Source of the DNA: an uncultured Pontibacter sp. | GTDB taxonomy: Bacteria > Bacteroidota > Bacteroidia > Cytophagales > Hymenobacteraceae | Reading direction: 5' to 3' | Assembly: GCF_947495565.1 (NCBI RefSeq) | Contig: NZ_CANLZM010000007.1 | Span: 1-64,000 of the forward strand | DNA length: 64,000 nt | Shown: in pieces, positions 1-64,000 of the stretch | Numbering within the stretch: position 1 is the stretch's first letter | Layout: the number at the start of each line of letters is the position of its first letter | Translations under genes and position numbers: made by a program | Notes under the pieces: generated by a model | The model's database searches: none | Seen by the model: the letters and a program-made list of their open reading frames with translations, nothing else | What the model was told of the DNA's origin: nothing

Positions 1-288
1 AGTCATAAGTCTGCAAACTTTTCTTACCTGAACAACCGGCACCTGCTTTTTTATTCAATCAAATCAAAACAGCCTCTAAGAATGTCGCCCTTTTGATGAA
101 TCAGAAAAATGCGTAGGTTTAGTAGTGCTTTTGGTAGCAGCAAATATTGAGCTAATTAGGGGCGAGGCACAGCAGCCGTGCACACCATTGAGGAGAACAT
201 ATACGTTATAAGTTCATGCCGCTGCTTAATCTCATTTTTGAGAGGGAATCCTTTACCATAAGCAACCAATTGATAAACATACACACCT
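1..288. other. Intergenic stretch at window edge, no gene seen
   Basis: I see no open frame with coding character here on either strand. The stretch is moderately AT-rich and leads into the small membrane protein gene at 289. It may contain the tail of a transcript that starts left of the window. There is no clear hairpin terminator. Confidence 0.4.
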
Positions 289-594
289 ATGAGCAGCAGC
301 AAAAACACCTGGCTGAACTGGCTATTATACTTTGTTGTTTTTGAGCTAGCAGTATACCTTGGGCTGCAATGGCTGCTATCGGGTATGGGCATGAGCAACC
401 AGTTTCAGGCTGAAAATACAATTGTGCCTAACTGGGTAAAAGCAGTTACGTTTATACTTCTGTACTTGCTCTGTCTGCTGGCCGCCGTTTTGGTGATAAG
501 CAGTTCCGTGCCTGGCAAGCACCGCCCCCACCTGATGCGCTGGGTATACCTGGCTTTGTTAGGAATGGTGGTCATGCTGTTTCTGATATTTTAA
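289..594 (+). CDS. Small hypothetical membrane protein (101 aa)
   Basis: Unrecognised family. Three hydrophobic segments are visible at about residues 8-31, 50-72 and 84-101, with a short charged loop (GKHRPH) between the second and third, so an inner-membrane protein is expected. The gene ends only a few bases before the next gene on the same strand, which suggests co-transcription. A shadow frame on the other strand (156-398) overlaps it but has no family features. No function can be assigned from sequence. Confidence 0.65.
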   Translation: MSSSKNTWLNWLLYFVVFELAVYLGLQWLLSGMGMSNQFQAENTIVPNWVKAVTFILLYLLCLLAAVLVISSSVPGKHRPHLMRWVYLALLGMVVMLFLIF

Positions 595-622
595 ATTAAT
601 GCAAGATTCTATACATTCTGGT

Positions 623-1372
623 ATGCTAAAGACAAGAAACCTACTAACCACAGTGCTCTGCCTCCTGCTGGGCTATACCGCCTTTGGCCAGACAGACAAC
701 GGACAGGGCCGCTACTTTTTACAACTGCAGGACGGCCGAACCTTCTACGGCAACAAGCTGCAGTATAAATCACCGCTTTTCAAATCAAACCACTTCCTTC
801 TCGACGACTCCCTAAAGTTTAACCCGAGCATGGTGAATGTTTACCAAAACGATGATGGCTTTTTTGCTCGTGTTGATGCCGGAAGCAGGTATGACTCTTT
901 TGCCAAGCGCCTGACCGATGGGCCGCGCATAGACAGATTTTATACTACCCGCACCTATTATGACGGCGGTTATGGCTACTCGCCTTACGGCTACGGGTAT
1001 GGCATGCCGCGCACCAACCGTAAGCGCATCTACTTTTTCTCAAAAGACAACGGACCGCTCTATGTTATGGATTTTGATAACCTGGAGACAGCCCTTGCAG
1101 ACAATGCCTCTAGTATGGCGCTGCTGCAGCGTTATAAGAGAGACAAGTTAATCAATACCGGAGTGTCTATTGTGGGAGCCGGCTTATTGGCTGTAGGCGC
1201 AGTTAAGTCTATCAGCAACTCGCAGGAGGTAAACGGCAGCACAAACCTGAGAATCAACCCGCTGATGTATGCCGGAGCGGGCGTACTGGGCGCGCAGCTG
1301 ATTATAAACCTTTTCCAGAAGGACAAGCTCACGCAGGCTATGGAAGTATATAATTACCAGCTACAGCAATAG
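623..1372 (+). CDS. Hypothetical exported protein with Gly/Tyr-rich segment
   Basis: Family not recognised. The chosen ATG at 623 gives a clean signal peptide (LLTTVLCLLLGYTAFG, then Q). An in-frame ATG at 599 would add eight residues before it. The mature protein has a soluble N-terminal half and a Gly/Tyr-rich stretch around YYDGGYGYSPYGYGYG. The C-terminal part has two glycine-rich hydrophobic segments (near VSIVGAGLLAVGAV and YAGAGVLGAQLI) that could be membrane hairpins. It lies directly downstream of the three-TM protein, so the two may form a small envelope operon. A hairpin terminator follows the stop codon. Confidence 0.7.
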   Translation: MLKTRNLLTTVLCLLLGYTAFGQTDNGQGRYFLQLQDGRTFYGNKLQYKSPLFKSNHFLLDDSLKFNPSMVNVYQNDDGFFARVDAGSRYDSFAKRLTDGPRIDRFYTTRTYYDGGYGYSPYGYGYGMPRTNRKRIYFFSKDNGPLYVMDFDNLETALADNASSMALLQRYKRDKLINTGVSIVGAGLLAVGAVKSISNSQEVNGSTNLRINPLMYAGAGVLGAQLIINLFQKDKLTQAMEVYNYQLQQ

Positions 1373-1378
1373 CAACAG

Positions 1379-1408
1379 AGGCCGGGGCTAACAGTTCCGG
1401 CCTTTTTT
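1379..1408 (+). terminator. Rho-independent terminator after the exported protein gene
   Basis: A 7-bp stem, AGGCCGG (1379-1385) with CCGGCCT (1397-1403), is followed by a T run that continues directly into a TATACTT heptamer. It lies between convergent genes and touches the stop of the minus-strand MmcQ-like gene. Confidence 0.8.
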
Positions 1409-1760
1409 ATACTTCTATCCCCAACTCTTTCTGCACTTTCTTCGGCAGCTTACCAGCCACTAAATAATACGACTCCCGCACATACTTTTCCCACTCCTGC
1501 GGCTGCAGATAATTTAGATCACCTAAGGCAACCCACTTATGCCTTGCCATGTAAGGTGCCGGGCAAAAACCGGGTCTGCTGCTCATCTCCTCAAATTCTT
1601 CTGGGTTAACTTTAAATGATGCCGAAACAGGTGTTTTATCAAGCCCCACAACCAGAAACATTTTCTCGGCTACGCAAAAGCACAGGTCGTGCTCCCACTT
1701 TATACTTTCAGTTACGCCTGGTAGCTGCCGGCAAATTTCCTGTAGGTCTTCTATCTTCAT
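1407..1760 (-). CDS. MmcQ/YjbR family protein
   Basis: A 117-residue protein of the MmcQ/YjbR (DUF419) family, whose members have a CyaY-like fold and are often described as DNA-binding. Typical features are the N-terminal LPGVTES and KWEHDLCFCVAEKMF segments, the FKVNPEEFEEM segment, and the HKWVAL and ESYYLVAGKLPKK motifs near the end. Length is normal for the family. The gene stands alone on the minus strand, convergent with the upstream pair. Cellular role is poorly known for the family. Confidence 0.9.
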   Translation of the reverse strand: MKIEDLQEICRQLPGVTESIKWEHDLCFCVAEKMFLVVGLDKTPVSASFKVNPEEFEEMSSRPGFCPAPYMARHKWVALGDLNYLQPQEWEKYVRESYYLVAGKLPKKVQKELGIEV

Positions 1761-1829
1761 AAGTTTAAATTGTGTGAGCCCGAAAGCAGCAATTTATACT
1801 TTTGGGCTGAATGGCAAAGCTGATTTTTG

Positions 1830-1837
1830 TAGCTTTG
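1830..1837 (+). promoter_or_regulatory. -7 box TAGCTTTG upstream of hydrolase gene
   Basis: The octamer matches the Bacteroidota -7 consensus TAnnTTTG and lies 35 bp before the ATG at 1873. A good -33 TTG element is not obvious at the usual spacing, so this is a moderate call. Confidence 0.45.
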
Positions 1838-1872
1838 GCTAAAACACCTCCATCACCGAACCGCAAACTTCT

Positions 1873-2595
1873 ATGGAAAACGTACTGCTGCTACACGGCG
1901 CGCTTGGGTCTGCTGCTATGCTGAAACCGCTTAAAGAGGCACTGCAGGACACGTACAGCGTTTTTACGATGGACTTTTCTGGCCATGGCGATAAAGCGCT
2001 GCCGCAGGAGCCGTTTGCTATGCAGCTTTTTGTAAAGGACATACTCCGGTTTTTGGATCAGGAAAGTATAGAAAGCACGCACATCTTCGGATATAGCATG
2101 GGCGGGTATGCAGCCCTGAGCCTTGGTTTGCAGCACCCGCAGCGCATACGCAGTATTTATACTTTAGCTACCAAGTTTGCGTGGTCAGAGGAGACGGCAG
2201 AGAAAGAAACCAAGCTGCTGAACCCGGAGAGGGTAGAGGAGAAAGTGCCTGCTTTTGCTGCAAGGCTGGCACTCCGGCATTCCTCCCAAGACTGGCGGCA
2301 GGTAATGCGCTCTACAGCAGGCATGATGCAGAAGCTCGGCAAAAGCCCCATCCTCACAACAGAAACCTTACCCAAGCTGACGCTACCTGTGCAGTTAGCC
2401 GTAGGCGACCACGATAGTATGGTAAGCATAGATGAGACGCTCTGGGCGTACCGACTGCTGCCAAACGCCTACCTGCAGGTGCTTCCTGACACCCGTCATC
2501 CATTCGAAACGTTGTCTGTGCAGAATTTAAGCGAACAGATCAGGCAATTCATCCAGAGAGCTGCCGTTAACCCTACAGTAAAATTTAGCTTATGA
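1873..2595 (+). CDS. Alpha/beta hydrolase
   Basis: A 240-residue serine hydrolase of the alpha/beta fold. The oxyanion segment is LLHGALGS near the N-terminus. The nucleophile elbow GYSMGG places the catalytic serine at residue 75. A likely acid lies in VGDHDS and the catalytic histidine in DTRHPFET near the C-terminus. Substrate is unknown, and the family includes esterases, C-C hydrolases and MenH-like enzymes. There is no signal peptide, so it is cytoplasmic. The stop overlaps the next start (ATGA), so it is translationally coupled to the RlpA-like gene. Confidence 0.9.
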   Translation: MENVLLLHGALGSAAMLKPLKEALQDTYSVFTMDFSGHGDKALPQEPFAMQLFVKDILRFLDQESIESTHIFGYSMGGYAALSLGLQHPQRIRSIYTLATKFAWSEETAEKETKLLNPERVEEKVPAFAARLALRHSSQDWRQVMRSTAGMMQKLGKSPILTTETLPKLTLPVQLAVGDHDSMVSIDETLWAYRLLPNAYLQVLPDTRHPFETLSVQNLSEQIRQFIQRAAVNPTVKFSL

Positions 2596-3026
2596 TTACT
2601 TTTCTACCCGCATTGCCAAACAGCATTTCTCGAACAATAAAAAGTATACTTATAGCCGCCTCTGTGGCATTATGCCTCAGCTCCTGCGCCACCACTGCCC
2701 CAGGCTTCGGCGAGAAAGGCTATACAGAAGAAGGAAAAGCCTCGTACTACGGCCGCAAGTTTCAGGGCCGGAAAATGGCTAACGGTGAGCGCTACCGACG
2801 CAGCAAACTAACCGCAGCACACAAAAAACTGCCTTTCGGAACCCAGGTGGTCGTAACGAACCTGCAAAACAATAAAACTGTAAAGGTAAAAATAACTGAC
2901 CGTGGCCCATTTGTGCGAGGCCGTATTGTAGATTTGTCTGAAGCCGCAGCAAAGCGTGTGGACATGATGGATGATGGCGTAGTACCCGTCCGGGTGAAGG
3001 TAATAAAGACGCCGCGTATAAAGTAA
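2592..3026 (+). CDS. RlpA-like septal ring lytic transglycosylase family lipoprotein
   Basis: A 144-residue protein with a lipoprotein-type signal (ALCLSSC, lipid-carrying Cys near residue 32) and a double-psi beta-barrel RlpA domain in roughly residues 45-140. The conserved core is visible: GKASYYG..F.GR.MANGE, LPFGT.V.V.N and the ITDRGPF segment with the catalytic-type Asp. RlpA proteins cleave glycan strands lacking stem peptides at the division septum, but there is no SPOR domain here, so septal targeting is unproven. The start overlaps the hydrolase stop by ATGA. Confidence 0.9.
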   Translation: MITFLPALPNSISRTIKSILIAASVALCLSSCATTAPGFGEKGYTEEGKASYYGRKFQGRKMANGERYRRSKLTAAHKKLPFGTQVVVTNLQNNKTVKVKITDRGPFVRGRIVDLSEAAAKRVDMMDDGVVPVRVKVIKTPRIK

Positions 3027-3123
3027 ACAGCGGGGCTGCCTAATTATTTTTAAGCTACACTAGGCCAATCACATACGTTCACCCTATATTACAAGAGTTT
3101 CTCTAAAACTCCGCCCGTTATAG

Positions 3124-3154
3124 TTGCCTTTTACTTGTTTTGTATATAAATTTG
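3124..3154 (+). promoter_or_regulatory. Bacteroidota promoter fused to the start codon
   Basis: A -33 TTG (3124-3126), 20 bp of spacer and a -7 box TAAATTTG (3147-3154) fit the Bacteroidota consensus well. The ATG at 3158 follows after only three bases, so the transcript should be leaderless or nearly so. Confidence 0.6.
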
Positions 3155-3157
3155 TGC

Positions 3158-3535
3158 ATGACCGAAACTTGGGTAAAAGTGCGAGATTACTTGCCTATGG
3201 TAGCTGTTCTGCTGCTATGCATGCTGGTTATGCCTGCCACCCAAGCTCATGCAGAAAACAGCAACAACGGCTCTTCTGCCACCACCATACAACAGCAGCA
3301 CGTGCAGCCAACTACAGAACAAAAGGCTGCTGCAAACAATCCAAAACCTAAAGCTACCTCCGTTAAGCCCCGCGAAAAATCTGCACTGGATGCGGAGGTA
3401 CTTGAAAGCCCGTTGGCTTACTTCCGGGATGCTTTTACCTCTGGAGAGGACGAATCGGACACAGCCTCAGGAGCAGGCGTTGTAATCATCACGTTAAAAG
3501 CCCTTGTCGCTACGCTGCTATCTACAGTTCTATAG
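3158..3535 (+). CDS. Hypothetical exported protein with low-complexity linker
   Basis: Unrecognised family. From the ATG at 3158 the protein has a signal peptide (LLLCMLVMPATQAHA), then a Gln/Asn/Ala/Lys/Pro-rich linker without clear fold, a short amphipathic block (ESPLAYFRDAFTSGEDE) and a C-terminal hydrophobic segment (GVVIITLKALVATLLSTVL) that could anchor it. A TTG six codons upstream is possible, but the promoter -7 box overlaps it, which favours 3158. No enzymatic motif is seen. Confidence 0.55.
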   Translation: MTETWVKVRDYLPMVAVLLLCMLVMPATQAHAENSNNGSSATTIQQQHVQPTTEQKAAANNPKPKATSVKPREKSALDAEVLESPLAYFRDAFTSGEDESDTASGAGVVIITLKALVATLLSTVL

Positions 3536-3598
3536 TTTCTTTTTGATCACGATACTTTAGGCCAAGGCTGGCTTCTATACTATAATAGCCATTGGAGG

Positions 3599-4354
3599 CT
3601 AGATAAAGTCGCTCAACAATGCCAGCACAAGCCCTAGTAGCGTAGCCACCAGTTTATTGCGGTTAAAGTGGTGATCGGGACTTGTTTCGAAGAGGATAGT
3701 AGTGGAGATATGCAGAAAATTGCCTGCCACCAAACCGGTAAGTGCTGTAAAAACCAATCCGCCCGCTGCCTCCTCTGATAGTATCGTGTTACTTACTACA
3801 ATACCCAACGGAGATCCTACGGCAAATATCAACAACCATAGAAATGCCTTCCTAAAATTCTCTAACCTCGACAACAGCACCGACATAAGCGCAAAGGCTG
3901 CCGGAATATGATGCAGCGCAATGCCGAGCAGCACCAGGTAAAAGTTATCCGAGCCGTGTGTATGCCCGCTGCCATGGTTATGCCCTTGCTCTACAAGTAT
4001 ACTTCCTTCCAGAAAAGAGTGCACAAACAAGGACCCGAGCAGCAGAAACGGCATAGAATCAGTACGCCCATCATGATGGTGGTGAATATGGCCGTGCTCC
4101 ACCCCGTGTGAGAAAAGCTCCAGCACCAGCTGCAGAAAAAAACCGGCCAGTACCCAATAACCCACACGATAAGGGCTGTTACTGCTATTTAACAGCACAT
4201 CGGGCAACAGGTGTATAATGGTGATGGTAAACAGGTAGGAGCCACTGAAAGCCAGAGCCATCTTAAGCCATTTGGTTTTGTTAGGCGGAAAAACCTTCAC
4301 CAAAAAGCCTGAGAGCACTACTGTAAAGAAAAGCGCAAGTATAGCTATGATCAT
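3599..4354 (-). CDS. ZIP family divalent metal transporter
   Basis: A 251-residue membrane protein with about eight hydrophobic segments and the ZIP signature. HLLPD is at about 48-52, HSFLEG at 112-117, the metal-site helix LHHIPAAFAL at about 147-156 and GNFLHISTTILFE in a later helix. Two histidine-rich cytoplasmic stretches (about 84-95 and 124-134) are typical metal-sensing loops. It probably imports zinc, iron or another divalent metal across the inner membrane. It starts nine bases after the methyltransferase gene ends, so the two are likely co-transcribed. Confidence 0.92.
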   Translation of the reverse strand: MIIAILALFFTVVLSGFLVKVFPPNKTKWLKMALAFSGSYLFTITIIHLLPDVLLNSSNSPYRVGYWVLAGFFLQLVLELFSHGVEHGHIHHHHDGRTDSMPFLLLGSLFVHSFLEGSILVEQGHNHGSGHTHGSDNFYLVLLGIALHHIPAAFALMSVLLSRLENFRKAFLWLLIFAVGSPLGIVVSNTILSEEAAGGLVFTALTGLVAGNFLHISTTILFETSPDHHFNRNKLVATLLGLVLALLSDFI

Positions 4355-4363
4355 GCAGGGGCT

Positions 4364-5107
4364 TTATTTTTTTAGCACAAATATCATCCTGTCGCTGGCG
4401 GCTTGGTTATACGGGTTCAGCTTATAATCGCCGAAGGTCTCTACCAGGCGCAGCTGCGTCATGCCGAAGTACTCCAGAAAATCCTCCTCCCGAAGCGCCC
4501 GCACGCGTTCTTCAAAACTATAGTCTGTGCCTTTATCCCGGAACCTAATGTTTTTCACAATAAAGCCATTCTCTACGCTACGGGTTATTTTAAAGTTTAT
4601 CCCCTGCACCTCCTTCTCTTCCTCGGCCACCAGGTTGTTTATCACTTTATCGGTATTCATAAAGTCGATCACCAGCTTGCCCCCGTGCTTCAGGCTCTCA
4701 GCTGTGGCACATAGCGCTACAACATTTTCGGTTTCCGTTTCAAAGTAGCCAAAGCTGGTAAACAGGTTTACTATAAAATCAAAGTGCGCCGGCCTGAACA
4801 CCTCACGCATATCGTGGCGAAAAAAATGCAGCCGCTCATACTCAAACTGCTTGGCGTAGTTTATACTTCTCTCCGACAGATCAATGCCGGTTACATCATA
4901 ACCTTTCTGGCTGAGGTAGCGGGAGTGGCGGCCTTTGCCGCAAGCCAGATCCAGAATCGTATCGTGTGGCTTGGGGTGCAGGTGCGTAAGCAGCGTATCC
5001 ATGAAGTGCTGCGCCTCCTGCATATCGCGGTGCTGGTAAAGTATATGGTAGTACGGGGAGTCAAACCAAGTACTAAACCATGTTGCTGTTTCCTTTTGTG
5101 CTGCCAT
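4364..5107 (-). CDS. Class I SAM-dependent methyltransferase
   Basis: A 247-residue cytoplasmic protein with a Rossmann methyltransferase core. Motif I is ILDLACGKGRHS (residues 51-62), followed by the acidic end of strand 2 (VTGIDLS) and a later hydrophobic block IVNLFTSFGYF. The C-terminal half is of the type seen in small-molecule methyltransferases, and the substrate cannot be read from sequence. It is first in an operon with the ZIP transporter and has a TATATTTG promoter box upstream. Confidence 0.88.
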   Translation of the reverse strand: MAAQKETATWFSTWFDSPYYHILYQHRDMQEAQHFMDTLLTHLHPKPHDTILDLACGKGRHSRYLSQKGYDVTGIDLSERSINYAKQFEYERLHFFRHDMREVFRPAHFDFIVNLFTSFGYFETETENVVALCATAESLKHGGKLVIDFMNTDKVINNLVAEEEKEVQGINFKITRSVENGFIVKNIRFRDKGTDYSFEERVRALREEDFLEYFGMTQLRLVETFGDYKLNPYNQAASDRMIFVLKK

Positions 5108-5134
5108 GCGAGGGGGCTAAAAGCAATTATGTTG

Positions 5135-5142
5135 CAAATATA
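5135..5142 (-). promoter_or_regulatory. -7 box TATATTTG for the methyltransferase/ZIP operon
   Basis: On the minus strand TATATTTG is preceded about 21 bp upstream by a TTG and followed by a leader of about 28 bases before the ATG at 5107. This fits the Bacteroidota promoter consensus. Confidence 0.55.
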
Positions 5143-5219
5143 GGCGAATTATCCGGACTTGGGCAATTTGCCGATCAATATGCACTATAGTTTACTGCCC
5201 TTGCCATCAGGGCAAAAAA

Positions 5220-5256
5220 AAGCCTGCCGCTGCTATTTACCAGCAGTGGCAGGCTT
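5220..5256 (-). terminator. Terminator of the small lipoprotein gene
   Basis: The 15-bp arms are AAGCCTGCCGCTGCT (5220-5234) and AGCAGTGGCAGGCTT (5242-5256), with one G-T wobble and a 7-base loop. On the minus strand the hairpin runs into seven T residues, the classical intrinsic terminator pattern. Confidence 0.9.
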
Positions 5257-5271
5257 ATAACTGATAGAGCT

Positions 5272-5577
5272 TTATTCTTTTGTAGCGCCAGCTCTAGTGT
5301 TTGTTTCTGCTTCCTCGCGCAGGCTATCACCTACCTCAATAGTGTTGGCACCCGGGTCGTGGTTAGGCAATACTTCTTTGTGATCAACATGATCCTGCAC
5401 GATATTTTCTGTAGCCTCTAAAGTGCCTGCATCCGACACGTTAAAAGTTTTACGGGTACCTGGCTCAACAGTATCCGTAGACACCTTTTCGCCTGGTCTA
5501 AGGTCTGACGGAGTACCGCAGGAAAACATAAACAAACCGCACACGGCGGCAACTACTGCTGTTACGTTCTTATTCAT
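5272..5577 (-). CDS. Small hypothetical lipoprotein (101 aa)
   Basis: No family recognised. The first 20 residues form a lipoprotein signal (VVAAVCGLFMFSC) with the lipidated Cys at residue 20. The rest is hydrophilic, acidic and probably disordered, with no Cys or catalytic motif, so it is likely a periplasm-facing lipoprotein. It is monocistronic, with its own strong terminator. Confidence 0.7.
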   Translation of the reverse strand: MNKNVTAVVAAVCGLFMFSCGTPSDLRPGEKVSTDTVEPGTRKTFNVSDAGTLEATENIVQDHVDHKEVLPNHDPGANTIEVGDSLREEAETNTRAGATKE

Positions 5578-5684
5578 TTTAATGTGTTTTTATACTTTTT
5601 ATGTAGAGGCTGTGGCTGACACCAACCAAACAAAGCCTTGGTTATTATTATTTTACGAAAACAAGCCTTTGGCAGGTTGTGGTG

Positions 5685-6278
5685 CTACTGAGCAATCAGG
5701 TTTTTGCGGCGCAGGTAGCTCTCCATCAGCTTCAGGTCGTTAGGGCTGTTGAAGATACGAAACGGCATAAAGATAAACACCGGCACCTGAAAGGTACGCG
5801 CCACCCAGCCTTTCCAGCCACCTGGCAACTGTGCAGCGGTTGGCGGCTGCAGCCACAGCATGTAACCGCTGTCTTTCTTCTGGGCACGCTCAATCATATC
5901 CCAAGTCAAGGCCATACCTTCGCGCTCGTTACGCTTCAGCAGGATTTGGCGCTGGTCTACCTCATAGTTTAGCTTCTCGAACAGCGGGCTGCCCTGTTCT
6001 ACCTGCGTTACACTCATAACCTGTGCTGAGCGCAGCAGCACAAACAGCAGCGTTATGATAATGGCACCGGCCACCCACCACCACGAAAAGCTGAACACGG
6101 CAGGCAGCAGGAACAGCACCAGCGGAATAAGCGCCTGCCACCAGCTTTTGCTCCATACCTGGCCCAGCGCCATTCGGGTATAATCGTTTTTGTCTAACTG
6201 GTACTTCTTGGTACGGATAGCTAGCGGGTTAGCGCCGCCCTGCGCCATCCGGCGACCTCTTTGGTTTGGTTGCTGCAT
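5685..6278 (-). CDS. YcxB-like membrane protein
   Basis: A 197-residue protein with two adjacent transmembrane helices at about 47-64 and 66-84. They are followed by a soluble C-terminal domain that has the YcxB-like layout: a basic strand, LTWDMIERAQ, a hydrophobic strand GYMLWLQ, and a closing FMPFRIF.S segment. The role of the family is unknown. The N-terminus is basic and Gln-rich. It stands alone between the lipoprotein and nadC on the same strand. Confidence 0.65.
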   Translation of the reverse strand: MQQPNQRGRRMAQGGANPLAIRTKKYQLDKNDYTRMALGQVWSKSWWQALIPLVLFLLPAVFSFSWWWVAGAIIITLLFVLLRSAQVMSVTQVEQGSPLFEKLNYEVDQRQILLKRNEREGMALTWDMIERAQKKDSGYMLWLQPPTAAQLPGGWKGWVARTFQVPVFIFMPFRIFNSPNDLKLMESYLRRKNLIAQ

Positions 6279-6387
6279 AAAATATTATAATGTAAAATCT
6301 TTCTTTGTCTTCTTCACCAGCCCCTCCGGCCAAGCCTGCAGAGCAAAATCAGGTTTAAAAACCCTTAAACCTAGGGCAGTTTAAATA

Positions 6388-7245
6388 TTAGAAAGCCTTC
6401 AGGCTCAAATCTATACTTCTGTTGGAGTGCGTAAGCGCGCCTACCGAGATAAAGTCAACACCACACTCAGCCACAGCACGTATGGTTTCCTCGGTTATAC
6501 CACCAGAGGCCTCTACTTCATACTTGCCTCCGATCATGGACACCGCCTCACGCATCATATCCGTACTCATGTTATCGAGCATAATCCGATGAATGCCTCC
6601 TGTACCCAGCGCCTCCTGCACCTCCTGCAGGTTTCGAGTCTCCACCTCAATTCTAAGGTCTTTGCCTTTCTCCTGCAGGTATTTCTGCGTAGCGGTTATG
6701 GCTTTGCGTACACCGCCGGCGTAATCTACGTGATTATCCTTCAGCATCACCATGTCGTACAGTCCGAAGCGGTGGTTGTGGCCTCCACCTATCACCACGG
6801 CCCATTTTTCCATTATCCGGAAGTTGGGAGTGGTTTTGCGGGTATCCAGCAATTTAGTATTAGTGCCCGCTATTAAGCTTGCCATGTAATTGGTGTAGGT
6901 GGCTATGCCGCTCATGCGCTGCATGCAGTTTAACACCAGGCGCTCGGCAGTAAGTATACTTTGGGCTTTGCCTTTTACGGTAAATGCCACATCACCATAC
7001 TTCATTCGGTCGCCATCGCGCATCAACACATCCAGCTGCAGGTCAGGGTCTACGGCCTTAAAGATATAGCCGGCCAGCTCCACACCTGCCAATATTCCAT
7101 CGCCCTTCACCAGCAGGCGCGCCTGGTTCTGCGCATCGGCAGGTATGGAGGCAAGCGAGGAGTGGTCTCCGTCGCCTACATCCTCGGTTAGCGCCCTAAC
7201 GATAAACTCGTTTATACTTTTTTTGGTCAGATATGTTAGTTTCAC
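6388..7245 (-). CDS. nadC: Nicotinate-nucleotide pyrophosphorylase (carboxylating), NadC
   Basis: NadC (quinolinate phosphoribosyltransferase) converts quinolinate and PRPP to nicotinate mononucleotide, CO2 and pyrophosphate in de novo NAD synthesis. The 285-residue length is normal. Visible motifs are ERLVLNCMQRMSGIAT (101-116), LLDTRKTTP (132-140), GGGHNHR (153-159) and LKDNH (168-172). The initiator is GTG, and the predicted -7 box ends four bases before it, so the mRNA is probably leaderless. The neighbouring DUF4783 gene is a frequent companion of nadC in this phylum. No nadA or nadB is in the window. Confidence 0.96.
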   Translation of the reverse strand: MKLTYLTKKSINEFIVRALTEDVGDGDHSSLASIPADAQNQARLLVKGDGILAGVELAGYIFKAVDPDLQLDVLMRDGDRMKYGDVAFTVKGKAQSILTAERLVLNCMQRMSGIATYTNYMASLIAGTNTKLLDTRKTTPNFRIMEKWAVVIGGGHNHRFGLYDMVMLKDNHVDYAGGVRKAITATQKYLQEKGKDLRIEVETRNLQEVQEALGTGGIHRIMLDNMSTDMMREAVSMIGGKYEVEASGGITEETIRAVAECGVDFISVGALTHSNRSIDLSLKAF

Positions 7246-7249
7246 GGTG

Positions 7250-7257
7250 CAAAAATA
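7250..7257 (-). promoter_or_regulatory. -7 box TATTTTTG directly before the nadC start
   Basis: On the minus strand TATTTTTG is followed by CACC and then the GTG start. It overlaps the T tract that follows the DUF4783 terminator hairpin, so terminator and promoter share sequence. Confidence 0.5.
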
Positions 7258-7260
7258 AAA

Positions 7261-7288
7261 AAAGGCTCGGTATAAACTCCGAGCCTTT
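7261..7288 (-). terminator. Terminator of the DUF4783 gene
   Basis: A 10-bp perfect stem, AAAGGCTCGG (7261-7270) and CCGAGCCTTT (7279-7288), has the loop TATAAACT and is followed on the minus strand by a T-rich tail. It separates DUF4783 from nadC. Confidence 0.9.
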
Positions 7289-7311
7289 GTAAAAATCTCA
7301 TTTGTATTGTC

Positions 7312-7725
7312 TTAATCTTTGATAAAGTTCATCGAATGGATCAGGTATTTGTCCCCGGAAGACTTCATCCGGATCAGCACAGTGTAAGAGCCGCCCTTAG
7401 AAGAATAAGTACCGATGGCGTAAAGCTGCCCCTTGTCAGAAGTACCGTTATGGTTCACGCTGAAGTCTACAGGAGCGTTTTTAGAGAAAAAATTCTTCAT
7501 TACAAACTCTGCCTGCGTACTGCTGTAGCTGGTAGCCTCGGCACCATCCAGCGTAATTTCCACCATGTTACCAAAATTCTTAGAAAGTTCTTTGGCTGAG
7601 CCGGCTTTCATAGCCTGCTTCACACTGCTCATTGCATCGCCTTGCGCCACAGCCTGCCCTGCTGTTAGAAGAATAGCTACTAATAACATTGAGAAGGCAA
7701 CTGCAAAGTGTTTAAAGTTTTTCAT
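7312..7725 (-). CDS. DUF4783 family exported protein
   Basis: A 137-residue protein with a signal peptide (MLLVAILLTAGQAVAQ) and an NTF2-like DUF4783 domain. The pattern includes KAGSAKELSKNFGNMVEI, VMKNFFSKN, LYAIGTYSS and LIRMK. It is probably periplasmic. The function of the family is unknown, and it is commonly found next to nadC in Bacteroidota, as here. A terminator follows, so the two are not simply one transcript. Confidence 0.88.
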   Translation of the reverse strand: MKNFKHFAVAFSMLLVAILLTAGQAVAQGDAMSSVKQAMKAGSAKELSKNFGNMVEITLDGAEATSYSSTQAEFVMKNFFSKNAPVDFSVNHNGTSDKGQLYAIGTYSSKGGSYTVLIRMKSSGDKYLIHSMNFIKD

Positions 7726-7949
7726 AAATGCTGTTTGTATTACTTGCTCTAGTATGAGCCAAAACTATGCCAAGTACTGGTGGTTGATTGGCGTCTCTAA
7801 TATAACACGATTATACTGATAAAGAAAGAACCCAACCCCTGCCACACGTATACTTTCAATAGCTGCCCGGGCAAATCAGAATACGTTTATACAGTAGCAG
7901 CGGCAGCACGATAAGCCCCTTTAGCAACTGCTGCTTCGAAGAATATAGT

Positions 7950-7957
7950 TATATTTG
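7950..7957 (+). promoter_or_regulatory. -7 box TATATTTG directly before gpmI
   Basis: TATATTTG is followed by CGCC and the ATG at 7962. A four-base gap between the -7 box and the start codon implies that the transcript begins at or next to the ATG. The -33 element is poor. Confidence 0.5.
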
Positions 7958-7961
7958 CGCC

Positions 7962-9488
7962 ATGGATAAGAAGGTACTCTTAGTGATTTTAGATGGGTGG
8001 GGAATTGCCACCGACTTGGCGGTTTCGGCCATACATAAAGCCAACACCCCTTTTGTTGATTCTATTTTCGAAAAATACCCTACCACCACGCTGCAAGCCT
8101 CCGGCGAGGCTGTAGGTCTGCCAGAGGGCCAGATGGGCAACTCAGAGGTAGGGCACATGAACATTGGCGCAGGCCGTGTAGTGTATCAAGATCTGGTGCG
8201 CATCAACAAAGCCATCGCGGAGCGAAAACTGGCTTCTATGCCAGCCCTTGCCAATGCCTATTCTTATGCCAAAGAAAATAAAAAGGCTGTTCACCTGATC
8301 GGGCTTCTGTCGGATGGGGGCGTACACTCGCACATTGACCACCTGAAAGCGCTTTGCTCCGTCGCCAACGACCAGGAGCTGCACGAAGTATATATCCATG
8401 CTTTTACCGATGGCCGCGACACGGACCCAAAAGGCGGTGTAAAGTATATTAATGAGCTGGAAGAGCACCTGGAGAACACAACCGGCACTATCGCCTCTAT
8501 TGTTGGCCGCTACTACGCCATGGACCGCGACAACCGTTGGGAGCGTGTAAAGCTTGCTTACGACCTGATGGTGAAAGGAGAGGGGGAGCCATCTCAGAAC
8601 CTGATCAAGTCTATGCTCGACTCTTACAATGCTGGGGTTACGGATGAGTTTATTAAGCCAATCGTGAAGGTGAACGACCGCCAGGAGCCTATCGCCACAA
8701 TCAAAAACGGTGATGTTGTTATCTGCTTTAACTTCCGCACCGACCGCGGCCGCGAGATTACCCAAGCCCTGACGCAGCGCGACTTCCCGGAGCAGAACAT
8801 GTATAAGCTGGATTTGCGTTATGTGATGATGACCAACTACGATGAGAGCTTTCTGAACACTGAGGCCATCTTCGACAAGGATAACCTGAATAACACGCTA
8901 GGCGAAGTACTGGCAAATGCCGGCAAAAAGCAGATCCGTATTGCCGAGACAGAGAAATATCCGCACGTTACCTTCTTCTTCTCCGGTGGCCGCGAAACTC
9001 AATTTGAGGGCGAAAGCCGCCTGATGTGCCCGTCTCCGAAAGTTGCCACATACGACCTGATGCCGGAAATGAGCGCTTATGACATCCGTGATTCCATTGT
9101 GCCGGAGCTGGAGAAAAAGTCAGCTGATTTTATTTGCCTTAACTTTGCCAACCCGGATATGGTGGGCCACACCGGTGTGTTTGAAGCCGCTGTAAAAGCC
9201 TGCGAGGTAGTAGACGAGTGCGCTGCCAAGGTAATCACGACCGCCCTGGAAAACGGCTACGACACCATTGTAATTGCCGACCACGGTAACGCTGACATGA
9301 TGATCAACCCGGACGGGTCGCCTAATACAGCTCATACCACTAACCTGGTGCCGTGCGTGTTGGTAAGCGATGATTTTAAAGGCACGCTGCACACCGGCAA
9401 GCTTGGAGATATTGCACCAACCATACTAGAGCTGATGCACCTGCAGAAGCCGGAGGAAATGACCGGAGAATCACTGATTAACCATTAA
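7962..9488 (+). CDS. gpmI: 2,3-bisphosphoglycerate-independent phosphoglycerate mutase
   Basis: GpmI interconverts 3- and 2-phosphoglycerate in glycolysis, using two Mn ions and a phosphoserine intermediate. The 508-residue length is typical. The metal-binding LDGWG is at 10-14. The catalytic serine lies in MGNSEVGHMNIGAG (Ser61). Further family motifs are DGRDTDP, RYYAMDRD.RW, FFNFRTDR-type (CFNFRTDRGRE), YPHVTFFFSGG and the second metal site IADHGNADMM. The lipoprotein downstream starts ten bases after the stop and is probably co-transcribed. Confidence 0.97.
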   Translation: MDKKVLLVILDGWGIATDLAVSAIHKANTPFVDSIFEKYPTTTLQASGEAVGLPEGQMGNSEVGHMNIGAGRVVYQDLVRINKAIAERKLASMPALANAYSYAKENKKAVHLIGLLSDGGVHSHIDHLKALCSVANDQELHEVYIHAFTDGRDTDPKGGVKYINELEEHLENTTGTIASIVGRYYAMDRDNRWERVKLAYDLMVKGEGEPSQNLIKSMLDSYNAGVTDEFIKPIVKVNDRQEPIATIKNGDVVICFNFRTDRGREITQALTQRDFPEQNMYKLDLRYVMMTNYDESFLNTEAIFDKDNLNNTLGEVLANAGKKQIRIAETEKYPHVTFFFSGGRETQFEGESRLMCPSPKVATYDLMPEMSAYDIRDSIVPELEKKSADFICLNFANPDMVGHTGVFEAAVKACEVVDECAAKVITTALENGYDTIVIADHGNADMMINPDGSPNTAHTTNLVPCVLVSDDFKGTLHTGKLGDIAPTILELMHLQKPEEMTGESLINH

Positions 9489-9498
9489 TTCATACCCT

Positions 9499-10077
9499 GT
9501 GGCCAAGTACAAACCTCTCTTGCTGATAGGCCTTTTACTGGCCCTGGCTGCCTGCGAGCGGCCTGCTCCGCCTGCTACCAATGAGGCGGGGCAGGCCGCT
9601 TTTAACCTGACTTCTTACCTGCAGGAGCAACGGCAAAAACTGGAGGCTGAACAGCCGATGGTGCTAAAATCGGTAGCTGCCCAAGGGCAGGAGCCGGAGG
9701 TGGTGGAGACATCAACCATCAACTGGGAGGATGAGCTGGCCGTATTTGAGCAAGCCGACTTAAGCCGCCCGTCGTTACAGGAGTACTATACGCGCCAGGA
9801 GCAGGTGCTGGAGGATGGCTCAGTGGCCGTGGAGTTCACGAAGCTGGAAGACGCCGAATCTATGGTGCACTACCTGCGCCTCATCATGACGCCCGACGGC
9901 AAGCTGAAGCAACTCAACGCCCGCCTGCAGGACAAGAACATCATCTTTTTCTCTCGCCGAGCCATTGAGCTTAGTACTGATTCTCAAACTGGCGATATTT
10001 CCGATTATCATGTGGAGGGGGTGCAGAAAATGATTTTCGGAGACTCGCTGCGCTACGAAGTACAGGCCAATTTATAA
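9499..10077 (+). CDS. Hypothetical lipoprotein downstream of gpmI
   Basis: A 192-residue protein with a GTG start and a lipobox (LLLALAAC, lipid Cys at residue 19). After a Pro/Ala spacer the protein is acidic and alpha/beta in character, without a motif I recognise. Its position ten bases after gpmI implies one transcript. An outer-membrane or periplasmic lipoprotein of unknown function is the safe reading. Confidence 0.8.
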   Translation: MAKYKPLLLIGLLLALAACERPAPPATNEAGQAAFNLTSYLQEQRQKLEAEQPMVLKSVAAQGQEPEVVETSTINWEDELAVFEQADLSRPSLQEYYTRQEQVLEDGSVAVEFTKLEDAESMVHYLRLIMTPDGKLKQLNARLQDKNIIFFSRRAIELSTDSQTGDISDYHVEGVQKMIFGDSLRYEVQANL

Positions 10078-10205
10078 TAACCTAACACATAGGCTGTACA
10101 AAAGCGCCAGCGCCTTGCCATACACTGCCGATTTTCCTTATCTTGCGTAGCTACAGGCACATAAGCTGTCTGTCAGTTTTGCTGACCCTTTACTCTTATT
10201 GCTCC

Positions 10206-11708
10206 ATGCGTACGCTTGCTCTCACGGCTGTTCTTTGCCTTGGCCTAGCCTTTTCCTGCTTTGCCCAGGGGCTAACGAGCAACCGCAGCTGCGCCACCAC
10301 TACTTACATAGAGGCGATGAGAGCCCAGCACCCCTCTCTGGCGCAGCAGCAACAGCAAGTGCAGCAGGCCGTGAAGGAGAAACTACAGCAGCAGCGCCAA
10401 TGGCAAAGCTTGCGTGCTGTTACCACTATCACCATTCCGGTTGTTTTTCATGTGCTGTATAGCGATGAGGTCGAAAACATTTCGGATGAGCAGATCAAAT
10501 CGCAGCTGGAGGTACTGAACGCTGATTTCAGGAGGCGCAACTCGGACGCAGTAAACACACCATCATACTTTGCCCCTTACGCCGCCGATACGCGCATTGA
10601 GTTCTGCCTCGCTTCCTTGAACATGAAAGGCGACTCCACTACCGGTATCACCCGCACCCAGACCTATCGCACCGAGTTTAATTTCGTGAATGACTACATT
10701 AAGAAAGCTGACAGCGGCGGCGCAGCCTCCTGGGATACTGATCGCTACCTGAACATCTGGGTAGGAAACATCAAAGACAACGTATTGGGTTATGCCTCTA
10801 AGCCGGGGACCACGCTGCCGCACCTGGATGGCGTGGTGCTGCACTATACTGCCGTGGGAGCTGCACCGGCCAACAAGTTTGATTCGGTATACAACCTGGG
10901 GCGCACTGCCACGCATGAGGTGGGCCACTGGCTGGGCCTAGAGCATATCTGGGGAGGCGATGATGCCAGCTGTTCGGATTCTGACGGCATCAGCGATACA
11001 CCAAATCAAGAGACCTATACCACCGACTGTACCGGCGGCATCGAAATTTCCTGCGACAACAGCCCATACGGCAACATGTACCAGAACTACATGGACTATA
11101 GCAACGATGCCTGCATGAACCTGTTTACCCAAGGCCAGGCCGCTTATATGAATGCCATACTTAGCACCAGCCGCAACCAGTTGCTTTATTCGCTTGCCTG
11201 CGCCAATGCTATCCGCTCCGGTTTTGGCCTGGCTCAGGAGAGCGATACCTTAGCTGTGGCCGGACAAAGTATACAATTTGCCGCCACTCCGGAAGGTGTA
11301 CGGGCAACTGAGTGGTTTTGGGAGTTTGAAGGAGGCGTACCGGCAACGTCTACGCAGCAGAACCCTGTGGTTACCTATCCACAGCCCGGCCAGTATGATG
11401 TGAAGCTAACGGTGAGCAATGGCACAGTAAGCGATACCGAAGTATGGGAGGATTTTGTATACATCACGGTAAATGACCTGATCGTGTACCCGAACCCAAC
11501 TGCAGATTATCTATACATAGAGCAGCCTGCGCGTGTACTTGTGCGGCAGGTGGAGTTAATAAACAGCATAGGCAAAACCGTACTCACTGCCGAAGCCCGG
11601 AACCGCACCCTTCAACTGGACTTACAGCGCCTGCCACCCGGCATCTACTTCCTACGCTTAACCAGCACCAACGGCACCGAAATCAAAAGAGTAAGTATAA
11701 CCAGATAA
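10206..11708 (+). CDS. M43 family zinc metalloprotease with PKD domain and T9SS sorting domain
   Basis: A secreted protease of about 500 residues. From the ATG at 10206 it has a signal peptide (LALTAVLCLGLAFSCFAQ). A helical propeptide region follows, then the catalytic domain with HEVGHWLGLEH at residues 237-247 (three His zinc ligands, Glu base) and Cys-rich loops typical of pappalysin-like M43 enzymes. A PKD-like domain follows (PGQYDVKLTVSNG). The C-terminal domain, with VYPNPTADYLYIEQ, LPPGIYFLRL and a basic end, is a type A T9SS sorting signal. It should therefore cross the outer membrane by type IX secretion and be cleaved or anchored at the surface. A TTG upstream (10143) is less likely as the start. 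Confidence 0.93.
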   Translation: MRTLALTAVLCLGLAFSCFAQGLTSNRSCATTTYIEAMRAQHPSLAQQQQQVQQAVKEKLQQQRQWQSLRAVTTITIPVVFHVLYSDEVENISDEQIKSQLEVLNADFRRRNSDAVNTPSYFAPYAADTRIEFCLASLNMKGDSTTGITRTQTYRTEFNFVNDYIKKADSGGAASWDTDRYLNIWVGNIKDNVLGYASKPGTTLPHLDGVVLHYTAVGAAPANKFDSVYNLGRTATHEVGHWLGLEHIWGGDDASCSDSDGISDTPNQETYTTDCTGGIEISCDNSPYGNMYQNYMDYSNDACMNLFTQGQAAYMNAILSTSRNQLLYSLACANAIRSGFGLAQESDTLAVAGQSIQFAATPEGVRATEWFWEFEGGVPATSTQQNPVVTYPQPGQYDVKLTVSNGTVSDTEVWEDFVYITVNDLIVYPNPTADYLYIEQPARVLVRQVELINSIGKTVLTAEARNRTLQLDLQRLPPGIYFLRLTSTNGTEIKRVSITR

Positions 11709-11901
11709 GAACTGTGTTATTGGGTCAAGCCAAAGTATAACGCTGTTACTACAGGCGCAGAAACAATCTCCTTTCTTGATGAACGCCATGAGAATGCACA
11801 GGTAGAGTATGATCTTTGCAGCTAACGAATAGAGGCTGCTTTCTTATAAAATCCTTTAGAAATGGATAGTAAGAAGATCATTACTCAAGCACATGATATA
11901 T

Positions 11902-12321
11902 TCACTCTCCCTGCAGCGTTACCACCACAGTGCGTTTAGAGGCGTGGTCGCGGTGTTCGCAGAGGTAGATACCTTGCCAGGTGCCTAAATTCAACTTGCC
12001 GTTGCGGATAGGTATGGTAACGGAAGTGCCAAGCATAGCAGCTTTCAGGTGCGCGGGCATATCATCAGGGCCTTCTAATGTATGGCGGTAATAAGGCTGG
12101 TTTTCAGGCACCATCTGATTGAAGTGGCTCTCGAAGTCCTGCCGCACAGTAGGATCGGCGTTTTCGTTAATGGTAAGGCTGGCCGAGGTATGCTTGATGA
12201 AAATGTGCGCCAGGCCAACATTTATACTTTCGAGTTCCGGCAGCTGCGCCTCCAGTAAATCTGTTATCAAATGAAAGCCGCGCTTTACAGCCGGCAGCCT
12301 TATCTCTTTCTGAAACCACAT
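11902..12321 (-). CDS. YjbQ/UPF0047 family protein (secondary thiamine-phosphate synthase type)
   Basis: A 139-residue cytoplasmic protein of the YjbQ/UPF0047 family. Family marks are IFIKHTSASLTINENADP, YRHTLEGPDDMPAHLKA, LGTWQGIYLCEHRDH and the C-terminal VVVTLQGE. Members can show weak thiamine-phosphate synthase activity, but the physiological role is not settled. It begins 19 bases after the beta-helix lipoprotein gene, so the two probably form one operon. Confidence 0.94.
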   Translation of the reverse strand: MWFQKEIRLPAVKRGFHLITDLLEAQLPELESINVGLAHIFIKHTSASLTINENADPTVRQDFESHFNQMVPENQPYYRHTLEGPDDMPAHLKAAMLGTSVTIPIRNGKLNLGTWQGIYLCEHRDHASKRTVVVTLQGE

Positions 12322-12340
12322 AGTCTGTTCTGTACGATTG

Positions 12341-13714
12341 TTAATCTATGGTACGCTCATACGCACCTGCGTCGGGTTGGGTAGTGCTACGGGTGTTGCC
12401 TTTTATATCCTGAAGTATGTTTGGCAGCATTTTAGCCGCACCGTTGGCAGGGGAGAGGGTATCGAGGCTGAAGTTATACTTGGCAGGCGCCTTAAATTTC
12501 GGTTCGATGTTCAGAATGTTACCGTTGCCTTCAAACTGTGCCTTGTACCTTTCGGTGCGCAGCAGGCTATTGCTAACCTCCGTAGCTGCGCTTGCCGGCT
12601 CTACCAGTACCTCATCCATCATACTGTAGTCATCAGAATAAACTATGGAGTTTACCAGCCGCAACAAAGTAGGTTGGTTTTCAATTTCAGTTTCAGGTAT
12701 AAAATCAGTTACGGCGAGCAGCGGCGCGGCGCGTTCCAGCGGGTTCTGGTAACTAACGATGGTAGAATACAGCACCTCATACTTACCGCCGCCAGAGCCC
12801 AGAAAGCCGTGGTTGCCGCAGTTGTAGATAAGCGTGCTTACCAGTTGCACCTCAGATGTAAAGGCGATCACACCTCCCAACTTAGCATGCGCAATAGTGC
12901 TGCCCTCTATTAAAGTACCCGCTTTACCCGGATTGCCAATGTGTACACCATATAAGGTATTTGTGATGTCTGCATACTTTATGCTGCTGCCCCCGCTGGT
13001 TGCCAGCACCCGGATACCTTCCCACTGGCCAGGTGCCGTGCGATAATCTTCTTCGCGGCGGTAACCACTAAACACCACCCGCTCCTGCGGCGTGCCCTGC
13101 ACCTGCAGCTGGCCTGCCACCAGCAACACCGCCTTATTGTAGCCATAGATGCGGGCTCCTTTCTCAATGGTAAGTATGGCACCCTCACGCACCAGCACCG
13201 AATCGAGCAGCACGTGCGGCTTATCATTCGCCCATGTGGTAGTGCCGATGCTGCCTTTGCCATGAAAATAGGCGTTTTGGCCATAGGCTACCAACTTTAC
13301 GTTCTGCTGTTGCCCGTTGGTGGTAAAAAGTATAGAATCTGCTACCAGAAACGGCTGGTTCTGGTCTGTTGGGTTGATATTGGCTTTAACGAGCACATAC
13401 AGGCTATCGCCTCCGCGCAGCTCCAGGTTATTCATCAGTGGCGCCTGCACACCGTTTATTGTAAGCTTATAAGGAGAGCCTCCGGCACCTGCCAATGTTA
13501 TTTCGCTGATGCGAACTGCCTTTTCGTTGCGGTTGTATACTTTCAGGCGTTTGGTTATACTGCCCCGGCTCACAAATACAGTGTCAAACAGTACCGTATC
13601 AGCCGAAAACTGTAGCACTGCATTCGGGTCAGAAGTAATTACCTCGTCCTTTGGCTCACAGCCGAATACCGACAGCAGCAGCAAGAGGGGCAGTATGGCA
13701 AACAGGTATTTCAA
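12341..13714 (-). CDS. Lipoprotein with right-handed beta-helix region
   Basis: A 457-residue surface or periplasmic lipoprotein (LLLLLSVFGC, Cys at residue 19). The first 120 residues resemble a beta-sandwich of the type seen before parallel beta-helices (VLQFSADTVLFDTVFVSRGS). Residues from about 150 on contain repeated short strands with the pattern I.YADITN..YGVHIGN and TIAHAKLGGV, as in pectate-lyase-like beta-helices, ending in PDAGAYER, a frequent ending in this class. No catalytic residues are clear, so it may bind carbohydrate and not cleave it. Confidence 0.82.
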   Translation of the reverse strand: MKYLFAILPLLLLLSVFGCEPKDEVITSDPNAVLQFSADTVLFDTVFVSRGSITKRLKVYNRNEKAVRISEITLAGAGGSPYKLTINGVQAPLMNNLELRGGDSLYVLVKANINPTDQNQPFLVADSILFTTNGQQQNVKLVAYGQNAYFHGKGSIGTTTWANDKPHVLLDSVLVREGAILTIEKGARIYGYNKAVLLVAGQLQVQGTPQERVVFSGYRREEDYRTAPGQWEGIRVLATSGGSSIKYADITNTLYGVHIGNPGKAGTLIEGSTIAHAKLGGVIAFTSEVQLVSTLIYNCGNHGFLGSGGGKYEVLYSTIVSYQNPLERAAPLLAVTDFIPETEIENQPTLLRLVNSIVYSDDYSMMDEVLVEPASAATEVSNSLLRTERYKAQFEGNGNILNIEPKFKAPAKYNFSLDTLSPANGAAKMLPNILQDIKGNTRSTTQPDAGAYERTID

Positions 13715-13820
13715 GTTCTGTGGCTGATAGTTAATTGCTGTAAAGTAAATTTAGCTGAGGATAGCTGCTTATACTATTGGCAGCTCCTTTGTTTGTTGCT
13801 AACAAGTTAGTAATTAAAAA

Positions 13821-13865
13821 GAAAAGGATGCAGCGACGCTTTATTTGCTTCACTACATCCCTTTC
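13821..13865 (-). terminator. Probable terminator of prfA
   Basis: Arms GAAAAGGATG (13821-13830) and CATCCCTTTC (13856-13865) pair with one mismatch and are followed on the minus strand by a T run. The loop is long (25 bases), so this is weaker than the other terminators. A TATACTT heptamer lies just outside it. Confidence 0.5.
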
Positions 13866-13885
13866 ATTTATACTTTAGCGATTGC

Positions 13886-14962
13886 TTATTCTGCTGTGGC
13901 GCCCTCTTTCAGTCGCTCAGCGTTTTCAGCAATACGAAGCTCCTCTACAAAGTCATCAATGCCACCGTCCATTACGTTTGGCAGGTTGTAAACCGTATAG
14001 CCAATGCGGTGATCGGTTACGCGCCCCTGCGGGTAGTTATACGTACGGATTTTATCGGAACGGTCGCCGCCGCCCACCATAGACTTACGCTGTGCGCCCT
14101 CAGCCTCGTTTTTCTTGGCGAGTTCCTGCTCGTAAATACGCGAACGAAGTACCGCAAGAGCTTTATCAAAGTTTTTCAACTGCGATTTCTGGTCTTGGCA
14201 CTGTGCTACTAAGCCAGTAGGAAGGTGCGTCAGGCGAACGGCTGAATACGTCGTGTTTACCGACTGGCCACCCGGACCGGAAGAACAGAATAGGTCTTTA
14301 CGGATATCGTTCATGTCGATCTCCACATCAAATTCCTCTGCCTCCGGCAGCACCACCACCGAAGCCACGGAAGTATGGATACGTCCCTGCGTTTCAGTGG
14401 CTGGCACACGCTGCACGCGGTGCACACCTGACTCAAACTTTAGCTTGCCATATACATCCTCGCCCGATACGCCTATAATAATTTCTTTATAACCACCAGA
14501 TGTGCCTTCAGTCGCATCCACCAATTCCATTTTCCAGCCTTGCTTCTCAGCAAAACGGCTGTACATGCGGTAAAGGTCACCGGCAAAGATAGAGGCTTCG
14601 TCGCCGCCAGCGCCAGCACGTATCTCCATCAGAATGTCCTTACTGTCGTTCGGATCTTTCGGGATCAGCAACTCCTTCAGGTGATCCTCCATCTCATCGC
14701 GCTGCGGCAGCAGCTCGTCCAGCTCCTCTTTGGCCATCTCCCTGAAATCCTCATCCTTCTCTGTGGCAATCACTTGCTTAGCGTTGTCTATGTTGCTCAG
14801 GATGTTGAGGTACTTTTTATATTCTACAACGATCTTATCCAGATCCTTATACTCTTTATTCAGCGACTTATACTTCTTCATGTCGCTAACCACATCCGGC
14901 TGAATAAGAAGTTGGCTTACTTCTTCAAAACGCTGATTAATGGCTTCTAACTTATCTAACAT
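13886..14962 (-). CDS. prfA: Peptide chain release factor 1
   Basis: RF1 recognises UAA and UAG in the ribosomal A site and triggers peptide release. The 358-residue length is standard. The stop-codon recognition tripeptide PAT lies in [14 protein letters not shown], the PxT form characteristic of RF1. The catalytic GGQ motif lies in [17 protein letters not shown], with the glutamine that PrmC methylates. Charged helices fill the N-terminus. No prmC is adjacent. A TATCTTTG promoter box lies 23 bases upstream of the ATG. Confidence 0.97.
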
Positions 14963-14985
14963 CGTGCTTCTCTGGTTTTAGGCTG

Positions 14986-14993
14986 CAAAGATA
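14986..14993 (-). promoter_or_regulatory. -7 box TATCTTTG for prfA
   Basis: On the minus strand TATCTTTG matches TAnnTTTG, with a 23-base leader to the ATG. A TTG-type -33 element was not clearly found. Confidence 0.5.
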
Positions 14994-15262
14994 CAAAATT
15001 GGCCTATAGATTTTGTTATCCATTTTTGCCGCTTCTGCTAATATTCTCCAGCCTTAATTGATTCTATGCTATAACTTTAAAGAGAGAGGTATAGTTTCAG
15101 AGGCAAGTGCCATATATATCGAAGCCTTTAATATAGCTTTTATCTATAAACTGATAAATTAAATCTATCTGTGCTATTGCCTTATTATTGATTGAAACAT
15201 TTACTTTTGACTTTAGTTAAATAGGATAGAATCTGATCAAGTAAATCACAAAAAGAAATAAT
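14994..15262. other. AT-rich divergent intergenic region between prfA and thioredoxin
   Basis: No gene or strong hairpin is visible. Near the right end, TTTTGAC about 20 bases before TAGAATCTG could be the promoter of the thioredoxin gene, with an AAAAGAAA purine stretch before its ATG. Confidence 0.4.
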
Positions 15263-15583
15263 ATGGCTGTTATAGTAGCAACTGACAACGATTTTAACCA
15301 AGTACTGAACTCAAACCAGAAAGTAGTGGTAAAATACTACGCCGACTGGTGTGGCAGCTGCCGCCTGTTCTCGCCTAAGTTCAAGCGTATGTCTGACGAC
15401 GAGGCTTTTGCCAACGTGGCTTTTGTGGATGTGAACGCTGAAACCAGCCCTGAAGCGCGTAAGCTGGCTAACGTAACAAACCTGCCTACTTTCGCTATCT
15501 TCAAGAACGGCCAACTGGTTGACTCTGTAGCTGCCAGCAAAGAAGACGCCGTTCGTGAACTGATACATAAACTAGACGCCTAA
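15263..15583 (+). CDS. Thioredoxin family protein with CGSC active site
   Basis: A 106-residue single-domain thioredoxin fold. The redox motif is WCGSC (Cys33 and Cys36) in place of the canonical WCGPC. Other fold marks are the DVNAETSPEARKLANVTNLPTF segment with the cis-proline before TF, and IFKNGQLVD. It is cytoplasmic with no signal. The Ser at the dipeptide position should shift its redox potential. It is followed five bases later by a DUF6952-like gene, a pairing I recall from Bacteroidota peroxide-response neighbourhoods. Confidence 0.92.
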   Translation: MAVIVATDNDFNQVLNSNQKVVVKYYADWCGSCRLFSPKFKRMSDDEAFANVAFVDVNAETSPEARKLANVTNLPTFAIFKNGQLVDSVAASKEDAVRELIHKLDA

Positions 15584-15588
15584 GCATA

Positions 15589-15831
15589 ATGAAGATACCC
15601 GCTATTAAAAAACTGGTAGAGAATCATAAACTGGACGAGCTAATGGCCGCCGAAGCCGCTATTGTGGACGAGCAGCAGCCTGCCATTGAGGTGGGCGGCG
15701 ATGACGAAGGCGAGCAACTGACGCACGTGCTGGCCGCTGTCTGGATTCTGAACGAGATGGAGGATAACGGCACAGACTTTAAGTCTGCGCTGCGTATGTA
15801 CACGCAGAAAGTACGCGTATCTATTAGCTAA
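15589..15831 (+). CDS. DUF6952-like small protein
   Basis: An 80-residue acidic soluble protein starting MKIPAIKKLVENH, with a helical pattern throughout and the segment THVLAAVWILNEME. I place it in the DUF6952 family from memory of similar proteins next to thioredoxin and peroxiredoxin genes. The function is unknown. The five-base gap to the thioredoxin stop indicates co-transcription. Confidence 0.75.
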   Translation: MKIPAIKKLVENHKLDELMAAEAAIVDEQQPAIEVGGDDEGEQLTHVLAAVWILNEMEDNGTDFKSALRMYTQKVRVSIS

Positions 15832-15851
15832 CATCGGTTTTAGCAACCGTA

Positions 15852-15898
15852 AAAAAGCGCTGCCGCCAAGGATCTATACTTTGGCGGCAGCGCTTTTT
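15852..15898. terminator. Bidirectional terminator with TATACTT in the loop
   Basis: A perfect 18-bp stem (15852-15869 with 15881-15898) has A and T tracts at its base, so it can end transcripts in both directions between the thioredoxin pair and the TetR gene. The 11-base loop carries the TATACTT heptamer at 15875-15881. Confidence 0.93.
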
Positions 15899-15916
15899 CT
15901 TTTGCTGAGCAGCTTC

Positions 15917-16528
15917 TTAAATATTGTTTTTAGCAAAGTATGCTTCTGCTAGTTTAACGCCTTTTTCGGTGCACAGGCCGCGCACATAGTATAAATATAT
16001 GCTCCGGAATACCTCTCCTAAGTCAAAGTGATCTGGCGGAAAAATAACAGGATTTATAAGCATGTTAAACTGTTCCAGAATAATTCTGGTAACTAGCTGC
16101 AGGTTAATATCTTTCCGTAAATAACCTTGCACTATACCTTTGTTGACAATACCAAAGTTAAGATCGTAGTTATACGTACCCAGATGGCCCAGAACCATTT
16201 GCCACGCCTGCGGGAAGTGCTGCTGTAGATCTAAAATATAAGCCGGATTGATTGTATTCAACTCCTTGATACCGTTCTGCAGCAGCAGAATAATCTCCTC
16301 TACAGGGTTTTGGGCATAGCTTAGCAGTACCCTGTCCCGCTCCTCCTGCACCTGAAAGTCATGCTGCACTACCTGCTGCACCAAGTCTTCCATACTTGAA
16401 AACATAGCATTAAACTCGTGTTCCGGTATTCTTAGCCGCTCTATCAGTTCCTGCTCAGAGTTGCGCATTATCCCCTCAGTTCTAAACACCTGAAGCAGCT
16501 GCCCTAAAATTGTTTCCGATAATGTCAT
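15917..16528 (-). CDS. TetR/AcrR-type transcriptional regulator
   Basis: A 203-residue all-helical protein. The N-terminal 50 residues have the spacing of a TetR helix-turn-helix (ILGQLLQVFRTEGIMRNSEQELIERLRIPEHEFNAMF reads as helices 1-3 with a degenerate recognition helix), followed by a long helical ligand and dimer domain. It lies next to the carotenoid genes on the same strand and could regulate them, but this is only proximity. The start is the first ATG of the frame. Confidence 0.72.
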   Translation of the reverse strand: MTLSETILGQLLQVFRTEGIMRNSEQELIERLRIPEHEFNAMFSSMEDLVQQVVQHDFQVQEERDRVLLSYAQNPVEEIILLLQNGIKELNTINPAYILDLQQHFPQAWQMVLGHLGTYNYDLNFGIVNKGIVQGYLRKDINLQLVTRIILEQFNMLINPVIFPPDHFDLGEVFRSIYLYYVRGLCTEKGVKLAEAYFAKNNI

Positions 16529-16663
16529 CTACTTAAGTTTTATTGCTGTAGTGGCACAGCCTGCAGTGGCGGTAAGAGCCTAATTGTGGCTAAACTCCCG
16601 CCTTACCGACCAATACTTCCTTCAAAAGTAAGCATTTTTTCTTTATGCTGATAACTCCCAATA

Positions 16664-17344
16664 TTATAGCAGGATGAAAATGCCGATAAAGAACAGCAGC
16701 TGCACCACATACACGTAAGGCGCCAGTTTATTGTTTTTATAGATGGCTGCCTGCTGAAAGTATACCTGCAGCGCCAGGGCCACTAAAAACCAGCCTATAA
16801 AGTTTGATAAGGGAATGTGGCCTCCATGCCAGCTCCAGAAGTCAAAGGCCATAGCCACGGGCTCTATAAAGTAATCGAGCAGCACCATTAGTGTTGCGCC
16901 AAGTATGGCTTTGGCGAACCACGGCAGAGGCGTATAGTTACTCAGGTGGCCGGTAGTATAGACCAGCATCAGCCAGTTCAGACCGATCAGCAGGGGCACA
17001 TCCCATATTTTTGTTCCCAGCGCTTGCCCGTAATTATAATCGCCGAACAGCAGCCCGGTGTGCACTCCCAGCACCTCTGAGAAAAAGCCAACAGCAAACA
17101 CTACTGCGGCAAAAAGTATAAACCCGACATTCCAGCGCCTATGGAAAGCAAAAAGCAGTGTATTGGTAAGCAGCAGGTTCATGGGGGTGAGTTTCTGGAA
17201 GTACTCCGGCCTGCCACTGAAAAGCAAACCCCAGAACCCGACGGTATGAAAGATAACAAGTACAGCCACCGCAAGCGGCAGAGCGTATTTTTTATATTTA
17301 CCTACAACAGGTGTTATAGCGGGTAAGGCTTTAGTGTCGGGCAT
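16664..17344 (-). CDS. Carotenoid biosynthesis protein, CruF-like hydratase
   Basis: An integral membrane protein of about 226 residues with seven or so hydrophobic segments and the CruF/DUF422 pattern: FFSEVLGVHTGLLFGDYNYG, VPLLIGLNWLMLVY and DYFIEPVAMAFDFWSW. Members of the family (carotenoid 1,2-hydratases such as CruF) add water to the end of acyclic carotenoids or monocyclic precursors. The ATG at 17344 overlaps the desaturase stop by 14 bases, so the two are translationally coupled. An upstream in-frame ATG at 17377 is less likely. Confidence 0.87.
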   Translation of the reverse strand: MPDTKALPAITPVVGKYKKYALPLAVAVLVIFHTVGFWGLLFSGRPEYFQKLTPMNLLLTNTLLFAFHRRWNVGFILFAAVVFAVGFFSEVLGVHTGLLFGDYNYGQALGTKIWDVPLLIGLNWLMLVYTTGHLSNYTPLPWFAKAILGATLMVLLDYFIEPVAMAFDFWSWHGGHIPLSNFIGWFLVALALQVYFQQAAIYKNNKLAPYVYVVQLLFFIGIFILL

Positions 17345-18839
17345 TTTGTTTAGATGGTTTAGCGGAAGAGGGAGCAACAGCAGGGGCCAGTTCGCCTACA
17401 ATTTTGGCTGATAGCAGGCACAGCGGAATACCACCGCCCGGGTGCACGCTGCCGCCGCAAAAGTATAAACCCTGCAGTTTGGAGCTGAAGTTTGGGTGGC
17501 GCAGAAAGGCAGCCATGCGGTTGTTAGAGCTGCTGCCGTACAAAGCGCCGCCAAACGACGAGGTGCGGCTCTCGATCAGCAGCGGGTCCAGCACCTGCTC
17601 CTGCTCTATCAGCGCCTCCACATCAGTCTGCAGCATACTGCTTAGCTTCTGTAGCACCGCCTGCCGGGTAGATATGGTTAGCTGCTGCCAATCCTGCCCC
17701 TGGTTATGCGGCACGTTTACCATCACAAACCAGTTTTCGCTGCCTTCGGGCGCGTCCTGCTCATCTGCTTTGGAGGTGATATTGATGTACACAGTCGGGT
17801 CCGGGCTAACGGTTTTATACTTGAAGATGTGCTCAAACTCAGCTTTATAATCCTGGCTGAAGAAGATGTTGTGCACATGCAGCTGCGGAAACTCCCGTTT
17901 AATGCCCCAGTAAAAGATAAGCGCCGAGCTGGAACGCGGCTGCTGCAGCGTTTTCTCCGGTGCCGGCTGGTTGGGCAAGAGCCTGCGGTAAGTCGGTACC
18001 ACGTCCATATTGCTCACCACCACATCGGCTTTATACTTACGCCTGCTGGTTTCTACTCCAACAGCTTTGTTGTTTTCGGTGATGATGCGTTCTACTGGCT
18101 CGTTATATTTGAACTCTACGCCCAATTCTTCGGCTAGTTTAATTAGGCTCGCCACTATACTATAAATGCCACCCTCCGGGTAAAAAGCTCCTATGTTGTG
18201 CTCGAGGTGCGGAATGATATTAAGTGTGCCGGGAGCCTGGTAGGGGTCAGAACCGTTGTAGGTGGCAAACCGATCGAGCAGCTGCACAAAGCGCGGGTCG
18301 GAGAACTGGCTGGCGTTGGCCTGGTGCATGGAGGTAGTCAGGCCAAGGTCGGAGAGGCAGCTCAGCGCCTTCAGCACATCGGGGCTCAGGTATGTATCCA
18401 GCTTGTGCAGCGACTTCTGCAAAAAAGTATCCGCTGTGCCTTTGTAGAGCCGTGCGCTTTTCTGCAGCGCCTCCTGCACCGCCTGCTTCGGCACGCCCAG
18501 CTGCTGCTCTGCCTCCTGCGCAAATTTACCGGCATCGGCGTAAGCTTTTACGTGGCTGCCGTCTGGCCAAAAATAGTGTGTGATCGGGTCGAGGCGGGTG
18601 TAGCGGAAGTAGTCGGAGGGGGTGCGGCCGGCCAGGGTAAACAGCTCATCCACGAGGTGCGGCAGCGTAAACAGCGACGGGCCGGCATCAAACCTGTACT
18701 TGCCCAGCCAGAACTCGTGCATCTTGCCGCCAAACGTATGGTTAGCCTCCAGCACCGTTACCTCGTAGCCCTTCACGGCCAAACGCACGGCTGCGGCAAT
18801 GCCTCCTATACCTGCCCCTATGATGGCTGCTTTCCTCAT
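17331..18839 (-). CDS. CrtI-family carotenoid desaturase, possibly CrtD-type
   Basis: A FAD-dependent desaturase of 502 residues from the ATG at 18839. The dinucleotide-binding motif GAGIGGIAAAVRLA begins at residue 7. GGKMHEF, the GPSLFTLP segment and the C-terminal LYFCGGSVHPGGGIPLCLLSAKI are hallmarks of the CrtI/CrtD/CrtN class. The overlap with a CruF-like hydratase favours a 1-hydroxycarotenoid 3,4-desaturase (CrtD), because CruF and CrtD act in sequence, but phytoene desaturase (CrtI) cannot be excluded without a tree. An earlier in-frame ATG at 18893 is possible but spoils the family N-terminus. Confidence 0.9.
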   Translation of the reverse strand: MRKAAIIGAGIGGIAAAVRLAVKGYEVTVLEANHTFGGKMHEFWLGKYRFDAGPSLFTLPHLVDELFTLAGRTPSDYFRYTRLDPITHYFWPDGSHVKAYADAGKFAQEAEQQLGVPKQAVQEALQKSARLYKGTADTFLQKSLHKLDTYLSPDVLKALSCLSDLGLTTSMHQANASQFSDPRFVQLLDRFATYNGSDPYQAPGTLNIIPHLEHNIGAFYPEGGIYSIVASLIKLAEELGVEFKYNEPVERIITENNKAVGVETSRRKYKADVVVSNMDVVPTYRRLLPNQPAPEKTLQQPRSSSALIFYWGIKREFPQLHVHNIFFSQDYKAEFEHIFKYKTVSPDPTVYINITSKADEQDAPEGSENWFVMVNVPHNQGQDWQQLTISTRQAVLQKLSSMLQTDVEALIEQEQVLDPLLIESRTSSFGGALYGSSSNNRMAAFLRHPNFSSKLQGLYFCGGSVHPGGGIPLCLLSAKIVGELAPAVAPSSAKPSKQNARH

Positions 18840-18899
18840 ACCCCAATATACGGTTTTATACTTTTTGTGCTGTAAACTGATGGAGCAGGGCAAAGGTTT

Positions 18900-19340
18900 T
18901 TATACTTTACCGAACTCCCGCTGGTAAATTTGCTTACGCATACCGAACTGCAGCTTCATGGCCGGGTAAAGCAGCAGATCCAGCGGTTTAAAGTCCGTGC
19001 TGTAGGTAATAATATCATGAATGACTGCGCCGCTGCCGTTTTTGGTTACCAGGTGCTTGTGGTGCCAGTGCCGTAGGGGAGGAGGCAGTTCCTGGCCTTG
19101 GTCTACAAAGTATGCCTGCGTATCAGTTATACTTCTCTCGGTAATCAAGCTAGTCCAGCGGAAAGATTTCAGACCGGTTTGCAGCGCTATCTCCACCACA
19201 TCGCTGGGCTCGGATCCATCAAAACGCAGCAGCTTCAGCCGGGGGTAGGCCGGAGAAAGCTTCCGGAACAGCTGCTCATCGAAAGCATTAAACACTTTCA
19301 GGTAATTCTGGCTGACGTAGGTTCTAAGGTGGAGTTGCAT
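18900..19340 (-). CDS. SRPBCC (START-like) family protein in the carotenoid cluster
   Basis: About 146 residues from the ATG at 19340. The pattern fits the SRPBCC/ligand-binding cell division-like family: an N-terminal strand (LHLRTYVSQNYLKVFNAFDEQLF), a basic central region, WHHKHLVTKNGSGAVIHDIITY and a long C-terminal helix. Such proteins bind hydrophobic ligands and are often found beside carotenoid genes. It precedes the desaturase by about 60 bases on the same strand. The frame extends to 19400, but the added part is low-complexity (INNSTINNSTIK) and comes from the TTGTTGATT repeats. Confidence 0.8.
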   Translation of the reverse strand: MQLHLRTYVSQNYLKVFNAFDEQLFRKLSPAYPRLKLLRFDGSEPSDVVEIALQTGLKSFRWTSLITERSITDTQAYFVDQGQELPPPLRHWHHKHLVTKNGSGAVIHDIITYSTDFKPLDLLLYPAMKLQFGMRKQIYQREFGKV

Positions 19341-19341
19341 G

Positions 19342-19388
19342 GGTTTGATTGTTGAGTTGTTGATGGTCGAATTGTTGATTTTTAAAAT
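19342..19388. repeat. TTGTTGA-type short repeat cluster
   Basis: Four imperfect copies of a GTTGA(T)T unit occur in about 45 bases. Similar strings in both orientations lie at 19548-19585, 38799-38835 and 38912-38930, so it is a dispersed low-complexity intergenic unit. Confidence 0.5.
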
Positions 19389-19396
19389 TGCCGGGT

Positions 19397-19440
19397 CCAA
19401 CCACCCCTTCCCCTCCTTGTCAAAGGAGGGGAGTTATTTA
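19397..19440. repeat. CCCCTCCTT hairpin intergenic repeat
   Basis: The core is a 9-bp inverted repeat, CCCCTCCTT (19410-19418) and AAGGAGGGG (19423-19431), with a GTCA loop and a CCACCCCTT flank. I recall this kind of C-rich hairpin element as a multi-copy intergenic repeat in Cytophagales and relatives. Only one copy is in the window, so its repeat status rests on recollection. Confidence 0.5.
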
Positions 19441-19493
19441 ATACTTATTCCTTTAAACCTCTTTCAAAAACAAATGTTATACTTGCTAAAAGT

Positions 19494-19531
19494 ATAAACG
19501 CCGCTGCATTTATACCTGCAGCGGCGTTTAT
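19494..19531 (-). terminator. Terminator of the SNF2 helicase gene
   Basis: A perfect 15-bp stem (19494-19508 with 19517-19531) has the 8-base loop TTTATACC. On the minus strand it leads into CTTTTAG. The AAGTATA heptamer at 19490-19496 overlaps the foot of the stem. Confidence 0.85.
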
Positions 19532-19581
19532 CATACTTTCTGCTGAACAACAACTATTGATTAACAACCAACAATCAATTC

Positions 19582-22503
19582 CTAACTTAACAGGTTGTCA
19601 ATATCATCTTTTGTGAGGCTCTTGATAACGGTTTCATCGGTGCTGATGAGATCGGTAACGAGCTGTATTTTGCGGTTCTGCAGGGCCAGTATCTTCTCCT
19701 CCACAGAATCCTTAGTGATGAACTTGTAGGTAAACACGGTGTTCTGCTGCCCGATGCGGTGCGCGCGGTCTACTGCCTGTGCCTCCACAGCCGGGTTCCA
19801 CCACGGGTCAAGTATAAACACGTAGTCTGCAGCAGTCAGATTTAGGCCTACACCACCGGCTTTCAGCGAGATCAGGAACACTTGTATACTTTCGTCTGTC
19901 TGGAACCGCTCCACCTGCTCGTGCCGGTTTTTCGTGTTTCCGTCTAGGTAAGTATAACTGACCTCCCGTTTATCCAGCACTTTTCGGATTATCTCCAGGT
20001 GCTTTACAAACTGACTAAATATCAAAACCTTATGCCCTTCGCGCACTACATTTTTGGTCATGTGCAGCACTTCCTTCAGCTTTCCGGAATCGCCCTCATA
20101 CCCCGGATCAGTCATCAGAGGGTGGTTGGCGATCTGCCGCAGTTTGGTAAGGCCCTGCAAGAGCATGAACTGGGTATTGCCCGGCCCGTTTTCTTCCAGG
20201 TTAGTCAGGATCTTGTTTCTGTAGTATGATTTGGTTTCTTCGTAAGCGTGCTCCTGCTCCTCCGTCATTTCACAGAAAATGGTCTGCTCAATTTTCTCGG
20301 GCAGCTCTTTGGCCACCTGCGATTTGTGCCTGCGAAGTATAAACGGCTTGATAAGCGCATGCAGCCGCCGTGTTTTCTGCTCGTCCTTCTCCTTCTCAAT
20401 CGGCTTCAGAAACTCGTTCCGGAAGAAGTGCTGCGTACCCAGCAAACCGGGGTTAATAAACGACATCTGCGACCACAGGTCCATCGTGCTGTTCTCGACA
20501 GGAGTGCCTGTAAGTATAAGCCGGTGCCGCGACTTAAGCGCGCGTACCGAGCGGGAGGTATTAGAGTCAGGGTTCTTGATAGCCTGCGACTCATCCAGTA
20601 TGATATAATCAAAATAGTAGCTCTGCAGCAGTTCGGCATCCAACCGTACAATGCCATAAGAAGTCAGCACTACATCGTAATCAGAGAACTGCTCTACGTT
20701 CTTCTCGCGGTAGGTGCCTGTGTAGCTAAGCACGCGCAGGTTAGGGGTAAACTTCTGGGCTTCGTTCATCCAGTTGTATACCAGTGAGGTCGGCATGACA
20801 AGCAGCGTGGCAGACTCGGCACCGTTTTCCTTTCGGTGTTGCAGCATGGCCAGCGTCTGTACCGTTTTACCCAAACCCATGTCGTCGGCCAGACAACCGC
20901 CAAACTTGTAATTCTGCACAAAGTGAAGCCAGTTATAGCCAGCCTTTTGGTATGGGCGCAGCTCACCCTTAAAACCGGCTGGCAGCGGCTGGTCCTCGAT
21001 GGTCTCAAACTCGCGCAGCTTCTCCAGCTTGCGGCTCATGGTTACGGTGGCTAGGTTGCCGTTTTGCAGGTCGTTTACCAAGGCCATGTGGTGCTTTTTG
21101 AGCGTTAGCTGCTCCTCGCCCTCGGCAAAGGCAAACAACTCGATGTATTGTGTAAACCACTCTTCGGGTATAATGGCCACCTGCCCGTTAGGCAGCATGT
21201 ACTCGTTATTTTTTGTCAGGATGTGGTTTTTGAGTTTGATGAAAGGCACCGTGAACTCCCCGAAGCGCACAGTTCCGTAAATATCAAACCAATCATTTTT
21301 TTCCGTAATGCCCACATCCAGCGTTATATCGCCGATAAAGTAGTTTTTGCCGTTTCGCTGGCTTTGCTGCACTGTAAAACCCAGCTCCTCCAGCCCCTGC
21401 AGGTTACTGTTAAGCCACGCAAAGGCCGTGCTTTTCTCCAACACGGCATGTCCGTTCTTCACCTCCAGCGCACGCTTATTCAGCTCTTTTACAAATTTTT
21501 TCTCCGTGTTTACATCCCTGATCAGCTTATGGAAAACATATGAATCAGCGGTTTTCTCCATACTTACGCTGACTCTCTTAGCCTCCCGCGTCTGCACCAG
21601 GTAGTCGCCATACTTAAACGACAGGTCGAAAAGAATCTTGCCGTTTTCCTGCCCTACATCTTGCTTGCTTGCTACGGTGGCAGGCGCTTCCGCAGCGGCT
21701 ATCTCCGAAAAGGTAAGGTAAGGTCTTGGCATATACTTCTCGGTCCGAATGTCGAAGCCTTTGGCATACACATCAAACTGCTCCACCAGCGGTGCTACAA
21801 ATTTGCTGTAGTAGTTTTCCTCCACTGAGCGTGGCACTACTATAAACTTCTTGTTCAGGAAAGGCTGTAGCTTTTTACCGTCCACGTTTTTTTCAAAGCT
21901 GTACACGTTATCATTCAGCATGAGCCAGGCAGGTTCATGGCAAATTAAGGCGGCATTTTTGTACTGAAACTCCAGCTTCTCGCCGGCATACTTTACAGTT
22001 GGGAAGTAGTGGGTATTATCCTCGTTACGCCTGAAGTGAAACAGTACTGTCGCCTTCTCCGGCGCAATATGGATCTCTTTCCAGGTCGGCTCCCCGTCCT
22101 TGCCCATAATAAAAGTCATTTTACCCGGGCGCAGCAGCTCCAGTACCTTGCCCATGTGGCTTTGCACATAATGGCTGATGGTTTCCTGCAGCGCCTTGTC
22201 GCCCTTTTCAGAGTCGTATACTTTCAGGAAGAAATCAGCGGGCGAGAGCTTTTTTTTAGGCGAGAATTTTTTGAGCACAGCGTCCTGCTGTATCTGATCG
22301 ATGAGCTGGATCAGCTTAAAATCTTCTGCATCGAGACGTGCGGCGAACTCGTCAGCGTTTTTTGCTGAAATGTTCTGATGCTGCAGGGTGAGTTGCCCTT
22401 TGGAGTTTACCTGTACCACAAATGACTCAAACAGGTAACCCAGGTATTCGTGCTCAAAAAGCGAATAGATTACCTGAAAAGGCTGCGTGGTATAAACATT
22501 CAT
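19582..22503 (-). CDS. SNF2-family helicase/ATPase
   Basis: A 973-residue SWI2/SNF2-type ATPase, the bacterial HepA/RapA-like class. The first 500 or so residues form the accessory region usual in Bacteroidota members. The ATPase core follows: Walker A DDMGLGKTVQT near residue 540, motif II DESQ near 635, LTGTPVENS, and the C-terminal helicase lobe with FSQFVKHLE, SLKAGGVGLNLT and DRAHRIGQ. Such proteins remodel nucleoprotein complexes, and the family includes RapA, which recycles RNA polymerase. The partner here is unknown. It is monocistronic. Confidence 0.94.
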   Translation of the reverse strand: MNVYTTQPFQVIYSLFEHEYLGYLFESFVVQVNSKGQLTLQHQNISAKNADEFAARLDAEDFKLIQLIDQIQQDAVLKKFSPKKKLSPADFFLKVYDSEKGDKALQETISHYVQSHMGKVLELLRPGKMTFIMGKDGEPTWKEIHIAPEKATVLFHFRRNEDNTHYFPTVKYAGEKLEFQYKNAALICHEPAWLMLNDNVYSFEKNVDGKKLQPFLNKKFIVVPRSVEENYYSKFVAPLVEQFDVYAKGFDIRTEKYMPRPYLTFSEIAAAEAPATVASKQDVGQENGKILFDLSFKYGDYLVQTREAKRVSVSMEKTADSYVFHKLIRDVNTEKKFVKELNKRALEVKNGHAVLEKSTAFAWLNSNLQGLEELGFTVQQSQRNGKNYFIGDITLDVGITEKNDWFDIYGTVRFGEFTVPFIKLKNHILTKNNEYMLPNGQVAIIPEEWFTQYIELFAFAEGEEQLTLKKHHMALVNDLQNGNLATVTMSRKLEKLREFETIEDQPLPAGFKGELRPYQKAGYNWLHFVQNYKFGGCLADDMGLGKTVQTLAMLQHRKENGAESATLLVMPTSLVYNWMNEAQKFTPNLRVLSYTGTYREKNVEQFSDYDVVLTSYGIVRLDAELLQSYYFDYIILDESQAIKNPDSNTSRSVRALKSRHRLILTGTPVENSTMDLWSQMSFINPGLLGTQHFFRNEFLKPIEKEKDEQKTRRLHALIKPFILRRHKSQVAKELPEKIEQTIFCEMTEEQEHAYEETKSYYRNKILTNLEENGPGNTQFMLLQGLTKLRQIANHPLMTDPGYEGDSGKLKEVLHMTKNVVREGHKVLIFSQFVKHLEIIRKVLDKREVSYTYLDGNTKNRHEQVERFQTDESIQVFLISLKAGGVGLNLTAADYVFILDPWWNPAVEAQAVDRAHRIGQQNTVFTYKFITKDSVEEKILALQNRKIQLVTDLISTDETVIKSLTKDDIDNLLS

Positions 22504-22671
22504 GCCAAAGACATTTTAAGGACTTCAAATTTAGCCAATTTGGCGCTTATTTCCTACTAAAAAGGCTGCGTTTGGCTTGTACTTTAGGAAGGCTGCCTAA
22601 TTTTTCAAGCTGAAACAGATGCGGGCCTCAGATGTTTCTGAAGTATAGAAATTGTACTGTGGCAGGGGGTG

Positions 22672-23895
22672 TTATATGTTATCGGTAACAGACATGGCAG
22701 CCGCTTTGTTAGCAGGCCGGATCGACACCAGCAGGGTGATAACAACAATTGCCAAGCCCGTGAGCGCGAAGTCCTCAATCTCCATTTTTACTGGGTAAGC
22801 CTCTACCACCGAGGTCGCCATGCCCATACTTACCAGCCCAAAAGTCTGCTGCAGGTTGCAGATGAGCATGCCAAGCGTAAGCCCGTAAGCAGCTCCGATA
22901 CAGGCTACCAACGCCCCTTCCATCAGAAATATGTTACGGATAGTTTTAGCCGTGGCTCCCATAGAGGCAAGTATGGCAATGTCCTTCTTCTTGTCGATTA
23001 CGAGCATCGAGAGGGAGAAGAAGATGTTAAGGGATGCGATGCCAAGTATAAACGCGAAGGTGATGAACACGAAAAGCTTTTCCACTTTTACGGCGCGTAG
23101 CAGGCTGGTATGCTGCTCATCAGAGTTCTGCACTTTAAAATTTTGGCCCAGCACCTGCAGCAGTTCGCGCTTTACCTGCTCTATGCGGTAACCTTGCTCC
23201 ACTTTTATCTCTAAGGCTGTCCGGCGGCGGCCATAGTCTAGTAGTTCCTCGGCAAAGTTAAGCGGCACAAATACATACGCATCATCATACTGCCGCTCTA
23301 TGGCAAATATGCCTCCCGGCAAAATGCTCAGGTTGTTGAAGGACCCCTCAGGGTTAAGCGGGTTAAACTTTACATTGCGCGGGTACAGGAACTGCAAGGG
23401 CTCAAACTGGTTGCCTGGCCGGATGGACAACTGGTACTGCACACCACGGCCTACCAAGGCGCGGTAAGCTTTGTTGAAGTATAAATTACTGCTGCCCTCT
23501 ACTACAGAAGAGTCAATATCGTTCTGATCAAAGAAATTTTCGCTTACTCCTTTTACCTTCACCACCATCTGCCGCTCGTTGTAGCGGAGCAGCGCATTAT
23601 CCTCAATCACTTCCGAAACCACTGCCACACCCGGCGTACGGCGGATACGGTTCATGAATTCGGTGTCTGTCTCAAAAGATTTGCCCTCAACAGCCGTAAT
23701 CTTCAGGTCCGGGTCAAAGCTTGAGTAAATCTCACGGATCAGATCCTCCAGGCCGTTAAAAACTGATAGCACGATAATGAGCGCGGCAGAACCTACCGCC
23801 ACTCCAATCATGGCAATGTTGGAGATAATACTAATAATGTTCCTCTTCTTTCTAGAGAAAAAATATCGCTTCGCTATCAGAAAAGGTACGTTCAT
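22672..23895 (-). CDS. LolC/LolE-like ABC transporter permease (FtsX/MacB type)
   Basis: A 407-residue inner-membrane protein. It has one N-terminal transmembrane helix (about 22-48, SIISNIAMIGVAVGSAALIIVLSVF), a large periplasmic domain to about residue 265 and three C-terminal helices with the FtsX-domain motif KKDIAILASMGAT. This is the LolC/E topology for lipoprotein release to the outer membrane. No LolD ATPase gene is adjacent. In Bacteroidota this gene often follows rbfA, as here with one methyltransferase between. Confidence 0.9.
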   Translation of the reverse strand: MNVPFLIAKRYFFSRKKRNIISIISNIAMIGVAVGSAALIIVLSVFNGLEDLIREIYSSFDPDLKITAVEGKSFETDTEFMNRIRRTPGVAVVSEVIEDNALLRYNERQMVVKVKGVSENFFDQNDIDSSVVEGSSNLYFNKAYRALVGRGVQYQLSIRPGNQFEPLQFLYPRNVKFNPLNPEGSFNNLSILPGGIFAIERQYDDAYVFVPLNFAEELLDYGRRRTALEIKVEQGYRIEQVKRELLQVLGQNFKVQNSDEQHTSLLRAVKVEKLFVFITFAFILGIASLNIFFSLSMLVIDKKKDIAILASMGATAKTIRNIFLMEGALVACIGAAYGLTLGMLICNLQQTFGLVSMGMATSVVEAYPVKMEIEDFALTGLAIVVITLLVSIRPANKAAAMSVTDNI

Positions 23896-23985
23896 TCTTA
23901 ATCGCTAAATTGTTTACTTGTTAAATGGTTGTTTCTTGGTCATTTTCAGAGTCAGTAATTTAACCACCAACAATATAACAATTAA

Positions 23986-24795
23986 CTATTTCCATGCTTT
24001 TACAATCAGGCCGGTACCCGATGGGTGACTTCCTTTTACATCCATCCAGTTCAGCACCATACTTACCGGGAAGGTTACCAGGTAATAGAACGGCAGCAGC
24101 ACAAAGAAAATTTTAGAGGCGTTTAGCATCAGCAGCGGGTACTTCATGGAAAGGCGCCACGAAATCTGACCCGGCTTGCCATATGAGTAACGAGCCTGCA
24201 CTTTGCTAAAGCCCGCTATTCTGAGTTTATCCTCAATCTCTTTGATGTTATACCCATCCCGTACGTGCTCCTCAATAAATGAGGTTTCATCATCTCCGTG
24301 CACATCTGAACCACCTTGGTCGGAAGGTGTGGAGATCAGCAGCATGCCACCCGGGCGCAGCGATGCATTGAAGTTACGGAAAACCTCCACATCCTCCAGT
24401 ATATGCTCCATCACATCCACTGAAAGTATAAGGTCATAGGTTTCGGGCTCACGGTATTTAACCAGATCGGCGATCTTGAACAAAATGTTCTGCCGGCCTA
24501 TGGCACGCATAAAGCGATTGCAGTCCGACACCTGTTCCTCCTTTACATCAACGGCCAGTATACGCCACTTGCTGCTCATCCCCGACAGGTGGTAGGTATA
24601 CTGCCCGAAGCCTGAGCCGGCGTCCAGTATGTGCTGCTCTTCGTTTCGGCGGTTATCAGACCACTCGCGAAGCTCCTTTTTAACGTGCCAGGCACGAAGC
24701 AACAGCAAGTCTAGCAGATTATAGAATACGCGGCGCAGGAAAGGTGTCTTGTTGAACACGTCTCCAAGCACCCGTTTAATTGGGTCGTACTGCAT
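23986..24795 (-). CDS. Class I SAM-dependent methyltransferase with C-terminal hydrophobic segment
   Basis: A 269-residue protein. Motif I is LDAGSGFGQYTYHL near residues 56-69, followed by the acidic strand LAVDVKEE, and motif II with DLILSVDVMEHI is of the ubiquinone/phospholipid methyltransferase type. A hydrophobic C-terminal stretch (IFFVLLPFYYLVTFPVSMVL) could attach it to the membrane. It starts 23 bases after rbfA, which makes an rbfA-methyltransferase-permease operon likely. The substrate is unknown. Confidence 0.9.
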   Translation of the reverse strand: MQYDPIKRVLGDVFNKTPFLRRVFYNLLDLLLLRAWHVKKELREWSDNRRNEEQHILDAGSGFGQYTYHLSGMSSKWRILAVDVKEEQVSDCNRFMRAIGRQNILFKIADLVKYREPETYDLILSVDVMEHILEDVEVFRNFNASLRPGGMLLISTPSDQGGSDVHGDDETSFIEEHVRDGYNIKEIEDKLRIAGFSKVQARYSYGKPGQISWRLSMKYPLLMLNASKIFFVLLPFYYLVTFPVSMVLNWMDVKGSHPSGTGLIVKAWK

Positions 24796-24817
24796 AAGGG
24801 TGATGTGCGGCTAAGGC

Positions 24818-25225
24818 CTACTTGTTAGGGTATGTTTCATCGTCCTCGTCATCCTCGCTGGCAGGCGGAATGTCGATGTTTTCAAACAGTTTATCAATCT
24901 TGGCTGCATATTCGGCCGTATCATCCAGGTAAAAGATGAGCTCCGGGATGATGCGCGCCTGGTTTTTAATGCGCTGTGCCAGTTGGTGGCGAATAGTTTT
25001 GGCGTTGATACGCACCTCCTGCAGCACAGCCTCGTTGTTTTGGGCCATCATGATGCTCAGGTATACTTTAGCCACACCCAAATCAGGCGACATGCGTACC
25101 ACACTCACTGATATATAGGCGCCTCCGAACAAGTGCGGCACTTCTCTTTGGAAGATATCCGCCAGCTCTTTCTGAATCAGGCGCGAGAATTTCTGTTGTC
25201 TTTTACTTTCCATACGAAGATGCAA
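24818..25225 (-). CDS. rbfA: Ribosome-binding factor A
   Basis: RbfA binds the 30S subunit and helps maturation of the 16S rRNA 5' end, also during cold shock. The 135-residue protein has the KH-like fold pattern: QQKFSRLIQKELADIFQRE, ISVSVVRMSPDLGVAKVYLS, RHQLAQRIKNQARIIPEL.F and the closing YAAKIDKLFE. An acidic tail follows. It is first in an operon with a methyltransferase and a LolC/E-like permease. Confidence 0.93.
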   Translation of the reverse strand: MHLRMESKRQQKFSRLIQKELADIFQREVPHLFGGAYISVSVVRMSPDLGVAKVYLSIMMAQNNEAVLQEVRINAKTIRHQLAQRIKNQARIIPELIFYLDDTAEYAAKIDKLFENIDIPPASEDDEDDETYPNK

Positions 25226-25425
25226 ATATCATATTAATTTCGCATTTTTACCCCAAAAGTGCCTTACTCATTTCGTGTAGGACACGTAAAGCAGGCACCG
25301 CTGAGATAAAGCTTTTTGCTGTTTTGGCTAGCACTACATGCTGTAGCGCTGTGTGCAGGGCCGATTTTATACTTGCCGCGGGTGCTTTTATATTTTACTA
25401 CCGTTTCCTCTAACTCTGTCTTTCC

Positions 25426-26826
25426 TTGATAAGTTACTTCCGTAGCATACTGCCTTCCCGCCTTTTTATGTTGATTGTGCTGTTTATTGGGATACAGCTG
25501 CCTCTGGTACTGCTTGGCATCCGGCCAACGGCGCCTGAGCTGCTGCACATGCTGGTGGGGGAGCGGCTGGCAGACGGGCAAAGCATGTACCGCGAAATCT
25601 ACGATAACACAGCTCCGATTTCTGCGCTGGTTTTCTGGCTGCTGGACCTGATGGCCGGGCGGTCTTTTCTTGCTTACCGGTTAGCGGCCATGGGCCTGAT
25701 TCTGCTGCAAGCCCTGTTGCTCAACAGTACCCTTAACCGCCATAACGTATATGCCAGCAAAAATTACCTGCCCGCCCTCCTGTACCTGATCATCGGCAGC
25801 CTCTCTTTTGAGTATAACATGCTTACACCGCTGCTCATTGGCAACACGTTTTTGATTCTTTCGCTGCCGTACATTATTACGTTAAACCGCGAAGGGTACG
25901 AGAACAACAGGTTGTTTGTAGGCGGATTTATGCTGGGGCTTGCAGCCATGAGCTTTCTGCCGCTGGCGGTGTTCCTGCTGGTAGGCGTGTTTGCTGTTAT
26001 CTTTTTTGCATCCAATACCTTCCGCAGCACGATGCTTATGCTTTGCGGCTTTGCCTTTCCGTATGCGGTGCTGATGACGTATTATTTGTATACCAACACC
26101 AACCAGGAGTTTCTGCAGCTGCACCTGCTACGCCCGTGGCAATTACAAGTAGCCTTCTTACGCCCTCCTGCCGATGTGGCTAAACTGATGATCATTCCGG
26201 GGCTTATCCTTGTGCTGTCGCTGCTCAGCGCCGCCTCCTTGCCTCAGCGCCTGGTATTTCAGGTTAAGTTTCAGCAACTGATGTGGGTGTGGCTGGTGGC
26301 AAGCCTGCTGGTTATTTTTACCAGAGATGAGATTTCGGTGGCAACGTTCGTGATCGTGCTGCCGCCGGTAGCTTATTTCGGCCAGTTCTTTTTTACCTCC
26401 AACCGCAAAGGCTGGATTTTGAACGCTGTGTTTTTGGTGATGCTTGTAAGCGTGCTGGTGCTTCGCTATCGCATTGTATTGGGCATTAACGAGTTTATGC
26501 AAATGGATGAATCTCCGCTGCTGCTGCCGGAGCAGGCTGAAGTGCCCATGCAGAACAGCACCGTACTTGTGTTGGGCAATGACATCAGCTATTATATGCA
26601 AAACAAGCCGGCAACACCCTACATTAACTGGAACCTTGCCCAACGACACTTTGGTAAGTTAAATGAGTATAATGCCGTTTTCCAGCTGCACGAAAATTTT
26701 AGTGATGAGATGCCGCAATACTTAGTAGACAAAGCCGGTCTTATGCCAGAGCTAACTTATAAGCTGCCCGATATCTTTGGCAAGTATGAGCAAACGGAGC
26801 ATACTGGAGTTTACAAGTTGAAATAA
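25426..26826 (+). CDS. DUF6427-like polytopic membrane protein, TTG start
   Basis: A 466-residue inner-membrane protein with about ten or more hydrophobic segments and a short soluble C-terminus. The N-terminus ISYFRSILPSR matches the conserved beginning of DUF6427 proteins as I remember them, and it is read only from a TTG at 25426. The next ATG (25468) would cut into the first helix. Function is unknown, though the architecture recalls membrane glycosyltransferase-like proteins. The gene diverges from rbfA across 200 bases. Confidence 0.82.
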   Translation: MISYFRSILPSRLFMLIVLFIGIQLPLVLLGIRPTAPELLHMLVGERLADGQSMYREIYDNTAPISALVFWLLDLMAGRSFLAYRLAAMGLILLQALLLNSTLNRHNVYASKNYLPALLYLIIGSLSFEYNMLTPLLIGNTFLILSLPYIITLNREGYENNRLFVGGFMLGLAAMSFLPLAVFLLVGVFAVIFFASNTFRSTMLMLCGFAFPYAVLMTYYLYTNTNQEFLQLHLLRPWQLQVAFLRPPADVAKLMIIPGLILVLSLLSAASLPQRLVFQVKFQQLMWVWLVASLLVIFTRDEISVATFVIVLPPVAYFGQFFFTSNRKGWILNAVFLVMLVSVLVLRYRIVLGINEFMQMDESPLLLPEQAEVPMQNSTVLVLGNDISYYMQNKPATPYINWNLAQRHFGKLNEYNAVFQLHENFSDEMPQYLVDKAGLMPELTYKLPDIFGKYEQTEHTGVYKLK

Positions 26827-27147
26827 TTCTTCAACCTATTTTCTGCTCGCACCGCAGCTACTGATTCGGAGTTTATACTTGCTTGTCTGGCATCATCTCC
26901 AATTTTATAAGCAGCCTGTTGCAAAGCTGGTTCTGGCACTGCTAACAGTTTTCCAGAGTAGGAGGGAGCATTGCAAACTATAATTTTAAATTCCTGAAAG
27001 CATATGATCGCAAGTATGGTAATCTACAAAAAGCTGTACTTAGCCTGTCGCTTCTTCACTTTACCACAAGCTTTAACAGTTAGTTAAAACAGCGACAGCC
27101 GCCCTAAATAGGAGCGGCTGTCGCTTTGATTTTATACTTGATACTCC
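26827..27147. other. Intergenic region without gene
   Basis: I see no coding frame of worth. It carries two TATACTT heptamers near its ends and the strong terminator at 27091-27125. It separates the DUF6427 gene and the convergent rpiB. Confidence 0.6.
27091..27125. terminator. Bidirectional terminator between DUF6427 gene and rpiB
   Basis: A perfect 12-bp stem, AGCGACAGCCGC (27091-27102) and GCGGCTGTCGCT (27114-27125), has an 11-base loop. T-rich sequence follows on both strands. A TATACTT lies about ten bases beyond it, before the rpiB stop. Confidence 0.88.
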
Positions 27148-27585
27148 TTAGCAGGAAGTAATCTTGTTTACTCTGTTTTGGTGGCGGCCCCCTTCAAAGT
27201 CTGTGTTCAGAAACACCCGCACCATCTCTTTTGCCTCCTCTTCAGATACAAACCTTGCCGGGATACACAAAACGTTTGCATTGTTATGTTCGCGGGCAAG
27301 TTTGGCAAGCTCCGGAAGCCAGCACAGGGCCGCACGAATTTCCTGGTACTTGTTTGCCGTTATAGCCACACCGTTACCGCTGCCGCAGATCAAGATGCCG
27401 AAATCAGCCTCTTTATTTACGACGGCCTTAGCCAGTGGGTGCACGTGGTCAGGATAATCCACTGAAGCTTCGGAGTCTGGTCCAAAATCCTGGATTTCGC
27501 AGTTTAGCTGCGCCAGCACCTCCTTTAACATGCTTTTATAAGTATATCCGGCATGGTCGCCGCCAATCGCTATCTTAAGTGCCAT
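27148..27585 (-). CDS. rpiB: Ribose 5-phosphate isomerase B
   Basis: RpiB interconverts ribose 5-phosphate and ribulose 5-phosphate in the pentose phosphate pathway. The 145-residue protein shows IGGDHAGY at the N-terminus, the catalytic cysteine in ILICGSGNGVAI (Cys67), the ALCWLPELAKLAREHNNANVL segment and a closing EGGRHQNRVNKI. It starts six bases after tatC and is last in the glyA-tatC-rpiB operon. Confidence 0.96.
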   Translation of the reverse strand: MALKIAIGGDHAGYTYKSMLKEVLAQLNCEIQDFGPDSEASVDYPDHVHPLAKAVVNKEADFGILICGSGNGVAITANKYQEIRAALCWLPELAKLAREHNNANVLCIPARFVSEEEAKEMVRVFLNTDFEGGRHQNRVNKITSC

Positions 27586-27591
27586 CAGAGT

Positions 27592-28434
27592 CTATGAGTT
27601 TTGTTCGTTAAGTCGTTTCAGATCTTTTTTACGAATAGATTCCGAAATACGGATACTTGCTTCGTAAAGCAGCATCAGGGGCATCGATATAAGGATCTGG
27701 CTAATCACGTCTGGTGGCGTTATGATAGCGCCCACTACAAGTATTACCACCAAGGCATGACGGCGGTACAGCTTCATCGTCTCCGGGGTAATTAAACCCG
27801 CTTTGGTCAGGAAGAACACGATCACCGGCATCTCAAACATAAATGCACAGGCCAGGCAAAGCGTGGTAAGCGTCGAGATGTAAGACGAAAGGTCAAACTC
27901 ATTCACAATGCTCGGGTCTACCTGATAGCCAGCCAAAAAGTTAATGGAGATCGGCGACACCACATAGTACCCGAACATCAGGCCAAGCGCAAAAAGTATA
28001 GACACGAAGAACACCGCCCCTTGAGAGTTTTTGCGCTCCTGCGGGTATAGCCCCGGCCTTACAAAGCGCCAGATTTCCCAGAAAGCATACGGGAAAGCAC
28101 AGGCCAGACCTAGCACAGCCGATACCAGCAGGTGCATGGTAAACTGACCGCTCATTTGCCGGCTTTGTATGGTAAAGCCCATCTCGTCAAAGCATAGCGC
28201 ATCTGAACCAAGAGATTGCCCCACCTGGCACATCACTCTATAACTTAGAAAATCTGTGCGGGAAGGGGCAAGTATAATATCATGAAACACAAAGCCCTTC
28301 GCTAGAAAAGCTATGGTTGCAAAAATGAAGATAGAACCTAATGCCCTTATAATATGCCATCTTAACTCTTCAAGATGGTCCACGAAGGACATCTCCTGCG
28401 GTTCTTCTTCCTTCAGAAATGGTTGATCCATCAA
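27592..28434 (-). CDS. tatC: Sec-independent protein translocase TatC
   Basis: TatC is the membrane receptor that recognises twin-arginine signal peptides. The 280-residue protein has six hydrophobic segments. The N-terminal signature is MSFVDHLEELRWHIIR, and later marks are FAFPYAFWEIWRFVRPGLYPQER-like and ALGLMFGYYVVSP. The conserved Glu of SFVDHLEELR is present. A lengthened first periplasmic loop (about residues 55-85) contains two Cys. No tatA or tatB is nearby. It lies between glyA and rpiB on one transcript. Confidence 0.96.
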   Translation of the reverse strand: MMDQPFLKEEEPQEMSFVDHLEELRWHIIRALGSIFIFATIAFLAKGFVFHDIILAPSRTDFLSYRVMCQVGQSLGSDALCFDEMGFTIQSRQMSGQFTMHLLVSAVLGLACAFPYAFWEIWRFVRPGLYPQERKNSQGAVFFVSILFALGLMFGYYVVSPISINFLAGYQVDPSIVNEFDLSSYISTLTTLCLACAFMFEMPVIVFFLTKAGLITPETMKLYRRHALVVILVVGAIITPPDVISQILISMPLMLLYEASIRISESIRKKDLKRLNEQNS

Positions 28435-28464
28435 AAGCGGGCTCCTCCTTTACTTTCTATTTTA

Positions 28465-29739
28465 TTAATATGCGAAAAGCGGATAATCTTGCATCCAGCC
28501 ATTGATGTCTGTGCGCACGCTGCTGATCTTACTTTCGTTGTCGTGGTTCATCAGCACCTGGTCTATATATTCCACGATGCGTGCCATATCCTGTTCCTTC
28601 AGGCCTCGTGTGGTAATGGCAGCTGTGCCTACACGCATTCCTGAGGTTACAAACGGCGATTTATCATCGAAAGGCACCATGTTTTTATTGATGGTGATAT
28701 CGGCTTTTACGAGCGTGTTTTCTGCCAGCTTGCCTGTTATACCTTTCGAGCGCAGGTCAATCAGCATCATGTGGTTGTCTGTGCCACCGGAAATAATTTT
28801 ATAACCGCGCTCTATAAATGCTTTAGCCATTGCCTGTGCGTTTTGCTGCACCTGCTTTACATAACCTAGATAATCATCTGAAAGCGCCTCAAAGTATGCT
28901 ACTGCTTTCGCCGCGATTACGTGCTCCAACGGGCCACCCTGCGTACCCGGGAAAACTGCTCCATCCAACACCGATGACATCATGCGTGTTTCGCCTTTTG
29001 GTGTCTTCAGCCCAAATGGGTTTTCAAAATCTTTGCCCATCATAATCATACCGCCGCGAGGGCCACGTAGTGTTTTATGCGTAGTAGTTGTTACGATATG
29101 GCAGTGCTCAAACGGGCTATTTAACAATCCGCGCGCTATTAGGCCCGACGGGTGAGAAATATCAGCTAAAAGCAGAGCTCCAACCTCATCGGCCGCCTGA
29201 CGCAGCTTCTTGTAATCCCAGTCGCGGCTGTAGGCAGACGCGCCACAGATGATAAGCTTTGGTTGCTCACGTCGTGCCGTCTCCACTATTTTATCAAAAT
29301 CAATAAGGCCGGTTTCCTGCTCTACCCCATAAAAAGTAGGGTTGTATAGTTTTCCAGAGAAGTTAACAGGCGAGCCATGCGTCAGGTGCCCTCCGTGCGA
29401 CAAGTCGAATCCTAGGATTTTATCTCCGGGCTGCAGCACCGCCAGCATAACCGCTGCGTTAGCTTGTGCGCCTGAGTGAGGCTGTACGTTTGCCCACTCT
29501 ATTCCAAAAAGTTCTTTTGCACGGTCAATAGCCAATTGCTCCGATTGGTCTACTATTTCGCAACCGCCATAGTAGCGTTTGCCTGGTAGCCCTTCTGCAT
29601 ACTTGTTTGTCATGACACTGCCCATGGCCTGCATTACCTGCTCCGAAACAAAGTTCTCAGAGGCTATCAGTTCTATACCATGCGTTTGGCGTATCTTTTC
29701 TTTCGCTATAAGGTCAAATATGGCTGTGTCTTTTTGCAT
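28465..29739 (-). CDS. glyA: Serine hydroxymethyltransferase
   Basis: GlyA converts serine and tetrahydrofolate to glycine and methylene-tetrahydrofolate, with PLP as cofactor. The 424-residue length is normal. Visible marks are [36 protein letters not shown], the HSGAQAN segment, [12 protein letters not shown], and the PLP lysine in [14 protein letters not shown]. It heads an operon with tatC (30 bases apart) and rpiB. It contains no TATACTT heptamer over 1.3 kb. Confidence 0.98.
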
Positions 29740-29766
29740 CAGTTTTAATTCGGTTTAGTGAGCAGT

Positions 29767-29774
29767 CAAAATTA
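29767..29774 (-). promoter_or_regulatory. -7 box TAATTTTG for the glyA operon
   Basis: On the minus strand TAATTTTG matches TAnnTTTG and leaves a 27-base leader before the glyA ATG. A -33 element was not clearly resolved. Confidence 0.45.
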
Positions 29775-29866
29775 AAGTATGCGCCGGAATAAACCAATGT
29801 TTCAGAAGTTTATATACGAGGCTCTGCTGCTCCCCAGATTTAGCTACGCGAAATTTTTACAAGAAG

Positions 29867-29896
29867 AAAGGCCTGGTGCAATTGCACCAGGCCTTT
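29867..29896 (-). terminator. Loop-free 30-bp perfect palindrome, probable terminator
   Basis: Two 15-base arms meet without a spacer (AAAGGCCTGGTGCAA and its complement). On the minus strand it follows the giant IPT gene and runs into CTTTCTTC. The AAGTATA heptamer lies at 29898-29904, between the palindrome and the stop codon. Confidence 0.8.
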
Positions 29897-29920
29897 TAAG
29901 TATAGCTAAGTCTGATTAGG

Positions 29921-32900
29921 CTATTCTTTCATTAATTTAATCTGAGAAACCTGTTCGTTCAGCTCCACGCTCAGCACATACATGCCTTTAGAAAGTTTAT
30001 CGTATACCGGAAGCTGCACCTCATTTTGGCCCTGCTCCAGTTCTACAACTTTAGCGTATACTTTCTTGCCTGTCATGCTATGCAGTGTCAGTTTCGCTTT
30101 ACCGCTTACCTCAGCTGTTACAAACAGTTTAGAGTTGTAGTTGATCGGGTTAGGAGCAACAAGCAGTTGCTGCACCAGCTCGCGAGCCTTCACGTTTACG
30201 GCCACTACTTTGCTATAATCTACTGTACCGTCTGTATCTACCTGCTTCAGGCGGTAGTAAACTGCACCAGTTATGTTGCCCAGCTTGTGAGTGAACTCGT
30301 AATCCAGCTTGATTGAGCTATTAGTAGCTTTGCTGTCTACGTGTCCTATCTTCTCAAAACCATCCTTTGCATCTCTAGACATTTCCACTTCAAAGTGAGA
30401 GTTGTTCTCCTCAGAAGCAGTTGCCCATGTAAGCAGTACATTGTTGTTCTGCAGCGCTGCCTTAAAGGATATAAGCTCAACCGGCAGCGGCGTTACCGAG
30501 TTGCCTGTTACTGACACATTTCTTGTAACAGCATTAGGAGACACGTTTGCTATAGTTGCTGAATGATAGTCTATCTCCGTTGGCGCATACCTTACAAAGA
30601 TTGGCGTTTGCGTAAGAGTTCCATCAGTTGCAGCCAATACTAGCGGTCCTGCAGAGTAATCAACACCATCCAGAGATATCTGGAATTGGTTTGATCTTGT
30701 AACAGAAATTGTAACACCTTCTCCAGGCTCTAGGTTAACAGCGCTCACATTGTATTGCTGTGGCGCAGAAAGCGTATTTTCCTCAGCCCCGAATGTAGCA
30801 AGAGAAGCTGGCGTTACAGTAATGGTCGGTTCAACAATTGTCAGGTTGTCAACACTTGTAGCTGACCCTCCTAGCGCGTTTACTGTAACCTTTCCTGTTC
30901 TGGCTCCGCGAGGCACTTTAACCTCAAGAGTATTTTCATCAAGCTCCAAGAACTGAGAGGTAGTAAAGCCGGTAAACTGAACTGTACTTACATCTGACAG
31001 TTTGTAGCCTTTGATCTTGATCGTTTCGTTTACTCTTGCAGAAGTGATCGGCCCTGAGTTGTTCTCAAAGCCTGTAATGAGTGGGCTTGTTACATCAAAT
31101 GCGTCTACAGTAGTAGTTTGGCCTGCTGTGTTCACCACTCTTATCACACCGGATATCGCTCTTACCGGAACCGTTACTGTTATGCTTGTTCCTATAAAGT
31201 TGTCAAAATCGGTTACCGTTGCCTGCTCTTCTGTATTGTTGTGACCTCTGAAGTATACCTGGATCACATCAACATCTGTCAGGTTCTCACCTGTGATGGT
31301 TACAGAAGAATTGCTCGGGCCGGATTCAGGAGAGAAGCCTTCTACAATAGGGGCCTTAACTACTCTGAATCTGTTAGCGCTAACGCCTGTATCATTTGTA
31401 GCATTAAGGTTAGTTACGGCTAATTTACCAGTGTTTGCACCTACAGGTACTCTTACTTGTATGCTTGAGTTAGTAGCCGATACAAAGTCTTCTTTCGCTA
31501 TAACTTTGTCATCAGAGGCATCTCCTTCCGCACCTAGGAATGTAACTTTAGTAGCCTCATCAAAGAAAGTACCGTTTATCGTTACTGTACCTTCTTCAAT
31601 ATCAGCAGCAGGAGAGAAGCTAGAGATTGTAGGCGTGCCAATGATAGTTAAGCTGCCACTTTGCCCGATGCCGCTTCCACTTTCTACTGTTATCGCGCCT
31701 GTTGTAGCACCAGCTGGTACTACTGCAACAATTTCAGAGTCTGTAGAACTTATCAGGCTTGCAGGGCTGGTATTTCCTGTAAACCTAACAATTGGATCTT
31801 TTTCTACAACATCAGTTCCATTGTAGTACTTCTCGAAGTTTGAGCCAGTTAACGTTACTGTTCTGCTTAAACCTGCATACTGTCTTGTTGGGTTGATGCC
31901 TGTTATTTCTGGTTTGATAACTGTGAAATTGTTTGTAGTAGAACTTGAGCCACTCTTAGTTGTAACCCTTAAGGTACCTAAACCTGCTCCTGTGTTACTA
32001 ACAAACGGCGCTTTAAATGTTATCTTACCGCCTTTTGCACCTTCTGTTGCTGTAAAATCTGTGATAGCGATTCCTTTGAAGGAAAGACCAGTAACATCAA
32101 TAAAGTTGTCGCCAGTGATAGTTACTGTTTGGCCAGCATAAGCCGTGGTAGGCGTAATATTAGTAATAACCGGAGCTAAGATGTAGAATATCTCACTCTC
32201 ACCAATACCACTGCCTGACTCTACTCTGATTCTTCCTGTTGTAGCACTTTCCGGCACAAGAACCTCAATAGAAGTATCAGAGTACTTATTGTCATCTACT
32301 GTTGCTACTGCTCCAGCAAAAGTTACTACTGGTTTTTTTTCAGACTCCTGGCCTGATGTGCTATCAAAGTACTTGGTAAAATTTTCGCCTGTGATGGTTA
32401 ACTGAGTATAACCTGCGTAACCGTTGACAGCCGTTATACCTGATATGCTTGGCTCAATCACAGCATACTCGGCCACGCTGCTACCTGGTCCAGCTGGGGT
32501 AGTAACTGTTACCACTCCTGTTCCTGCATCAAAAGGCGCTGGTATAGTAATGGTTTCGAACTCACCGTCTGTTCCAAATACTGCAGCTGCTAAATCAGCG
32601 GCCTCACCATTAAAAGTAATTTCTTCAACATTCTTAAAATTCTTGCCTCGGATTACTACGGCTTGGTAGGCATAGCTTGTTGTTGGCGTAAAAGTAATTT
32701 CGGTTGGAGTAGGCACTGTAAAGATTGCTTCGCTAGTACCTGTGCCACCTGCAGCTGTTATACTTACTTTGCCAGTCGTAGCATTTCTTGGCACCTCCAC
32801 AGATAGCAACTGATATCCCGTCGGAACTCCGTCTAGCTCTTGCTCTACAATGGCAGCACCAGAGATATCTGCCGCCACACCGTTAAAGGCAACTTCTGTA

Positions 32901-35617
32901 AACCCGTCGAAGCTCTTGCCTCTAATTGTTACTAGTGTTTCAGCCAAGCCAGAGGCTGGGTTAAATGTGATCTCGTAAGGCACTGGTATAACAACGAAGT
33001 CTCCCTCGCTGCTTACAGGGCCTGATGCTGTTTCAACAGTGATTTCACCTGTTGTTGCATTTGCAGGCACTGTGGTTGTAATTGTCTTTCCGTCTGTGCT
33101 TACAGTAAATGCTCCGTCTGCAACAGCCACACCGTTAAATGCTACTGAGGTGGCGCTTCCCAACAACCAACCTTCTATGGCTACGGGATCACCAACCTTG
33201 CCTTCTGCAGGGCTGAATCTCACGATTTCTGGTGCAGTAATAACTCTGAATGATTCCGTGTTGGCAAAACCAGCGCGGTTTGTTACAGTAAGTACACCTG
33301 TAACAGCATTTGCCGGAACGGCTACTTTAATTTCTGTTCCGCTAGCAGATACGAAGTCAGCAGAATCAACTGCTACTACAGTTGGGTTACCCTCTCCATC
33401 AGCCGCACCTACAAATGCTACACGCTCAACACCAGCAAAAAACTGGCCGCTGATTGTTACTACATCGCCAACAATACCCTCCAGAGGAGAGATGGCAGAA
33501 ACAACCGGCTGCTGAATGATTACAAAGTCATTCTCGCTTGCGCCGGTGCCGTTTTCAGATGTTACAGTAATCTTACCAGTCACAGCTGAAGCTGGAACAG
33601 CAGCAGTGATGGTCTCAGCATCAACTACAGTGAAGCCTTCCACTCCTTCTGAGGCTGGCTGCAACGCCACTCCGCCGAAGGTCACCTCTGTTGCTCCAGT
33701 AAAGTTAAAGCCACTGATAGTAACCAGGTCGCTGGCCAAACCTAGAGTCGGGTTAAAGCTGTTAACAATAGGCCTGATGATAACTGCGAATGTTTGTTCC
33801 GTAACAACAGGATTAAAGCGGCTGTTTACCTGCAGCTCGCCTGTTACAGCGCCAGCCGGTACGGCTACTCTTATTTGTGTGTCGTTTATAGAAACAAAAT
33901 TGGCCGCGTCAACTGTTACATCATCGCTCGACTCACTGCCTTCTACAGCAGCACCTAAGAAAGTTACGCTAGTCACGCCAGTTAAGTACTGGCCGCTAAT
34001 CGTTACGACATCACCGATGATGCCCTCCGTAGGAGAGATGGTAGAGACAACTGGCTGCTGGATGATCAAGAAGTCATCTTCGCTTGTGCCAGAACCACCT
34101 TCTACAGTAGTTACTGTAACTTTAGCTGTCATAGCTCCTTCAGGAACAATTGTGCTAATTTCTGTACCTTCTGCATTTACAGTAAAGCCTGGATTTCCTT
34201 CTGCTGTGTTCGGAACAACTATATTTCCAAATCTAACTTCTGTAGTATTGGTAAAATACTGTCCGGAGATAACAACAGCATCTCCTGGCAAACCAAAAGT
34301 TGGCTGCAGACTAGCAACCACAGGAGCAGGGATAAATGTAAATGCGCCTATAGTAGTTACTGATTTATTATCAGCTGTAGTTAGTTTAATCTTACCTGTG
34401 GCAGCTCCTGCCGGCACTATTACTACTAATTGTGTATCGCTGGTGTATGGCAACTTAACAGCACCTTCCTTATCATCTTCTGTAGTGGCTTCGTTTCCAA
34501 GGAAAGTAACCTTGGAAACGCTAGAGAGATTAGAACCAAATATAGTTACCTCTTTTCCGGCTCCGCCTACAGTTGGGGCAAATTCAGTACCTGTTGCTAT
34601 TTTTGGAGCAGGCACTGTAAAATCTGCTATGCTTGTGCTGCTTCCGGCAGGGCTGGATACCGTTATCTTGCCTGTGCTTGCGCCAAAAGGAACAACAGCT
34701 CTGATTTCTGTATCACTTATAACATTAATTTCAGTGGCAGGGACTTTATTGAAAGTAACTGCGTCTACGCCTGTAAAGAATTTACCTTTGATACTAACTG
34801 TTATTCCTGCGTTACCAGTGGTTGGCGTAAATGCGTTTGTAAAGGCAATTGCCGGAGCCGGAACAGTAAACTCTGTTGCGCTTACCACAGTGCCAGAGGG
34901 TGTTTCAACTTCTATATTGCCAGTACTTGCACCAAGTGGCACTTGAGTGGCTATGGAAGTACCTTCTGGATTTACAGTGAAGGCTACATCCACACCGCCG
35001 ATACTTACTCTTGTAGCTCCTGAAAACAAGTAGCCTGAAATTGTAATGGGTGTTGTCGGCACTCCTGAAGCCGGAGCGAAAGCGGTGATTTCCGGAGCCG
35101 CAGTAAGTTCTAATGCATCAAGCAGCAGGTAAGCGTTAGAAATGCTCTTTAGAGAGAATTTCACAAATCTTGCATTAGCTGAAATTAGGTCATTATACCT
35201 GGTTGGGCTTGCCGTCTCCGGCTTAAGATCTTCGCCGACTACTGTATAGGTCGCACCATCTACAGAGTAGGCTACATCAAATGCAACAGCATAGTCTGCT
35301 CTTGTTGTTGCCGTTCTTAAGGAATAGCTTAGCCGTAGCGGCAAATTCCCACCATTATCATACTGAATAATGATAGAGGCTCCTGGCTGTCTGAATTGCG
35401 CAGATCCTCCGGCTGTACTTGGAGCCAAGTCAGCACCATCAACGCTTAACGCATTTAACGTCCAACCTGGTAGGCTACTGCCTCTCCAAGGGCCGTTATG
35501 AGATACAGGCAGCGTCGCCTGGGCCATACTTATGGATATTATTCCTAGCAGGAAGACCCACTGCAGCAGCAGCGGCCTGAGAAGTCGTTTAATAGGGGGG
35601 GTGTAGATTTGTGCCAT
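29921..35617 (-). CDS. Giant secreted protein with 16 IPT/TIG domains and T9SS sorting domain
   Basis: About 1,898 residues from the ATG at 35617. Order: signal peptide (PLLLQWVFLLGIISISMAQA), an N-terminal beta-rich discoidin- or lectin-like domain to about residue 170, sixteen IPT/TIG immunoglobulin-like repeats of about 89 residues (about 172-1592), a further beta-sandwich, a fibronectin-like segment (LPVELISFKAAL...VLLTWATASEENNSHFEVE) and a type A T9SS sorting domain at about 1815-1898 (VAPNPINYNSKLFV, KGMYVLSVEL). Repeats carry the FSP..G..G..VTISG motif and end in VP..A.TG.I.V. It should be a long rod-like surface adhesin. Repeat 4 resembles 6, 5 resembles 7 and 11 resembles 13. An in-frame upstream ATG at 35683 is less likely. 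Confidence 0.9.
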   Translation of the reverse strand: MAQIYTPPIKRLLRPLLLQWVFLLGIISISMAQATLPVSHNGPWRGSSLPGWTLNALSVDGADLAPSTAGGSAQFRQPGASIIIQYDNGGNLPLRLSYSLRTATTRADYAVAFDVAYSVDGATYTVVGEDLKPETASPTRYNDLISANARFVKFSLKSISNAYLLLDALELTAAPEITAFAPASGVPTTPITISGYLFSGATRVSIGGVDVAFTVNPEGTSIATQVPLGASTGNIEVETPSGTVVSATEFTVPAPAIAFTNAFTPTTGNAGITVSIKGKFFTGVDAVTFNKVPATEINVISDTEIRAVVPFGASTGKITVSSPAGSSTSIADFTVPAPKIATGTEFAPTVGGAGKEVTIFGSNLSSVSKVTFLGNEATTEDDKEGAVKLPYTSDTQLVVIVPAGAATGKIKLTTADNKSVTTIGAFTFIPAPVVASLQPTFGLPGDAVVISGQYFTNTTEVRFGNIVVPNTAEGNPGFTVNAEGTEISTIVPEGAMTAKVTVTTVEGGSGTSEDDFLIIQQPVVSTISPTEGIIGDVVTISGQYLTGVTSVTFLGAAVEGSESSDDVTVDAANFVSINDTQIRVAVPAGAVTGELQVNSRFNPVVTEQTFAVIIRPIVNSFNPTLGLASDLVTISGFNFTGATEVTFGGVALQPASEGVEGFTVVDAETITAAVPASAVTGKITVTSENGTGASENDFVIIQQPVVSAISPLEGIVGDVVTISGQFFAGVERVAFVGAADGEGNPTVVAVDSADFVSASGTEIKVAVPANAVTGVLTVTNRAGFANTESFRVITAPEIVRFSPAEGKVGDPVAIEGWLLGSATSVAFNGVAVADGAFTVSTDGKTITTTVPANATTGEITVETASGPVSSEGDFVVIPVPYEITFNPASGLAETLVTIRGKSFDGFTEVAFNGVAADISGAAIVEQELDGVPTGYQLLSVEVPRNATTGKVSITAAGGTGTSEAIFTVPTPTEITFTPTTSYAYQAVVIRGKNFKNVEEITFNGEAADLAAAVFGTDGEFETITIPAPFDAGTGVVTVTTPAGPGSSVAEYAVIEPSISGITAVNGYAGYTQLTITGENFTKYFDSTSGQESEKKPVVTFAGAVATVDDNKYSDTSIEVLVPESATTGRIRVESGSGIGESEIFYILAPVITNITPTTAYAGQTVTITGDNFIDVTGLSFKGIAITDFTATEGAKGGKITFKAPFVSNTGAGLGTLRVTTKSGSSSTTNNFTVIKPEITGINPTRQYAGLSRTVTLTGSNFEKYYNGTDVVEKDPIVRFTGNTSPASLISSTDSEIVAVVPAGATTGAITVESGSGIGQSGSLTIIGTPTISSFSPAADIEEGTVTINGTFFDEATKVTFLGAEGDASDDKVIAKEDFVSATNSSIQVRVPVGANTGKLAVTNLNATNDTGVSANRFRVVKAPIVEGFSPESGPSNSSVTITGENLTDVDVIQVYFRGHNNTEEQATVTDFDNFIGTSITVTVPVRAISGVIRVVNTAGQTTTVDAFDVTSPLITGFENNSGPITSARVNETIKIKGYKLSDVSTVQFTGFTTSQFLELDENTLEVKVPRGARTGKVTVNALGGSATSVDNLTIVEPTITVTPASLATFGAEENTLSAPQQYNVSAVNLEPGEGVTISVTRSNQFQISLDGVDYSAGPLVLAATDGTLTQTPIFVRYAPTEIDYHSATIANVSPNAVTRNVSVTGNSVTPLPVELISFKAALQNNNVLLTWATASEENNSHFEVEMSRDAKDGFEKIGHVDSKATNSSIKLDYEFTHKLGNITGAVYYRLKQVDTDGTVDYSKVVAVNVKARELVQQLLVAPNPINYNSKLFVTAEVSGKAKLTLHSMTGKKVYAKVVELEQGQNEVQLPVYDKLSKGMYVLSVELNEQVSQIKLMKE

Positions 35618-36063
35618 AGCTTGAACTATAAGTATATAATGAAATTTTCTTGTGCTATTTTTAACAAAGCATAATTGCCACAAAATAAGATAATTTATTA
35701 ATCATATAGGCAATGTAATGCTGTATTTTTTTATGGAGTTAATAAAATTCTTATAAACGGGTGTAAACTGCTAAGACAGGTAAATAACCATTAGCTAACC
35801 TATTATGCTTTATAACTCACACAAGAGCCTATCTCAGTAAAAAACAGTGTCTGCACTTTAAATTTCAGCATTTTAAGCGCTATGAAACTAATCCTATTTA
35901 TTAAAAAAAGCTAATTTTTAGCCTTTCTTGGCATAATGCAATAAGTTATATCCAATTTTTTAACCAAAACAGCAGATACAGTAGAATTATAATGCAAAAT
36001 TGCTACATGATAATGTCGCAACATATTGCTTATGAGAGCAAAACAGATTTGTCACCCAAGATT
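35618..36063. other. AT-rich upstream region of the giant gene
   Basis: About 446 bases without a coding frame. It is markedly AT-rich compared with its surroundings and should hold the promoter of the minus-strand giant gene. No strong hairpin or TAnnTTTG box at the usual distance was clear. One AAGTATA lies close to the start codon. Confidence 0.5.
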
Positions 36064-36759
36064 TCAGCCTTTGCGCGCCACAGGGTAAGGCCTATCTATA
36101 TTTGATTGAATGAAAAGTTGGTATGTGTCTAAGTCTAACGCGATGAGGTTGCCATAGGCGGCATTTTTGTAATAGACACAACCGGCATCCAGGTTTAGCT
36201 TCTGGTCTTTATGGGAGGTGGATTTTTTGATGGAGTGGAGTGGGGTAGGTGTATGGCCATGCAGCAGTTTCTTATAACCGAGTCGCTCCCATTCAGGTTT
36301 ATAGTCCCTGATGTTCAGCATTGCCTCTTTGTCTGAGAAAATGTCGTCTTGCTTAAAATCAAAGCCTGCGTGCACCAGGAAGTAATCGGGCAGTTCTAAG
36401 TAATAAGGCAGGCTGCACAGGAAATCAGTATACTTATCAGGCAAGTGTTCAAAACCAGTAATTCCGAAGCTCTGCAGCACCAGCTCCTGCTCTATAGATG
36501 TCAGGTTAAGCGCTTTTTTACCCTTTTTCACTGATTTCAGCAGCATCTGGTCGTGGTTGCCGCGCAGGCAATGCACCTGGTAATGCTGCTTTTGAAGGTG
36601 AAGCACAAAATCTATTACGCCTTTAGAGTCTGGGCCTTTATTTACCAGATCGCCAAGCAAATAAAGCTCATCATTTTTATTGAGTTGGAGTTGATCTTGC
36701 ACCAGGGCTTTTAAGGTTCGGGCACAACCGTGAATGTCTGTTATGGCGTAGCGGGGCAT
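36064..36759 (-). CDS. PPP-type metallophosphoesterase
   Basis: A 231-residue serine/threonine phosphatase-like enzyme. Metal ligands are visible in TDIHG (residues 7-11), GDLVNKGPDS, RGNHDQM near 70-76, and later His in FLVHAGF and LLHGHTP. This is the bacterial PrpA/ApaH-like class that acts on phosphoproteins or dinucleotide polyphosphates, and the substrate cannot be told from sequence. It stands alone, with a TATCTTTG box before its ATG that abuts the terminator of the upstream gene. Confidence 0.93.
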   Translation of the reverse strand: MPRYAITDIHGCARTLKALVQDQLQLNKNDELYLLGDLVNKGPDSKGVIDFVLHLQKQHYQVHCLRGNHDQMLLKSVKKGKKALNLTSIEQELVLQSFGITGFEHLPDKYTDFLCSLPYYLELPDYFLVHAGFDFKQDDIFSDKEAMLNIRDYKPEWERLGYKKLLHGHTPTPLHSIKKSTSHKDQKLNLDAGCVYYKNAAYGNLIALDLDTYQLFIQSNIDRPYPVARKG

Positions 36760-36791
36760 ATCATTCGTTTTTGCTTGACCTTGGCGGCCGG

Positions 36792-36799
36792 CAAAGATA
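36792..36799 (-). promoter_or_regulatory. -7 box TATCTTTG for the phosphatase gene
   Basis: On the minus strand TATCTTTG lies three bases after the hairpin at 36803-36837 and 32 bases before the ATG at 36759. Confidence 0.5.
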
Positions 36800-36802
36800 A
36801 TA

Positions 36803-36837
36803 CAGAAATAGCACCCGTTGTGCAGGTGCTATTTCTG
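36803..36837 (-). terminator. Hairpin after the 79-residue protein gene
   Basis: A perfect 13-bp stem, CAGAAATAGCACC (36803-36815) and GGTGCTATTTCTG (36825-36837), has a 9-base loop. There is no pure T run, but TATTATCTTTG follows on the minus strand and doubles as the next promoter box. Confidence 0.7.
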
Positions 36838-36857
36838 ATAAAACAATGTTAGGTATG

Positions 36858-37097
36858 TTAATTATACTTGTTGTTGTCAATCTCAGGCTTATTCGTGTTG
36901 CGGTTTGGGTTATTTGTCAAAGTGTTTTCCCCAGCCGCCTGGTCAGGCCCTTCAGTGTGTTTTTTCTTCAGCTCTTCATGCTCGGCGCGGGTTTGGTTTG
37001 GATCAACGGGTTTGCCGCCTGCTGCCTTGTCCTGTCCGCGTCCGGTTGGCTTTCCTTTATTTTCCCCTCCGGGCTGTGTGTGCTTATATGATGGCAT
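36858..37097 (-). CDS. Small hydrophilic disordered protein (79 aa)
   Basis: Unrecognised. The protein is almost entirely Gly, Lys, Asn, Glu, Pro and Gln, with no hydrophobic core or Cys, and is predicted to be unstructured. It resembles small stress or desiccation proteins in composition only. A strong Shine-Dalgarno (AGGAGGAAATC just before the ATG), rare in this window, supports this frame over the three opposite frames. It lies beside a second hydrophilic protein and a stress-type SDR on the same strand. Confidence 0.72.
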   Translation of the reverse strand: MPSYKHTQPGGENKGKPTGRGQDKAAGGKPVDPNQTRAEHEELKKKHTEGPDQAAGENTLTNNPNRNTNKPEIDNNKYN

Positions 37098-37120
37098 GAT
37101 TTCCTCCTTTTTTTAAGTTT

Positions 37121-37161
37121 AAAGTATGGCCGGAGCAGTTTATACTTGCCGGCCATACTTT
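37121..37161. repeat. Hairpin with TATACTT loop between two small hydrophilic genes
   Basis: A perfect 13-bp stem, AAAGTATGGCCGG (37121-37133) and CCGGCCATACTTT (37149-37161), has a loop holding TATACTT. Two more heptamers follow within 35 bases. There is no T tract after the hairpin on the minus strand, so it may be an attenuating or processing structure and not a plain terminator. Confidence 0.7.
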
Positions 37162-37191
37162 GCAATCAATTTTATACTTAGGTTTTATACT

Positions 37192-37491
37192 TTAAGAGCC
37201 TCGCCCCTCGTCTTCAGTACGCATGTTGTCTGGCGGCTGGATGCCATCGTCGGCAAAGTCGTTTACACCGGTGGCGCTTGGGCCTTCCGAGGCAGTATCA
37301 CTGCCATAGCCCTCTTTGCCGTCGCGGTTACCAAAGCCGCCGCGTTGGTGCTCATTCTTAGGCGGGTCAGCGCCTGGAATAATGTGCCCGGCACGCATTT
37401 CTTCGTTACCCGTATCTTCGTCTATCTCTCGGAAGCCTCGCTTGTTTGGAAGCTGGTTCTTCACTTTACTATCTTCTTTATCTTCAGCCAT
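37192..37491 (-). CDS. Small hydrophilic acidic protein (99 aa)
   Basis: Unrecognised family. It is strongly charged and rich in Asp, Glu, Gly, Asn and Lys, with no Cys and no hydrophobic run (MAEDKEDSKVKNQ, then GYGSDTASEGPSATG), so disorder is likely. Paired with the 79-residue hydrophilic protein and preceded by a GSP39-like SDR, it looks like part of a general-stress gene group. That role is inference from composition and context only. Opposite-strand frames are shadows. Confidence 0.65.
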   Translation of the reverse strand: MAEDKEDSKVKNQLPNKRGFREIDEDTGNEEMRAGHIIPGADPPKNEHQRGGFGNRDGKEGYGSDTASEGPSATGVNDFADDGIQPPDNMRTEDEGRGS

Positions 37492-37571
37492 AATTGTATT
37501 CTTTTAATTAAACTGGCACCCCTTTTAGAAGGCGTGTATAGTTGGGTTTACTCTTTTCAGGCTGCTTTGGT

Positions 37572-38429
37572 TTAGGTTGTTACCATCTCACCGCCATTTA
37601 TATGCATAATCTCACCTATGGTAAAGGCCGAATCCTCGGAGGCCAGATATACGTAAGCCGGGGCCACCTCAGATGGTTGTCCGGCACGTTTCAGAAGGGT
37701 TTTCTGTCCGAACTCCGCTACCTTATCCTCATCAAAAGAGGCAGGGATGAGCGGTGTCCAGATAGGGCCTGGCGCCACACCGTTCACACGGATTTTTTTA
37801 TCGGCTACCATTTGCGCTAAAGTACGGGTAAAAGTAAGTATGGCTCCCTTGGTGGAGGAGTAGTCGAGCAGCAGCTTGTTGCCATGGTAGGCGGTCACGG
37901 AGGTGGTATTGATGATAGTGCTGCCTTCTTTCATGTGGTTCAGGGCCTCTTTCACAAAGTAGAACATCGAGAAGATATTGGTGTCGAAAGTGCGTTTCAG
38001 CTGCTCCTCGGTAATATCCCGGATGTCTTCTTTGGCGTGCTGCTCCCCAGCATTGTTCACCAGCGTGTCCAAGCGGCCAAGTTCCTTTACGGTTTGCTGC
38101 ACGGCCTCGCGGCAGAAAGCCTCTTTGCCCACGTCACCTGAGATCAGCAGGCACTTGCGGCCCTCTTTCTCCACCATCTGCCTGGTGTCTTGGGCATCTT
38201 TGTCCTCGTTGAGGTAAACAATGGCGATATCGGCTCCCTCGCGGGCGAAATGCACCGCTACGGCACGGCCAATTCCGCTGTCGCCGCCGGTAATGAGGGC
38301 TACTTTGCCCTTTAGTTTATCACTGCCTTTGTAGCCATCGCGTATTATCTCCGGTTCTGGTGTCATTTTATGCTCTTTGCCCGGCTGCTCCATCTCCTGC
38401 GGCGGAAAAGATTTTGGTTTGTTTTCCAT
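37572..38429 (-). CDS. SDR family oxidoreductase, general-stress YhdF/GSP39-like
   Basis: A 285-residue short-chain dehydrogenase. After a roughly 40-residue lead with PGKEHKMTPEPEI, typical of the GSP39/YhdF/YghA subfamily, come the cofactor motif TGGDSGIGR (47-55), NNAG, the catalytic Ser in TTSVTAY, and YSSTK with the catalytic Tyr and Lys. GPIWTPLIP is also typical of this subgroup. It probably reduces small aldehydes or ketones with NADP(H). The neighbouring small hydrophilic genes support a stress context. Confidence 0.94.
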   Translation of the reverse strand: MENKPKSFPPQEMEQPGKEHKMTPEPEIIRDGYKGSDKLKGKVALITGGDSGIGRAVAVHFAREGADIAIVYLNEDKDAQDTRQMVEKEGRKCLLISGDVGKEAFCREAVQQTVKELGRLDTLVNNAGEQHAKEDIRDITEEQLKRTFDTNIFSMFYFVKEALNHMKEGSTIINTTSVTAYHGNKLLLDYSSTKGAILTFTRTLAQMVADKKIRVNGVAPGPIWTPLIPASFDEDKVAEFGQKTLLKRAGQPSEVAPAYVYLASEDSAFTIGEIMHINGGEMVTT

Positions 38430-38544
38430 AGATTTTATAGGTTTATAGAATTGTTCACTCGTAAATAAACTTTTAAACTATACGCCTGCTCTGCCTTCAT
38501 GTTTCTGCAAGAATAGGCACAGAGGTAATACTACACGTACCGAT

Positions 38545-38799
38545 ATGTGGAAAGATGAAGATAACAAGTTAGTTTGCAGCCTTACTTTTAAAGACTTTAA
38601 ACAGGCGCTGGCCTTTATGAACGCGGTAGGCGAGGTGGCCGAGGAAATGGACCATCACCCGTGGTGGAGCAACGTGTACAACAGAGTGGAGATAGAGCTC
38701 ACCACCCACGACGCAGGCAACATCGTCACCGAGAAAGACCATAAGCTGGCCAGCCGCATAGACGAAATTTACGACAGGATAAAGGCGGAGAACCGTTGA
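38545..38799 (+). CDS. 4a-hydroxytetrahydrobiopterin dehydratase (PCD/DCoH)
   Basis: An 84-residue pterin-4a-carbinolamine dehydratase, slightly shorter than usual. Active-site marks are the HHP (37-39), WSNVYNRVEIELTTHD with His55, and the closing Asp in EKDH. It regenerates oxidised pterin after aromatic amino acid hydroxylases, but no hydroxylase gene is in the window. It diverges from the SDR gene, and the 115-base gap should carry both promoters. Confidence 0.92.
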   Translation: MWKDEDNKLVCSLTFKDFKQALAFMNAVGEVAEEMDHHPWWSNVYNRVEIELTTHDAGNIVTEKDHKLASRIDEIYDRIKAENR

Positions 38800-38933
38800 T
38801 TATTAGCTGTTGGTTGTTAGTTGATGTTGAGCTGTATTGGCTTACTTCCTGCTTGAAAGCTTTCGCTGTGCCGGAGACGATTGTTATACTTTAAGTCAAG
38901 CAATCGGCAATTTAACAACCAACAATTAAGTAG

Positions 38934-38941
38934 TATCTTTG
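38934..38941 (+). promoter_or_regulatory. -7 box TATCTTTG directly before rsmI
   Basis: TATCTTTG is followed by CGCC and the ATG at 38946, the same four-base arrangement as at gpmI. A TTTA lies about 20 bases upstream as a weak -33 element. Confidence 0.55.
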
Positions 38942-38945
38942 CGCC

Positions 38946-39656
38946 ATGCAGGAACAGGAAAAAACAAGTTTATACCTCGTGCCGACACCCATCGGCAACC
39001 TGGAGGATATTACGCTGCGGGCCATCCGCGTGCTGAAGGAGGTGGATGTTATACTTGCCGAGGATACACGCACCAGCGGAAAGCTGCTGCAGCACTTGGG
39101 TATTGAGAAGCGCATGCATAGCCACCACCTGCACAACGAACACAAGGCCACCGCCCATCTGGTAGATCGCTTGAAGGCCGGAGAGGTAATGGCCCTGATA
39201 TCGGATGCCGGCACGCCTGGCATATCTGACCCTGGTTTTTACCTGGTGCGGGAGTGCCTGAAGAACGATATAAAAATCGAATGCCTGCCGGGTGCCACGG
39301 CTTTTGTGCCTGCCCTGGTAAAATCCGGCTTCAGCTCTGATCGCTTTACTTTTGAAGGCTTCCTGCCTGTAAAAAAAGGAAGACAAACGCGCCTGCAGAA
39401 CCTGGCAGAGGAGGAGCGCACCATGATTTTTTATGAGTCGCCGCACCGCCTGCTCAAGACGCTCACACAGTTTAAAGAGTACTTCGGTGGAGAACGCGAG
39501 GCATCTGTTTCACGTGAAATCTCTAAAATGTTTGAAGAAACCATCAATGGCACTCTGGATGAGCTGATCGAAATCTTCAGCAACAAGGCCATTAAGGGGG
39601 AGTTTGTACTAGTGGTGTCCGGGGCCGCCAAAGGTGGCAAAGCCGATAAAGAATAA
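38946..39656 (+). CDS. rsmI: 16S rRNA (cytidine(1402)-2'-O)-methyltransferase RsmI
   Basis: RsmI methylates the 2'-O of C1402 in the decoding centre of 16S rRNA. The 236-residue protein shows VPTPIGNLEDITLRAI, VILAEDTRTSGKLL, HNEHK, LISDAGTPGISDPG and LPGATAFVPALVKSG, all family signatures. The conserved ILAED segment is written ATA-CTT-GCC, which creates a TATACTT heptamer in a place where the protein leaves no freedom. A DUF4105 gene begins two bases after its stop. Confidence 0.97.
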   Translation: MQEQEKTSLYLVPTPIGNLEDITLRAIRVLKEVDVILAEDTRTSGKLLQHLGIEKRMHSHHLHNEHKATAHLVDRLKAGEVMALISDAGTPGISDPGFYLVRECLKNDIKIECLPGATAFVPALVKSGFSSDRFTFEGFLPVKKGRQTRLQNLAEEERTMIFYESPHRLLKTLTQFKEYFGGEREASVSREISKMFEETINGTLDELIEIFSNKAIKGEFVLVVSGAAKGGKADKE

Positions 39657-39657
39657 G

Positions 39658-40893
39658 ATGAAGAACTACGTAAAAAAACTAACACTACTGCTGCTGCTCA
39701 GCATCTTTACCCTGCCTGCCTGGGCGCAATTTGAAGGATTGGAGCTGTCGCCGAATGCCAAGATCAGCCTAATCACCTGCTCACCTGGGCCGGACCTTTA
39801 CGCTATTTTCGGGCATAGTGCCGTGCGGGTGCACGACCCTGCCAATGGCACGGATGTAGTGTTTAACTACGGCACCTTTGATTTTGACGAACCGAATTTC
39901 TACCTCAAGTTCGCGCAGGGAAAGCTCAACTATAAGCTGTCGGTGGCGCATTTCCGCGACTTCGTGTACAGCTATACCATGGATAACCGCTCGGTATATG
40001 AGCAGCAGCTAAACCTGACGGAGGAGCAAAAGCAGCAGTACTGGGCTTTCCTGACGCACAACTACCTGCCAGAGAACCGGTTTTACCTCTACGACTTCTT
40101 CTTTGATAACTGCGCTACCCGCATCCGCGACGGTCTGGAGGCTACCTTCCCGAACCAGATCGCTTTTAACATCAGCCACTTCGACAAAGACTACAGCTTC
40201 CGTAACCTAATTGATTTATACTTAGGCCCTCAGCCCTGGGGCGATTTCGGAATCGATATAGCGCTTGGTGCACGCATAGATGAGGAAGCCACTCCTTATC
40301 AGTACATGTTTTTGCCTGATTACCTATCTAAAGGACTTGGCAGCGCCACCCTCTCACAAAACGGCCAGACTGCCCCGCTTGCACTAGAGCAGCAGGTAAT
40401 ATTTGAGCGCGACCCTTCTGTACCTTTAGAGGCCGGCTGGTTTACGCCGCAGCTGCTTTTCTGGGTTTTCCTGCTACTTGTGGTAGCTCTAACGGTTCTG
40501 GATTTTATAAAGCACCGCCGCAGCCGTGTGTTTGATATGGTGTTTTTCCTGATGCTAGGTCTGCTGGGCATTGTGGTACTGCTGCTTTGGTTTGCCACCG
40601 ATCATCAGGCTACGGCCTACAACTTTAACCTGCTGTGGGCTATTCCGTCGCACGTAGTGGTGGCATTTTTCCTGGGCAGCAACATACTCCCGGACTGGGT
40701 GCGCAAGTATATGCTTTACACGGCGATAGTTACCGCTGTGGCAATTTTAGGCTGGCCGCTGTGGCCGCAAATGTATCATGCCGCTTTCCTGCCGATTATG
40801 CTGGCAGCCGTACTTAGAGCGGCTTATGCCGTATGGTTCTCTAAAAAGGCGCAAGCCCTTGCTCACTTTCAAAGTATAGCGCAAAAGATATGA
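39658..40893 (+). CDS. DUF4105 (Lnb N-terminal periplasmic domain) protein
   Basis: About 411 residues from the ATG at 39658, two bases after the rsmI stop. It has a signal peptide (LTLLLLLSIFTLPAWAQ), then a DUF4105 domain with LITCSPGPDLYAIFGHSAVRV, NYGTFDF, YDFFFDNCATRIRD and other conserved Cys, His and Asn residues that suggest a papain-like fold. Four or five transmembrane helices follow from about residue 265 on (FWVFLLLVVALTVLDFI and later). The enzyme activity is not established. Confidence 0.9.
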   Translation: MKNYVKKLTLLLLLSIFTLPAWAQFEGLELSPNAKISLITCSPGPDLYAIFGHSAVRVHDPANGTDVVFNYGTFDFDEPNFYLKFAQGKLNYKLSVAHFRDFVYSYTMDNRSVYEQQLNLTEEQKQQYWAFLTHNYLPENRFYLYDFFFDNCATRIRDGLEATFPNQIAFNISHFDKDYSFRNLIDLYLGPQPWGDFGIDIALGARIDEEATPYQYMFLPDYLSKGLGSATLSQNGQTAPLALEQQVIFERDPSVPLEAGWFTPQLLFWVFLLLVVALTVLDFIKHRRSRVFDMVFFLMLGLLGIVVLLLWFATDHQATAYNFNLLWAIPSHVVVAFFLGSNILPDWVRKYMLYTAIVTAVAILGWPLWPQMYHAAFLPIMLAAVLRAAYAVWFSKKAQALAHFQSIAQKI

Positions 40894-41693
40894 ACCTGAA
40901 CCAACTGGCCAATAAGCTGAACATACTTTGCCGCAGCGTCGGCGCATTTATAAAACACGAGGGAGAAAGCTTCGACCGCTCCAAGATAGAGCAGAAAGGT
41001 TTTAACGACTTAGTTTCTTACGTGGATAAGGAAGCGGAGCAGAAACTGGTTGACGGTTTGCGCAAGCTGTTGCCCGAGGCTGGCTTTATCACTGAAGAAG
41101 GCACCGACACCACCAGGGGCGAGCGCTTTAACTGGGTAATAGACCCGTTAGACGGCACCACCAACTTTACCCACGGGTTACCTGCTTACTGTGTTAGCGT
41201 AGGCCTACTGGATGGCGATGATATTGTACTAGGTACCGTGTACGACCCCAACCGCGACGAATGCTTCTGGGCCTACAAAGGCGGCGGTGCCTTCTGCAAC
41301 GACTCTCCTATAAAAGTATCTGACGCCCCTGCGCTGAAAGACGGCCTTATTGCCACCGGCTTTCCATACTATGATTTTGGCCTTACGCAGCAGTACCTGC
41401 AGGTGCTTGGTTCCTTTATGTCTAAATCTCACGGTATCCGGCGTATTGGTTCTGCAGCCTTGGATTTGGTGTATGTGGCCTGTGGCCGATGCGAAGGGTT
41501 TTTTGAGTATAACCTGAACCCTTGGGATGTGGCCGGAGGCTCTATCATTGTACAAGAGGCAGGCGGCAAGCTCAGCAAGTTTACCGAAGACGGAGATTAT
41601 ATTTTCGGGCGGGAGATTGTGGCCAGCAACGGCAACGTACATTCTGAAATGCAGCAGGTCATCGCTGAATTTTGGAAAAAGCCTCAGTCTTAA
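40890..41693 (+). CDS. Inositol monophosphatase family protein
   Basis: A 267-residue Mg-dependent phosphatase of the IMPase/FIG superfamily. Motifs are EEGTDT (metal Glu), WVIDPLDGTTNFTHGLP (metal Asp pair) and the C-terminal NPWDVAGGSIIVQEAGG. It may act on inositol phosphates, histidinol phosphate or PAP, and sequence alone does not decide. Its ATG overlaps the DUF4105 stop (ATGA), so rsmI, DUF4105 and this gene form one coupled operon. Confidence 0.94.
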   Translation: MNLNQLANKLNILCRSVGAFIKHEGESFDRSKIEQKGFNDLVSYVDKEAEQKLVDGLRKLLPEAGFITEEGTDTTRGERFNWVIDPLDGTTNFTHGLPAYCVSVGLLDGDDIVLGTVYDPNRDECFWAYKGGGAFCNDSPIKVSDAPALKDGLIATGFPYYDFGLTQQYLQVLGSFMSKSHGIRRIGSAALDLVYVACGRCEGFFEYNLNPWDVAGGSIIVQEAGGKLSKFTEDGDYIFGREIVASNGNVHSEMQQVIAEFWKKPQS

Positions 41694-41724
41694 ACTTTTT
41701 ATACTTCCCAAAGGTTAGTATAGC

Positions 41725-41901
41725 ATGATACAGCAAGTCCTTATTCTGCTTATGTTTCTGGCGGCGGTAGCTTACATGCTGCGCATGGTTTATCAGGTAT
41801 TTGTGGCCAAAAGCGGTTGCGCCAAAAGCTGCGGCGCCTGCTCCACCATCGACTTTAAGAAAATTCAGCAGGACCTGGAGAAGCAACAGGCCAAGGCCTA
41901 A
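41725..41901 (+). CDS. FeoB-associated-type Cys-rich small membrane protein (58 aa)
   Basis: A short gene of 58 codons that is easily missed. One N-terminal transmembrane helix (VLILLMFLAAVAYMLRMVY, about 5-23) is followed by a basic linker and a C-x3-C-x2-C cluster (SGCAKSCGACS), then an amphipathic charged helix. This is the layout of the FeoB-associated Cys-rich membrane proteins of Bacteroidota. There is no feoA or feoB in the window, so the link to iron uptake is by family only. It lies 31 bases after the inositol phosphatase stop and could end that operon. No Shine-Dalgarno is visible. Confidence 0.78.
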   Translation: MIQQVLILLMFLAAVAYMLRMVYQVFVAKSGCAKSCGACSTIDFKKIQQDLEKQQAKA

Positions 41902-42060
41902 TAAGCTCCTTTAACACCTCATCTTATACTATTTTTTAAAGGGCATTTATGCCCTTTTTTATTGTCTGCTATACATTAATGTTTCTTCGGTCTGTATCTA
42001 AACTTCGTTTTTTCGTATAGTTCTATACTTAGGAGTAGAATCATTTTAAAACGATAAGTT

Positions 42061-42399
42061 ATGCAAGATAAAGTTGAAGAAAGATCTTTAGTGAACGTGC
42101 TAAACCGCCTGCGTAAGGATGGTTATAAGTATGATTTTAAAGTAGGGCAGGATGGCAGGCTCTGCACAATGGAAGATAAAGAGCAGTTTAACCCGGATCA
42201 GGTTCGTATTGTAGACCATTACCGTTTTGAGGGCGAAAGCGACCCAGACGATATGTCTATACTTTATGCGCTGGAAACCACTACCGGCTTAAAAGGCACT
42301 ATCTCTAATTCTTACGGCCCTTACGCCGATGAGAATGTAGACACATTTTTGAAGCAAGTAGAGGACTTGGGTAAGAACCTCGATAAAAACGACAAATAA
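42061..42399 (+). CDS. Hypothetical cytoplasmic protein of a small Bacteroidota family
   Basis: A 112-residue protein with LRKDGYKYDFKV, HYRFEGESDPDDMSILYAL and GLKGTISNSYGPYAD. Similar proteins in Bacteroidota are sometimes labelled phosphoribosylpyrophosphate synthetase, but nothing here resembles a PRPP synthetase active site (no PRPP loop and far too short), so that label should not be trusted. The conserved GESDPDD and GLKG motifs suggest a small alpha/beta domain. It is monocistronic, with a terminator right after it. Confidence 0.8.
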   Translation: MQDKVEERSLVNVLNRLRKDGYKYDFKVGQDGRLCTMEDKEQFNPDQVRIVDHYRFEGESDPDDMSILYALETTTGLKGTISNSYGPYADENVDTFLKQVEDLGKNLDKNDK

Positions 42400-42401
42400 A
42401 A

Positions 42402-42438
42402 AACAGCAAGGGCCGATAATTAATCGGCCCTTGCTGTT
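42402..42438. terminator. Terminator shared by convergent genes
   Basis: A perfect 16-bp stem (42402-42417 with 42423-42438) has a 5-base AATTA loop. On the minus strand it is followed by TTTTATTTG, a fitting tail for the MscS gene. On the plus strand the tail is weak but AAGTATA follows closely. Confidence 0.88.
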
Positions 42439-42456
42439 GTAGTATAAAGTATAAAT

Positions 42457-43395
42457 TTAATCTTGATGGCCATTGCCGCCTAGGCGCTGGCCATTTTTCA
42501 TGGATGCGCTTAATGTTTGCAACTCCTCGCTTAGCTTTTCGCCTCCCTTTATACCGAAATCCAGTGTGCGGATAGGGAAAGGAATCAGGATATCGTTCGC
42601 ATCAAAGGCTTTCTTTATTTTGATGATAGCATCACTTTTAGCCGACACATAATCTACTTGCCTACTGTAGCTTACCCAAAAGCGGGCTTTAAAATTGATG
42701 GAGCTGTCGCCGAAGGCATCAAACATCACCTCAATATCACGTGTCTTCACGCGGTTTTTTACGTCCTGCAGCGCCTCAATTACCACCTGTTGCACCTGCT
42801 CCAGGTCCTCTGCGTAAGACACGCCTACTTCCAGATCTATGCGGCGGGTGCCGTAGATAGAAAAGTTGGTGAGCGGATTCTCAAACACCATTTTGTTCGG
42901 CAGCCTAACCAGTTCGCCAGTTGTCTGACGGATATCTATTGTGCGGAGCGTGATGCGTTCGATATTACCAAAATAATCGTTTGTTTCGATCATATCGCCT
43001 ACACCAAACGGCTTCTGCACGGCAATGATGACCCCGGATATGAAGTTGGCGGCAATATCCTGAAAGGCAAAACCTAAGGCCAAACCAATGATACCGACAC
43101 CGGCAAGCAGCGAGATTACTACTCTATCCAGGTTCAGCACGCTCAACACAAAGAAGAAGCCTATCATCAGCATACCAATGTGCAGCAGCGTGAGCACCAG
43201 GTTATTAAGCGCTGCGCTGTGAGAGAACTTGTTGATAAACTTGCCAAGCCAATCCCGCACGAAGCCAGCTACATAAAATGTAACGATAAGCAGAACAAGG
43301 GCGACAAAAATGTTCGGAAGCATCAAGACAATCTGTGCCCCCCAAGCCTCCAGCTTGCTCCAAAGCAGCTCTACAGCATTGTTTAAGTCTTTCAT
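42457..43395 (-). CDS. MscS-type mechanosensitive ion channel
   Basis: A small-conductance mechanosensitive channel of about 312 residues from the ATG at 43395. It has an N-terminal membrane region with three or four helices. The pore helix is VISLLAGVGIIGLALGFAFQD with the typical Gly/Ala packing, followed by the beta domain (KPFGVGDMIE, the G.V..I.LR.T.IR pattern, LPN) and the C-terminal alpha/beta cage. It releases osmolytes under hypo-osmotic shock. ATGs at 43437 and 43440 are alternatives. The longer frame to 43614 would overlap the radical SAM gene and has an uncharacteristic N-terminus. Confidence 0.92.
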   Translation of the reverse strand: MKDLNNAVELLWSKLEAWGAQIVLMLPNIFVALVLLIVTFYVAGFVRDWLGKFINKFSHSAALNNLVLTLLHIGMLMIGFFFVLSVLNLDRVVISLLAGVGIIGLALGFAFQDIAANFISGVIIAVQKPFGVGDMIETNDYFGNIERITLRTIDIRQTTGELVRLPNKMVFENPLTNFSIYGTRRIDLEVGVSYAEDLEQVQQVVIEALQDVKNRVKTRDIEVMFDAFGDSSINFKARFWVSYSRQVDYVSAKSDAIIKIKKAFDANDILIPFPIRTLDFGIKGGEKLSEELQTLSASMKNGQRLGGNGHQD

Positions 43396-43450
43396 ATATG
43401 TGTTAAAACTAATGTTCAGGCCAATTGTTTGTCTCATCATGTTAGTTTGG

Positions 43451-44473
43451 TCAGGCCCATACTTTTGTACCTTCGGTGCAGTTGCGGCACATTTCCACTT
43501 CTGTGCGAGAGCGCAGCAGCTTCTGCCTAAATGAGTTATACTTATCGCCGCGCCATACTTGGGCAAAGCTCTGCTGCTGCAGGTCGCCTTGTCGATACTC
43601 CGCATCCTTATCAAAACAGCAGGGCACTACCAACCCATCCCAAGTTATTACGCAGGAATGCCACATTTTCCAGCAGTGGTTTAGCAGTTTGTTTTTGATG
43701 CTGTAGCTGCCGTCGCCGTTGTTGTTATACCTGGAGTAGTAATCTATAGTTGGGATAAGCGGCGAGCCGTTCTCGTAGTCATAGATTTGGGCGGTTTTGA
43801 ACACCACCTCATCCACACCCAGTTCCTTTGCCAGCTCTTTTACGTCCTGCAGCTGATGCTCGTTTGGGCGCACCACCAGATACTGAAACATTATATGCGG
43901 CGTTTTCGATTTCAGCTCCTTTTTCCACTTGACAATATTGCGTGTGCCCTCCAGCACCTTCTCCAGCTTACCGCCTACCCGATAAGCTTCATACGTCTCC
44001 TGCGTGGTGCCGTCAATAGATACGATGAGGCGGTCCAGCCCGGATTCAACTGTTTTGCGCGCAGTGGCGTCATCCAGAAAGTGTGCGTTGGTAGAGGTGG
44101 CCGTGTAAATGCCGCGGTCTGAGGCATACTTTACGAGCTCCAGAAAGCTTTTGTGCAAGTATGGCTCCCCCTGAAAATAAAAGATAAGGTACAGCAACCG
44201 GCGGTGCAGTTGGTTTATAGTGTTTTTGAAAAGCTCGTTCTGCAGCATGCCGGTGGGCCGGGAGAAGGAGCGAAGGCCACTGGGGCACTCCGGGCAACGC
44301 AGGTTGCAGGAGGTAGTCGGCTCCAGCGATATGCTAAGCGGATACCCCCAATGTGTAGCTTTGCCGGTGAGTTTTGAATACAGGTAACTGCCTACCACCT
44401 GCAGCGCATTAAGCGTTCGCAGCGGCGTCAGTTTAGAAAGAAAATTAAACCCATCGGCCAGTTGAAGTGCCAT
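43451..44473 (-). CDS. Radical SAM protein with SPASM domain
   Basis: About 340 residues from the ATG at 44473. The radical SAM cluster motif C-x3-C-x2-C lies at about residues 56-63 (TSCNLRCPECP), followed by YFQGEPYLH and ATSTNAHFLD as in the TIM-barrel core. The C-terminal Cys-rich SPASM part reads CWKMWHSCVITWDG, VPCCFDKD and CRNC, ligands for extra iron-sulfur clusters. Such enzymes modify peptides or proteins or act in cofactor synthesis, and no precursor peptide is visible nearby. Extension to 44581 would cross a terminator. Confidence 0.92.
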   Translation of the reverse strand: MALQLADGFNFLSKLTPLRTLNALQVVGSYLYSKLTGKATHWGYPLSISLEPTTSCNLRCPECPSGLRSFSRPTGMLQNELFKNTINQLHRRLLYLIFYFQGEPYLHKSFLELVKYASDRGIYTATSTNAHFLDDATARKTVESGLDRLIVSIDGTTQETYEAYRVGGKLEKVLEGTRNIVKWKKELKSKTPHIMFQYLVVRPNEHQLQDVKELAKELGVDEVVFKTAQIYDYENGSPLIPTIDYYSRYNNNGDGSYSIKNKLLNHCWKMWHSCVITWDGLVVPCCFDKDAEYRQGDLQQQSFAQVWRGDKYNSFRQKLLRSRTEVEMCRNCTEGTKVWA

Positions 44474-44526
44474 AGAAATTTGCAGGTGCTGTGGCAGCAG
44501 CCGATTAAGCTCTCTACCAAAATAAA

Positions 44527-44549
44527 GGGGCAGCCGCTCTGGCTGCCCC
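44527..44549 (-). terminator. Terminator of the baeRF7 gene
   Basis: A 9-bp GC stem, GGGGCAGCC (44527-44535) and GGCTGCCCC (44541-44549), has a GCTCT loop. T-rich TTTATTTT follows on the minus strand. Its position also rules out the long N-terminal extension of the radical SAM gene. Confidence 0.88.
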
Positions 44550-44593
44550 ACTAATTTATACTTTCTGCCGCTAACGGCCAAAAAAGCGACGGT

Positions 44594-45781
44594 TTAGTAT
44601 CTGAAGAGCGCTTTCACGCTGGCACCTCCCTCAGTAGCCTCTGCAAGGCCGTTGTAGTTGCTAACAAACACTTTACCGCCCTGCGCCAATGTTTTAATTG
44701 CCGCCAGATTGATGAGGTCGTCATCACCGCGCATGTACTCGTTATGTATCTCGGCAGTGGCGCTTTTAGAGTCATAAACGCCCCATACCGGCTTGCTTGG
44801 CGTAATAAACAGTGTATCTATACGGCCGTGTACAGCCTCTGCCGCCACCGTAGCGATATCTTCTGAGGTAACGCCTGTGCCAGCCACATTTTGGTAGCGT
44901 GACAGCGAGTCGTTATGGCCCTGCTGCATCATAGGTTTTACAACGCCCAGCGCCTTCTCATGCATTGTATTCATGTCAGCCACATCGCTGTTTTCGTTGA
45001 TGTTGATGTTCTGCGGCACGACGTTTTTATACTTGCTTATGTTGCGGTAGATGCCACAATAATGATCCACACCGGCCAGCACCAGCGGCTCTGTGGCATC
45101 GTGCAGTATCTTCTGTAGGCTGTTGTCTATCTCCAGCATAAACTCGCGCACGCGCTCGTGCTCTTCATCGCCTTTCGTGCTGCCTGGGCCGTGTACTATG
45201 TTAGAGCCGTTTACAGTGGTGGTAGAGTTTGTGAAATCCTGATCATTACCTTTCACATCAAACTTCAGCGCTTTGCTCATGGTTTCCGGCACAAAAGAAC
45301 TGATATCGATCGGCCTGATTTTCTCTATGGTAGCCTCGTAAAACGCCACCTTCTCACGGTACAGACTCAAGATGAAGAACCGGCCGTTCTGGCTCAAAAT
45401 CGGCAGCATTGGGGTCAGGTAAAACTGGTCCAGCACATATACTACATCAGGCATTGTAATAGGCAGGGTATAATGCGCTGAGAAGCCTTTGGTAATAAAC
45501 ACAGCCAAACCTTCTGCCTGGTGGCGCCAGAAGCCGTTGTCGTTCAGGAGGTCTTCGGCAGGCTTCAGGTACTGCTCAATCTCTGCGTCAGGCACATCAT
45601 GCCTTTGCAGCAGCGCTCGGGTTTCTTTCAGTTTGTTTTTGAAAAGGATGTGGTCCTGGCCGTTAAGTGTTTCGTGGCCAGCACGGTGCGTAGGTATATA
45701 GAGAGAAATACACAGTGCATTTTGCGTATTGTTCTGCACATTTAGCAGCTTCTCAATGTCATTCTTATTAATTAATGCCAT
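44594..45781 (-). CDS. baeRF7-type release-factor-like protein
   Basis: A 395-residue protein of the bacterial archaeo-eukaryotic release factor (baeRF) superfamily, most like family 7. It starts with the VQNNTQNALCISLYIPTHRAG segment. The middle has the eRF1-like NGRFFILSLYREKVAFYEA strand pattern, and the C-terminal third has GRIDTLFITPSKPVWG and TLAQGGKVFVSNYNGL, which resemble the L7Ae-like domain. The family is thought to act on ribosomes, perhaps as a peptide release or rescue factor, but has no proven role. It is monocistronic. Confidence 0.82.
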   Translation of the reverse strand: MALINKNDIEKLLNVQNNTQNALCISLYIPTHRAGHETLNGQDHILFKNKLKETRALLQRHDVPDAEIEQYLKPAEDLLNDNGFWRHQAEGLAVFITKGFSAHYTLPITMPDVVYVLDQFYLTPMLPILSQNGRFFILSLYREKVAFYEATIEKIRPIDISSFVPETMSKALKFDVKGNDQDFTNSTTTVNGSNIVHGPGSTKGDEEHERVREFMLEIDNSLQKILHDATEPLVLAGVDHYCGIYRNISKYKNVVPQNININENSDVADMNTMHEKALGVVKPMMQQGHNDSLSRYQNVAGTGVTSEDIATVAAEAVHGRIDTLFITPSKPVWGVYDSKSATAEIHNEYMRGDDDLINLAAIKTLAQGGKVFVSNYNGLAEATEGGASVKALFRY

Positions 45782-45948
45782 ATTTTTTGGGGTTAAAAAG
45801 TAGAGTATCTGTTACTTCTAAATTTCTAAATAACGTTTGCCGCCTCTGTAGCTTGCAGAGGTGTAGGATTTAAGTACGCAGCAAAACAAACAACGGTTAT
45901 TTAGGCACCATACCTCCGGTTATACCTTTATGGCAGCGACACAAAAAA

Positions 45949-45974
45949 GCCCGACTCTCTGCTGAGAGCCGGGC
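45949..45974 (-). terminator. Terminator of radA
   Basis: An 11-bp stem with one A-C mismatch (45949-45959 with 45964-45974) has a TGCT loop and is followed on the minus strand by six T residues. Confidence 0.88.
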
Positions 45975-46011
45975 CAAGTATGAGCTATACTAGATGAGCA
46001 TTAAGAAAGGC

Positions 46012-47391
46012 TTACCCAAACAAGCTTGAGAAGACCTCTTCTAAACGACCATAGGCATGTATGTTGATAGAGAACTTGCTCAGGTCAACGCCTTTTTTAT
46101 TATACTTTGAGATGTAAATATCGGTGAAGCCCAGCTTTTCGGCCTCCGTAATGCGGTTCTCCACGCGGTTTACGGCACGCACCTCGCCACCCAAGCCAAC
46201 CTCGGCAGCAAAGCAGGCCGTGTTCGGAATTGAAATATCCTCGAAAGACGAAAGTATGGAGGCACAAATTGCCAGATCCAGCGCTGGATCCTCGACTTTC
46301 AGGCCGCCGGCAATGTTCAGGAACACGTCTTGAGCACCCAGGCGGTAGCCACCGCGTTTTTCCAGCACGGCCAGCAGCATGTTCAGGCGCTTGGCATCAA
46401 AGCCGGTGCTGGAGCGCTGTGGCGTGCCATAGGTAGCGGGGCTAACCAGGCTCTGCACCTCAATCAGCAGCGGGCGGTTACCCTCCAGCGTAGCTCCAAT
46501 GGAAATGCCGCTAAACGCATCCTCGCGCTGCGTAATCAAAATCTCAGACGGGTTGCTGACCTCACGCAGCCCAGAGCCCATCATTTCGTAAATCCCTAAC
46601 TCGGAGGTAGAGCCGAAGCGGTTTTTGGTGGTGCGCAAAATGCGGTAGGTCATGTGGCGGTCGCCTTCGAAAGTAAGCACCGTATCTACCATGTGTTCCA
46701 GAATCTTTGGCCCGGCCAGGTTTCCCTCTTTAGTAATATGGCCTATCAGAAATACCGGCGTACCGCTCTCTTTGGCGAACTTCAGCAACTCCGCCGTACA
46801 CTCGCGCACCTGGCTCACGCTACCCGCGCCCGCCTCGATAAAAGAGGAATGCAGCGTTTGGATAGAGTCGATGATGAGCACCTGCGGCCGCACCAACTCT
46901 ATTTGCTTAAAGATGTTCTGTGTGCCGGTTTCTGTAAGTATAAAGCAATCGGAGGTTTGAGCTGCGAGGCGCTCGGCACGCATTTTTATCTGCTGCTCGC
47001 TTTCCTCACCGCTTACGTACAGCACTTTAAGGCCGCGCAGACTCAGAGCAATTTGCAGCATCAGCGTACTTTTACCTATGCCCGGCTCCCCGCCGATTAG
47101 CACCATAGAGCCCGGCACAATGCCGCCGCCAAGTACGCGGTTCAGCTCCTGGTCCTGGGTTACGATGCGCTGCTGCTCCTGGTAGCTGATGTCGGCAATG
47201 GGTTTGGGCTTGTTGGCAACTTGCGCTGTGCTGCTGCCTACTTTCCAGGCGGTGGTAGGGGTAACCTCCTCGCGCTGCACTACCTCCTCTACATAAGTGT
47301 TCCACTCGCCGCATGCCGGGCACTTGCCAATCCATTTGGCAGATTGCGCGCCGCAGTTCTGGCAGAAGTAGGATGTTTTTATCTTAGCCAT
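46012..47391 (-). CDS. radA: DNA repair protein RadA (Sms)
   Basis: RadA is a RecA-like ATPase and helicase that promotes branch migration in homologous recombination and natural transformation. The 459-residue protein has an N-terminal zinc finger (Cys10, 13, 24, 27), Walker A GGEPGIGKST near residue 98, the RadA-specific KNRFG motif (TKNRFGSTSELG) and a C-terminal Lon-protease-like domain with GLGGEVRAVNRVENRI. It is monocistronic, with a strong terminator. Confidence 0.97.
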   Translation of the reverse strand: MAKIKTSYFCQNCGAQSAKWIGKCPACGEWNTYVEEVVQREEVTPTTAWKVGSSTAQVANKPKPIADISYQEQQRIVTQDQELNRVLGGGIVPGSMVLIGGEPGIGKSTLMLQIALSLRGLKVLYVSGEESEQQIKMRAERLAAQTSDCFILTETGTQNIFKQIELVRPQVLIIDSIQTLHSSFIEAGAGSVSQVRECTAELLKFAKESGTPVFLIGHITKEGNLAGPKILEHMVDTVLTFEGDRHMTYRILRTTKNRFGSTSELGIYEMMGSGLREVSNPSEILITQREDAFSGISIGATLEGNRPLLIEVQSLVSPATYGTPQRSSTGFDAKRLNMLLAVLEKRGGYRLGAQDVFLNIAGGLKVEDPALDLAICASILSSFEDISIPNTACFAAEVGLGGEVRAVNRVENRITEAEKLGFTDIYISKYNKKGVDLSKFSINIHAYGRLEEVFSSLFG

Positions 47392-47560
47392 TAATGTCGT
47401 TCGTGATGTTTTGTTGATCAGGTTCTGGCTGAAGTTATACAGCTAATCAGAACAAATTTCAGGAGCAGAAGGATCAAATTTTATACTTACAGCACCGTTA
47501 TTTTTACCTGATGCAAAGTATGATTCTGGCTAACCATACTTTGTATGCTTCTCCCGGAAT

Positions 47561-50479
47561 CTACACCGCCTGCTCTACCGGCAGTTGCTGAAAGTATACT
47601 TTAAAAGTAGTGCCCTTTCCGAGTTTGCTGCTTACCTCTATCTTGCCTCCGTTGTTCTCGATAATACGCTTTATGATGTACAGACCGATACCTGTACCCT
47701 CCACGTGCGTGTGCAGGCGCTTAAACATTGTAAACAGCTTATGCTGCTGCTCCTTTTTGATTCCCAAACCGTTATCCTGCACCTCCAGCACCACATACTG
47801 ATCCTCTTCGTAAGTTTTTAAGCTAACTTCAGGCTTACGGTCCGGAGCTTTATACTTGACGGCGTTGCTAACCAGGTTATAGATGATGCTGCGTAGGTTT
47901 TTACGAGCATAGATAATGTTTTCTACCTGCAAATCTATCGTTACTGTTGCTTCCGCCTCGTTTATGGCAACATCAAGGTCTAAGAGTATATCCTGAAGCA
48001 TGCTATTGAACGAGAGCGGCTCTAAAGACGACTGCAGCTCTTTCTGCACCTTGGTGATCTCCGCCAAGTCAGCAATGGTGCCTTTAAGTTTGTTGATGGA
48101 GTGCTGCACCATGTCCAGCACCTTCATGTCTTCCTCCTCCAACTTACCCTGCAGGATATCGCGCAGCAGCGTTGCCAAACCTTCCATATTAGCGATGGGA
48201 GATTTAAGGTCGTGGGAGGCGGTGTATACAAAGCTGTCGAGGTCGTTGTTAATGCGCAGCAGCTCATTGTTTTTGCCGCTCAGCTCATCGTTGGTTATCA
48301 AGAGTGCTTTCCGGGCGTTTACCAGTTCCGTCACCTCTACGGCAAACAGCAGCACTGCCTCAATTTTCCCATTCGCATCTATTAAAGGCTGGTATACCAG
48401 GTTGAAGTACCCGTGCACAATCTCCCCGTCTTTGTCTAGTTCTATGGCTGTAGGGACCTCGTTGCCCACAAAAGGTTCGCCTGTCTCAAAAACCTTCTCC
48501 AGGCGTTTAAAGAAGCCGCGACCTTCTTCCTCTGAGTGGGCCTCGTACACTGTTTTCCCTACCAACGGGCGGTTGCCATACAGCTTACGGTACTGCGGGT
48601 TTGCCAGCACGTACTGGTAATCAGGATAGCGGACCAAGCCTACCACTGCAGGCACTTCCAGAAACAGCTTCTGCAGTAATTCGGCGTTCTGCTTTACTTT
48701 ACGCTCTGCATCCTTTATCTCTGTTATATCAATCACAGAACCGATAAAACCCTGAAAATCGTCGTTAGCCCCGAAGCGCGGCGTATTGGTAGCTACCACC
48801 CAACGGTACTCCCCATCGAAGCGGCGCATTCTAAACTCTACTCTAAAGGCGCTATGCTCACTGATCGCTTGTTTCGTTAACTTTTCTTTCCTCTCTATAT
48901 CATCCGGGTGCACCACTTCTTTCCAGCTCATGTTAATGGTATCTTCAAAGTTGATACCTGTAAAATCAAGCCACTGCTTGTTTACGTACATGAAGTTGGT
49001 GGCATCATCTGTGATTTTGATCATCACGGGTGCATTGTCGGCCATGGTACGGAAACGGGCCTCACTCTCGATGATCGCCTGCTGTGCCTGCCTCTCATCA
49101 GTGATATCGCGTACCTCAATAATAGCATAGCTCTCGCTGCCGCTTTCTTCTATTGGCTGCACCGTGCAGGATACGTTAAAAAAGCTGCCGTCTTTCCGGA
49201 TAAACATATCTTCATAGCCGCGCAGCGGTTTTGTGGTGGATATGGCTATTTGCATCGGGCATTTATCGGCCGGAAAGGCAGAGCCGTCCAGGTGCTTGTG
49301 ATGCACCATTTCATGCAGTGTTTTCTTCTGCATTTCCTCAAGCGTATAACCGGTCATGGCTTCGGCAGCCGGATTCATAAATGTACAATAGCCTTTGGAG
49401 TCTAGTATAAAAAGTGCTGCTGTGGCATTATCGGTAATGGTTTGCTTCAGGCGGTTAGAACGGCGTGTGTTAGAGAGCGACCAAATGATAAAGAACATGA
49501 GCAGACCTATAATTAAGCCGCCCGTAAGTATAAAGTATGGTAGCTCCGAATCGGCTGATTTGCCGAAGGTATCTTTTGCCGAAACATACAAGCGCCAGGT
49601 ATGGTTGCCAACCGTAATGGTGCTTAGGTTACTGTGCTCCCTCTTGCCACTGCCGTAGAAGGGTGTAGGGCTGGTACTAAAGAGCAGGTTGTCCGCTGAT
49701 GGCTCAGCACCGTCGTACACCTCTATATCAATGTCATTGAAATCTTTTGTGAGAACGGCCCGCATAAGGTCCTTGGCCCGGAAGGGGCTGTACACAAAGC
49801 CTTTTATAAGCCGCTGCCGCTCCTTGATGGACTCTGGCTCTGCGTTGTTATAATATATAGGCAAGTATATCAGAAAGCCGGACTGTTCGTCCTGACCAGT
49901 CTCCTGCACAAGCCGCAGCTTACCCGACAGCGTAGGCTGCCTGGTATCGCGGGCAATGCGCATAGCCGACTGCCGCACCGAGTCACTGAACATATCATAC
50001 CCGAAGGCGCGAAGATTGCGGCCAGTAAAAGGCTCCAGGTAAATAATTGCGGTATAAATGCTCCTTTTGCCTGCCGGGGTTATGCTGTAGTCTGTAAAGC
50101 CCTCATTTCTGATCTGCTGCACGTGCTGCTTCACCTGGTTTGGCCGCACCACATGTGTGTAGCCGAAGCCTTGAAGGCCAGGGTAGCTCTCTTCCAGCTT
50201 CAGGGTTTTATAGTAGCTATTCCAGTCGCGGCGAGTTACCGTGTCAGAGGCAATGAACATGGCTTTGCCTCCGGCCAGAATCTGGATATAATCGCGCATG
50301 CGCTTGTCTATCGCTTCTGTAACCTGCTGCGTGCGCATAGAGAATAATTTGGCGCTCCTTTCCTCTGCTTTCTTTTTAGTTTCAGAATAAATAAAGAGGG
50401 TAAGCAAGAAAATAAGCAGGAAAGAGAAAATCGCGATAAAATAATCTCTTATAAAAGAAGCCAGCTTGGCAAGTTTCAT
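47561..50479 (-). CDS. CHASE- and multi-PAS-containing sensor histidine kinase
   Basis: A 972-residue membrane histidine kinase. Order: first transmembrane helix at about 13-31; extracytoplasmic CHASE domain at about 70-290 (YPGLQGFGYTHVV, then GRNLRAFGYDM); second helix at about 322-343; three PAS domains at about 350-470, 475-600 and 605-725; HisKA with the phosphorylated His in YTASHDLKSPIANM; and a HATPase domain with N box NAVKYK and G boxes DNGLGIKKEQ and GTGIGLYIIKRI. The CHASE domain senses a small extracellular ligand. No response regulator gene is adjacent. Confidence 0.93.
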   Translation of the reverse strand: MKLAKLASFIRDYFIAIFSFLLIFLLTLFIYSETKKKAEERSAKLFSMRTQQVTEAIDKRMRDYIQILAGGKAMFIASDTVTRRDWNSYYKTLKLEESYPGLQGFGYTHVVRPNQVKQHVQQIRNEGFTDYSITPAGKRSIYTAIIYLEPFTGRNLRAFGYDMFSDSVRQSAMRIARDTRQPTLSGKLRLVQETGQDEQSGFLIYLPIYYNNAEPESIKERQRLIKGFVYSPFRAKDLMRAVLTKDFNDIDIEVYDGAEPSADNLLFSTSPTPFYGSGKREHSNLSTITVGNHTWRLYVSAKDTFGKSADSELPYFILTGGLIIGLLMFFIIWSLSNTRRSNRLKQTITDNATAALFILDSKGYCTFMNPAAEAMTGYTLEEMQKKTLHEMVHHKHLDGSAFPADKCPMQIAISTTKPLRGYEDMFIRKDGSFFNVSCTVQPIEESGSESYAIIEVRDITDERQAQQAIIESEARFRTMADNAPVMIKITDDATNFMYVNKQWLDFTGINFEDTINMSWKEVVHPDDIERKEKLTKQAISEHSAFRVEFRMRRFDGEYRWVVATNTPRFGANDDFQGFIGSVIDITEIKDAERKVKQNAELLQKLFLEVPAVVGLVRYPDYQYVLANPQYRKLYGNRPLVGKTVYEAHSEEEGRGFFKRLEKVFETGEPFVGNEVPTAIELDKDGEIVHGYFNLVYQPLIDANGKIEAVLLFAVEVTELVNARKALLITNDELSGKNNELLRINNDLDSFVYTASHDLKSPIANMEGLATLLRDILQGKLEEEDMKVLDMVQHSINKLKGTIADLAEITKVQKELQSSLEPLSFNSMLQDILLDLDVAINEAEATVTIDLQVENIIYARKNLRSIIYNLVSNAVKYKAPDRKPEVSLKTYEEDQYVVLEVQDNGLGIKKEQQHKLFTMFKRLHTHVEGTGIGLYIIKRIIENNGGKIEVSSKLGKGTTFKVYFQQLPVEQAV

Positions 50480-50850
50480 GTGTTGTTAGTTAGTACCGGC
50501 AGGTGGTTAGCGAGTTGATCTCTGCAAAACCTAACCAAAACAGTATATCCTTCTTCAAATGTAAATAAAACAAAGCCATCTGCCAACACAATTAGTTCAT
50601 TAGCTCGCAGTAAAAGGCATTTATACTTTATTCAAAAGCAAAACTTCATTAAGGCAAAATTTAGCAGTAAAGTTATACTTGCCGCTTTTGTACCGATAGT
50701 TAACTGTGAAACAGACAAGGTGGTTTATAAAAAGCTGCTTTGTAATGCCAAATACCTAAAAACCAACATTATACTATTGACACAAAATACACATATCAGG
50801 TTTTACAATTGTTATATTCAGCTTAAACTAAAGTAAAATTTATAAGAACG
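50480..50850. other. AT-rich intergenic region upstream of the histidine kinase
   Basis: No gene is seen in these 371 bases. It should hold the kinase promoter on the minus strand. Two TATACTT heptamers lie at about 50.62 and 50.67 kb. Confidence 0.5.
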
Positions 50851-51090
50851 ATGCAGCATTGGCTTGATTCTTACGGAGATATCCAACAGCAGCACCATAC
50901 AAACAAGCTTATGTATAACATCTGCGTTCTGCTAAATGCCATTCTATATTTGCAGAAGTATAGGACGGGCAGCTTTACGGGTATAAGGTAGAGAGCAAAA
51001 CCTTTCCGTCTGAAGGATCTGGCGTACCTGCTTGTTGGGCCAGCCTGGTTACTAGGTTTTATCTATCGGAAATTGGAGATACCGTATTAA
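50851..51090 (+). pseudogene. Decayed DUF962/Mpo1-like gene
   Basis: Reading from the ATG at 50851 gives MQHWLDSYGDIQQQHHTNKL and then MYNICVLLNAILY. This resembles the start of DUF962 (Mpo1/YGL010w-like) membrane proteins (W..Y...H.N.TNK..H..CVP). The frame stops at TAG (50989). A second frame, starting at 50979, reads GYKVESK. From 50995 the first frame resumes with AKPFRLKDLAYLLVGPAWLL and ends with GFIYRKLEIPY before TAA (51088), which matches the C-terminus of the same family. Two frames, an internal stop and a total length well below the family norm indicate deletion plus frameshift. Family assignment is from memory of its motifs. Confidence 0.72.
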
Positions 51091-51114
51091 CTTTGAGGCA
51101 TAATTGCTTACCCT

Positions 51115-51831
51115 ATGCTGGAGATACTTAAAAGCTTACTGATTGCCTTTTTTGCTGTAGCCGTGCTGCTGCCGATTGTTCGTTACGCACTGCGCCGCCT
51201 TTCGCCGTCCCCGCACGTGGAAGCCATGACAGCCGTAGAGGTGAAATACATGCAGAAACAGGACCTGAAGCTGACGATAGCTTATTTTGTTTTCGCCACT
51301 GTTCTGGCCGTGTTCTGCTCGGGTGTGCTGGCCATGCTATCAAGCATTATCCATGCCTCCAAAGAGCACCTGCACGTGCTTACGCCTAATTTTAGGGCGC
51401 TTTTTGCACCGGGGTTGCTGCTGGGCTTAACACTAGCCATTCTACCGCTGCGTCTTGCGCAAGGCGCGCTGCTGGGCCACGATTACGAAATGTATAAAAC
51501 CTATTTGGCCCGCCTGGAAGGCCATAACTCAAACCGCATTTATAACTTACTGCTGGCGGTGATGCTGCTGGTGTCGGGGGTGGTGGCCTGGTACAGTATG
51601 CGCTGGCACGTTGATATTAGCGAAACTAATATTGAGGTAACTAACCTGCTGCTGGAGAACCGCTCTTATACCATGGAAGAAATAGAAAGTATACATTACC
51701 TGGGTGCGGAGGGCGAGTACCTGATTTCCTTTAAAGACCAAACCAACCTGAACACCACTTACCTGAAGCCGGTGCAACTGGAGATGATCGCGTTGCTGTC
51801 GGAGAAGTCGGGGCACCGGGTACTCAGGTAA
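51115..51831 (+). CDS. Hypothetical membrane protein with C-terminal soluble domain
   Basis: A 238-residue protein, family not recognised. Four hydrophobic segments are visible (about 6-24, 52-74, 88-107 and 143-160). The C-terminal soluble part of about 75 residues (WHVDISETNIEVTNLLLENRS onward) has a strand pattern like a PH-type or bPH domain, with TMEEIESIHYLG and YLISFKD. It starts 24 bases after the decayed DUF962 gene. No function can be given. Confidence 0.72.
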   Translation: MLEILKSLLIAFFAVAVLLPIVRYALRRLSPSPHVEAMTAVEVKYMQKQDLKLTIAYFVFATVLAVFCSGVLAMLSSIIHASKEHLHVLTPNFRALFAPGLLLGLTLAILPLRLAQGALLGHDYEMYKTYLARLEGHNSNRIYNLLLAVMLLVSGVVAWYSMRWHVDISETNIEVTNLLLENRSYTMEEIESIHYLGAEGEYLISFKDQTNLNTTYLKPVQLEMIALLSEKSGHRVLR

Positions 51832-51892
51832 TGGCTGCTATACTTTAAGCTAAACCTCAAGTATAACGCTGTACGTAAGTATATTTTTTTTG

Positions 51893-51900
51893 TAGTTTTG
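51893..51900 (+). promoter_or_regulatory. -7 box TAGTTTTG for fumC
   Basis: TAGTTTTG matches TAnnTTTG and lies 40 bases before the fumC ATG. Several TATACTT/AAGTATA heptamers surround it. Confidence 0.45.
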
Positions 51901-51940
51901 CTGCAGACAAACTGAACCGTTAAACCTAAGTATAAACCAT

Positions 51941-53338
51941 ATGCAAGTTCGCGTAGAGAAAGACACGATGGGCCCAATTGAGGTGCCTGCAGACAAATAC
52001 TGGGGCGCGCAGACACAGCGTTCAAGAGAAAACTTTACTATCGGTGGCCAGCGCATGCCGCAGGAGGTAATCGAAGCTTTTGCTATACTTAAGAAATCTG
52101 CCGCGCAGGCTAACGCGCAGCTGGGTGTTTTGGCACAGGATAAAGCTGATATCATCTCTAAAGTATGCGATGAGATTTTGGAAGGCAAACTGAACGACGA
52201 GTTTCCGCTGGTAGTATGGCAGACCGGCTCAGGTACGCAGTCTAACATGAACGTGAACGAAGTGGTTGCCAACCGTGCGCACGTGCTATTAGGCGGCCAG
52301 TTATCTGACGAGAAAAAGCAGATCCACCCGAACGACGACGTAAACAAGTCGCAGTCATCTAACGATACCTTCCCGACAGCCATGCACATTGCCGCTTACA
52401 AGAAAGTGGTGGAGCACACGCTGCCAATGGTGAAGAAACTGCACGACACGCTGAAGGCGAAATCAGAGGAGTTTATGGATGTGGTGAAGATCGGCCGCAC
52501 GCACCTGATGGACGCTACACCGCTGACGCTTGGCCAGGAGCTTTCTGGCTACGTGAAGCAGCTGGAGTACGGCATGAAGGCGCTGAACAATACGCTGGAC
52601 CACCTGAAAGATTTAGCACTGGGAGGTTCTGCAGTAGGTACAGGCCTGAACACACCGGAAGGTTACGCAGAGCTTGTGGCTGATAAAATCTCTCAGTACG
52701 CTGGACATGAGTTCCGCACGGCCCCTAATAAATTTGAGGCGCTTGCCGCACACGATGCCATGGTAGAAACCTCAGGCGCCCTGAAGCAGCTGGCAGTAAG
52801 CCTGATGAAGATTGCCAACGATATTCGTTTGCTGGCTTCCGGCCCTCGCTCTGGTATTGCGGAAATCCTGATCCCTGAAAATGAGCCGGGCTCTTCTATC
52901 ATGCCGGGTAAAGTAAACCCAACGCAGGCTGAGGCGATGACAATGGTTTGTGCGCAGGTAATCGGCAACGACGTAGCTATCTCGGTAGGGGGCATGAACG
53001 GCCATTTTGAGCTGAATGTGTTTAAGCCGGTAATGATTTACAACCTGCTGATGAGCGCCCAGCTAATCGGCGACGCCTGTGATTCTTTTGACAAGCACTG
53101 CGCTGTAGGTATTGAGCCAAACACGGCCCGCATCAAAGAAAACCTGGAGAACTCACTGATGCTGGTAACGGCCCTGAACCCGCACATTGGCTACGACAAC
53201 GCAGCTAAAATCGCGAAAAAGGCGCATAAAGAAGGAACCACCCTTCGCCAGGCAGCTATTGAGCTTGGCCTGCTCACCAACGAGCAGTACGACGAGTGGG
53301 TACGCCCAGAGGATATGATCGGCAGCCTGAAGAAGTAA
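51941..53338 (+). CDS. fumC: Class II fumarate hydratase
   Basis: FumC hydrates fumarate to malate in the TCA cycle without an iron-sulfur cluster. The 465-residue length is normal. Motifs are [12 protein letters not shown] at the N-terminus, [17 protein letters not shown], the active-site [17 protein letters not shown] and the superfamily signature [11 protein letters not shown]. It is monocistronic, ending at a terminator. An ATA-CTT pair at F-A-I-L-K creates one TATACTT inside the gene. Confidence 0.97.
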
Positions 53339-53362
53339 GTTTTATACTTTAACAGATAAAGG

Positions 53363-53390
53363 AAAAGCAGCTCCGTAAGGGGCTGCTTTT
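53363..53390. terminator. Terminator of fumC
   Basis: A 12-bp stem, AAAAGCAGCTCC (53363-53374) with GGGGCTGCTTTT (53379-53390), has one T-G wobble, a GTAA loop and a T tail on the plus strand. The convergent hydrolase gene ends at 53397, so it may serve both. Confidence 0.88.
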
Positions 53391-53396
53391 TTGGTT

Positions 53397-54851
53397 TTAT
53401 TTCGTTTTTGACGCTTTGCTAGCCTTTGCGTCTGCACGGTCCATACTTTGTTTCTCAAGCCAATCACCAATAGTTTTCAATGTCTCCGTCGAAAATGTTT
53501 CTTCTAAAGTATAAGGTTCATCATAAGCGCCGGTAATTGAATTTTGCATAAAATGATTAAGCTCTGGAAGTATTACTCCTGTAAAGTTATTATTGCCACC
53601 TGCAAGTAATCCTGCTTTTAAGGCTGCAAAGTTTGGTTTTGCGGGAGTTTGCAAGTCATTCTCTCCTGTGATAGCCAGCACAGGGGCTTTAATTTTATGC
53701 TGATAGGGCGTGGGGTCGAAGTGCAGCGAGTGGAAACGCCAGGGATTCATGACGGGTGCAATGAACATCGCTCTGTACTGCGGATCTACTTCAGCTTCAT
53801 TAAACCATGTATGCAGGTTTGCTACTGCTGTGATACTGTCTGCCGAGGCCGCTACAATATCATAAGTCTTGAACATGATCTGTGTCTCCTGACTCTCTTC
53901 TGACTTCCCTCTGGCCTTTAGCAGCGCGAGATCCTGAGCTTTGTTAAACTCTGGGCCTGGTAGTCCGGCTGCAGCCAAAAGTACAACACCTGCTACCGAT
54001 GAATCCTGCGCCGCCACTATCTGTGCCATCAATGTTCCTTCGCTGTGCCCGATGACATAGACATCTTTTACTTTTATCCTTTTATCAGCCCTCAAAGCTT
54101 TAACTGCGGCGTCGGCATCCCGTGCAAAGTCTTCGGTAAAGTTACCGGTGTACTTACCTGACGATTCTCCAACCCCACGTTCATCGTAGCGGAGCACGGC
54201 AAAGCCTCGCTTTGTAAGCTCATCGGCTAGCACCAGAAACGTTTTATGGAAGAACTGTTCCCCATCTCGGTTATGCGGGCCGGAGCCGGAGATCAGCACT
54301 ACCCCGGGAACCTCCTTCTTACCTTTGGGAGCAGTAATGGTGCCGCTAATAGTTATGCTCTCATCTCCTCCCGAGAACGCTGTAGGCAAAACAGTATAGG
54401 GAAAAGGAGCCTGTGGTGTTTGTGGCCGGTTCGGGCGAATATTGTTTATACTTTCAGGCTTAAGTACCAGAGGTACTTTTATACCTGCCGCCGCCACAGC
54501 CAATGTACCCGTAATCTCCTCATCACGTTTGCGATATAGACCAGCATACGTATAGCTCATCATGTGATCCCGGAAACTCACCCATAGGCTATCTCCCTCC
54601 ATTTCTACTCGCCCCGCCTGCAAATCATGCATCCCCGAAGAAGGCATTGATACAAGCACTTTACCCTTAGATCCGTCTGTACTGAAACTGAAGATACTTA
54701 TGTGCGATGTAGCTCCTCCAAAGTTTAACTCTCCGGCCCAATTGCCCGCTGGATACTCTTGCGCAAGCGTTTTATAGGAAGTGAGCACAAAAGCTGCAGA
54801 TGCTAGAAAAAAAGTATAAATAGTTCTTAATTGTACGGAAGGTGTTTTCAT
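53397..54851 (-). CDS. Exported alpha/beta hydrolase (peptidase/esterase type)
   Basis: A 484-residue protein with a signal peptide (FFLASAAFVLTSYKTLAQ), an N-terminal beta-sandwich of about 130 residues and an alpha/beta hydrolase domain. The oxyanion segment is VLISGSGPHNRDG, the nucleophile elbow GHSEG near residue 270, the acid in TGENDLQTP and the catalytic His in LPELNHFMQ. This layout is that of S9-like or dienelactone-hydrolase-like periplasmic enzymes with unknown substrate. It is monocistronic. Confidence 0.9.
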   Translation of the reverse strand: MKTPSVQLRTIYTFFLASAAFVLTSYKTLAQEYPAGNWAGELNFGGATSHISIFSFSTDGSKGKVLVSMPSSGMHDLQAGRVEMEGDSLWVSFRDHMMSYTYAGLYRKRDEEITGTLAVAAAGIKVPLVLKPESINNIRPNRPQTPQAPFPYTVLPTAFSGGDESITISGTITAPKGKKEVPGVVLISGSGPHNRDGEQFFHKTFLVLADELTKRGFAVLRYDERGVGESSGKYTGNFTEDFARDADAAVKALRADKRIKVKDVYVIGHSEGTLMAQIVAAQDSSVAGVVLLAAAGLPGPEFNKAQDLALLKARGKSEESQETQIMFKTYDIVAASADSITAVANLHTWFNEAEVDPQYRAMFIAPVMNPWRFHSLHFDPTPYQHKIKAPVLAITGENDLQTPAKPNFAALKAGLLAGGNNNFTGVILPELNHFMQNSITGAYDEPYTLEETFSTETLKTIGDWLEKQSMDRADAKASKASKTK

Positions 54852-55105
54852 AGAAGTAGGATAGAATAAATCATTTATCTAATATATAAATTCCTGTAGA
54901 AATTCAGCAGAAAATTCATAGATTCATTCACCCCACAAATCTAAACATCTCGCAACTTTGTATTTCTTGCTACTCTACTTCTCAATAAACTACCACCCCG
55001 GCAGAGCAAGCAGCTAACCCAACCATAGATTTCCTAAAACTTTACCTGCGCTTTCGCTGTTCCTAAAACCACACGTATAAAAGCATCAACACAAAGTATA
55101 AACCT

Positions 55106-55501
55106 ATGAAAATAGCGAAAGCCCCCTCTGAGTACAACAAGCTTACCCCGGAAGAAGAGCGCATTATCGAGCACAAGGGCACTGAGTACCCGGGCACAGG
55201 AGAGTATGAGCACAACAAAGCAGAGGGCGTGTACCTTTGCAAGCGCTGCAACGCGCCGCTTTATACCTCAGAATATAAATTTGAGTCGCACTGCGGCTGG
55301 CCAAGCTTTGACGACGAGATAACCGGAGCGGTAAAACGCGTGCCGGACGCAGACGGACGCCGTATAGAAATTGTTTGCGCCAACTGCGGCGCGCACCTGG
55401 GCCACGTGTTTGAGGGAGAGTACCTGACGGCCAAAAACATTCGCCACTGTGTAAATTCGTTGTCGATGAAGTTTGTGGCAGTGGATGACCTGGAGAAATA
55501 A
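55106..55501 (+). CDS. msrB: Peptide methionine-(R)-S-oxide reductase, MsrB
   Basis: MsrB reduces methionine-R-sulfoxide in oxidised proteins. The 131-residue protein has two zinc-binding CxxC pairs (Cys45/48 and Cys91/94), the catalytic Cys115 in RHCVNS and Cys63 in SHCGWPSF, which can act as the resolving Cys. HLGHVFEGE completes the fold signature. There is no signal, so it is cytoplasmic. A second, shorter MsrB-domain gene follows 31 bases later. Confidence 0.93.
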
Positions 55502-55532
55502 GGCACAAAAGGTTTAGCCGCTTTTCAGGAGC

Positions 55533-55847
55533 ATGTTTAAGCACAGAGGCAAGGTAAATGAAAGCGGGCAGGAGGGAGTTTATACTTGCTCTGCCTGCGG
55601 TTATTTGCTTTTTGAAGCCAGCAAGAAGTTTGAGGTAGGCTCCGGCTTCCCGAGTTTCTGGGCGCAGGTGGCGGATCATGTGCGGCATCGCTCTTTAGAT
55701 ACCTATGGGCAGCAACGGGTTCAGCTGCTCTGCCTGCAGTGCGAGCAGCACCTCGGCCACCTCTTCGAGGACTCCCGAACGCCAACCAATGTGCGCTACT
55801 GCATTAATGCCAGTTCCATTAACTTTGTGCCGGAGAAGCAGCCGTAA
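55533..55847 (+). CDS. Short second MsrB-domain protein
   Basis: A 104-residue MsrB-like domain with both zinc CxxC pairs (Cys19/22 and Cys67/70), HLGHLFED and the catalytic-type Cys90 in RYCINAS. The position of the resolving Cys reads GSGFPSFW, so that Cys is missing. It probably relies on another reductant or a different recycling route. The protein lacks the N-terminal lead of its neighbour. The tandem suggests old duplication with divergence, because the two are not close in sequence. Confidence 0.85.
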   Translation: MFKHRGKVNESGQEGVYTCSACGYLLFEASKKFEVGSGFPSFWAQVADHVRHRSLDTYGQQRVQLLCLQCEQHLGHLFEDSRTPTNVRYCINASSINFVPEKQP

Positions 55848-55925
55848 ACAGGGCAGCTGCATACATTATAAGTATAATCCGTACAAACTCCTGCTCTTAT
55901 ACTTCGCTGATAAACTGTTTTATAC

Positions 55926-56306
55926 TTGCGCACATACTTTAAAAAACGCTACAACAGCTTCCGGTTTGCCTTCCGGGGGATAAATGCTGCCGTCCGGTCA
56001 GAGCCGCACATGCGGTTGCACGTACTGTCGGCAATAGTAGTGCTGCTGCTGGGGGCAACCTTTGGCGTTTCTAAAACGGAGTGGTGTTTACTGGCGGCAA
56101 GTATAGGGTTTGTTATAACGGCAGAGATTATAAACACCGCTATAGAGACAGTGGTAAACCTGGTGTCGCCGCACTACAACCCCTTAGCCGGCAAAGCCAA
56201 GGATCTGGCTGCTGGCGCTGTACTGATGGCAGCCGTTACAGCCGCTGTAGTAGGCACTATTATTTTTCTGCCATACTTTCTGGAGTTTGCCGAAGTATAC
56301 TTTTAG
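55926..56306 (+). CDS. Diacylglycerol kinase family protein (DgkA type), TTG start
   Basis: A 126-residue integral membrane kinase of the prokaryotic DagK/UdpK family, with three hydrophobic segments. The signature EIINTAIETVVNLV is at residues 67-80, followed by AKDLAAGAVL. Members phosphorylate diacylglycerol or undecaprenol. The start is TTG at 55926, because the conserved N-terminal RFAFRGI would be lost from the first ATG. The TTG lies inside a TATACTTG string, so the heptamer overlaps the start codon. Confidence 0.9.
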   Translation: MRTYFKKRYNSFRFAFRGINAAVRSEPHMRLHVLSAIVVLLLGATFGVSKTEWCLLAASIGFVITAEIINTAIETVVNLVSPHYNPLAGKAKDLAAGAVLMAAVTAAVVGTIIFLPYFLEFAEVYF

Positions 56307-56407
56307 ACTTTTAACCATAAGTTTACTACACCCTGCTACAGTATCTGCCGCACAAAACAATGTCGCGACATTCACCGCTTCCGTAAAATTCCATAAATTG
56401 CGCTCCG

Positions 56408-56806
56408 ATGAGGAAAAACCATCTCAGAACATTTTTAAGAGGCAGCCTGTGGGCTGTAGCTTTTGCCGCCGCGATGGCCATTACTTCCTGTAAACCGGGA
56501 GGCGCTTCAGCTGGTACGGCAACGCATGAAAACCCCAGCTGGCTCACAAAACTAATTGGGGAGCTAAAGCTAGAGGCACCAGCCAACCCACCTGCTAAAA
56601 TTTACCGTTATACTTACTTAGGGCAGGAAGTATACTACCTCACCGGCCGCTGTTGCGATGTGCCCAGTCAGCTGTTCGACGCTGACGGAAACTTACTGTG
56701 TGAGCCCGACGGAGGCATAACTGGGAAGGGAGACGGCCGATGCACCGACTTTATGGAGCAGCGACAAAACGAAACAATAGTTTGGGAAGATAAAAGAGAA
56801 AGTTAA
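56408..56806 (+). CDS. Small lipoprotein, DUF6970-like
   Basis: A 132-residue lipoprotein (AMAITSC, lipid Cys at residue 28). The mature part contains WLTKLIGELK, the YRYTYLGQEVYYL strand, RCCDVPSQLFDADGNLLC and GGITGKGDGRCTDF, so four Cys that may form two disulfides. I think it is the DUF6970 family, from memory. It starts about 100 bases after dgkA and lies five bases before dinB, which suggests a two-gene operon with DinB. Confidence 0.78.
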   Translation: MRKNHLRTFLRGSLWAVAFAAAMAITSCKPGGASAGTATHENPSWLTKLIGELKLEAPANPPAKIYRYTYLGQEVYYLTGRCCDVPSQLFDADGNLLCEPDGGITGKGDGRCTDFMEQRQNETIVWEDKRES

Positions 56807-56811
56807 TTACC

Positions 56812-57288
56812 ATGACCGGAAACGACGTACTGAAAAACCTATCAGAATATAACATTTGGGCCAACAAAACCATGTTGGATGTATTCAGCAGCCTGCCTGA
56901 AGTGCCAGCTAACTCACTGCGCCTGCAGAGCCACGCTCTAAACGCACAGGCTATCTGGGTTGCCAGAATTACCGGCACCGAAAGCCCGGTAAAAGTTTGG
57001 CAGGAGCACACGCTGGAGGAGCTGAAAAATTTGCACGACTATGCTTCTTATAAGATAAAGGAGTTGGTAGACAATGCCGACGAAGCCGAATTCAACCGCC
57101 TCATCGACTATACCAACAGCCAGGGCCACAAGTATAGCACCCGTGTATTAGACATTCTGACGCATGCGTTTAACCACGCTACCTATCACCGCGCTCAGGT
57201 TGCCACCGACCTACGCAAAAATGGCCATACACCACCTAATACCGACTACGTAACTTACGTACGCGAGCTGATGGGGCAGGTGTACTAG
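56812..57288 (+). CDS. DinB family protein
   Basis: A 158-residue four-helix bundle of the DinB/YfiT superfamily. Metal-ligand histidines are placed as in the family: one in LQSHALNAQAIW and a pair in LTHAFNHATYHRAQV. These proteins are metal-dependent, often bacillithiol or other thiol S-transferases, and the substrate here is unknown. A bidirectional terminator follows. Confidence 0.92.
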   Translation: MTGNDVLKNLSEYNIWANKTMLDVFSSLPEVPANSLRLQSHALNAQAIWVARITGTESPVKVWQEHTLEELKNLHDYASYKIKELVDNADEAEFNRLIDYTNSQGHKYSTRVLDILTHAFNHATYHRAQVATDLRKNGHTPPNTDYVTYVRELMGQVY

Positions 57289-57353
57289 AACTTTGACAAA
57301 GAATTTTTAGAGAAAAGTATAAACTTGCCACTCTTTTAAGTGGTTGATAGTAT

Positions 57354-57396
57354 AAAAGAAAAGGAGCCTCCCGAATAGAGAAGCTCCTTTTCTTTT
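57354..57396. terminator. Bidirectional terminator between dinB and DUF4382 gene
   Basis: A perfect 14-bp stem (57354-57367 with 57383-57396), with A tract on one arm and T tract on the other, works in both directions. The loop is 15 bases. Confidence 0.9.
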
Positions 57397-57420
57397 ACCA
57401 TTAAATCTTTTGCATCAAGC

Positions 57421-58218
57421 TTACTCCTGCGGCAGCTCTACCACGCCCAAATCCTTAATCTGGTTCTGAGATATGCTTACATTCTCGATGGTGGCATTGT
57501 GCTGACCATACTCCGTAATAAACTCTACCCTGTAAATACCTGACTGAACGCCTTTAATCAAGAAATCGCCGTTATCGTTGGCGTATCCGCCTATCGTATC
57601 GTTTGCTGCGGATATTACATAAATGGCCGGCTTATACTCAGCTGGTGTTACCGAACCTTTGATACCGCCGGCAATGGCCTGGGTAATTGTACGGATGACA
57701 GGTTTTAGGTTGAAGCCCCCGTTACCTTTGGCTACTACTGATTTGGCGGCATCAAAGTCAAGCAGCACCATGTAAGTCACGTCATCCTGCAGGTCAGCAT
57801 TTAGCTGTAGTTTTACGCCAGATGTTTGGCCGCTTGGAGTCTTCAAATTAACAACGCTACCGTTTTTCAATTTCACGGTGTTATTATCCCCAAGTATAAG
57901 CCTGATCTGAGAGATCCTGCCAACAGGTAACTCTGCGCTAGCTAGAAGCGTGTCGCGGCCGTTTGCAAAATCCAGCAGGTTGTAAACCCCCGGATGAATC
58001 TCGTCTAGCGTAACCCAGCCTTCTTCTGCATCACTGTCTTCTCTGTGCACCTGCACCGACTCAATCTCAATATTAACCTCTTCATAATCGCCGGGTGCGT
58101 CGGTCATACGTACTTCCATACGGGCAGTGCCCGTGCCGTTATCGTCGTTGCTATCGCATGAGCTGAATCCAATAAGCCCGCTGAGCAGCAAAGGGAGAAA
58201 TAATTTCTTTTTGATCAT
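57421..58218 (-). CDS. DUF4382 domain lipoprotein
   Basis: About 265 residues from the ATG at 58218. Lipobox LLSGLIGFSSC (Cys21) is followed by an acidic spacer. The DUF4382 domain starts at MEVRMTDAPGDYEEVNIEIESV, and a C-terminal carboxypeptidase-regulatory-like beta-sandwich closes it (GGIKGSVTPAEYKPAIYVI, GDFLIKGVQSGIYRVEF). It is an envelope protein of unknown role. A longer frame to 58293 lacks a sensible signal sequence. Confidence 0.9.
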   Translation of the reverse strand: MIKKKLFLPLLLSGLIGFSSCDSNDDNGTGTARMEVRMTDAPGDYEEVNIEIESVQVHREDSDAEEGWVTLDEIHPGVYNLLDFANGRDTLLASAELPVGRISQIRLILGDNNTVKLKNGSVVNLKTPSGQTSGVKLQLNADLQDDVTYMVLLDFDAAKSVVAKGNGGFNLKPVIRTITQAIAGGIKGSVTPAEYKPAIYVISAANDTIGGYANDNGDFLIKGVQSGIYRVEFITEYGQHNATIENVSISQNQIKDLGVVELPQE

Positions 58219-58315
58219 TAGAATTGCATTAGCATAGAACACTATGCTTTCAGAAAAGCTCCTTTCACACACCATAACGAATGAAAGTTGCAACCTTATA
58301 TTCAGCTATAAAAAA

Positions 58316-58353
58316 ATAAAACCAGCAGAAACCTCTTGCTCCGCTGGTTTTAT
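58316..58353 (-). terminator. Terminator of the AsmA-like gene
   Basis: An 11-bp stem, ATAAAACCAGC (58316-58326) and GCTGGTTTTAT (58343-58353), runs on the minus strand into five T residues. A TATACTT lies about 25 bases away toward the gene. Confidence 0.85.
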
Positions 58354-58394
58354 CCTAAATCTCTACTGTTGCAAAGATTTATACTTTGAAGCTG

Positions 58395-61300
58395 TTATTG
58401 TTTTTTTGTAGTGTCGGGCTGTGTAGTCGGTTTAGTTAGTCCCTTCAAAAAGCCGCCCACTTTATCTGTCGCCTGCTTCTTAATCTGCTGCTCTGCTTCG
58501 AGGCGTTTTTTCTCTAACTCAGCTTGTGCCTTGCGTTCTACTTCCTGTCTTTTGCGGGCAAGTTCGGCATTTACACTGTCCTGAAGTTGCTGCTTACGCT
58601 GTTCTGCCTGCTGCTTGGCGTTATCCAGCTTATCCTGCACCACGCTTTTTACCACATCGGTTGCTTTCTCTTTTACAGAGCCGCCAGCCAGGGCCACACG
58701 AGGGTTATTATAAGTGCCGCCTATGTTCAGGTTCAGGGTAACACGCTCTGTATTAACCAGGTTTTGGTTACTGCCCAGCAGGCCGGCCAAGCTAGAGCTA
58801 AGTTGCTGCCCCACTTTGCCGGTCGGCACATTAAGAGCGGTTGTGTAATCGATATTGCCGTCTGCTCCTGTGCTGCCGCCTACCGACATATTGATATCGC
58901 CCAATTTTAAATCAAATGGCTGAACCACCAGTTTACCATCAACAATTTGAGCATTAATTTTCTTGTTTTCGATAACAAAGCTACGTAGCTCCTCAAAGCG
59001 GGTAAGGCTGCTGATTTTCTCCACAATAGGTACGTTACGGACTGCTGCACGAAGTACGTTGATTACGCCTGTGCCATCCAGCGTCTGGAAAATCGGAATC
59101 ATATCCTGACCAAGCTCGCCGGCAAAGGCAAAGTTGGTAGAGAATTTTCCTTCCAGCAACTTTGCGATAGGAGCAAAGGTTTGCACCGTATTAAAAGCAT
59201 TGAAAGCCTCTTTAAAACCAAGGTTCTGGATATCCAGTTTCATGTCGAAAAGGGGCTTCTGCAGGTTTTGGGTGTTGTAGCTACCGCTGGTTGCAAAAGT
59301 ACCGCCCAACGTATTAAAAGTAACTTTATTCAGCCTAGCCACCTGGTCTTTCACCTGCACCTGGCCGCTTACGTTGTTTAACTTCAGGTTAGAGTAGAGC
59401 ACCTGCTTTGCATCTATATTCAGGGCCAGGTCTAAATTAGCTGGCACTTCCACCACACCTTCTGCTGTTTCTTCGGTAGGGGCTCCGGCTTCGTCTACCA
59501 TCCACTCGTTTACATCAAACACATTAGAGCTTAGGTTAAAATTGCCACGCAGCGACTGGTTATCGGCCAAAGCATAGCCGATATAGTTTGATACTGTTCC
59601 GCTTGCCTGAAAATCACTTTTACCTAACTGCCCGCTCATGTTCTGCAGGTTAACGCGCTCGTTGTTGAAGTTGGCGTTGGCTTTTGAGATTTTTATACCC
59701 TGCGGCATATCAGTGCTCACAAAGCTAAGGTTGCTGATAGCCATAGTGCCGTTAGCTGTTACGTTATTATACTTTTCAGCCTCAATATCACTGAGTTTAC
59801 CTTTAGCCGCCACGTCAGCATTAATACGACCGGATACGGTCATGCCTTCCTGCGGGAAGATCTTGGTAAGCTTCGCCAAGTCAAGTATACCTTTGATGCG
59901 GCCGTCAAACGCTGGCTTGTCTATACCTGTAATCAGCATCTGGCCTTCCAGTGGTTCGCCATCTAGGCTCATGTTAAAGCGTTCTATGTTGATACGGGTA
60001 TCGTCGGTGTTGCCGGTGGTGTTGCGCACATTCGTCACCATGTTCAGGTTCTGGATAGGCGCCGGAAAGTCTGCAGATTTGATATAGCCGTTGGTCAGGT
60101 TCAGGTCGGCATCAATCACCGGCATACTTGTTTCGGAGTAGGTGCCTTTTGCGTCGGCATCTACTTTCAGTAAGCCGCGCAGTGTCATACCTTCTACAGG
60201 GTATACTTTAGTAAGTTCGGCCAGATCTACGTTGGCCTTTACGTTGCCGTCCACCTTCATCGTCTCCAGGCCGTTTATCACCACACGGGCATCAATTGGG
60301 TTTTTACCTAAGTCCATATGGAACTGGCGGATGTTAATGTCAGTGTTCTGGGGCGTTCCGTCTTTGCTGGCCACGCTCATATCAACGTTTATGTTACGGG
60401 CGGCTTCCGGCAGGTCAGGGTATTTAAACATACCTTCTATTACTTTCAGATCCACGCCATAACCCGGCATCAGTGTGTCTATCATGCGGCCTTTAAAGTA
60501 GCCATCAAAGCTTAGCTTACCTTCTGTTTTGATGTTCTCAAACTGCTCAGAGTACATACCCGGCACCACCGACAGCACATTCCGGAAATCAGTTTCAGTA
60601 GCGTTGAAGGTCAGGTCGAAGTCTATGGCTTCCGCTGGCATCAGGATAGTACCATCAAACTTAAACGGCATTTCATTTACCCTGATGTTGTTATCCTTAA
60701 AAGTATAAAGCGACTGGTTCAGGTCCATTGCCATGGTTACGTCGGCGTTCAGGCGGGCATTTTCCAGGTAGTTCACGCCATCATAGGTCATCACCACGCG
60801 CTCAGCTGTTGTCTGCGACTCCATGTCAAATACATCCTTCTCAAAATCGCCACTGCCGCTGTGCTGCATATTGTAAGCCGCAAAGCCAAACGGAATACTC
60901 AGGTCGTCGTAGTAAATGGTGCCGTTGTTAACTTGCCAGCCTTTTATGGCCATATTGAAGTCTGAGGCTACGGTATCGGTTTCTGTGGTGGCTGCGGTAT
61001 CTTCTATCATGATGTCCCAGTTGGCTTTGCCGCTCTTGAGCACCAGCAGGCGTATAACCGGTTCATCCAGGGTGATAGAGTTTACCTTCAGCTCATCACC
61101 AAAAACGCTGAACAGGTTAAGCCCCATCCGGAAGGAAGGAATACGGGCCAGGGTATCAGTAGCGAAAGAGTCTTTGCCTATAACAGAAAGGTTCTCCACG
61201 CCAAGCGACAGGTTTGGGAAATCACGCAACAGCGAAAGGCTCACGTCATCTGTTTCATATAGAACCTGTGCATTAATATTCTTGGCAATCTCCTGGTCCA

Positions 61301-61400
61301 GCGTCAGTTTTATTTTATCCTTGAAGATAACGGGCACTAAAACGGCTGCAACAAGCAGCAGGGCCAGAAAGATAGAAAAGCCAATGGCTACTTTTTTCAT
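58395..61400 (-). CDS. AsmA-like protein with C-terminal coiled coil
   Basis: A 1,001-residue envelope protein with one N-terminal transmembrane helix (about 5-27), a long periplasmic region of repeated beta-rich units (LNLTNGYIKSADFPAPIQNL, GMTLRGLLKVDADAKG, GMTVSGRINADVAAKG) and an AsmA C-terminal domain at about 750-890. The final 90 residues are Lys/Gln/Glu-rich and read as a coiled coil. AsmA-family proteins form long hydrophobic grooves and are implicated in lipid transport between membranes. It is monocistronic. Confidence 0.9.
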   Translation of the reverse strand: MKKVAIGFSIFLALLLVAAVLVPVIFKDKIKLTLDQEIAKNINAQVLYETDDVSLSLLRDFPNLSLGVENLSVIGKDSFATDTLARIPSFRMGLNLFSVFGDELKVNSITLDEPVIRLLVLKSGKANWDIMIEDTAATTETDTVASDFNMAIKGWQVNNGTIYYDDLSIPFGFAAYNMQHSGSGDFEKDVFDMESQTTAERVVMTYDGVNYLENARLNADVTMAMDLNQSLYTFKDNNIRVNEMPFKFDGTILMPAEAIDFDLTFNATETDFRNVLSVVPGMYSEQFENIKTEGKLSFDGYFKGRMIDTLMPGYGVDLKVIEGMFKYPDLPEAARNINVDMSVASKDGTPQNTDINIRQFHMDLGKNPIDARVVINGLETMKVDGNVKANVDLAELTKVYPVEGMTLRGLLKVDADAKGTYSETSMPVIDADLNLTNGYIKSADFPAPIQNLNMVTNVRNTTGNTDDTRINIERFNMSLDGEPLEGQMLITGIDKPAFDGRIKGILDLAKLTKIFPQEGMTVSGRINADVAAKGKLSDIEAEKYNNVTANGTMAISNLSFVSTDMPQGIKISKANANFNNERVNLQNMSGQLGKSDFQASGTVSNYIGYALADNQSLRGNFNLSSNVFDVNEWMVDEAGAPTEETAEGVVEVPANLDLALNIDAKQVLYSNLKLNNVSGQVQVKDQVARLNKVTFNTLGGTFATSGSYNTQNLQKPLFDMKLDIQNLGFKEAFNAFNTVQTFAPIAKLLEGKFSTNFAFAGELGQDMIPIFQTLDGTGVINVLRAAVRNVPIVEKISSLTRFEELRSFVIENKKINAQIVDGKLVVQPFDLKLGDINMSVGGSTGADGNIDYTTALNVPTGKVGQQLSSSLAGLLGSNQNLVNTERVTLNLNIGGTYNNPRVALAGGSVKEKATDVVKSVVQDKLDNAKQQAEQRKQQLQDSVNAELARKRQEVERKAQAELEKKRLEAEQQIKKQATDKVGGFLKGLTKPTTQPDTTKKQ

Positions 61401-61534
61401 GAGTTATAGTAGTTTTGGTGTTTTACGGATGTAATAGCTAAGCTATAGAATTTATAGCTAAAACCGTGCTGTTTTTATACTTCGGTTCTATTTGTAGCTA
61501 ATTAACAATAACAGTAACAGTTAAATTGCAAGGT

Positions 61535-62554
61535 ATGGGTTCTGGGTTAAAAAAAACATTGCTGATGTGCATATCCATACTTTGGGTAAGCAGTGCCATG
61601 GCCCAGGATGTGCAGCACACGCAGCAATACGCAAACCGCCTGTACCTGAACCCCGCTTTTGCTGGCATCAACTATAGCTGGAGCGTAGGGCTTTCGCACC
61701 GCAAGCAGTGGCCCGCGCTTAACGGCTCCTTCGTTACCAACTCGTTTGCCGCTGACCTGCGCCTCCCTGATTCGAAAAGTGCAATTAGCCTGCTGCTGCA
61801 GCAAGACCGCGCCGGCGTAGGCGGCCTGAAGAAACGGCAAGGAAGTATAGGGTACGCTTACCATACCAACATCAGCAGCAATTGGGCCATGTCTGCCGGC
61901 CTGCAGGCAAGTATAGCTTCCCTGCGCCTGGACTTCGACAACCTGGTTTTTGGTGACCAGCTTTCCGACAACGGCATGGTGGCAGTACGATCGGCAGAGG
62001 TAAACCAATTTGACCCAAATACTTACATTGACTTTACTGTTGGCGGCCTTCTCTACTCTGATCAGGCTTGGGTTGGGCTTACAGCGGCACATCTTAACCA
62101 ACCCACTTATGAGCTGGGCCAGGAAACAGAACTCCCGCTTCGGTTTACAGCTATAGCAGGCTATAAATTTTACGCGCGCTCTTACCAGGAGCAGGGGCAG
62201 CTATTTGAACTAAGCTTTACACCTACGGTTACTTTTATACATCAGCAAAGTTCTAAAAGACTAGATTTAGGTGTATATACTAAATATACTCCCCTGACGT
62301 TAGGATTTATATATAAAGGAGTACCTGTTACCGGTGGAACTAACCATGACCAATCCTTGTCAGTTATAGCAGGGCTGGAGTTAGGTTTGATTAAAGTCGG
62401 TTTTAGCCACGATGTTGGCCTAGCTGGGCTGAGCAGGGAAGTAGGTGGCACAAACGAAGTTTCGCTTGTTTTTGAACGTGCTGATATTAACAATTTGTTT
62501 AGGAGCCGCTTAAAGAATAAAATTAACAGAAGCATTGTTTGTCCGGCATTCTAA
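61535..62554 (+). CDS. Type IX secretion system membrane protein PorP/SprF family
   Basis: About 339 residues from the ATG at 61535, with a signal peptide (TLLMCISILWVSSAMAQ). The PorP/SprF signature begins at once: QYANRLYLNPAFAGINYSWS, then HRKQWPAL, LLLQQDRAGVGGLKK and an outer-membrane beta-barrel pattern to the end. PorP/SprF proteins anchor T9SS cargo at the surface or serve the motor. It is followed 63 bases later by gldJ. An in-frame TTG at 61526 is less likely. Confidence 0.93.
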   Translation: MGSGLKKTLLMCISILWVSSAMAQDVQHTQQYANRLYLNPAFAGINYSWSVGLSHRKQWPALNGSFVTNSFAADLRLPDSKSAISLLLQQDRAGVGGLKKRQGSIGYAYHTNISSNWAMSAGLQASIASLRLDFDNLVFGDQLSDNGMVAVRSAEVNQFDPNTYIDFTVGGLLYSDQAWVGLTAAHLNQPTYELGQETELPLRFTAIAGYKFYARSYQEQGQLFELSFTPTVTFIHQQSSKRLDLGVYTKYTPLTLGFIYKGVPVTGGTNHDQSLSVIAGLELGLIKVGFSHDVGLAGLSREVGGTNEVSLVFERADINNLFRSRLKNKINRSIVCPAF

Positions 62555-62617
62555 TATTATTTATAATTGCACATTAATCTACGTTACAAGAACCTTTTCT
62601 TAATTAGGTACTATTTT

Positions 62618-63847
62618 ATGAAGTTAATCAAGTATTTATCGGCTGCGGTTGTGGGAGGCATGTTGCTTACTGCCTGTGGTAAGGGCGGCCAGCCAACCAG
62701 CACAAACCCAGGCGGTTACAGCTCTGCTACGGGCGCCGAGTATGGCGAAGAAGAAGATGCTTTTGATGTGGCCGATTATGCGGAGTTCCCACAGGGGCCC
62801 GGCCTTATCTTTATTGAAGGCGGCCGTACCGTACTTGGCTCTATGGAAGAGGATATCGCTATGACGCGTGACAACGTGGAGCGCACAGTAACAGTAGCCT
62901 CTTTTTATATGGACGAAACGGAGGTAGCTAATATTCACTGGTTAGAGTACCTGCACGACCTGAAACGCGATTCTTTGCCGGAGGTATACCAAGCAGCTCT
63001 TCCAGACACAACTGTTTGGTCTCAGCAGCTTTCCTTCAACGACCCATACGTAACTTATTATCTGCGTTACCCAGGTTTCCGCTTCTTCCCGGTTGTGGGT
63101 GTAAGCTGGTTACAGGCTAACGACTTCTGCGTATGGCGCACAAATAAAGTTAACAACATTCTTGCCCAGCAGGCCAGTGGCGGCGGCGGCAGAAGAGGCT
63201 TGTTTGGCCGTGGTGGTAACGAGGAGGCTGTAGAAGGGGAGAGACCGTCTATTGAATCTGGCTATGTATTGCCAAACTACCGTCTCCCAACAGAGGCAGA
63301 GTGGGAATACGCTGCACAAGCTATGATCGGCACGCAGTACACTGAAGACGAAAACCAGAACAACCGCCGCTTGTATCCATGGGACGGCCACCAGGTGCGT
63401 AACCCGTATGGCAAAGAGATGGGCAAGTTTATGGCCAACTTCAAGCGTGGCCGCGGTGACTATGCTGGTATTGCTGGCTCACTAAATGATGGCGCCATGA
63501 TCACTGACTACATCTATGCATATCCGCCAAACGATTTCGGCCTTTACAACATGGCTGGCAACGTAAACGAGTGGGTGCAGGATGTGTACCGTCCACTTTC
63601 TTTCCAGGATGTGGAAGACCTGAACCCTTTCCGTCGCGACGGTTTCCTGGATGAGTCTACCAACTATGACTCTAGCGAAGGTTACCACTCTCTTGTAAGC
63701 GACGAGGTTCGTGTTTACAAAGGAGGCTCTTGGAAAGACGTAGCTTACTGGCTGTCTCCGGGTACTCGCCGCTTTATGGCTCAGGATTCTTCAACAGCCA
63801 CTATCGGTTTCCGTTGCGCCATGATTAATGCTGGCTCTAACAAGTAA
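62618..63847 (+). CDS. gldJ: Gliding motility / T9SS lipoprotein GldJ-like (SUMF1 fold)
   Basis: About 409 residues from the ATG at 62618. Lipobox LLTAC (Cys20), then an acidic spacer and a formylglycine-generating-enzyme (SUMF1) fold: GPGLIFIEGGRTVLGSMEED, FYMDETEVANIHWLEYL, VGVSWLQANDFCVWR, YRLPTEAEWEYAA, GLYNMAGNVNEWVQDVYRP, YKGGSWKD and TIGFRCAM. The VYRPLSFQDVEDLNPFR segment is like GldJ. GldK is the paralogue, but gldL, M and N do not follow, which favours GldJ. A Gly/Arg-rich insert (GGGGRRGLFGRGG) is unusual. GldJ stabilises the motility and secretion motor in the periplasm. Confidence 0.85.
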   Translation: MKLIKYLSAAVVGGMLLTACGKGGQPTSTNPGGYSSATGAEYGEEEDAFDVADYAEFPQGPGLIFIEGGRTVLGSMEEDIAMTRDNVERTVTVASFYMDETEVANIHWLEYLHDLKRDSLPEVYQAALPDTTVWSQQLSFNDPYVTYYLRYPGFRFFPVVGVSWLQANDFCVWRTNKVNNILAQQASGGGGRRGLFGRGGNEEAVEGERPSIESGYVLPNYRLPTEAEWEYAAQAMIGTQYTEDENQNNRRLYPWDGHQVRNPYGKEMGKFMANFKRGRGDYAGIAGSLNDGAMITDYIYAYPPNDFGLYNMAGNVNEWVQDVYRPLSFQDVEDLNPFRRDGFLDESTNYDSSEGYHSLVSDEVRVYKGGSWKDVAYWLSPGTRRFMAQDSSTATIGFRCAMINAGSNK

Positions 63848-63869
63848 GACTAATTAATACTTACATACT

Positions 63870-63900
63870 AAAAAGCCCGGGCTCACGCTTCGGGCTTTTT
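63870..63900 (+). terminator. Terminator of gldJ
   Basis: A 10-bp stem, AAAAAGCCCG (63870-63879) and CGGGCTTTTT (63891-63900), is followed by ATTTTTATACTTT, so the T tail runs straight into a TATACTT heptamer. Confidence 0.9.
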
Positions 63901-63916
63901 ATTTTTATACTTTATA

Positions 63917-64000
63917 ATGAGCAAGAATAACCAAACCTATAAGATCATTTTCCGCTTTTACAGTGATGTTTTTGAGCAGGAAATGGTAGAGACACTGTGG
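63917..64000 (+). CDS. DUF4265-like protein, cut by the window end
   Basis: Only the first 28 codons are in the window. They read MSKNNQTYKIIFRFYSDVFE and then QEMVETLW. The K.IFRFYSDV..QE.VETLWA pattern is like the N-terminus of DUF4265 proteins as I remember them. It starts 17 bases after the gldJ terminator. The rest lies outside the window. Confidence 0.6.
   Translation, partial: MSKNNQTYKIIFRFYSDVFEQEMVETLW

Follow-up and report, generated by a model that had tools for sequence, protein, structure and literature searches.

The 64,000-nt stretch analysed here (hereafter the window) raises the question of why a single heptamer, TATACTT, is dispersed throughout a Pontibacter (Bacteroidota) genome and what its copies might serve. 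An exact count gave 126 copies in the window (1..64000; 69 on the + strand and 57 on the - strand), whereas 100 dinucleotide-preserving shuffles yielded a mean of 8.1 (sd 2.8, maximum 16), which agrees with the initial annotation, where about 125 copies of TATACTT/AAGTATA had been estimated against about 8-10 expected. With a second-order Markov background, TATACTT is the top heptamer of the window (126 vs 13.2, z 31), and the top octamer and nonamer are its extended forms TTATACTT (74 vs 3.7) and TTTATACTT (49 vs 1.3), in keeping with the frequent extension by flanking bases that had been noticed. The excess also holds in 344 kb of the window genome (G000), with 674 copies vs 68 expected (9.9-fold), and for this part of the genome survives the Markov correction that had been proposed as its refuting check.

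Over the whole 4.52-Mb genome TATACTT occurs 8,095 times (4,120 + 3,975), corresponding to a mean spacing of 559 bp, and the reversed string 436 times. CATACTT is the one single-base variant with a strong enrichment (4.8-fold); the remaining 20 of 21 range from 0.7 to 2.1. This fits a binding specificity, and the consensus is best given as YTATACTTK.

Based on heuristic gene calls, 34 copies of the window fall in 7.9 kb of intergenic DNA and 92 in 56.1 kb of genic DNA; an earlier tally had put about 40 copies in about 7 kb between genes and the remainder inside genes. Sites were found in all six coding frames and are 2.6-fold denser between genes, with the highest density between convergent genes (7.8/kb) and the lowest between divergent ones (2.7/kb). 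A hairpin scan, run on each strand so that two-way terminators count twice, returned 67 terminator-like hairpins; in 13 of them TATACTT lies in the 25 nt on the 3' side of the stem, and in 2 it lies there in the opposite orientation, with 1.7 to 3.7 expected. All four features from which the initial annotation had drawn a likeness to uptake sequences or HIP1 are confirmed: the density, the orientation mix, the presence in coding as well as non-coding DNA and the link to terminators. Terminators were discarded as the cause of the word since just a small share of the sites is located there, and even spacing was also discarded, the gaps following a random pattern except for close pairs.

Same-direction clusters within 100 bp are numerous. 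In the window, three copies that run in the same direction and are interspersed with a CATACTT variant (37141..37192, + strand) overlap the start of a putative, mechanically called ORF (37126-37575), and clusters of mixed orientation occur at 51839..51934 (four copies, one + and three -, between an ORF end at 51831 and an ORF start at 51941) and at 55870..55927 (three copies, one - and two +, mostly inter-ORF). Two copies may also overlap head to head by sharing their TATA, giving AAGTATACTT, as seen at 2642..2651 and again at 3995-4004, 6952-6961, 47592-47601 and 56293-56302.

The radA (sms) gene of the window (46012..47391, - strand; TIGR00416, 586 bits), which was matched in 50/50 Pontibacter genomes, served to locate the orthologous 20-kb regions in the 49 other genomes. 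Across the 50 genomes the word is TATACTT in 19, TATACCT in 12, TATAGTT in 5, a mixture in 3 and another spelling in 2; no clear word was found in the other 9, for 20-60 kb examined per genome. This distribution is clade-specific and runs along the tree. The 12 TATACCT genomes form a single branch (support 100) and contain 5,748-9,303 copies of their word vs 720-3,132 in the other 38. TATAGTT reaches 11,674-13,168 copies in its five genomes; the three mixed genomes have 8,118, 6,094 and 3,531, and the remaining 42 have 532-1,969. Two dialects coexist in similar numbers in G027 and G033, and less evenly in G071. Some orthologous sites have also switched dialect in place; among 50 TATACTT sites taken from G033, 8 correspond to TATAGTT and 11 to TATACTT in G031. 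None of TATACTT, TATACCT and TATAGTT is self-complementary, unlike the TATATA core of G069. In 18 same-dialect pairs, which share genomes and are thus not independent, word sites are kept more often than control heptamers matched for GC number, whichever genome is taken as the starting point. Outside Pontibacter, Hymenobacter wooponensis has a different word, CTAGGCCA, in 4,381 copies. Two further candidates were rejected: a DnaA-box word, TTATCCACA, in Echinicola, with 123 and 126 copies in two genomes and a near-radA excess that is local, and a Roseivirga candidate (L061) that is a 66-bp tandem array.

The word is nearly missing from three second replicons (60 kb each from G021:C2, G020:C2 and G001:C2), in line with the depletion in plasmids and foreign DNA that would be expected of uptake sequences: 44 copies were counted in these 180 kb vs 28.6 expected, when chromosomal samples of the same three genomes display a 10- to 16-fold excess. 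Relaxase and ArdC domains were detected on G021:C2 and G020:C2, and TraG on G021:C2; G001:C2 is a second contig whose plasmid nature is not proven. These replicons are perhaps recent arrivals.

Judged from sequence, Pontibacter probably has a family of DNA uptake sequences, with TATACTT as the dialect used locally and with a putative receptor that is independent of pili; uptake preference, receptor and recombination drive are the parts of this reading that we infer. Within the competence machinery, a receptor at the surface or in the periplasm would bind the word in free DNA and favour its import, and ComEA-like protein, ComEC, DprA and RecA would then bring the DNA inside and recombine it. 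Because word-bearing fragments would enter more often, alleles with the word would replace those without, and copies may accumulate wherever the chromosome tolerates them, up to the point where the gain is balanced by mutation and coding constraint. A change in receptor specificity would create a new dialect, the old sites being converted or lost. In favour of this reading are the genome-wide excess, the clade dialects and their change in place, the conservation of sites, the near-absence from second replicons, and matches to ComEC, a ComEA-like HHH protein and DprA in 50/50 genomes.

Other observations run against it. In the 50 genomes, the search for a secretion or pilus ATPase (PF00437) gave weak cross-matches alone (19-26 bits, P-loop region only), the cut-off of 24.9 bits being just exceeded in 3/50 Pontibacter vs 13/14 control genomes. 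A type IV pilin was set aside as receptor given this result, and, with neither a pilus ATPase nor one of type II secretion found, the known type of receptor is left without a carrier. The DUF5689 domain present in RA0C_RS04920, a transformation protein of Riemerella, was also discarded as receptor: it matches in 22/50 genomes, 12 times in frames of 413-450 aa and 10 times in frames of 1,099-1,299 aa, and neither set follows the motif. The three short-frame matches examined (L163, L162 and L157) are each preceded by a gene that by eye looks like susD. In addition, the nine genomes in which 20-60 kb contained no clear word have all three competence genes open, uptake does not predict that copies of one direction should cluster within 100 bp, and some samples display strand polarity.

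The relation between the word and loss of natural competence is likewise mixed and does not track cleanly, data from G009, G020 and the radA region of G022 counting against uptake. G022, in which comEC, the ComEA-like gene and dprA are all broken, has the lowest motif:control ratio among the 11 genomes of its clade counted genome-wide (all of the 12 but G062) and the lowest Markov excess among 6 genomes sampled; G009 retains full word density despite broken comEC and dprA. In G020 the three genes are open and the density is 0.82 copies/kb, yet the word is a normal 10.3-fold over expectation. The comEC frame of G018 is short (561 aa). A site-by-site panel of the radA region gave no decay signal, G022 keeping 46% of its relatives' sites as compared to 41% for G036 and 37% for G001. 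Site decay in G022 was accordingly dropped (private sites in a three-genome comparison: 20/69 in G022, 45/98 in G000 and 12/51 in G020), and so was a difference in one-mismatch sites (24/45 vs 15/62, Fisher test) that the panel did not bear out.

Four other explanations were weighed. An orphan methyltransferase coupled to methylation-dependent mismatch repair could make and keep the word in a HIP1-like manner, dialects following changes of methyltransferase, and the dialect replacement in Pontibacter does resemble that of HIP1 by alternate palindromes as described in cyanobacteria (PMC4390886). HIPs are palindromic, though, and the three main words are not, for which reason an uptake sequence is favoured; moreover, second replicons in the same cells are nearly devoid of the word, even if they may have arrived recently, and we regard this explanation as unlikely. 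If the word were bound by a protein that organises the chromosome, or by some other cytoplasmic DNA-binding protein, and ordinary selection maintained it, this would account for dispersed, conserved chromosomal sites with hardly any excess on second replicons. Such a role is very improbable in view of thousands of sites whose spelling changes within one genus, and of the contrast between convergent and divergent gaps, which makes placement look permissive.

Chi sites are short, over-represented and different between groups, and the word could in the same manner regulate a RecBCD/AddAB-type enzyme and be selected for the repair of broken replication forks, which we find quite improbable. Orientation was judged from local GC skew only. 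Expressed as C-rich:G-rich strand, copies favour the C-rich side in G021 (254:145) and weakly so in the window genome (349:296), as well as at the radA loci of TATACTT (466:280) and TATACCT (267:157) genomes; the latter represent a single locus in related species and are not independent. TATAGTT species have no such lean (182:184 at the radA loci and 67:77 at two more G031 loci), density is highest between genes, and a basic repair signal would hardly be expected to come in several dialects within one genus or to leave some genomes with no clear word. As for a compositional, codon or mutational artefact, the word is AT-rich and the genome has about 49% GC, but its excess over a second-order Markov background and over the reversed string, in all six reading frames, and counts near expectation on second replicons and in 22 genomes from other families of the order, make this practically negligible.

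Returning to uptake, the open-access literature searched contained nothing on point for uptake sequences in Bacteroidota, and the clade dialects, the near-absence from second replicons and the failure to find a pilus or secretion ATPase are new here. We lean towards a broader proposal, with somewhat less assurance: Hymenobacteraceae may tell their own DNA from other DNA through short uptake sequences that evolve fast and need no type IV pili, a TATA-centred word being read by an outer-membrane or periplasmic receptor not related to ComP. Spelling would shift between neighbouring clades and leave gene pools partly isolated, and a system of the same kind would have arisen with CTAGGCCA in H. wooponensis. 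If true, self-DNA recognition has evolved more than once, and the lineage concerned here is a distant one for which the search returned no pilus ATPase. The dialect series would then offer a handle on outer-membrane DNA passage in Bacteroidota, close relatives with two dialects would be direct material for testing receptor change, and the practical advice for transformation would be to use donor DNA that carries the word.

In the literature consulted, uptake-sequence systems are described for Pasteurellaceae and Neisseriaceae; both use pilus machinery, and the USS of Pasteurellaceae is longer than the Pontibacter word. In Neisseriaceae, DUS dialects are described as following phylogeny with thousands of copies per genome, as permissively placed between genes and associated with terminators, as absent from some relatives, and as occurring in two dialects in similar numbers in the one genome of Simonsiella muelleri (PMC3630211). 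Pontibacter resembles them in copy number, phylogenetic dialects, two-dialect genomes, intergenic and terminator placement and word-less relatives; it differs by a core of 7-9 bp instead of a 10-mer, by its many same-direction clusters and in that the PF00437 search of 50 genomes gave no pilus ATPase, nor was a ComP-type receptor encountered. As in Pasteurellaceae, a short word occurs throughout the genome, with a spacing of 559 bp here and of about 1,000 bp on average in Haemophilus influenzae (PMC7811141); for the USS uptake was measured, and a minor pilin is predicted as receptor (PMC12616744), with no counterpart found in Pontibacter. Cyanobacterial HIP1 is also frequent, with alternate palindromes and matching methyltransferases in some lineages (PMC4390886), and Pontibacter shares the high frequency and the alternate words of some lineages, but its main words are not palindromic as is the methyltransferase-tied HIP1. 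Finally, ComEC, DprA and an HHH protein are reported as essential for natural transformation in R. anatipestifer (PMC8459023); Pontibacter has matches to all three. DUF5689, the family to which one essential protein of Riemerella belongs, does not track the word in Pontibacter. The k-mer table given for Riemerella columbina contains A/T-rich words that are not Markov-corrected, and does not establish an uptake word; in this species, which belongs to the same phylum, own DNA is the preferred substrate for transformation (PMC7965970), which is counted in support of an uptake sequence in Pontibacter.

In the window, the heptamer TATACTT occurs in 126 copies (69 on the forward and 57 on the reverse strand) against a mean of 8.1 and a maximum of 16 in 100 dinucleotide-preserving shuffles, which upholds the more than tenfold excess proposed in the initial annotation. 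It also ranks first among the window heptamers under a second-order Markov background, and the top nonamer, TTTATACTT, is an extended form of it (49 copies vs. 1.3 expected). Genome-wide (4,524,119 bases in 44 contigs), 8,095 copies were counted vs. 436 of the reversed string used as composition control, and the Markov excess is 9.9-fold in 344 kb of this genome. The best four among the matches listed for the RadA of the window in named genomes are all from Pontibacter (91-96% identity), and the window is accordingly assigned to this genus (Bacteroidota, Hymenobacteraceae). In 22 genomes from other families of the order, TATACTT is only 0.4 to 1.8 times as frequent as its reversed control.

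The position directly 5' of the core is occupied by T at 58% of 645 sites and by C at 18%; T takes the next position 5' at 44%, and directly 3' of the core T makes up 44% and G 24%. CATACTT is the sole strongly enriched variant among the 21 that differ by one base (253 vs. 53, 4.8-fold), the remaining 20 ranging from 0.7 to 2.1, a pattern that looks like the tolerance of a binding protein and less like plain decay. Based on heuristic gene calls in 324 kb of the same genome, the density is 1.65 per kb within genes and 4.31 per kb between them, with 7.8 per kb between convergent and 2.7 per kb between divergent genes; genic sites use every one of the six frames, with 251 oriented like the gene and 217 in the opposite direction. 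Apart from close pairs, gaps between sites follow a random pattern. The suspected tie to terminators was confirmed in 344 kb, where 13 of 67 terminator-like hairpins have TATACTT at most 25 nt 3' of their stem, vs. two with the opposite orientation at the same positions; next to stems, the word is often fused to the T run.

Ranking heptamers and octamers in a 20-kb radA region of each of 49 further Pontibacter genomes revealed clade-specific spellings, or dialects. As in the window, TATACTT leads in 18 genomes; TATACCT, frequently in the form CTATACC, leads in 12 and TATAGTT in five, and three mixed genomes combine TATACTT with TATAGTT. In nine, no clear word was found in these 20 kb. Samples of 60 kb displayed a TATATA-centred word in genome G069 and YATACC in G070. 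Among the nine, re-examination with 60 kb detected nothing dense in G064 and G024, a weak TATAGTT excess in G002 (33 vs. 7.7) and, in G026 together with G068, a different, longer element. The latter, of roughly 20 bp around ATTATTCTAA, occurs in genomes devoid of the TATA word, with 19 copies in 80 kb (loci L127 of G068 and L129, L187 and L188 of G026). Genome-wide counts agree with the radA-region calls: the 12 TATACCT genomes contain 5,748 to 9,303 copies of that word and the remaining 38 contain 720 to 3,132, whereas TATAGTT reaches 11,674 to 13,168 in its five genomes, 8,118, 6,094 and 3,531 in those with both words, and 532 to 1,969 elsewhere (42 genomes). TATACTT counts cover 37 of the 50 genomes, and the 17 of these with this dialect contain 4,114 to 11,818 copies each. 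Word, dialects and distribution are solidly established.

In a tree of six proteins of the radA region (58 rows, the 8 for the outgroup covering only 28% of columns), one branch unites the 12 TATACCT genomes, and another comprises the five TATAGTT genomes plus two of the mixed three, both with a support of 100. Dialect labels require 10 changes vs. a shuffled mean of 27.2, a value as low occurring in none of 200 shuffles. Three word-less genomes branch lowest and the remaining six fall into two later groups, so that loss or replacement of the word is likely. Median genome size is 5.8 Mb without the word (n = 9) and 4.6 Mb with it (n = 39), G069 and G070 being excluded and relatedness ignored. 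Conservation between sister species, a point raised in the initial annotation, was found in 18 of 18 same-dialect pairs (some genomes reused, scored from either genome), in which sites are kept more often than other heptamers of equal GC number. Retention is 16 of 22 (73%, vs. 24% for control heptamers) between the window genome and G023, and merely 7 of 23 (30% vs. 18%) between G036 and G020; in G025-G064, a pair without the word, one of five sites is kept vs. 48%. Some sites also switched dialect in place: of 50 TATACTT sites in G033, 8 are TATAGTT and 11 TATACTT in G031.

Overall, TATACTT probably acts as an uptake signal, the main rival being a motif of the HIP1 type (PMC4390886). A mutational cause acting across all cellular DNA is unlikely because second replicons are near expectation while their own chromosomes are in excess: 60 kb from each of the second contigs of G021, G020 and G001 contain 18, 15 and 11 copies for 11.2, 10.1 and 7.3 expected, and the excess in chromosomal samples is 15.6-, 10.3- and 11.8-fold, respectively. 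Such a cause would regain ground if the second replicons were recent arrivals; those of G021 and G020 encode relaxase and ArdC domains, and that of G021 also TraG. Close pairs (within 100 bp, overlapping palindromes excluded) form same-direction clusters in some species, with 113 same vs. 36 opposite pairs in G021, and 82 and 63 in the window genome. As judged from local GC skew, copies divide between C-rich and G-rich strands as 349:296 in the window genome and 254:145 in G021; in the radA loci, which represent one locus across related species, the ratios are 466:280 for TATACTT, 267:157 for TATACCT and 182:184 for TATAGTT. Strand leaning is therefore present in some species and absent in others, which fits a Chi-like reading poorly and which a simple uptake drive does not explain either.

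Regarding the machinery that an uptake signal would serve, ComEC (PF03772), a ComEA-like protein and DprA (PF02481) were matched in all 50 genomes, with open frames in the nine lacking the word. The ComEA-like protein has three HHH_3 stretches, scores above the TIGR00426 cut-off and counts ComE operon protein 1 among its PDB relatives. Matches to the secretion-ATPase family PF00437 are weak and confined to the P-loop (19 to 26 bits; 3 of 50 genomes just above cut-off, vs. 13 of 14 control genomes above it), which makes a ComP-type pilin receptor unlikely. In G022, comEC, the ComEA-like gene and dprA (L181, L182 and L222) have shifted frames and stops, most compared neighbours reading through in one frame, and in G009 comEC and dprA are broken (L219 and L220). 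The broken genes stand at separate places within each genome, and their joint breakage suggests two losses of transformation. G022 has the lowest motif to reversed-string ratio of 11 clade genomes counted (8.8; others 11.7 to 38.5) and the lowest Markov excess of six sampled (4.5-fold; others 7.0 to 15.6). Against a clean link, G009 has 9,303 TATACCT copies, and G020, with the three genes open, has only 0.82 copies per kb despite a normal Markov excess (10.3-fold); in the radA region, the share of its relatives' sites that G022 retains (46%) is no smaller than for G036 (41%) or G001 (37%). The comEC frame of G018 spans 561 aa.

In Hymenobacter wooponensis (L045, G072), CTAGGCCA occurs in 4,381 copies genome-wide, vs. 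33 to 225 in 12 relatives, which adds to the family of Pontibacter another word resembling an uptake sequence. Dispersed copies on both strands were observed within 21 kb for ACCTAGG in Solirubrum puertoriconensis (L017, 30 copies) and ACGTACCT in Fibrella forsythiae (L015, 12 copies). In Echinicola (L033 and L059), the DnaA-box-like TTATCCACA has 17 and 12 copies within about 21 kb at radA; with genome totals of only 123 and 126, it was rejected as a genome-wide word and represents a local cluster. In Roseivirga thermotolerans, the core word of a 66-bp tandem repeat (L061, 16622-17950) occurs in 21 copies.

The open-access literature searched yielded nothing on point for uptake sequences in Bacteroidota, all bioRxiv preprints and most subscription journals being outside this scope. 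Locus L163 on contig C3 of the window genome carries a susD-like gene, a DUF5689 protein and a phosphoesterase-like gene in a row (the first and third named by eye), and the DUF5689 domain is its sole feature in common with a Riemerella transformation protein. Within Riemerella, R. columbina shows a preference for DNA of its own kind (PMC7965970), and transformation of R. anatipestifer requires ComEC, DprA and an HHH protein (PMC8459023). The nearest parallel to the Pontibacter dialects is provided by the DUS dialects of Neisseriaceae (PMC3630211), a family that likewise comprises a genome carrying two of them and relatives that carry none.
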